Positions 1-20,380 of a DNA stretch of 20,380 nucleotides are shown piece after piece (within the stretch, counting starts at the first letter, position 1; the number at the start of each line of letters is the position of its first letter). Where the stretch lies: NCBI GenBank assembly GCA_905236895.1, contig CAJOQI010000075.1:1-20380 (forward strand), read 5' to 3'. This DNA comes from an uncultured Peptostreptococcaceae bacterium. Lineage in GTDB: Bacteria > Bacillota > Clostridia > Peptostreptococcales > Anaerovoracaceae. The position numbers and the translations under genes are program-made. The notes beneath the pieces are model-generated. The model was not told where the DNA came from. It worked only from the letters and a program-made list of their open reading frames with translations, and made no database searches.

Positions 1-119
1 CCTCCCCAAACAATCGATGGTTATGACTGAACAAAGGAAGACGATAAGCAAGGGCAATCTAATTCAATACCGCTGTACATTGGATAAAGGTTGAGATTGA
101 ACCGCTCTTTTCTGACTAC
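1..119. other. Window edge, no confident gene
   Basis: Frame 2 is open from the window edge to a TGA at 92-94 (about 30 codons). It could be the tail of an upstream gene, but I do not recognise it. The frame of the downstream tRNA-binding gene is open from the stop at 60-62 and reads IKVEIEPLFSDY just before the GTG at 120. That looks like homologous sequence, not random spacer. No promoter or clear ribosome site for the next gene was seen. Confidence 0.3.
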
Positions 120-452
120 GTGGATTTCGACACATTTAGCAAATCCGACTTCCGTGCAGTAAAGGTTCTGGCCTGTGAAGAAGTTCCTAAATCCAAGAAG
201 CTTCTCAAGTTCACTTTGGATGATGGAACGCCTGAGCGCCGCGTGATCCTCTCCGGTATCAAGGAATTCTATTCACCGGAAGAACTCGTCGGAAAGACCT
301 GCATCGCCATCGTAAATCTCCCACCGAGAGAGATGATGGGAGAAATGAGTAACGGCATGCTAATCTCCGCAGTTAACGACTATGACGGGGAAGAAATGCT
401 GAATCTGCTGATGGTGGATGATAGCATTCCGGCAGGTGCAAAATTGTACTAA
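120..452 (+). CDS. MetRS C-terminal-type tRNA-binding domain protein
   Basis: This 110-residue OB-fold protein resembles the C-terminal dimerisation and tRNA-binding domain of bacterial methionyl-tRNA synthetase, and the free-standing CsaA/YtpR-type relatives. Visible landmarks are SKSDFRAVKV near residue 7, the VPKSKKLLKF stretch around 22-31, ILSGIKEFYSPEELVGK, NLPPREMMG, and the end IPAGAKLY, which is a natural terminus for this domain. Such domains bind tRNA non-specifically and may help an aminoacyl-tRNA synthetase or act as a chaperone. The start is doubtful. GTG at 120 is the first acceptable start after the in-frame stop at 60-62, yet it has no ribosome site, and residues just upstream look like part of the same family. 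The gene may be 5'-truncated or use a non-standard start. A terminator directly follows. The family call is good; the start and functionality are uncertain. Confidence 0.75.
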   Translation: MDFDTFSKSDFRAVKVLACEEVPKSKKLLKFTLDDGTPERRVILSGIKEFYSPEELVGKTCIAIVNLPPREMMGEMSNGMLISAVNDYDGEEMLNLLMVDDSIPAGAKLY

Positions 453-461
453 AAATGAGCG

Positions 462-491
462 AGGAGGTCGCGTTATGCGGCCTCCTTTTTT
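462..491 (+). terminator. Intrinsic terminator after tRNA-binding gene
   Basis: A 10-bp stem AGGAGGTCGC / GCGGCCTCCT (one G-U pair) with loop GTTAT is followed by six T. It separates the tRNA-binding gene from the toxin-antitoxin operon. Confidence 0.88.
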
Positions 492-503
492 GTCCTCCGT
501 CCA

Positions 504-532
504 TTGACCTGATACCGAAATTTCGGTATAAT
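504..532 (+). promoter_or_regulatory. Promoter of the HipBA-like operon (leaderless)
   Basis: The -35 TTGACC (504-509), a 17-bp spacer and a perfect -10 TATAAT (527-532) form a near-consensus sigma-70/A promoter. The antitoxin ATG at 539 is only 6 nt beyond the -10, so transcription should start at or within a base or two of the ATG. The mRNA would then be leaderless, and indeed no Shine-Dalgarno sequence precedes this ATG. Confidence 0.85.
512..529. promoter_or_regulatory. 18-bp perfect palindrome, probable antitoxin operator
   Basis: ATACCGAAATTTCGGTAT is a perfect palindrome filling most of the promoter spacer and covering the first three bases of the -10. A dimeric HTH protein bound here would block RNA polymerase. 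The next gene encodes such an HTH protein, so autoregulation by antitoxin or toxin-antitoxin complex, as in known HipBA systems, is the natural inference. Confidence 0.8.
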
Positions 533-538
533 ATATTC

Positions 539-967
539 ATGAAACTTAAAGACTTTGTTAAAGAAAAGAAGATGACCATTAAGGCTTTGTCTGAAAAGGC
601 GGAGCTTCCTTATAGTACGACGAATGACATCGTAAACGGGATTATCTCCGTTGATAATGTAGGGCTGGGGAAGTGCAAGGCGATTTCAGATTGCCTTGGA
701 ATAACGCTGGATGAATTTTTTGATCTATATAACAATGTTATCAAGATTGCCGATGGTGCAGAGGTTGTTGTGAAGAACCATGGGTATTATTTTCAGTTTG
801 AGGATAGGGATAAATACATCTGCAAAGTAAGTGACTATAATGCAAAGGTAATAGAGGAAATTGCTACTTGGGAATATGAAGATATTATTAAGGAAAGAGA
901 GTTTCAGGAAAAGGCAAGGAGGCTGATGGAGAATGAGCGAATTGTACTATCTGATGAGGAAGAATGA
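539..967 (+). CDS. HTH (XRE/HipB-like) antitoxin
   Basis: This is a 142-residue protein. Residues 1-62 form a Cro/C1-type helix-turn-helix, with MTIKALSEKAELPYSTTNDIV as the recognition region and CLGITLDEFF as the usual end of the fold. Residues about 63-142 are an acidic, helical extension likely to contact the toxin. It should bind the palindrome in its own promoter and neutralise the HipA-like kinase encoded downstream. ATG at 539 is chosen because the HTH fold starts right there and the -10 box ends at 532. Upstream in-frame codons would run back through the promoter and terminator. The gene overlaps the toxin gene by 35 nt, which couples their translation. The pairing with HipA makes the antitoxin role likely, but the C-terminal part is not one I can tie to a named subfamily. 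Confidence 0.85.
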   Translation: MKLKDFVKEKKMTIKALSEKAELPYSTTNDIVNGIISVDNVGLGKCKAISDCLGITLDEFFDLYNNVIKIADGAEVVVKNHGYYFQFEDRDKYICKVSDYNAKVIEEIATWEYEDIIKEREFQEKARRLMENERIVLSDEEE

Positions 968-2186
968 TAAGGTCACCGTTGTTCGTATAGACGAAATGGG
1001 ACAAATCAATAGAAGTTTGGCCCATTCGGTTCGCTATGATATCGCGCCACTAGCAAACAGATATAAAGATACTTGGCTTAAGGAATGGTGGGTGGATAGA
1101 GCGATTCCTTCCAGCAGAAACAATATCAGAAAACTTCTATTAGATGCCGGTGTAGAAAGCAGATCCATATTTCTAACGAAGAATCTCGGCCTCAGTCTTA
1201 CGGACTATTATTGGATTAAACCTATGGATAGTGATTTGAAATGGGAGGATGTAAATCTGTTTGATAACGCATTCGAAAACGACACCATGGACGGATTTAC
1301 AAGGGATTCTTTTGATGCAAAAGAGCTGTCATACTCCCCAAACAGCTCCTTGCAGGGAGACATTGAAAAAACATGGGCTATACGGAAAGGGGAAAGATAC
1401 TTGATTAAAGGAAATAATTCTTTTTTATCAAGTGAGAGTATCAATGAGGCATTGGCATCAGAGATACATAAAAGACAGGGATACGATAACTACACGCACT
1501 ATGAGCTCGTCAAGATAAAAGGGAAGAGTTACGATTACGGATGTGTTTGCAAGGCTTTTACATCCCAAAAATATGAGTTGATTCCTGCGTGGGATATTTA
1601 CTCATATAAGAAAAAGAGCAGTAGCGAGTCGGTATTACAGCACATACTAAATGTTTGTGAATCATTTGGAATGGATGTAGAGTCTTTTAAGCGAGATCTG
1701 GATTATGAAATAATGGTTGATTTCATTCTTTCCGGGTATGATAGGCACCTGAATAATTTTGGGGTAATAAGAGATGCGGACACCTTGGAACTGATAAGAA
1801 TGGCACCGATATATGATAGCGGAGGGGCATTGTTTGCAAATAAACCTATGCCAATGAAACTGAAAGATTTACTTGATTTGAAAACCAATAGTTTTGCCGG
1901 TAATGAAGAAAAGCTGGTGAAGCTTGTAGATGACTATGCTGTAGTTGATTTGGATAAGCTTCCACCGGTTTCCTTCGTGAAAAAACTATACGAAAAAGAT
2001 AGCCAGATAGAAGAAAAAAGATTAGCGAGCATATTATTCGCCTATGAAAAGAAAATCGATATCTGTAAAAACATCCAGAAGGGGAAGGATCCCTGGCGCA
2101 AGCAGTACTCCGTTTCCGGAGATTCCGAGCTTTCTGTCAAAGAGGAAGAGTTTGACTACGAACCTGCAAAGGGCAGCGTGAATTAG
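933..2186 (+). CDS. HipA-like serine/threonine kinase toxin
   Basis: This 417-residue kinase belongs to the HipA family, whose members phosphorylate translation factors such as glutamyl- or tryptophanyl-tRNA synthetase. Visible family marks are the Gly-rich loop SLQGDIEKT (139-147), where Ser139 matches the position of the E. coli HipA autophosphorylated Ser150; YLIKG with Lys159 as the ATP-contacting lysine; the catalytic loop DRHLNNFG from Asp270 with Asn275; and YDSGG with the metal-binding Asp296. All key residues are present, so the kinase looks intact. The N-terminal 100 residues are unlike the classic HipA N-domain. A low-complexity acidic tail follows residue 390. ATG at 933 has AAGGAGG at 916-922, 10 nt upstream, and lies inside the antitoxin gene. 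A terminator follows at 2218. The target is unknown. Confidence 0.88.
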   Translation: MSELYYLMRKNDKVTVVRIDEMGQINRSLAHSVRYDIAPLANRYKDTWLKEWWVDRAIPSSRNNIRKLLLDAGVESRSIFLTKNLGLSLTDYYWIKPMDSDLKWEDVNLFDNAFENDTMDGFTRDSFDAKELSYSPNSSLQGDIEKTWAIRKGERYLIKGNNSFLSSESINEALASEIHKRQGYDNYTHYELVKIKGKSYDYGCVCKAFTSQKYELIPAWDIYSYKKKSSSESVLQHILNVCESFGMDVESFKRDLDYEIMVDFILSGYDRHLNNFGVIRDADTLELIRMAPIYDSGGALFANKPMPMKLKDLLDLKTNSFAGNEEKLVKLVDDYAVVDLDKLPPVSFVKKLYEKDSQIEEKRLASILFAYEKKIDICKNIQKGKDPWRKQYSVSGDSELSVKEEEFDYEPAKGSVN

Positions 2187-2217
2187 CAGGGTAATGGCCT
2201 CTAATAAAAACTTTATT

Positions 2218-2255
2218 GACCGGTGACTTGAGGCAAGCACCGGTCTTTTATTTTC
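2218..2255 (+). terminator. Intrinsic terminator after HipA-like gene
   Basis: Arms GACCGGTG / CACCGGTC enclose a second 4-bp stem CTTG/CAAG with one bulged A, followed by a T-rich run TTTTATTTT. It closes the toxin-antitoxin operon just ahead of the iron operon promoter. Confidence 0.9.
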
Positions 2256-2265
2256 AAAAAAGTAA

Positions 2266-2294
2266 TTGACAACTTATAATAGTTAGGCTATACT
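2266..2294 (+). promoter_or_regulatory. Promoter of the feo / iron-uptake operon
   Basis: A perfect -35 TTGACA (2266-2271), a 17-bp spacer and -10 TATACT (2289-2294) predict a start near 2301. It is the only strong promoter seen for the following 17.5 kb of same-strand genes. A putative repressor site overlaps its -10. Confidence 0.85.
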
Positions 2295-2299
2295 AACTA
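2280..2299. promoter_or_regulatory. Iron-box-like operator 1 (GTTAG-N6-CTAAC)
   Basis: TAGTTAGGCTATACTAACTA has 7-bp inverted arms separated by 6 bp and covers the -10 box. The TTAG/CTAA core resembles operators of DtxR/IdeR-type metal-dependent repressors. Its place on the promoter of a ferrous-iron operon supports repression by a metal-loaded regulator. The regulator gene is not in the window. Confidence 0.75.
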
Positions 2300-2307
2300 A
2301 TCATAGG

Positions 2308-2325
2308 AGTTAGTTAAAACTAACT
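2308..2325. promoter_or_regulatory. Iron-box-like operator 2 (GTTAG-N6-CTAAC)
   Basis: AGTTAGTTAAAACTAACT has 8-bp perfect inverted arms with a 2-bp centre, and shares the GTTAG-N6-CTAAC core with operator 1. It sits just after the predicted transcription start. The two core centres are about 27 bp apart. Confidence 0.75.
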
Positions 2326-2418
2326 TACTAACGTGGAACAGGCCTTCCTTATCTGGTAATCATATTTTACAGAACAATAACCAAGCTGTTTCATGACATC
2401 TCTATATTTCATTTTGCG

Positions 2419-2443
2419 GCCTCGCTCCATTTTGGGGCGGGGC
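2419..2443 (+). promoter_or_regulatory. Hairpin in the feo leader, upstream of the feoA ribosome site
   Basis: A 10-bp stem GCCTCGCTCC / GGGGCGGGGC with G-U pairs and loop ATTTT lies 12 nt before the feoA Shine-Dalgarno sequence. It has no T run, so it is not a terminator. The rest of the roughly 165-nt leader (2301-2468) shows no riboswitch class I recognise. Confidence 0.5.
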
Positions 2444-2468
2444 AACTTACATATTGGAGGAAACTAGA

Positions 2469-2693
2469 ATGAAAACAATAACCGAATGTAAAGAGGGAGC
2501 AGAAATTAGAATTAGCAGGATTACGGGCGAGTTGCGATTTGTTAATCGTGCAGTATCAATCGGCCTGACGCCGGGCTCACGTGCAGAGATAATTAAGAAC
2601 AGAAAGAATAGACCTCTGCTTGTATATTCCAGGGATACTATGATTGCTCTTAATCACAGGGAATGTGAAAACATTTATGTAGAAGAGGTGTAA
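2469..2693 (+). CDS. feoA: FeoA, ferrous iron transport SH3-like protein
   Basis: A 74-residue FeoA-family protein with an SH3-like beta-barrel fold. FeoA is a small cytoplasmic partner of the FeoB iron permease and is thought to modulate its activity. The sequence begins MKTITECKEGAEIRISRITG and has the typical IGLTPGSRAEII turn around residues 32-43, then a run ending in ECENIYVEEV. ATG at 2469 is chosen over the in-frame TTG at 2454 because GGAGG lies at 2456-2460, giving 8-nt spacing; the TTG overlaps that site. FeoB starts 2 nt after the stop. Full length for the family. Confidence 0.92.
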   Translation: MKTITECKEGAEIRISRITGELRFVNRAVSIGLTPGSRAEIIKNRKNRPLLVYSRDTMIALNHRECENIYVEEV

Positions 2694-2695
2694 AA

Positions 2696-4615
2696 GTGGT
2701 AGATAAGAAAGTAACAGTAATCGCCTTGTTAGGGCAACCAAATTCCGGTAAGTCTACATTATTTAATGGACTGACTGGCCTCAGACAGAAGGTTGGGAAT
2801 TGGCCGGGAAAGACAGTTGAAAAGAGAGAGGGTAGCTTCACCCGAAATGGAAAAGAATACCTTGTTGTGGATCTTCCCGGTTCATATAGCCTTTCTGCCA
2901 ACTCCGATGAAGAGGTAATCACAAGGGACTATATCACATCAGGAAATGCTGATGTGATCTGTATTCTGGCAGATAGTTCACAGCTTGAGAGAAGTTTATA
3001 TATGGTGGCTGATTTTGCAGGGATTAAAGTCCCTTGTTTTTTAGTTCTAAACATGAAGGATGTTGCAGAGGAGCAGGGGAAAGCCATCAATCCCAAGATT
3101 ATTGAAGAAAAGTTGGGGGTTCCGACCATTTTGTTTTCTGCAACGGATAAAAAGAAATATGGGCAGCTTTATGAAGCTTTGGATAAAGCTTGCAGTGAGA
3201 AAACCATTCTTAAGTCAGAAAAGCTAGAGGAGAGAATGAATCAAATCGCTGCCGAAGAAGAGATAGAAAAAGATAATTCTACCGAATTACAGGGTGTGGC
3301 AACTGCGGGAACCAATAGAATTATTAAAGAAGGAGAAGCAAAGTTTGCTTGGATAGATGAACTTCTTGATGGAGCGGTTACATCCAAGCCCCGGAGTACA
3401 GGCCTTAGCAAACTGGACAGGATTTATACCCATAACTTTTGGGGTAAACCTGCGGTTGTTGGAACCATAATCCTTGGACTTATTCTATCATTTATTCCCG
3501 CACTTCCACTAATGGGCATTGGCTCTCTCATCGGTTACCTTCCTGCGCCAGCAGAAGAAGCTTTGCTTAATATGGGGTGTCCTGCTTTTATAGCAGCCTT
3601 CCTGACTGATGTCATCATAAGATCTCTCGGATTCATAGTGCAGATGCTGGGATTCGTCTTTGGTGTAACTTTAATATTCGGACTTCTGGAAGAGGTAGGA
3701 GTTATGGCTCGCATATCCTATGTCTTTGATAATACCATGGCCAAGCTTGGCCTTCAGGGAAAGTCTGTAATGCCTTTCCTGGTAAGCTTTGGTTGCACCA
3801 TGGGAGGAGCGGCAGGATCCAGGGTTATCGATAACTGGGGCCAAAAGGTACTTACCATCGCCCTTGCTTGGGCAGTGCCCTGTGGCGCAGCTTGGGCAAT
3901 CGTTCCAATGCTTTCCACTGTTTTCTTTGGTGCTTGGATGCCGGTGATAATAATCGCAATCCTACTTGTAATGCTTCTTCATATGTGGATTACAGCTAAA
4001 ATCTTTTCGCCATCTCTGGTAAAGAAGGAAGACAGAATTGGAATGATAATGGAGCTTCCTCCTTACCATAAACCCAAATGGGGAGCACTTTTAAGATATG
4101 TTTTCGGAAGAACCAAGGATACATTCTTTAGAGTTATTAAAGTCATCTTCCTGGTGGCATCAGTGTTCTGGCTTCTTTCATATTCCTTTGATGGAGGAGA
4201 TGTGACAGGAAGCATTCTGTATAAGATCGGACATGCAATCGAGCCGGTAACAAAGGTCTTTGGAATGGGATGGCAAACCTTTATGGCCTTCATTGCATCT
4301 TCCCTTGGAAAGGAAGGAGCAATAGGAGTTCTTGCAACCATATTCACGGGAGAGGGCAGCCTTTCCATTAGCGCACTTATGGGCGGCGCAAGGCCGGATA
4401 ACTTAAATGCTATTTTGACTTCCAATGTATCAAAGCCTGAGGCCCTTGCTCTGATTTTTGCCATGACATTTAACATGCCTTGCATCGTTGCTCTTGCGGC
4501 AACATATCAGGAAACCCACTCCGCCAAGTGGACTGCAAGGATTGCTATCTACTATACATTGACGGCTCTCATAATAGCGGGAATTGCATTTAGGGTTGGA
4601 ACCTTGATTTGGTAG
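2696..4615 (+). CDS. feoB: FeoB, ferrous iron permease with G domain
   Basis: A 639-residue inner-membrane Fe(II) transporter with a cytoplasmic GTPase domain. G1 is GQPNSGKST (13-21), followed by a GNWPGKTVEK G2 region, DLPG (59-62) and NMKD (119-122). A helical linker (about 165-240) leads to the membrane part from about 250, with two Gate regions. The conserved gate cysteines are kept: Cys367 in SFGCTMGG, Cys396 in VPCGAAW and Cys596 in NMPC. The surrounding gate-1 motif differs from the usual GFGCNVP...SCGARL, and the protein is shorter than E. coli FeoB (about 770). GTG at 2696 is the start, with an AGAAGAGG ribosome site. It is probably a functional but divergent FeoB; metal specificity cannot be read from sequence. 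Confidence 0.93.
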   Translation: MVDKKVTVIALLGQPNSGKSTLFNGLTGLRQKVGNWPGKTVEKREGSFTRNGKEYLVVDLPGSYSLSANSDEEVITRDYITSGNADVICILADSSQLERSLYMVADFAGIKVPCFLVLNMKDVAEEQGKAINPKIIEEKLGVPTILFSATDKKKYGQLYEALDKACSEKTILKSEKLEERMNQIAAEEEIEKDNSTELQGVATAGTNRIIKEGEAKFAWIDELLDGAVTSKPRSTGLSKLDRIYTHNFWGKPAVVGTIILGLILSFIPALPLMGIGSLIGYLPAPAEEALLNMGCPAFIAAFLTDVIIRSLGFIVQMLGFVFGVTLIFGLLEEVGVMARISYVFDNTMAKLGLQGKSVMPFLVSFGCTMGGAAGSRVIDNWGQKVLTIALAWAVPCGAAWAIVPMLSTVFFGAWMPVIIIAILLVMLLHMWITAKIFSPSLVKKEDRIGMIMELPPYHKPKWGALLRYVFGRTKDTFFRVIKVIFLVASVFWLLSYSFDGGDVTGSILYKIGHAIEPVTKVFGMGWQTFMAFIASSLGKEGAIGVLATIFTGEGSLSISALMGGARPDNLNAILTSNVSKPEALALIFAMTFNMPCIVALAATYQETHSAKWTARIAIYYTLTALIIAGIAFRVGTLIW

Positions 4616-4653
4616 CGGGCTTTAGGATAGGACATCCTGCTTAAGGAGAAGAA

Positions 4654-4980
4654 ATGGAAGAATTAATTGAACTATTAAAGGACGGCAAGTCCAGATCCCT
4701 TGAGATGCTGGCAGATGAGCTTAACCAGCCTGTAGAAAATATTAAGCGCAGCATCGAATTTTTAGAGAAGATGGGGATTATAAAAAAAGTTGATATGAAC
4801 ATAAATACAGGTGGATGCAATAGTTGCAGTGGATGCAGCGTAAAAAGCAAGGGGGCAGGGACTAATGAAAATGGCAGCAAAGATTCTCAGTCCAAGCCCC
4901 AGGCTGCATGCCAGGGTTGTATGCCTGAAGGAGGGTTTCAGAATATGGGAACCATCTGGGAGGTTAGCGAAAGGAAGTAA
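4654..4980 (+). CDS. FeoC-like winged-helix protein with Cys cluster
   Basis: A 108-residue protein placed right after feoB, where FeoC is normally found. Residues 1-50 form a winged-helix/HTH (SLEMLADELNQPVENIKRSIEFLEKMGII). The second half is flexible and rich in Cys, Gly and Ser: Cys55-x2-Cys58-x2-Cys61 and Cys86-x2-Cys89. FeoC proteins of enterobacteria use a Cys set to hold an oxygen-sensitive Fe-S cluster and protect or regulate FeoB. Five cysteines here could do the same, but the spacing differs and the two groups are 25 residues apart. ATG at 4654 has AAGGAG 8 nt upstream. An alternative is an unrelated small regulator with similar architecture. Confidence 0.8.
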   Translation: MEELIELLKDGKSRSLEMLADELNQPVENIKRSIEFLEKMGIIKKVDMNINTGGCNSCSGCSVKSKGAGTNENGSKDSQSKPQAACQGCMPEGGFQNMGTIWEVSERK

Positions 4981-4992
4981 GGAGGGGAAGAA

Positions 4993-5703
4993 ATGGGAGA
5001 AAAAGATTTCCTCGTTATAAGCGGACTGAAAAAGTCCTATGGAGAAGGTGAAAGCAAACAGGAGGTTCTGAAGGACCTGAATATATCTGTAAGCAAGGGA
5101 GAGTTTTGTGTGCTTCTTGGGCCATCAGGTTCGGGAAAGTCTACTTTGCTTAATATTATCGGAGGAATAGATAGCGCTGATGATGGGTTTGTTTCAATTA
5201 ATGGAGACAAGCTTAAGGACATGGATGACAAGGCCCTTACCCTTTACAGAAGGAAGCACCTTGGCTATGTTTTTCAGTTATATAATCTGATTCCCAATTT
5301 GAATGTTAAGGAGAATATTGAGGTTGGTGCATATCTATCGGATAAGCCTCTTGATATAGATGAGCTCCTTCATACTCTGGGCCTTTGGGATCATAGGCAT
5401 AAGCTACCCAACCAGCTTTCCGGCGGACAGCAGCAGAGAACGTCCATCGGAAGGGCCATAGTTAAGAACCCGGATATACTGCTTTGCGATGAACCAACGG
5501 GAGCCTTGGACTATAACACATCAAAAGAAATCCTGAAGCTTATAGAAGATGTGAATCAAAAATACGGAAACACAGTAATCATGGTTACCCATAATGGCGC
5601 TATTCAGGATATGGCTGACCATGTGATTAAACTAAGAGACGGCAAGGTTAGAAGCGATAGCTATAACGAGAATAAGATAAGCGCCGAAGCACTTGATTGG
5701 TAG
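4993..5703 (+). CDS. ABC transporter ATPase (MacB/LolD type)
   Basis: A 236-residue cytoplasmic ATPase that powers the permease encoded next. It has GPSGSGKST Walker A (43-51), Q-loop Gln95, the [11 protein letters not shown] stretch typical of the MacB/LolD/FtsE group, signature LSGGQ (142-146), Walker [10 protein letters not shown] (162-170) and His200. All catalytic residues are present. ATG at 4993 is preceded by AAGGAGGGG. The stop TAG abuts the permease start. MacB-type pairs act mechanically on substrates or lipoproteins on the outer face of the membrane rather than through a classic channel. The substrate is unknown; the setting suggests a link to iron or envelope stress. Confidence 0.92.
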
Positions 5704-8457
5704 GTGGTTAAGTTGAGAAGTCCGCTGAAAAAGAGAGTGCTGAGAGATCTAAAAAAAGACTGGATCAAATATCTGGTCTTGCTTGTTTTGATGTCATTTA
5801 TGATTGGACTCGCATCAGGCGTCTTTGTTGGAAATGACAGCATGATGGCCTCCATAGATGAGTCATACGAGAAATACAATATAGAAGATGGGCATTTTGA
5901 ATTAAAGGACAAGCCCACAAAGGAACTCCTGGATTATTTCCGTGAAGAGGTGAAAGTCTACCAACAATACTATAAAGACGCTACAGAAGAAATCGTCGGA
6001 AGAGATGACTACGATGGAAGCGCACGCATTTTTATTGTGAGAGATGAAGTGAACCTTCCTTGCATAATGGAAGGAAGGCTTCCGGAAAAGGATAAGGAAA
6101 TCGCCATCGATAGAGCCCACGGTGACAACAATAATATTGGCCCGGGAGACAAGCTAAAGATTGATGGAATAGATTATGAAATCGTTGGACTTGTAGCATC
6201 CTCCGATTACAGCTGCTTATTTAAAAACAATTCCGACATCATGTTCGATGCGGTTACCTTTGATATTGCATTCATGACGGAAGAAGGCTGGGACAGGGTT
6301 AAAGAAAACCCCAAATACCAGTATGCCTATAAATATGATGCACCACCAATTGACGATATCCAGGACAAGGAATGGTCCGACGAACTGGTGGAAAAACTTG
6401 CGGTAATTGCTGTAACCGGCGGCTATACATCCAGCAAAGACGAGGCGGAGGAATTAGAGGAAAACATAGATAACTGGACGGCTATCTTGGAGGAAGCAGA
6501 GGACTACGCAGATGATTTGAAAAAAAGGGGAGAAGCCCTTGAAGAAAGAGGAGAGGAACTAAAGGGAAGAGAAGAGGAGTTGATTGGAAGGCAGGCATAT
6601 CTCCAGGAAATGCAGGCACGAATCATGGCAGGAGACCCTGCTGCTCTTTCGGAAGCAGCAAACCTTCAGGCAGAAGGAGAAGCTCTTCAGAAGGATGCAG
6701 AGGCTCTTCAAAGCGATGCAGACAATCTGCAGAAGGAGGCGGATGCCCTCCAAGAAGAAGCGGATGAGTTTGCAAAAAGAGAAGATGAGCTTAATGAGCT
6801 GGTGGATAAGCTGGAAGCCCTGGAGCCTTACGAGGACAATATGAACGAGCTGGTGGACTTTGTCCCGGGATATGCAAACCAGTCAATTAAGTTTGCGGCC
6901 AACGACCTTGGCAAGGACCAGGCCATGATGAATGTGCTTGTATATATCTTTATCGCCGTGCTTGCCTTTGTTTTCGCCATAACCACAGGAAACAAAATCA
7001 GAGAAGAGGCGGCCATTATCGGAACCCTTAAGGCTACGGGATATACCAAAGGAGAACTTATAAGATTTTATATGTTGATTCCCGTGGTGATTACTTTAGT
7101 GGCTTCTGTAATCGGAAATATCTTGGGTTACACCTATTTTAAAGACGTTGCGGTTTCTCTCTATTACAACTCATATAGCTTGCTTAAGTTTGAAACTCTG
7201 TGGAATCCCAAAGCCTTTCTCATAACCACTTTGATCCCACTGGCTCTTATGGTGATAGTTAACTTCATAGTTATCAATAGGCTCCTTAGGCTATCTCCTA
7301 TGAAGTTCCTGCGCAGAGATTTAAGCACATCCAAGAAAAAGAAGGCGGCAAGGCTTCCGAGTTTTAAGTTTCTTAATCGCTTTAGACTCAGGATTCTAAT
7401 TCAGAATAGATTCGACTATCTAACTCTTTTCCTTGGAATCCTGTTCATAATGATACTCCTTGGATTCTCCATTGGTCTTCCGGAAACCATCGATAACTAC
7501 AAGGGCATAGTTACGGAAAATGTAATGGCGGATTATCAGACGGTTTTAAAGGATTATGAGAATGAGGACGGAAATATCATAGAAACCAAAACCGAAGGAG
7601 CGGAGAGATTCTCCACCACATCCCTCGTAACCATAGACGGAGTTAGGGAAGGAGAAAGTATATCAGTTTACGGTTATGAAGAAAATAGCAAGTATTTCTC
7701 TTTTGCTTCGTCGGTGGAACTGGTGGATGAACTTAAGCTGAGGGATAAGGAAGTATACATATCAACGCCTTTCCATGAGAAGTTCGGGTATGACACGGGG
7801 GACGAGATTACCCTAAAAGAAAAATACTCTCATAAGAAATATACCTTTGTTGTGAAAGGTGTTTACGAATTCCCGACGGGTCTTGCGGTGTTCATGCCAA
7901 ATGAAGCTTTTAACAAAACCTTTGATGAGGATGAAGGAGCTTTCAGCGGATATCTGTCTAACAAAGAAATTAAGGACATCGATGATGATCAAATATATAT
8001 GACTATCACCAAGGATGACATGATGAGCCTGGCCAGGCAACTGGACCACTCTATGGGAGGCTTTGCTGACTATATTTCCTGGGCATGCTTAATTATGGGC
8101 ATCCTGGTTATGTATCTTCTAACAAAGCTCATCATAGAAAAGAATGCGGTTTCCATTTCCATGGTTAAGGTTCTTGGTTATACCAACGGAGAAATAAACA
8201 GTCTATACATAAGGCTTACCACGGTGGTTACCATTATTCTGACAATCGTCGGTGCCCTTGCTAGCATTGTGCTTCTGGGCTATCTCTTCAAATTGGTTAT
8301 GTACGGTATGGAGGGATGGTTCGATCTCTTTATCAGCCCCCAGGGAGTTGTAAAGATGATACTTATAGTTCTGGCTGCATATATTGTCGTTTCATATTTG
8401 GACATGCGCCACATAAAGAAGATTCCTCTTACGGAAGCACTTAAAAATGTAGAGTAA
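5704..8457 (+). CDS. FtsX-type ABC permease with coiled-coil insert
   Basis: A 917-residue permease. A membrane helix at about 21-43 is followed by an outer domain (45-235), a long coiled coil (about 245-375), a first FtsX block of three helices (about 405-525), a second outer domain (about 590-770) and a second FtsX block (about 785-905). The coil contains seven-residue repeats of the kind LQKDAEALQ and LQKEADALQ around 321-352, rich in Leu, Gln, Glu and Ala. The layout matches Gram-positive members of the MacB/FtsX superfamily. GTG at 5704 follows the previous stop directly. TTG at 5713 has AGGTGG at 5702-5707, 5 nt before it, and is an equally good or better start. Its ATPase is the preceding gene. 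Confidence 0.9.
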   Translation: MVKLRSPLKKRVLRDLKKDWIKYLVLLVLMSFMIGLASGVFVGNDSMMASIDESYEKYNIEDGHFELKDKPTKELLDYFREEVKVYQQYYKDATEEIVGRDDYDGSARIFIVRDEVNLPCIMEGRLPEKDKEIAIDRAHGDNNNIGPGDKLKIDGIDYEIVGLVASSDYSCLFKNNSDIMFDAVTFDIAFMTEEGWDRVKENPKYQYAYKYDAPPIDDIQDKEWSDELVEKLAVIAVTGGYTSSKDEAEELEENIDNWTAILEEAEDYADDLKKRGEALEERGEELKGREEELIGRQAYLQEMQARIMAGDPAALSEAANLQAEGEALQKDAEALQSDADNLQKEADALQEEADEFAKREDELNELVDKLEALEPYEDNMNELVDFVPGYANQSIKFAANDLGKDQAMMNVLVYIFIAVLAFVFAITTGNKIREEAAIIGTLKATGYTKGELIRFYMLIPVVITLVASVIGNILGYTYFKDVAVSLYYNSYSLLKFETLWNPKAFLITTLIPLALMVIVNFIVINRLLRLSPMKFLRRDLSTSKKKKAARLPSFKFLNRFRLRILIQNRFDYLTLFLGILFIMILLGFSIGLPETIDNYKGIVTENVMADYQTVLKDYENEDGNIIETKTEGAERFSTTSLVTIDGVREGESISVYGYEENSKYFSFASSVELVDELKLRDKEVYISTPFHEKFGYDTGDEITLKEKYSHKKYTFVVKGVYEFPTGLAVFMPNEAFNKTFDEDEGAFSGYLSNKEIKDIDDDQIYMTITKDDMMSLARQLDHSMGGFADYISWACLIMGILVMYLLTKLIIEKNAVSISMVKVLGYTNGEINSLYIRLTTVVTIILTIVGALASIVLLGYLFKLVMYGMEGWFDLFISPQGVVKMILIVLAAYIVVSYLDMRHIKKIPLTEALKNVE

Positions 8458-8476
8458 TCGGAAAGGAGGCTGGGCT

Positions 8477-9058
8477 TTGCCTGAAGAATTGATTATTAAG
8501 CATTGCTCTCCAACGCTGGCCGGCCTAAAGTCCGGAAGCATGTTTTCTGTGACTTTTGATAGTGACGTAGAAATGGTGACGGCGCTGAAGGAAATGAATG
8601 GGATCTTAAAGGAAAAAGGGCTTAAGGCCATTCCTTTTAAGAAGAATGAAACAAGATATCTCATTTACATATATAGACCCTCCCATCTTATTGAGGAGTT
8701 AAAAACTCCGAGGGCCGAAGCGATACTAAAGTCGCTTGGATATGAAGTTGGCAATCTCCCTAAATGTCTATCGGAATTAGCGAGGAGAATAAAAGATGAT
8801 AAGGATTTTCCCCATGAAATAGGGTTGTTCCTCGGCTATCCACCGGAGGATGTTTCGGGATTTATAGACTATAAATGCGGAACAGGTGCCTGCGGTGGCG
8901 AGCCTAAATGCAATGGTTGCTGGAGAGTCTTTGGTGACAAAGAGACGGCAGAAAGAAAGTTTAATCAATATAAGAAATGCACCAGAGTTTATTCGGAGGT
9001 GTACAAACAAGGTAGATCCCTAGACAAGCTTATTGTTCCAAGCAAGGAGCAGGCTTAG
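8477..9058 (+). CDS. DUF3793 family protein with extra Cys cluster
   Basis: A 193-residue cytoplasmic protein matching the DUF3793 family of anaerobic Firmicutes. Family marks are HCSPTLAGLKSG (9-20), the YLIYIYRP strand (61-68), the FPHEIGLFLGYPPEDVSGFI block (111-130) and CWRVFGD followed by FNQYKKCTRVY. The function is unknown; in clostridia I recall these genes near flavodoxin and iron or ABC genes. An unusual cluster at 134-148 (CGTGACGGEPKCNGC) adds Cys134, 139, 145 and 148 where relatives, as I recall, have a short turn. This suggests metal or Fe-S binding. The start is TTG at 8477, with AGGAGG at 8464-8469 and 7-nt spacing; no ATG fits as well. Confidence 0.85.
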   Translation: MPEELIIKHCSPTLAGLKSGSMFSVTFDSDVEMVTALKEMNGILKEKGLKAIPFKKNETRYLIYIYRPSHLIEELKTPRAEAILKSLGYEVGNLPKCLSELARRIKDDKDFPHEIGLFLGYPPEDVSGFIDYKCGTGACGGEPKCNGCWRVFGDKETAERKFNQYKKCTRVYSEVYKQGRSLDKLIVPSKEQA

Positions 9059-9100
9059 GCTTAGGATTAAATAAACAGTTTTTTATAGGAGGAAAAAATA

Positions 9101-9523
9101 ATGAGTAAAGTAGCAGTAGTATTTTGGAGTGGAACAGGTAACACCAAGATGATGGCAGATGCAGTAGCTGAAGGTGCAAAGGGAGCCGGTGCTGAGGTTT
9201 CTATCCTTGGTCCATCTGAATTCAATGCGGATATGGTCGCTGAATTTGATGCTATCGCTTTTGGTTGCCCGGCAATGGGAGCAGAGGTTCTGGAAGAAAA
9301 CGAGTATGAGCCAATGTTTACAGATGTTGAGGCCGTTTTAAGCGGAAAGAAAATTGCTCTCTTTGGTGCCTATGGCTGGGGAGATGGTCAGTGGATGAGA
9401 GATTGGGAAGACCGCTGCAAGGCTGCAGGTGCAAAGCTTGCAACAGAAAGCGTTATGTCCAATGAGACTCCAACAGACGCTGTTCTTTCAGAATGCAAAT
9501 CATTGGGAGGCATGCTGGCATAG
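9101..9523 (+). CDS. Flavodoxin
   Basis: A 140-residue short-chain flavodoxin, a soluble FMN electron carrier. The phosphate-binding loop is SGTGNTKMM (10-18). The GCPAMGAEVLEE segment (about 57-68) supplies the first isoalloxazine loop, and GAYGWGDGQWM (about 89-99) the second, with Trp and aromatic residues near the flavin. It is full length for the short-chain class. ATAGGAGG lies 8-10 nt before ATG 9101. Flavodoxins replace ferredoxin under iron limitation, which fits an iron-repressed operon. Here one could also supply electrons for ferric reduction or for opening an imported ligand (inference). Confidence 0.93.
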   Translation: MSKVAVVFWSGTGNTKMMADAVAEGAKGAGAEVSILGPSEFNADMVAEFDAIAFGCPAMGAEVLEENEYEPMFTDVEAVLSGKKIALFGAYGWGDGQWMRDWEDRCKAAGAKLATESVMSNETPTDAVLSECKSLGGMLA

Positions 9524-9547
9524 CAGTAGTTAAACAGGTAAACCAAT

Positions 9548-11320
9548 ATGAAGGATAAGAAAAGAAACTTATTATCTTGGATATTGGAATTCGCAGGGAG
9601 GAAGCGAGCCTTCTTTGGAGGAAGCATCCTCCTTGCCATTTTTGGCGTTGCGGCGTCATTTATTCCATATCTAATAATTGCAGATATAGTTAAGGAACTT
9701 TTGGCAGGGAATACAGACTGGCAGTTCTTTCTGGGAAGAGTAATCCTAATAGGAGTTTGCTGGATTGCGCGAGTAACTCTCCATACGCTGTCCACATCTC
9801 TATCCCATATAGCTACATTTAATGTGCTTGGTGGAATAAGAACCCAGCTTTGCGAGAAGCTATATAGCATACCCCTGGGTTCTGTCCTTGACGACCACAG
9901 CGGGACTTACAAAAACATCATCGTGGAAAGAGTAGATTCCATGGAAACAACTCTGGCCCATATCGTGCCGGAGTTTACGGCGAACCTTCTTCTTCCTTTA
10001 GTGATGTTTGTTTATCTTCTCGCACTGGATTGGAGACTGGGACTGGCAAATCTTGTCGGCGCAGTCATCGGCCTTGTCTGCATGACCATCATGATGATGA
10101 AGAGCAGGGGCAAGTTCGAGCTAACCGTTCAAAAAACAAAGAAGCTAAACGACACCGCAGTTGAATACATAAACGGAATAGAGGTCATCAAAGCATTCGG
10201 AAAGTCCAAGAGCTCCTACGAGAAGTTTGTAATCGCAGCAAAGGAAGGCGCCGATTGCTTTATCGATTGGATGAGAGAATGCATCTGGTGGCAGGCAGGA
10301 ACTATGACATTTCTTCCCGCCACATTTCTGGGTGTGCTTCCCATAGGTCTCCTCCTTGTGAAGGCAGGAAGCCTAAGCGCCGTGGATTTCATAACCGGAG
10401 TGATTCTTTCCGCAGGCCTTATAACTCCTCTCGTTGTCGCCTTTTCATATATGGATGACATTCTAAAGATGAAAACAATCTTTGGTGAAGTGACAGAGAT
10501 CCTAGAGAGAAAAGATATGGTGAGACCGGAGAGCATTACGGAAACGCCCAAAGGTTCCGACATCACTTTGACGGAGGTGCATTTTACCTACAAAGACAAA
10601 GAAGTTCTTCACGGTGTAAATATGGAAATCAAGCAAGGTGAGGTAAGTGCCATAGTTGGACCATCGGGATCCGGAAAGAGCACCATCGCAAGGCTCATCG
10701 ATTCCTTGTGGGATGTGGACTCCGGCGAGATCACCTACGGTGGAGTGAACATCAAAGATTTGCCGCTGGACTATTACATGAGCCAAATCGCCTATGTATC
10801 CCAGGATAATTTCTTGTTCGACATGTCCGTAAAAGAGAATATCCGGCTGGGCAAAGAAGGCGCCTCCGATGAAGAGGTAATTGAAGCCGCCAAGAAATCC
10901 GGCTGTCATGATTTCATCATGGAACTGGAAAATGGATACGACACAATCGTTGGCGGAGCCGGCGGACATCTATCAGGCGGTGAAAGACAAAGAATATCCA
11001 TTGCAAGGGCCATGCTAAAGGATGCCCCTGTAGTAATTCTGGATGAAGCGACTGCATATACGGATCCGGAAAACGAAGCCCTGGTTCAGTCCAGCGTTGC
11101 CAAGCTGGTGCAAGGGAGAACCTTGATAGTAATAGCACATCGCCTTTCCACCATAGTTGACGCGGATAAGATATTCGTCATCGCCGACGGAAATGTGGCA
11201 GCGTCGGGAAAACACGACGAGCTCTTGAGTACATGCGAGCTCTACAGGAACATGTGGGAAGCCCATAGCTATGCAAGAGATAAGGATGATGACATAGAAA
11301 AGGAGGGTGCATATGTTTGA
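9548..11320 (+). CDS. Exporter-fold ABC transporter half 1 (IrtA/YbtP-like)
   Basis: A 590-residue half-transporter with a membrane domain fused to an ATPase. Six helices occupy about 1-310. The stretch HSGTYKNIIVERVDSMET and HIVPEFTANLLLP (about 118-153) resembles Firmicute relatives of the IrtAB/YbtPQ group, which have exporter architecture but import siderophores. ATPase marks are Walker [10 protein letters not shown] (about 371-379), Q-loop YVSQ, signature LSGGERQR (about 474), Walker B VVILDEAT (about 495) and IAHR (about 529). The start at ATG 9548 has only a weak ribosome site, so coupling to the flavodoxin gene 24 nt upstream is possible. It overlaps the next gene, its likely heterodimer partner. 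Substrate by context: siderophore or haem; direction not proven. Confidence 0.88.
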   Translation: MKDKKRNLLSWILEFAGRKRAFFGGSILLAIFGVAASFIPYLIIADIVKELLAGNTDWQFFLGRVILIGVCWIARVTLHTLSTSLSHIATFNVLGGIRTQLCEKLYSIPLGSVLDDHSGTYKNIIVERVDSMETTLAHIVPEFTANLLLPLVMFVYLLALDWRLGLANLVGAVIGLVCMTIMMMKSRGKFELTVQKTKKLNDTAVEYINGIEVIKAFGKSKSSYEKFVIAAKEGADCFIDWMRECIWWQAGTMTFLPATFLGVLPIGLLLVKAGSLSAVDFITGVILSAGLITPLVVAFSYMDDILKMKTIFGEVTEILERKDMVRPESITETPKGSDITLTEVHFTYKDKEVLHGVNMEIKQGEVSAIVGPSGSGKSTIARLIDSLWDVDSGEITYGGVNIKDLPLDYYMSQIAYVSQDNFLFDMSVKENIRLGKEGASDEEVIEAAKKSGCHDFIMELENGYDTIVGGAGGHLSGGERQRISIARAMLKDAPVVILDEATAYTDPENEALVQSSVAKLVQGRTLIVIAHRLSTIVDADKIFVIADGNVAASGKHDELLSTCELYRNMWEAHSYARDKDDDIEKEGAYV

Positions 11321-13049
11321 GATGATTAGGAAATTCTTTAACTTCTGCACCGAAGAGAATAAAAGAAAATTTCACATATCAGTTTTCCTCGGTGTGCTGG
11401 AAGCGATATTTACCGGAATGCGAATACCTGCAGCATATGTAGCGATAAAGGCATTGCTTAATAATACCTTGGATAATAAGACCATACTTATTGTCGCAGG
11501 AATAATGCTGTTCTGCACCATCGGCAAGACTATAGTTAATCGTCATTCTCAGATGTTACAAACGGAAGGCGGATACAATACATGTTCAGGGAAACGTATT
11601 GAAATAGGTGAGCATCTAAGATATCTTCCCATGGGTTATTTCAATGATACCAGCCTGGGACATATAACCTCCGTCACTACCAATACAATGGAGGTTTTGG
11701 CTGATATTGCTACAAGAGCAATAATAATGATCCTTCAAGGAGGAATTTCAACCATAGTTATTGCGCTGTTCCTCTTTATGTTTGATTATCGAATGGGGTT
11801 AATTGGTCTTGTGGGGATAGGTATTTTCTCCCTTGTGAACAGATGGACCAATAGAAGTGTAGCCAAGGTAGCAGATGAAAAGATAACCACTGACAAAGAT
11901 ATGGTCGGTGTTGTCTTGGAATATATTCAAGGGATTGCTGAAATTAGAAACTATAACATAATCGGCAGAAACAATTCCAGAATACAGGATGCCATAGAAA
12001 GAAAAAAGAATATGGATATTAAGGCTGAAATCGCTGCTATACCTGCGGTGGGTGTTCAGATGCTTGTTTGTAAACTTACCGGAGTTGCTATAGTAGGTGC
12101 TTCGCTTTACTTCTACTTGAACGGAAGCCTGGACCTTGTTTATACCATAGTGATGCTTCTTTGTTCCTTCATGATTTTTGAGTCATTGGATATTGCGGGC
12201 ATTTACACTGCGCTGCTCCGCATAATCGGAAAATGCGTAGATCTGGCCAATGAGATACTTGAAATTGAGCAGATGGATATCGACGGAGAAGACATAACAC
12301 CGGCAACCCGTGACATTCATCTGGAGCATGTTGACTTTGCTTATGAGAATAGAAAAATCATCGATGATGTAACGCTGGACATCAAAGAAGGAACAACCAC
12401 CGCTATAGTAGGACCTTCCGGGGGAGGCAAGACCACTATCACTTCTCTCATTGCCAGATTCTGGGATGTGGATAAAGGCGAAGTCACTCTGGGCGGAAGG
12501 AATGTAAAGGACTATAGCTTTGATTCTTTGATGGAGAACTTCAGTTTCGTATTCCAGAGAGTCTATCTCTTCGAAGACACCATCATGAACAATATTCGCT
12601 TCGGAAAGCCCGATGCCAGCCTGGAGGAAGTTGTAGAGGCTGCAAAGAAAGCCGCTTGCCACGACTTCATCATGGCCCTTCCCGATGGCTACGACACAAT
12701 GGTTGGTGAAGGCGGAGCAAGCCTCTCCGGCGGTGAGAAGCAAAGAATCGCCATCGCAAGAGCGATCATGAAGGACGCTCCCATTATCATTCTGGACGAA
12801 GCAACAGCAAATGTGGATCCGGAAAATGAAAAGGAGCTTACTCAGGCCATAGAAAACCTGACCAAGGAAAAAACTATTATCATGATTGCCCACAGGCTTA
12901 AGACCGTTAGACATGCGGATCAGATCGTTGTTATAGACAAAGGAAAGATTGTCCAGAAGGGCAAGCATGAAGACCTTATAAAAGAAGAGGGCATTTACAA
13001 GAACTTTGTTCAGGGAAGGCAGCAGGCTGTCAGCTGGAAGCTCGCATAA
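11313..13049 (+). CDS. Exporter-fold ABC transporter half 2 (IrtB/YbtQ-like)
   Basis: A 578-residue half-transporter and probable partner of the preceding one. The membrane domain (about 1-310) contains LRYLPMGYFNDTSLGHITSV, a segment typical of this pair type. The ATPase carries GPSGGGKTT (about 366-374), FVFQ as Q-loop, LSGGEKQR (about 470), IIILDEAT (about 491) and IAHR (about 527). ATG at 11313 is preferred over GTG at 11307, because AGGAGGG at 11301-11307 gives 5-nt spacing to the ATG and overlaps the GTG. The reading frames overlap by 8 nt, so synthesis is coupled 1:1. Both ATP sites look catalytically complete. A 50-nt gap leads to the ECF genes. Confidence 0.88.
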   Translation: MFEMIRKFFNFCTEENKRKFHISVFLGVLEAIFTGMRIPAAYVAIKALLNNTLDNKTILIVAGIMLFCTIGKTIVNRHSQMLQTEGGYNTCSGKRIEIGEHLRYLPMGYFNDTSLGHITSVTTNTMEVLADIATRAIIMILQGGISTIVIALFLFMFDYRMGLIGLVGIGIFSLVNRWTNRSVAKVADEKITTDKDMVGVVLEYIQGIAEIRNYNIIGRNNSRIQDAIERKKNMDIKAEIAAIPAVGVQMLVCKLTGVAIVGASLYFYLNGSLDLVYTIVMLLCSFMIFESLDIAGIYTALLRIIGKCVDLANEILEIEQMDIDGEDITPATRDIHLEHVDFAYENRKIIDDVTLDIKEGTTTAIVGPSGGGKTTITSLIARFWDVDKGEVTLGGRNVKDYSFDSLMENFSFVFQRVYLFEDTIMNNIRFGKPDASLEEVVEAAKKAACHDFIMALPDGYDTMVGEGGASLSGGEKQRIAIARAIMKDAPIIILDEATANVDPENEKELTQAIENLTKEKTIIMIAHRLKTVRHADQIVVIDKGKIVQKGKHEDLIKEEGIYKNFVQGRQQAVSWKLA

Positions 13050-13099
13050 ATAAACTCGTATAGACAAATAAAAGAAATGCAAAAAGGAGAAAGACAAAA

Positions 13100-13690
13100 A
13101 TGGAAAAGAAAAAACTAACAGCTAAGGATTTCATTACAGTTGGAATATTCACTGCAATCATATTTGTGTTGGAGTTCGCCTGCGGCATGCTGGGCTTCAT
13201 TCACCCTTATATTGTTGCATCATATGTAATCTTGATTCCAATAGTTGGAGCTATACCGATGATGCTCTTTTATACCAAGGTAGAAAAGTTCGGGATGATA
13301 ACCATAATGTCCATATTAATTGCCATCATCATGTTTGTAACGGGAGTGGGATATCTTGGTGCACCACTTATTATCATTGCGGGCATCGTTGCTGATTTGA
13401 TTGCAAAATCAGGGGGATATAAGAGCTTCAAGAAAACCGTAATAAGCTATGGCATATTCTGCCTGTGGATCTGCGCCAATTATTTCCCGGTAATAGTCAC
13501 CGCAGAATCCTATAGAAAGGATTTGCTGGCAGGAGGCTTCTCTTCAGAGTACTGCGATAGCCTTTTTGCGGCTATTAATTCCAAAACTATAGTTGTACTT
13601 CTTATACTTTGCTTTGTGTTCGGATGCATTGGAGCATATATAGGTAAGGCTGTAGTGAAGAAGCATTTTGAAAAAGCAGGGATAGTATAA
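13100..13690 (+). CDS. ECF transporter S component (MptD/Trep_Strep type)
   Basis: A 196-residue membrane protein with about six helices, starting KKKLTAKDFITVGIFTAI, a hallmark opening of the Trep_Strep (MptD-like) family of putative ECF substrate-binding subunits. S components capture the ligand and dock on an EcfT plus ATPase module, and both follow immediately. Helices lie near 13-33, 36-57, 66-85, 87-103, 113-131 and 165-185. ATG 13100 has AAAAAGGAG 10 nt upstream. The stop directly abuts the EcfT ATG. The ligand of this S family is not assigned with certainty; as I recall, neighbours in streptococci are haem or siderophore loci. Confidence 0.85.
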   Translation: MEKKKLTAKDFITVGIFTAIIFVLEFACGMLGFIHPYIVASYVILIPIVGAIPMMLFYTKVEKFGMITIMSILIAIIMFVTGVGYLGAPLIIIAGIVADLIAKSGGYKSFKKTVISYGIFCLWICANYFPVIVTAESYRKDLLAGGFSSEYCDSLFAAINSKTIVVLLILCFVFGCIGAYIGKAVVKKHFEKAGIV

Positions 13691-14392
13691 ATGAGTCGTA
13701 GGCTGGATCCAAGAACCAAACTTTATATGGTATTTATCGTATCGGCCATCGTCATGATGACAGCCACAACGCCCTTCCTATGGGCAGTGAGAATTGTAAT
13801 GACGATGGTTCCGATACTTCTTCTTGTAATTGAAAAACGATATGCAAGCGCATTTCGTTTTTTTGCTTTGTATATTGTGGCTCTTGCGTTGACATTTTTT
13901 TATTTGTCCGAGGAATCCACCGGGGTGTTTGAAGCAATTCTTACGGGATACTGCGGAATCATAGCGCAGTTTCTTCCGGCTATGATTACCGCCTGGTATA
14001 TGATCAGAACGACCAAGATCAACGAGTTCATGTCTGCAATGCAGAAACTTAGGGTGCCGGACGGAATTGGAATCTCCCTGGCAGTAGTGATGCGTTTTTT
14101 TCCAACAATCAAAGAAGAATATGCCTCAATCAGAGACGCCATGAGAATGAGAGCCCTCACCTTTGGAAGGGGGAACATAGTTAGGATGGTGGAGTATCGC
14201 ATGATACCACTTTTGTTTTCCTGCGTAAACATAGGTGACGAGCTCTCTGCGGCAGCTCTTACAAGAGGGCTTGGCGGCAAAGTAAAGAGAACCAGTGTGG
14301 TTGAACTACGGTTCGGCGTGATGGACTATTTACTTATGCTCTTTTTTACGGTGGCAACGGTCATCTTTATTGGCTTTAAGTATTTTAAATAA
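13691..14392 (+). CDS. ECF transporter T component (EcfT)
   Basis: A 233-residue membrane coupling subunit with five or six helices. EcfT proteins carry two X-Arg-X motifs on cytoplasmic coupling helices that fit into the grooves of the ATPases. Here they are MRA in RDAMRMRALTF (about 149-159) and TRG in SAAALTRGLGGK (about 187-198). The opening MSRRLDPRTKLYMVFIVS is also typical. ATG 13691 follows the S-component stop with no gap. It is shorter than the common EcfT (about 265), as in dedicated group I ECF systems that have their own S and A genes. Confidence 0.88.
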   Translation: MSRRLDPRTKLYMVFIVSAIVMMTATTPFLWAVRIVMTMVPILLLVIEKRYASAFRFFALYIVALALTFFYLSEESTGVFEAILTGYCGIIAQFLPAMITAWYMIRTTKINEFMSAMQKLRVPDGIGISLAVVMRFFPTIKEEYASIRDAMRMRALTFGRGNIVRMVEYRMIPLLFSCVNIGDELSAAALTRGLGGKVKRTSVVELRFGVMDYLLMLFFTVATVIFIGFKYFK

Positions 14393-14411
14393 TCTGCAGT
14401 GGACGTGATTG

Positions 14412-15911
14412 ATGAACAGCATTATAGAAATAAAAAACGTAAGTTTTAAATATAAAGGTTCAAACGAAAGCTTGTTGGATAATGTGTCCCTTTCGGTTAA
14501 TCAAGGAGAGACACTTCTTCTTTGCGGTCCATCGGGATCCGGAAAGACCACTATTATCAGGCTTATTAATGGACTAATACCTCATTATTACCAGGGTGAG
14601 ATTTCCGGTGAGGTAGAGGTACTTGGAAGGAATATAAAAGAGACCGAACTTTATGACTTGGCGGGAATTGTTGGTACCGTATTTCAGAACCCCAGGAGTC
14701 AGTTCTTTTCTGTTGATACAGATGGAGAAATTGTTTTTGGACCTGAGAACATTGGCTTGGACCCAAAGGTAATAAAAGAAAGGTCAAATCATGTAGTTTC
14801 TGAAATGAAGCTCGAGAAACTTCTTGGCAGAAGTCTCTTTGAATTGTCCGGAGGGGAGAAACAAAAAATTGCTTGCGCATCAGTCTCCGCCCTTCTTCCG
14901 GATATTATCCTACTTGATGAACCTTCATCAAACTTGGATTGGAGTGCAATAGCGGATTTAAGGGAAAGCATCGAAAGATGGAAGAGTCAAGGGAAAACCA
15001 TCGTTATATCTGAACATAGATTGTGGTATCTTGCCGGATTAATTGACCGAGTTATATATATGGACGAGGGCAATATAAAGAGTGAGTGGAGAGGCGAAGA
15101 GTTTGAATCCTTTGATGAAGACACCATAAAAGACCTTAAGTTAAGACCCACCATGCTTGAAGAAAGATTGATAAATAGTTTTAGTGATGCTAACCATCCT
15201 CCATTTGAAAGTGATTCATTGGGGGGATATGAGCTTAAGGATTTTTACTTTGCCTATAAAGAAAAACCATATATATTTCGAAAGAAGTCTTTCTCGCAGG
15301 CGGACGGTGATTTGCTGGATTTAAACATACCTGAGCTGGTGCTGCCTTCGCAAAGCATAATTGGAATCATTGGAGAAAACGGAGCGGGGAAATCAACTTT
15401 CTTAAGATGTTTATGTGGCTTGGAAAATGACTGCGGGGGAGTCGTCATCAAAGAGGGCAAAGAGTACGCAGGCAAGAAAAGATTGTCCTTAAGTTATATG
15501 GTTATGCAGGATGTTAATCATCAGCTGTTTACGGATAGTGTGAAAGCTGAGGTTCTTCTTTCCATGAAAGAAGAGAATGAAGAGCGTTGCTATGAGATTT
15601 TGGATAGCCTGGGAATTCTGGAGTTAAAGGATAAACACCCCATGGCGCTTTCCGGCGGCCAAAAGCAGCGTGTAGCCATTGCATCCGCCTTGGCGGCGGA
15701 GGCAGATCTTATTCTCCTTGATGAACCAACATCGGGACTGGACTATTCTCACATGGTGAAGGTCGCAAAGCTTTTGCAGAAACTTGCGGAGGATGGAAAG
15801 ACGGTGCTGGTTTCCACCCACGACCCTGAGCTAATAGAAATATGCTGCACTCATGTGCTTAGGCTGGAAAAAGGTAAGGGTGAGATCTTCGAAATGGGAG
15901 TAAGAGATTAA
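14412..15911 (+). CDS. ECF transporter fused double ATPase (EcfA-EcfA')
   Basis: A 499-residue protein holding two ABC ATPase domains in one chain, replacing separate EcfA1 and EcfA2. Domain 1 (about 1-230) has Walker A GPSGSGKTT (about 39-47), LSGGEKQK (about 145), IILLDEPSSNLD (about 164) and ISEHR. Domain 2 (about 275-499) has GENGAGKST (about 320-328), LSGGQKQR (about 413), LILLDEPTSGLD (about 434) and VSTHD. Both domains keep all active residues. ATG 14412 is preferred to the TTG directly before it; the ribosome site is weak (AGTGGA), so coupling to EcfT is likely. The methyltransferase remnant starts 1 nt after the stop. Confidence 0.9.
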   Translation: MNSIIEIKNVSFKYKGSNESLLDNVSLSVNQGETLLLCGPSGSGKTTIIRLINGLIPHYYQGEISGEVEVLGRNIKETELYDLAGIVGTVFQNPRSQFFSVDTDGEIVFGPENIGLDPKVIKERSNHVVSEMKLEKLLGRSLFELSGGEKQKIACASVSALLPDIILLDEPSSNLDWSAIADLRESIERWKSQGKTIVISEHRLWYLAGLIDRVIYMDEGNIKSEWRGEEFESFDEDTIKDLKLRPTMLEERLINSFSDANHPPFESDSLGGYELKDFYFAYKEKPYIFRKKSFSQADGDLLDLNIPELVLPSQSIIGIIGENGAGKSTFLRCLCGLENDCGGVVIKEGKEYAGKKRLSLSYMVMQDVNHQLFTDSVKAEVLLSMKEENEERCYEILDSLGILELKDKHPMALSGGQKQRVAIASALAAEADLILLDEPTSGLDYSHMVKVAKLLQKLAEDGKTVLVSTHDPELIEICCTHVLRLEKGKGEIFEMGVRD

Positions 15912-15912
15912 T

Positions 15913-16164
15913 ATGTACTGGGATAGAGTCGCAAAGTTTTATGATCTCTTCGAAGGGATTCTTAACAGAAAGGTTTATGAAGAAACAGGAAGGCGTGTTG
16001 CTGAGGAAATCGATTCCGGCGACATAGTATTGGAGTGCGCCTGCGGCACCGGAGCAATAAGTAAATACATTGCAGCAAAGTGTGAGCATCTTACTGCCAC
16101 GGACTTTTCAGGGAAGATGCTTCAGCAGACCGGGCGGAAACTTCAAGCTTGGAGAGCAAATTGA
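15913..16164 (+). pseudogene. Truncated class I SAM methyltransferase
   Basis: An 83-residue frame that begins like a full class I methyltransferase (MYWDRVAKFYDLFEG) and contains the SAM-binding motif I LECACGTGAIS (about 39-49) and the acidic-loop strand LTATDFSGKML (about 59-69), then ends abruptly. Intact relatives are about 200 residues; motifs for the rest of the Rossmann fold are missing. The next gene starts only 23 nt later, so the 3' two-thirds are absent and not merely frameshifted. An internal deletion is likely. The remaining piece cannot form a complete SAM fold. It sits exactly between the ECF and second ABC genes, so the intact gene was probably part of the pathway. Confidence 0.75.
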
Positions 16165-16187
16165 TTTACCAATAGGAGAGTGACTGA

Positions 16188-17918
16188 ATGTTTGACAAAC
16201 GGCTGATGGAAATGTGTCCGGAAAGCAAAAAATATATTGCGGGGAATATCATTCTTCAATTTTTGGAGCTCTGTTTAAATGTGGTGATGATTATAGCCAT
16301 AGCTTTTTCCGTGGAGAAACTATATGAAAGGCGCTGGGGAGTAGCGGATTTAAGTCTTCCCTTTGTTATCATATTAATCACTGTATTCCTTAGATTCTTT
16401 ACAACCAAATACGCTCTTAGGATGAGCTATCTGGCATCACGCACCGTTAAGCGTGTAATGAGGGAGAAGATATATGCCAAGCTTCTTCACCTGGGGACTT
16501 CATATAGAGAGCATATTACAACGGCGGAGCTTGTTCAGGAATCGGTGGAAGGTGTGGATCAGCTTGAAAGCTATTTCGGTCAGTATGTTCCCCAATTCTT
16601 TTACGCCTTTATGGCGCCCATTGCGTTGTTTTTCCTCTTTGGCTTTGGTGGAAGCTGGAGGGTAGCGGCGGTTCTTTTAATATGCGTTCCTCTAATCCCA
16701 GGAGCCATCATCATGGTCCAAAAAATCGCGAAGAAGATTCTGGCCAAATACTGGGGGAGATATACCCAACTCGGTAGCACCTTCCTGGAAAATCTTCAGG
16801 GAATGACAACCCTAAAAATCTATCAGGCCGACGAACAAAAGAACATAGAAATGAATCAGGAATCCGAGGAGTTTCGCAAGATCACCATGGCGGTCCTAAC
16901 CATGCAGCTAAACTCCATTACCATTATGGACTTTGTTGCCTATGGTGGAGCAGCCCTTGGGATTCTCCTTGCAACAAAGGGATTCATATCAGGAGAAATG
17001 GGACTTGCCAATGTGATTTTTATGATTCTTCTTTCTGCGGAATTCTTTCTTCCAATGCGAAGGCTGGGAAGCTATTTTCACGTTGCCATGAACGGAATGT
17101 CGGCAAGCGACAAGATTTTTAAATTCCTGTCAGAAGATGAGTCCGAAGCGAAAAGGGAAACAGCTTTCGGTGGTGACATCGAAATCAAAAACCTGCACTT
17201 CTCTTACGAAGAAGGCCGCGAGATTCTGAAAGATATCAATATGTCCATTCCCAAGGGCAGCTTCATTGGAATAGTCGGAGAATCCGGTAGTGGAAAGTCT
17301 ACGATCGCTTCTTTAATCACATCCAGGAATAGAGTAGGAAAGGGAAGCATCACAATCGGAGGAAAGAATATAAATAACATCAGCGAAGAAAGCTTGATGA
17401 AGTCCGTAACATATATTGGCTTCGGCTCGGTTTTCTTTAAAGGCACGGTTAGAGAGAATCTTTTGCTGGCGGATCCGGTGGCTTCTGACGAAAGGCTTTG
17501 GCAGGTTCTTTCGGACTCTGCTTTGGCAGGCTTCTTTAAAGGAGAAAAGGGACTGGATACTTTCCTCCTGGAGAGTGCCTCGAATCTTTCCGGCGGTCAA
17601 AGGCAGCGCCTTGCCTTGGCTCGGGGAATCCTTCACGATTCGCCCATTTACATTTTTGATGAGGCAACAAGCAACATCGACATTGAAAGTGAAGAAACAA
17701 TACTAAAACAGATACAGATTATTGCCGCAGAAAAGACGGTGATAATGATTTCCCATAGGCTGGCCAATGTGAGAAACGCCGACCGGATTTATGTTATGGA
17801 GTCCGGCGCTGTCGTGGAAGAAGGCACCCATGAAGAACTACTTTCCGCCGGAGGGACCTATGCGCACCTCTGGGAAACCCAGGCCGCCCTTGAAAACTAC
17901 GGAAGGGAGGGCAGATAA
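16188..17918 (+). CDS. CydD-like ABC transporter half with altered Q-loop
   Basis: A 576-residue fused membrane/ATPase half-transporter. The segment TTAELVQESVEGVDQLESYF and FGQYVPQFFYAFMAPI (about 107-146) is close to CydD of the CydDC family. ATPase marks are GESGSGKST (about 364-372), LSGGQRQR (about 467), IYIFDEAT (about 486) and ISHR (about 522). The Q-loop is unusual: where most have Y-V-x-Q, this reads YIGFGSVFFKG, so the Gln that contacts Mg and the membrane domain is missing. The partner gene follows with no gap. ATG 16188 has AGGAG 9-10 nt upstream. CydDC of E. coli has been described as a thiol exporter and more recently as a haem transporter, which suits the iron setting. Confidence 0.88.
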   Translation: MFDKRLMEMCPESKKYIAGNIILQFLELCLNVVMIIAIAFSVEKLYERRWGVADLSLPFVIILITVFLRFFTTKYALRMSYLASRTVKRVMREKIYAKLLHLGTSYREHITTAELVQESVEGVDQLESYFGQYVPQFFYAFMAPIALFFLFGFGGSWRVAAVLLICVPLIPGAIIMVQKIAKKILAKYWGRYTQLGSTFLENLQGMTTLKIYQADEQKNIEMNQESEEFRKITMAVLTMQLNSITIMDFVAYGGAALGILLATKGFISGEMGLANVIFMILLSAEFFLPMRRLGSYFHVAMNGMSASDKIFKFLSEDESEAKRETAFGGDIEIKNLHFSYEEGREILKDINMSIPKGSFIGIVGESGSGKSTIASLITSRNRVGKGSITIGGKNINNISEESLMKSVTYIGFGSVFFKGTVRENLLLADPVASDERLWQVLSDSALAGFFKGEKGLDTFLLESASNLSGGQRQRLALARGILHDSPIYIFDEATSNIDIESEETILKQIQIIAAEKTVIMISHRLANVRNADRIYVMESGAVVEEGTHEELLSAGGTYAHLWETQAALENYGREGR

Positions 17919-19577
17919 ATGAAAAACCAAAGTAAGGCAAAAATCCTCTTCCGAATGCTTGAGCTGGTAAAACCACTAAGCGGATTTATGATCTTTGCTA
18001 TTCTCATGGGTACAGCAGGATTCTTGTGCGCTCAGTTCATTCCCATCCTGGGAGGATATGCAGTGCTCTATGGACTAGGCATAGATATACCAATTTCGCT
18101 AACTATTATCTGGACAGTGCTAATCGTAATCGCTCTTCTTCGGGCCGTGCTAAAGTTCGCTGAGCAAAGAACCAATCACTATATTGCCTTTACCTTGCTG
18201 GCAATTATAAGGGATAAAGTATTCAAGGCCCTTAGAAGGCTTTGTCCTGCCAAACTTGAGGGAAGAGATAAGGGTGATCTTATTTCTCTCATAACATCCG
18301 ATGTGGAGCTTCTGGAAGTCTTTTATGCTCATACGGTTTCGCCAATTTGCATTGCATTTTTGGTAGAACTAATCATGGTTGTTTTTATTGGGTCCTTCCA
18401 TTGGAGCCTTGGGTTATTGGCGCTCGCTGCGTTTATATCTGTCGGAGTAATTCTGCCTCTAATAATATCAAAGCGAAGCGGAACCCTTGGGGACGAGCTT
18501 CGCCGGGATAATGGCGAGCTTAGTGCCTACATGCTTGAAAACATCCGCGGCCTGGATGAAACCATTCAATACGCCGCAGGGAGTAAACGGCTAAAGGGTC
18601 TCACAGATAAGACTAATGAACTATCAAAGAAGCAAGGGAACCTCAATAAGCTTATGGGGGTCAACATGGCTCTTGCCAATAGCATTATTCTCTTCTTTGA
18701 TATTGCAATGCTGGCCCTGGCAGCCGCGCTTTATGCCGGCGGGAAGGTGGACTTTGATGGATTAGTTATTCCTTTGATAGCACTGATGTCATCCTTTGGA
18801 CCGGTGACAGCCCTGGCCAATCTGGGAACAACCCTTCAGGCAACAGTCGCATCCGGAGCAAGAGTCCTGGCTGTCATAGACGAGGAGCCAGAGACAGAGG
18901 ATGTGATAGGAAAGGAAGAAGTTGCTTTCTCCGGTGCGGCATTGGAGAGTGTTCGTTTTTCCTACGGCGGAGAAGCTGTTCTTAAAGGCACCTCTGTCAG
19001 CTTTCCGGAGAATCGAATTGTTGGAATTGTGGGGAAGAGCGGATGCGGAAAATCAACTATGTTAAAGCTTCTTATGAGGTTCTGGCGAGCTACCGAAGGA
19101 AGGGCATCCATCTCCGGAGTTAGCGTAGATGAAATCAATACTGCAAACCTTAGGAAGATGGAAAGCTATATGACCCAGGAAACTCAGCTCTTCAAGGACA
19201 CCGTTTCCGGGAATATTCGCATTGCCAAGCAAGATGCCACTAAGGAGGAAATAGAGGAGGCATGCAGGAAGGCTTCCATACACGATTTTATCATGACCCT
19301 ACCCAAGGGTTATGACACAGAGGTAGGGGAACTTGGAGAGACCCTCTCAGGAGGTGAAAGGCAAAGGCTTGGCCTTGCCAGGGCATTTCTCCACGATGCT
19401 CCCTTTATGCTTTTGGATGAACCCACCAGCAATTTAGACAGTCTCAATGAGGCGGTGATTTTAAAATCACTGAAGGAAGAAGCAAAGGGAAAAACTATTG
19501 CACTAGTTTCCCATAGAAAATCCACGGCTCGGATTGCAGATGAATTAATAGAAATGAAAAATGGAAAGATGTCATGA
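17919..19577 (+). CDS. CydC-like ABC transporter half
   Basis: A 552-residue half-transporter, the probable partner of the preceding CydD-like subunit. The membrane domain has LRRLCPAKLEGRDKGDLISL and ITSDVELLEVFYAHTVSPI (about 106-145), a CydC-like pattern. ATPase marks are Walker A GKSGCGKST (about 371-379), Q-loop MTQE, LSGGERQR (about 477), FMLLDEPTSNLD (about 496) and VSHR (about 530). Here the Q-loop Gln is present, so the pair would have one normal and one altered coupling site. ATG 17919 directly follows the previous TAA, with GGGAGGGC as ribosome site inside the upstream gene. Confidence 0.88.
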   Translation: MKNQSKAKILFRMLELVKPLSGFMIFAILMGTAGFLCAQFIPILGGYAVLYGLGIDIPISLTIIWTVLIVIALLRAVLKFAEQRTNHYIAFTLLAIIRDKVFKALRRLCPAKLEGRDKGDLISLITSDVELLEVFYAHTVSPICIAFLVELIMVVFIGSFHWSLGLLALAAFISVGVILPLIISKRSGTLGDELRRDNGELSAYMLENIRGLDETIQYAAGSKRLKGLTDKTNELSKKQGNLNKLMGVNMALANSIILFFDIAMLALAAALYAGGKVDFDGLVIPLIALMSSFGPVTALANLGTTLQATVASGARVLAVIDEEPETEDVIGKEEVAFSGAALESVRFSYGGEAVLKGTSVSFPENRIVGIVGKSGCGKSTMLKLLMRFWRATEGRASISGVSVDEINTANLRKMESYMTQETQLFKDTVSGNIRIAKQDATKEEIEEACRKASIHDFIMTLPKGYDTEVGELGETLSGGERQRLGLARAFLHDAPFMLLDEPTSNLDSLNEAVILKSLKEEAKGKTIALVSHRKSTARIADELIEMKNGKMS

Positions 19578-19618
19578 AACATGTTCAAACAAGCGTGTAC
19601 AGAAAGGACGGAGAATTT

Positions 19619-20011
19619 ATGAACATGAAAAGAATCGTTTTTGCAGCACTTGGACTAATATGTTTTGGACTTGGCACGGTAGGTGTCTTCCTGCCGATAC
19701 TTCCAACCACACCATTTTATTTACTTACTTTATTCTTCTTTGCCAATAGCTCGGAAAAACTCCACACCTGGTTTCTCGGAACCAATCTCTACAAGAAGCA
19801 TCTTGATTCCTTTGTTAAAAAGCGGGGAATGCTTCTATCTACCAAAATATCAATTATCGCCACTGTTACTTTGTTGATGTGCTTCGGCATCTTTATGATG
19901 GGGCGAAAAGGCATATGGATTCCCTGCATTATCCTTGGGGTGGTGTGGCTCTTCCATATCCTCTACTTTGCTTTACGTGTAAAGACAATTTCAGAAGAGG
20001 AGATAGATTAA
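19619..20011 (+). CDS. YbaN family (DUF454) inner-membrane protein
   Basis: A 130-residue membrane protein of the YbaN/DUF454 family. It starts MKRIVFAALGLICFGLGTVGVFLPILPTTPFYLL, carrying the family signature LPTTPF, then FFANSSEKLHTWF, and two more helices (about 75-115). The function is unknown; in many bacteria, as I recall, it lies beside haem or siderophore transport genes. ATG 19619 is chosen because the E. coli protein aligns from there and AAAGGA with GGAG precedes it. An in-frame ATG at 19574 overlaps the upstream stop (ATGA) and would add 15 residues; translational coupling from there cannot be excluded. It is the last gene of the operon. Confidence 0.88.
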   Translation: MNMKRIVFAALGLICFGLGTVGVFLPILPTTPFYLLTLFFFANSSEKLHTWFLGTNLYKKHLDSFVKKRGMLLSTKISIIATVTLLMCFGIFMMGRKGIWIPCIILGVVWLFHILYFALRVKTISEEEID

Positions 20012-20057
20012 TTGACAAAGTGGTTGCTGGCGAAACGAGCATGTGAGTCCTAAATAG

Positions 20058-20141
20058 ACGGAGATTTCAGTTTATGATAAGCTAACACCAACATGTGGAA
20101 TGGAGATTGCCGCAGCAGTGACGTTCTATCAAAGACTGTAA
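20058..20141 (+). other. Possible coding relic, no start
   Basis: A 27-codon open frame between stops at 20055 and 20139 reads like the end of a protein (EISVYDKLTPTCGMEIAAAV). It has no ribosome site or plausible start. It could be the leftover tail of a lost gene. I do not recognise the family. Confidence 0.2.
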
Positions 20142-20170
20142 TGGACATGGCGTCATTCTGCATTTTTTTT
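20120..20170 (+). terminator. Candidate weak terminator after the iron operon
   Basis: Two competing short stems (AGTGACG with CGTCATT; AATGGAC with GTCATT) are followed, after CTGCA, by a run of eight T ending at 20170. The stems are imperfect and stand off from the T run, so efficiency is doubtful. Confidence 0.35.
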
Positions 20171-20179
20171 GGACACAAG

Positions 20180-20195
20180 GTTAGAGGCGGCTAAC
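20180..20195. promoter_or_regulatory. Iron-box-like operator 3 (GTTAG-N6-CTAAC)
   Basis: GTTAGAGGCGGCTAAC has the same 5-bp arms and 6-bp spacing as the two sites at the feo promoter. It lies about 30 bp upstream of the hydrolase start. No clear -35/-10 pair could be fixed around it. Confidence 0.5.
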
Positions 20196-20226
20196 AAATA
20201 CTATATAGAATTGGAGGATGTCCACT

Positions 20227-20380
20227 ATGAAGAAACAGGTATTCAGAGTTGGTTCAGATGGTTTTAACGGGGCGTGGTATCCGGCTCCCGGCTGGAGCAG
20301 CAGAGGACTTATCATCATGCTCGGCGACAGCTCGGAGGATCGCATGGCCAAGACCGGGGCGAAATGGCTGAATGAACAGG
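20227..20380 (+). CDS. Alpha/beta hydrolase, N-terminal part (runs off window)
   Basis: The first 51 codons of a gene that continues past the window edge. ATG 20227 has GGAGGA 8-9 nt upstream. The segment LIIMLGDSSEDRMAKTGAKWL (from about residue 30) resembles the first strand and turn of acyl-CoA thioester hydrolase/BAAT-like or dienelactone-hydrolase-like alpha/beta hydrolases in Lachnospiraceae. The nucleophile and the other triad residues lie beyond the window, so activity cannot be judged. The putative iron box upstream suggests it may share the regulation of the preceding operon; an esterase that opens a siderophore is one possibility, a general hydrolase another. Confidence 0.6.
   Translation, partial: MKKQVFRVGSDGFNGAWYPAPGWSSRGLIIMLGDSSEDRMAKTGAKWLNEQ

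Follow-up and report, generated by a model that had tools for sequence, protein, structure and literature searches.

A putative iron-starvation operon joining Feo, an ABC pair and an ECF cassette behind EqbA-type boxes in an uncultured Peptostreptococcaceae bacterium

Analysis of the window (the whole 20,380-nucleotide stretch) revealed a block of same-strand genes that is probably an iron-starvation operon, controlled by a DtxR regulator of the EqbA type and serving the uptake of Fe(II) and of a ferric chelate, either a siderophore or haem. This reading is carried by the gene content and order, the boxes at the promoter, their recurrence in front of the same genes elsewhere, in other genera, and a dtxR gene that lies behind a boxed feo operon of this genome.

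In the mechanism that we propose, the small, Fe(II)-dependent EqbA-type DtxR would occupy two boxes, over and just past the -10 element, when iron is present, and the promoter would be off. When iron is absent, the genes would be co-transcribed, with one long mRNA or several covering the block. FeoAB would take up Fe(II), while the YbtP/IrtA-like ABC pair and the ECF S-T-AA set would import a ferric chelate from neighbours or the host. The flavodoxin and the DUF3793 protein would act as redox partners in low iron, and the MacB-FtsX pair would be a recurrent member of the regulon.

Gene content and layout

The block comprises 16 frames on the + strand (2469-20011), namely 15 full-length frames and an 83-aa methyltransferase fragment, with a spacing of at most 50 bp; the widest gap (50 bp) separates irtB from the S component gene, and two gene pairs overlap. 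The original prediction had described fifteen packed frames behind one iron-box promoter: the genes that it named are all present on the + strand, the count is 16 rather than 15, and a single promoter bearing two palindromes indeed lies ahead of the block. Upstream, a hipA-like unit ends in a terminator-like hairpin and T-run (2218..2255, + strand), recognised by reading the sequence; a terminator scan with loops restricted to 3-8 did not list it.

The first gene, feoA (2469..2693; PF04023), most likely starts at ATG 2469, which has GGAGG ahead of it, although its longest frame begins at TTG 2454. With this FeoA as partner, FeoB (2696..4615) passes the equivalog score of TIGR00437 (368 bits against a cut-off of 315.65). 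There follow a FeoC-like winged-helix protein with a Cys-rich tail (4654..4980; PF09012, at the cut-off with 21 bits), a MacB/LolD-type ABC ATPase found by profile searches (4993..5703), an FtsX/MacB-type permease with a coiled coil (5704..8457; PF02687, PF12704), a DUF3793 protein (8477..9058; PF12672, E 8e-52) and a flavodoxin (9101..9523; TIGR01753, 133 bits against a cut-off of 123). The predicted model of the DUF3793 protein has a pLDDT of 90, and its comparison with the PDB gave no clear match.

Next come the irtA-like (9548..11320) and irtB-like (11307..13049) ABC half-transporters, the latter assigned by profile and PDB-chain comparison, and the ECF genes. The S component (13100..13690) belongs to the recognised Trep_Strep/MptD family (PF09605; TIGR02185, 147.6 bits against a cut-off of 76.45) and its predicted model is S-component-like; the T component (13691..14392) matches PF02361, and the fused double ATPase, AA (14409..15911), contains two ABC_tran stretches and scores above the TIGR01166 cut-off. 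The 3' part consists of the methyltransferase fragment (15913..16164), which covers positions 1-43 of the 97 in profile PF13649, a CydD-like (16188..17918) and a CydC-like (17919..19577) ABC half-transporter, and a YbaN/DUF454 membrane protein (19574..20011; PF04304). The former pair scores below the cut-offs for a CydDC thiol exporter (374 against 435 bits for TIGR02857 and 305.7 against 329.05 for TIGR02868) and is hence named CydDC-like only. The top half-size PDB chain is CydD (7zd5) for the first protein and Sav1866 for the second, CydC being absent among the 60 matches listed for the latter.

Promoter, boxes and regulator

A sigma-70-type promoter, TTGACA-17-TATACT (2266..2294, + strand; 11/12 matches), ranks among the top two promoter-like sites of window positions 1-20000, and the start coordinate of the original prediction, 2266, corresponds to its -35 box. 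Two palindromes of the form GTTAG-N6-CTAAC, given here without strand, accompany it: box 1 (AGTTAGGCTATACTAACT, 2281..2298) overlaps the -10 element, and box 2 (AGTTAGTTAAAACTAACT) lies at 2308..2325. These are the sole exact AGTTAG-N6-CTAACT matches in the 1.37-Mb assembly; at two mismatches, boxes are not in excess in this genome (13, versus 40 in a reversed control). The genome box scan also produced a third box (20179..20196, with the exact core GTTAGAGGCGGCTAAC at 20180-20195), just past the block and ahead of the next gene, and the regulated unit therefore plausibly ends at ybaN. That next gene leaves the contig end (20227..20380, + strand); it is termed alpha/beta-hydrolase-like by eye, from a GASTTG motif in a 108-aa homologue that also lies behind a box (G003, L239), and a Pfam search with its 51 residues gave no match.

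EqbA, of the Streptococcus equi equibactin locus, is reported to be a small Fe(II)-dependent DtxR protein that binds the operator AACTATTATTGTTAGATGTATCTAACAATAATAGTT, with the core GTTAG-N6-CTAAC, in the presence of Fe2+ or Zn2+; this operator is described as differing from other iron boxes (PMC3672683). The palindrome at the block promoter has the same core, and the boxes together with this core support the iron control that was originally proposed. Furthermore, the genome holds a second feo operon, feoA2-feoB2, with a two-mismatch box at its promoter and followed on the same contig and strand by the only dtxR gene detected in this genome. The encoded protein (120 aa; L155:7517-7879) has Asn at the position of MntR Asp8 and Cys at that of MntR Glu99, and the authors of the EqbA study place an Asn and a DtxR-like Cys in its metal site (PMC3672683). 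Judged by position matching via MntR and DtxR numbering, it thus looks like a small DtxR of the EqbA type. We infer that this DtxR binds the boxes and represses the block; a point on the other side is that the genome also encodes a Fur protein.

Recurrence of the boxes in related loci

A total of 139 boxes, spread over 57 of 80 named related loci, was found, against two in shuffled loci. They precede the ABC pair, the S component, DUF3793, MacB and some dtxR genes, and TTGACA directly precedes 15 of 142 boxes. Roughly half of the cassettes (35 of 69; null 0.3) have a box at most 1 kb upstream, the other 34 having none within that distance. Across 20 loci with Trep_Strep systems of the order, 12 boxes were found, 6 of 19 other subtypes having one immediately upstream, and 5 of 12 dtxR genes have a box (at most two mismatches) within 200 bp upstream. 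Just one of the boxes in the 80 loci is no farther than 250 bp from a feoA gene, and one of seven feoA upstream regions holds the 18-bp box at two mismatches or fewer; hence, feo is mostly not in the boxed set there. A scan of upstream regions in the related loci with a 19-bp Fur consensus (at most three mismatches) gave no hits ahead of irtA (0/40), feoA (0/7) or S (0/81), and none in shuffles. The EqbA operator core recurs here as a widespread box of iron genes among Clostridia, of which many are rumen organisms according to their records, and it provides a handle for listing the iron regulons of scarcely studied bacteria.

The ABC pair and ECF genes as a cassette

Compared with half-size PDB chains, the irtA-like protein is closest to YbtP by score (6p6i; 301 bits), followed by IrtA (274), Sav1866 (232) and MsbA (231), while two-domain eukaryotic exporters outscore YbtP and IrtA in summed score; the irtB-like protein has no importer preference (Sav1866 261, YbtP 255 bits). 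Beside the S component, T is adjacent in all 80 loci and AA in 78 of them. As read from the sequence, the ABC pair and ECF genes are a reused cassette, whose substrate we infer to be a ferric chelate, siderophore or haem. Strains of Ruminococcus albus, R. flavefaciens and Butyrivibrio are examples of cultured relatives that have the cassette. A feoB-like or DUF3793 gene lies near 28 of the 80 cassettes, and near 20 of those 37 that are flanked by 9 kb or more in each direction; for feoB alone, at 40% identity or more, the figures are 23/80 and 17/37. Three unrelated window genes, used as a control, are near none of the 80. The original prediction would have been refuted by homologous ECF/ABC blocks lying mostly away from iron genes, and on these counts the outcome falls close to the midpoint. 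The findings suggest that the Trep_Strep/MptD ECF family, which is common but uncharacterised, imports ferric chelates together with its exporter-fold partners.

Alternative readings

An ECF set and ABC pair that carry a non-iron cargo (vitamin, cobalt, manganese or peptide), being merely iron-controlled or carried along, seem unlikely. Vitamins are the usual cargo of ECF transporters, the family models assign no substrate to Trep_Strep proteins, and feoB or DUF3793 was found in none of 19 other-subtype loci. Such a cargo sits poorly, however, with boxes directly ahead of cassettes in many genera, with a gene order that matches sia (PMC6593403) and with the need for eqbHIJ in siderophore iron uptake (PMC3672683); the T component scores far under the CbiQ cut-off (35.8 against 111.8). 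That the box serves as operator for the TetR-type gene frequently located ahead of irtA, and not for DtxR, is a highly improbable reading: the TetR-type cluster occurs in 32 loci (one representative scanned) and directly ahead of the cassette in 11 of 80, and palindromic operators fit TetR, but boxes are likewise found ahead of DUF3793, of macA, of some dtxR genes and of the genome's own feo operons, and EqbA binds an identical core (PMC3672683).

Somewhat more credible, if still doubtful, is a division of the block into two or three transcription units, with the boxed one stopping at AA and the methyltransferase fragment, CydDC-like pair and YbaN read from elsewhere. Indeed, cydD is near one of the 80 cassettes and ybaN near none, 15-kb stretches of two genomes (G004, G008) hold cydD-cydC-ybaN but neither iron genes nor a box (at most one mismatch), and an alpha/beta-hydrolase fragment follows AA in G011, the genome most similar to the window in one comparison. 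Against this stand the gaps of just 1 and 23 bp from AA to the methyltransferase fragment and on to cydD, with no terminator-like site found between them in the terminator scan. A 206-aa homologue of the methyltransferase fragment comes after AA in L046. In the preferred reading of an iron-starvation operon, too, the genes from the methyltransferase fragment through the CydDC-like pair to YbaN resemble a subsequent addition, with a link to iron that is positional only. The combined uptake system originally envisaged finds support in its iron control and in its similarity to sia and to the equibactin locus, but not as one functional machine, given the scarcity of cydD and ybaN and the many cassettes without feo, including that of G011, which has neither feo nor DUF3793 alongside.

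A candidate small RNA in the leader

The leader ahead of feoA (2326..2468, + strand), delimited by reading the sequence, contains an RNA element that comparison across the genus shows to be conserved: TTTCATGACATCTCTATATTTCATTTTGC followed by a GC hairpin (2389..2443, + strand). The fold of 2300-2468, which includes box 2, has a z-score of -4.87. Ten of the 13 genomes of the genus carry the element, on which the original prediction did not remark, and a CTTCC pyrimidine-rich stretch occurs in five of nine copies. It is a candidate iron-regulated small RNA and may itself exert regulation. Just short of even odds, in our estimation, is the fuller proposal of an undescribed, genus-wide small RNA family, derepressed from an EqbA-type DtxR and iron-sparing in the manner of RyhB and FsrA, with a GTTAG-N6-CTAAC promoter, a CUUCC-like stretch, the core UUUCAUGACAUCUCUAUAUUUCAUUUUGC and a terminator hairpin. 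In the window's species the feo operon would have acquired the RNA gene as its 5' leader, one promoter yielding both importers and RNA.

There is also a fair, if less than even, chance that the element is a mere cis-acting leader or genus-specific repeat and no small RNA. The copies of the window and G006 run straight into a ribosome-binding site and gene, without a T-run, the box promoter is missing at 3 of 12 copies (it precedes the other nine), and one copy sits 3' of fld. On the other hand, four of the 12 copies carry a terminator-like tail (hairpin and T-rich), and the next gene is macA (G009b) or one for a histidine kinase (G009a), a peptidoglycan-binding protein (G007) or a DUF134/FeMo-Co-type protein (G005); moreover, the 21-nt core is identical in six copies, while the hairpin arms vary yet still pair. 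If the leader RNA is free, this group would possess an iron-sparing RNA whose promoter bears a box of the DtxR type.

Comparison with known systems

As a small RNA, the leader element would resemble the iron-sparing small RNAs IsrR and FsrA in having an iron-box promoter, a short hairpin-ended RNA and a pyrimidine-rich stretch, and would differ in its lack of visible sequence kinship and in its DtxR-type rather than Fur box (PMC9410917). LhaSTA of Staphylococcus lugdunensis is likewise an iron-repressed, ECF-type S-T-A importer for iron acquisition; however, it is haem-specific and located in isd with Fur sites, and the portion of the report consulted mentions no IrtAB-like pair (PMC7299338).

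Closer parallels are found in streptococci. In Streptococcus pyogenes, siaD-E (ABC), siaF (S), siaG (T) and siaH (A) follow one another just as irtA-irtB-S-T-AA do in the window, and sia is iron-repressed by MtsR, a DtxR-family regulator; sia also has shr, shp and siaABC for haem uptake (PMC6593403), whereas none of these turned up when the window was scanned for families. The equibactin locus differs in that the window lacks an NRPS and adds Feo, MacB-FtsX, DUF3793 and flavodoxin. In a Clostridium difficile relative of that locus, one gene is annotated as ECF (PMC6814731). It speaks against our main reading that S. equi kept its iron-toxicity phenotype when the IrtAB-like pair was deleted (PMC3672683). 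Most equibactin-dependent iron uptake requires eqbHIJ, termed an ABC importer (PMC3672683) and presumably of the ECF type. There, as in the window, a three-gene importer adjoins an IrtAB/YbtPQ-like pair (eqbKL); the operator core is also shared, and so, with the window's genome, is a small DtxR devoid of an SH3-like domain (PMC3672683). Both resemblances originally proposed, to sia and to equibactin, are thus upheld, by the gene order of the one and the EqbA operator core of the other (PMC6593403, PMC3672683).

Boxes at the operon promoter and in the host genome

The operon promoter carries two copies of an 18-bp palindrome, AGTTAG-N6-CTAACT, one over the -10 (box 1, window 2281-2298) and one at 2308-2325 (box 2), and a whole-assembly scan found the exact sequence at these two sites only. 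A third exact core, GTTAG-N6-CTAAC, lies at 20180-20195 (18-bp match from 20179), before the next gene (box and gene together 20179-20380), which was classed by eye as alpha/beta-hydrolase-like and is truncated where the contig stops; its homologue in G003, a genome of the same genus, is likewise boxed. An alpha/beta-hydrolase fragment also lies 3' of AA in the congeneric genome G011 (L219 626-907, PF07859), and it is possible that these genes encode siderophore esterases. With up to two mismatches allowed, the assembly yields 13 boxes versus 40 for the reversed pattern, i.e. no excess. One of these matches, C133:4902, lies at the promoter of a second feo operon (L155, on contig C133, 4866-7879), comprising a TTGACA-16-TATAAT promoter, the two-mismatch box, feoA2 and feoB2; downstream, in the same orientation, lies the sole DtxR-type gene detected in the assembly. 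Just 5' of the main operon is a HipBA-like pair (455-2186), in which an Xre-type regulator (455-967) is overlapped by a HipA_C-like protein (933-2186; PF07804, 26.2 bits, under the cut-off).

Distribution of the box

To follow the box beyond this genome we used 80 loci, the best 80 of 118 confirmed S-component relatives in named genomes, labelled Oscillospiraceae, Lachnospiraceae, Ruminococcus, Butyrivibrio and others, many of them rumen-derived. At one mismatch or fewer, 139 boxes were found across 57 of the 80, compared with two in shuffled loci preserving base content only. When mapped genes at most 250 bp downstream were tallied (a box may count for two genes), irtA of the window's kind followed 32 boxes, S 23 and DUF3793 17, with smaller numbers for other irtA-like genes (10), macA (10), fld (2), a methyltransferase (1) and feoA (1); 44 boxes had no mapped gene within this distance. 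Sixty-nine cassettes had 400 bp or more of upstream sequence, and in 35 of these a box lay within 1 kb before the first gene (0.3 in shuffles). In a separate count of the loci, TTGACA directly preceded 15 of 142 boxes, so that here the box fills the promoter spacer. Among 19 loci with other Trep_Strep subtypes, from the same taxonomic order, six had a box immediately ahead of the transport genes. Boxes also occur near dtxR genes: within 200 bp upstream of 5/12 in eight named genomes (two mismatches or fewer), and within 300 bp of 3/8 in the 80 loci, one of the three being common to both sets. Two observations count against a general switch, namely that feo is rarely boxed in the 80 loci (1/7 feoA upstream regions, two mismatches or fewer) and that a TetR-type gene directly precedes the cassette in 11/80 (a 32-locus cluster, scanned through one representative).

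Probable modular make-up of the operon

The ECF core is nearly constant: T follows S in 80/80 loci and AA is present in 78/80, while an irtA- or irtB-like gene of some kind occurs in 68 and irtB (at least 50% identity) lies directly upstream in 41. The original prediction would be undermined if such blocks lay mostly away from iron genes, and here the outcome was divided: a feoB-like gene was near 17 loci and DUF3793 near 17, one or other being near 28/80 and near 20 of the 37 with at least 9 kb on either side. In seven of the 17 the feoB-like match stays below 40% identity, and omitting these loci gives 23/80 and 17/37. Window genes serving as negative controls (tRNA-binding, Xre, HipA-like) were near 0/80 cassettes, as was ybaN, and cydD was near one. 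Histidine-phosphatase-family genes (in 15 loci, seven times immediately ahead of the cassette; representative L099 1057-1806) and enolase genes (11 loci; L105 14130-15428) place glycolysis-type genes in the iron neighbourhood.

Within the genus, G011 has box-macA-ftsX-fld-irtA-irtB-S-T-AA with no adjoining feo or DUF3793, G006 has two boxes and the leader RNA element ahead of macA-ftsX, in G007 box-DUF3793-fld is accompanied by another kind of ABC pair, and in G004 and G008 the 15-kb stretches that hold cydD-cydC-ybaN lack a box. Because gene combinations vary in this way across the 80 loci and the genus, the operon looks, on sequence grounds, like a stack of modules behind a single boxed promoter. 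The methyltransferase piece (83 residues versus 206 in a relative, where it comes after AA) would suit a recombination scar at the attachment point of the CydDC-like unit.

A candidate leader RNA

Genus-wide DNA comparison revealed short repeated matches to window 2387-2428 at unrelated places, the aligned copies sharing TTTCATGACATCTCTATATTTCATTTTGC followed by a GC hairpin. Of the genus's 13 genomes, 10 were hit by an RNA model trained on nine copies from seven genomes, and three of the 10 lay outside the training set (weakest E 2.9e-5); only 2/336 other genomes of the family matched, both weakly and within or overlapping frames. Each of the 12 copies forms a hairpin of 8 to 13 pairs, the arms of which differ between copies (poorly placed in G001). 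Six copies share an identical 21-nt core, and the other six show 1 to 5 differences. Upstream of nine copies lie TTGACA, a -10-like hexamer and a box (two mismatches or fewer). CTTCC is near the 5' end in 5/9 copies. The window leader including box 2 and one G007 copy fold better than shuffles (z -4.87 and -3.15). A T-rich tail (at least 6 T in 12) occurs in 4/12: in G007 a gene for a peptidoglycan-binding protein comes next, at the two G009 copies a histidine-kinase gene (G009a) and macA (G009b), and in G005 a gene for a DUF134/FeMo-Co-type protein (L208 7955-8719), which belongs to a metal-linked family, so that a link with the element is conceivable; the G001 copy precedes a SpoIIE-type gene. 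The window and G006 copies have no T-run, a ribosome-binding site and gene coming next. Core and hairpin occur without a box at L218 5776-5801, just 3' of flavodoxin and resembling a 3'-end-derived RNA, and at L234 4946-5016; in G008 and G004 (L235 and L236, around 4500-5000) the element is flanked by a box on each side, immediately ahead of DUF3793-flavodoxin. The element is thus a candidate iron-regulated small RNA, which here may act as the operon leader or be read through into it. Searches of Rfam and of open-licence papers listed no earlier description; the leader RNA is a candidate new point.

Proposed working and comparison with known systems

In the presence of iron the small DtxR would occupy the promoter, and in its absence it would leave, so that the importers are produced and Fe(II) enters via FeoAB. 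Flavodoxin substitutes for ferredoxin when iron is low. By arrangement, the nearest tested relatives of the ECF set are eqbHIJ and the sia genes (PMC3672683, PMC6593403). The former, termed an ABC or ferric-siderophore-like importer by its authors, is required for most siderophore-dependent 55Fe uptake (PMC3672683), and we infer that it is ECF-type; the sia genes are iron-repressed (PMC6593403). The C. difficile equibactin-like cluster includes an ECF-annotated gene, a similar S. lugdunensis cluster is described as including an ECF importer (PMC6814731, PMC12709192), and LhaSTA is an ECF transporter able to import haem (PMC7299338). Given the eqbHIJ, sia and LhaSTA precedents, a ferric chelate is favoured as the probable ECF substrate, and since a scan of ten recurrent neighbour families turned up no NRPS, the chelate is more likely to be produced by others than by the organism itself. 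The ABC pair may serve in import, export or handing over; loss of the corresponding pair in S. equi left the iron-toxicity phenotype in place (PMC3672683).

Related arrangements occur further afield. A mobilizable Corynebacterium plasmid (NZ_CP068167.1; L242 8138-14528) has the same five gene kinds in the order S-T-AA-ABC-ABC, with an S 32% identical, preceded by the DtxR-box-like TTAGGTAAGCCTTACCTTT; this has four mismatches to the box pattern used and one to the degenerate DtxR consensus of corynebacteria. In L129, a Spirochaetaceae-labelled goat-rumen assembly, a cassette (S 73% identical) adjoins feoABC, reflecting either inter-phylum transfer or a binning error.

In alignment, the genome's own DtxR (120 aa) has Asn opposite MntR Asp8, which we take to correspond to DtxR Met10, and Cys opposite MntR Glu99; the Cys is invariant among 12 aligned proteins and the Asn variable. 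Streptococcus equi EqbA is likewise reported to have Asn where DtxR has a metal-site Met; it shares the Cys, has no SH3-like domain, and binds its operator, AACTATTATTGTTAGATGTATCTAACAATAATAGTT, in dependence on Fe2+ and Zn2+ and more weakly with Mn2+ (PMC3672683). That operator and the window boxes have the identical core GTTAG-N6-CTAAC, in a site its authors described as unlike other iron boxes (PMC3672683). What is new is that the EqbA-type box is in wide use. The original prediction started from a genuine and reasonable observation, the operon being a new variant of iron transport loci such as equibactin and sia, with Feo joined on.
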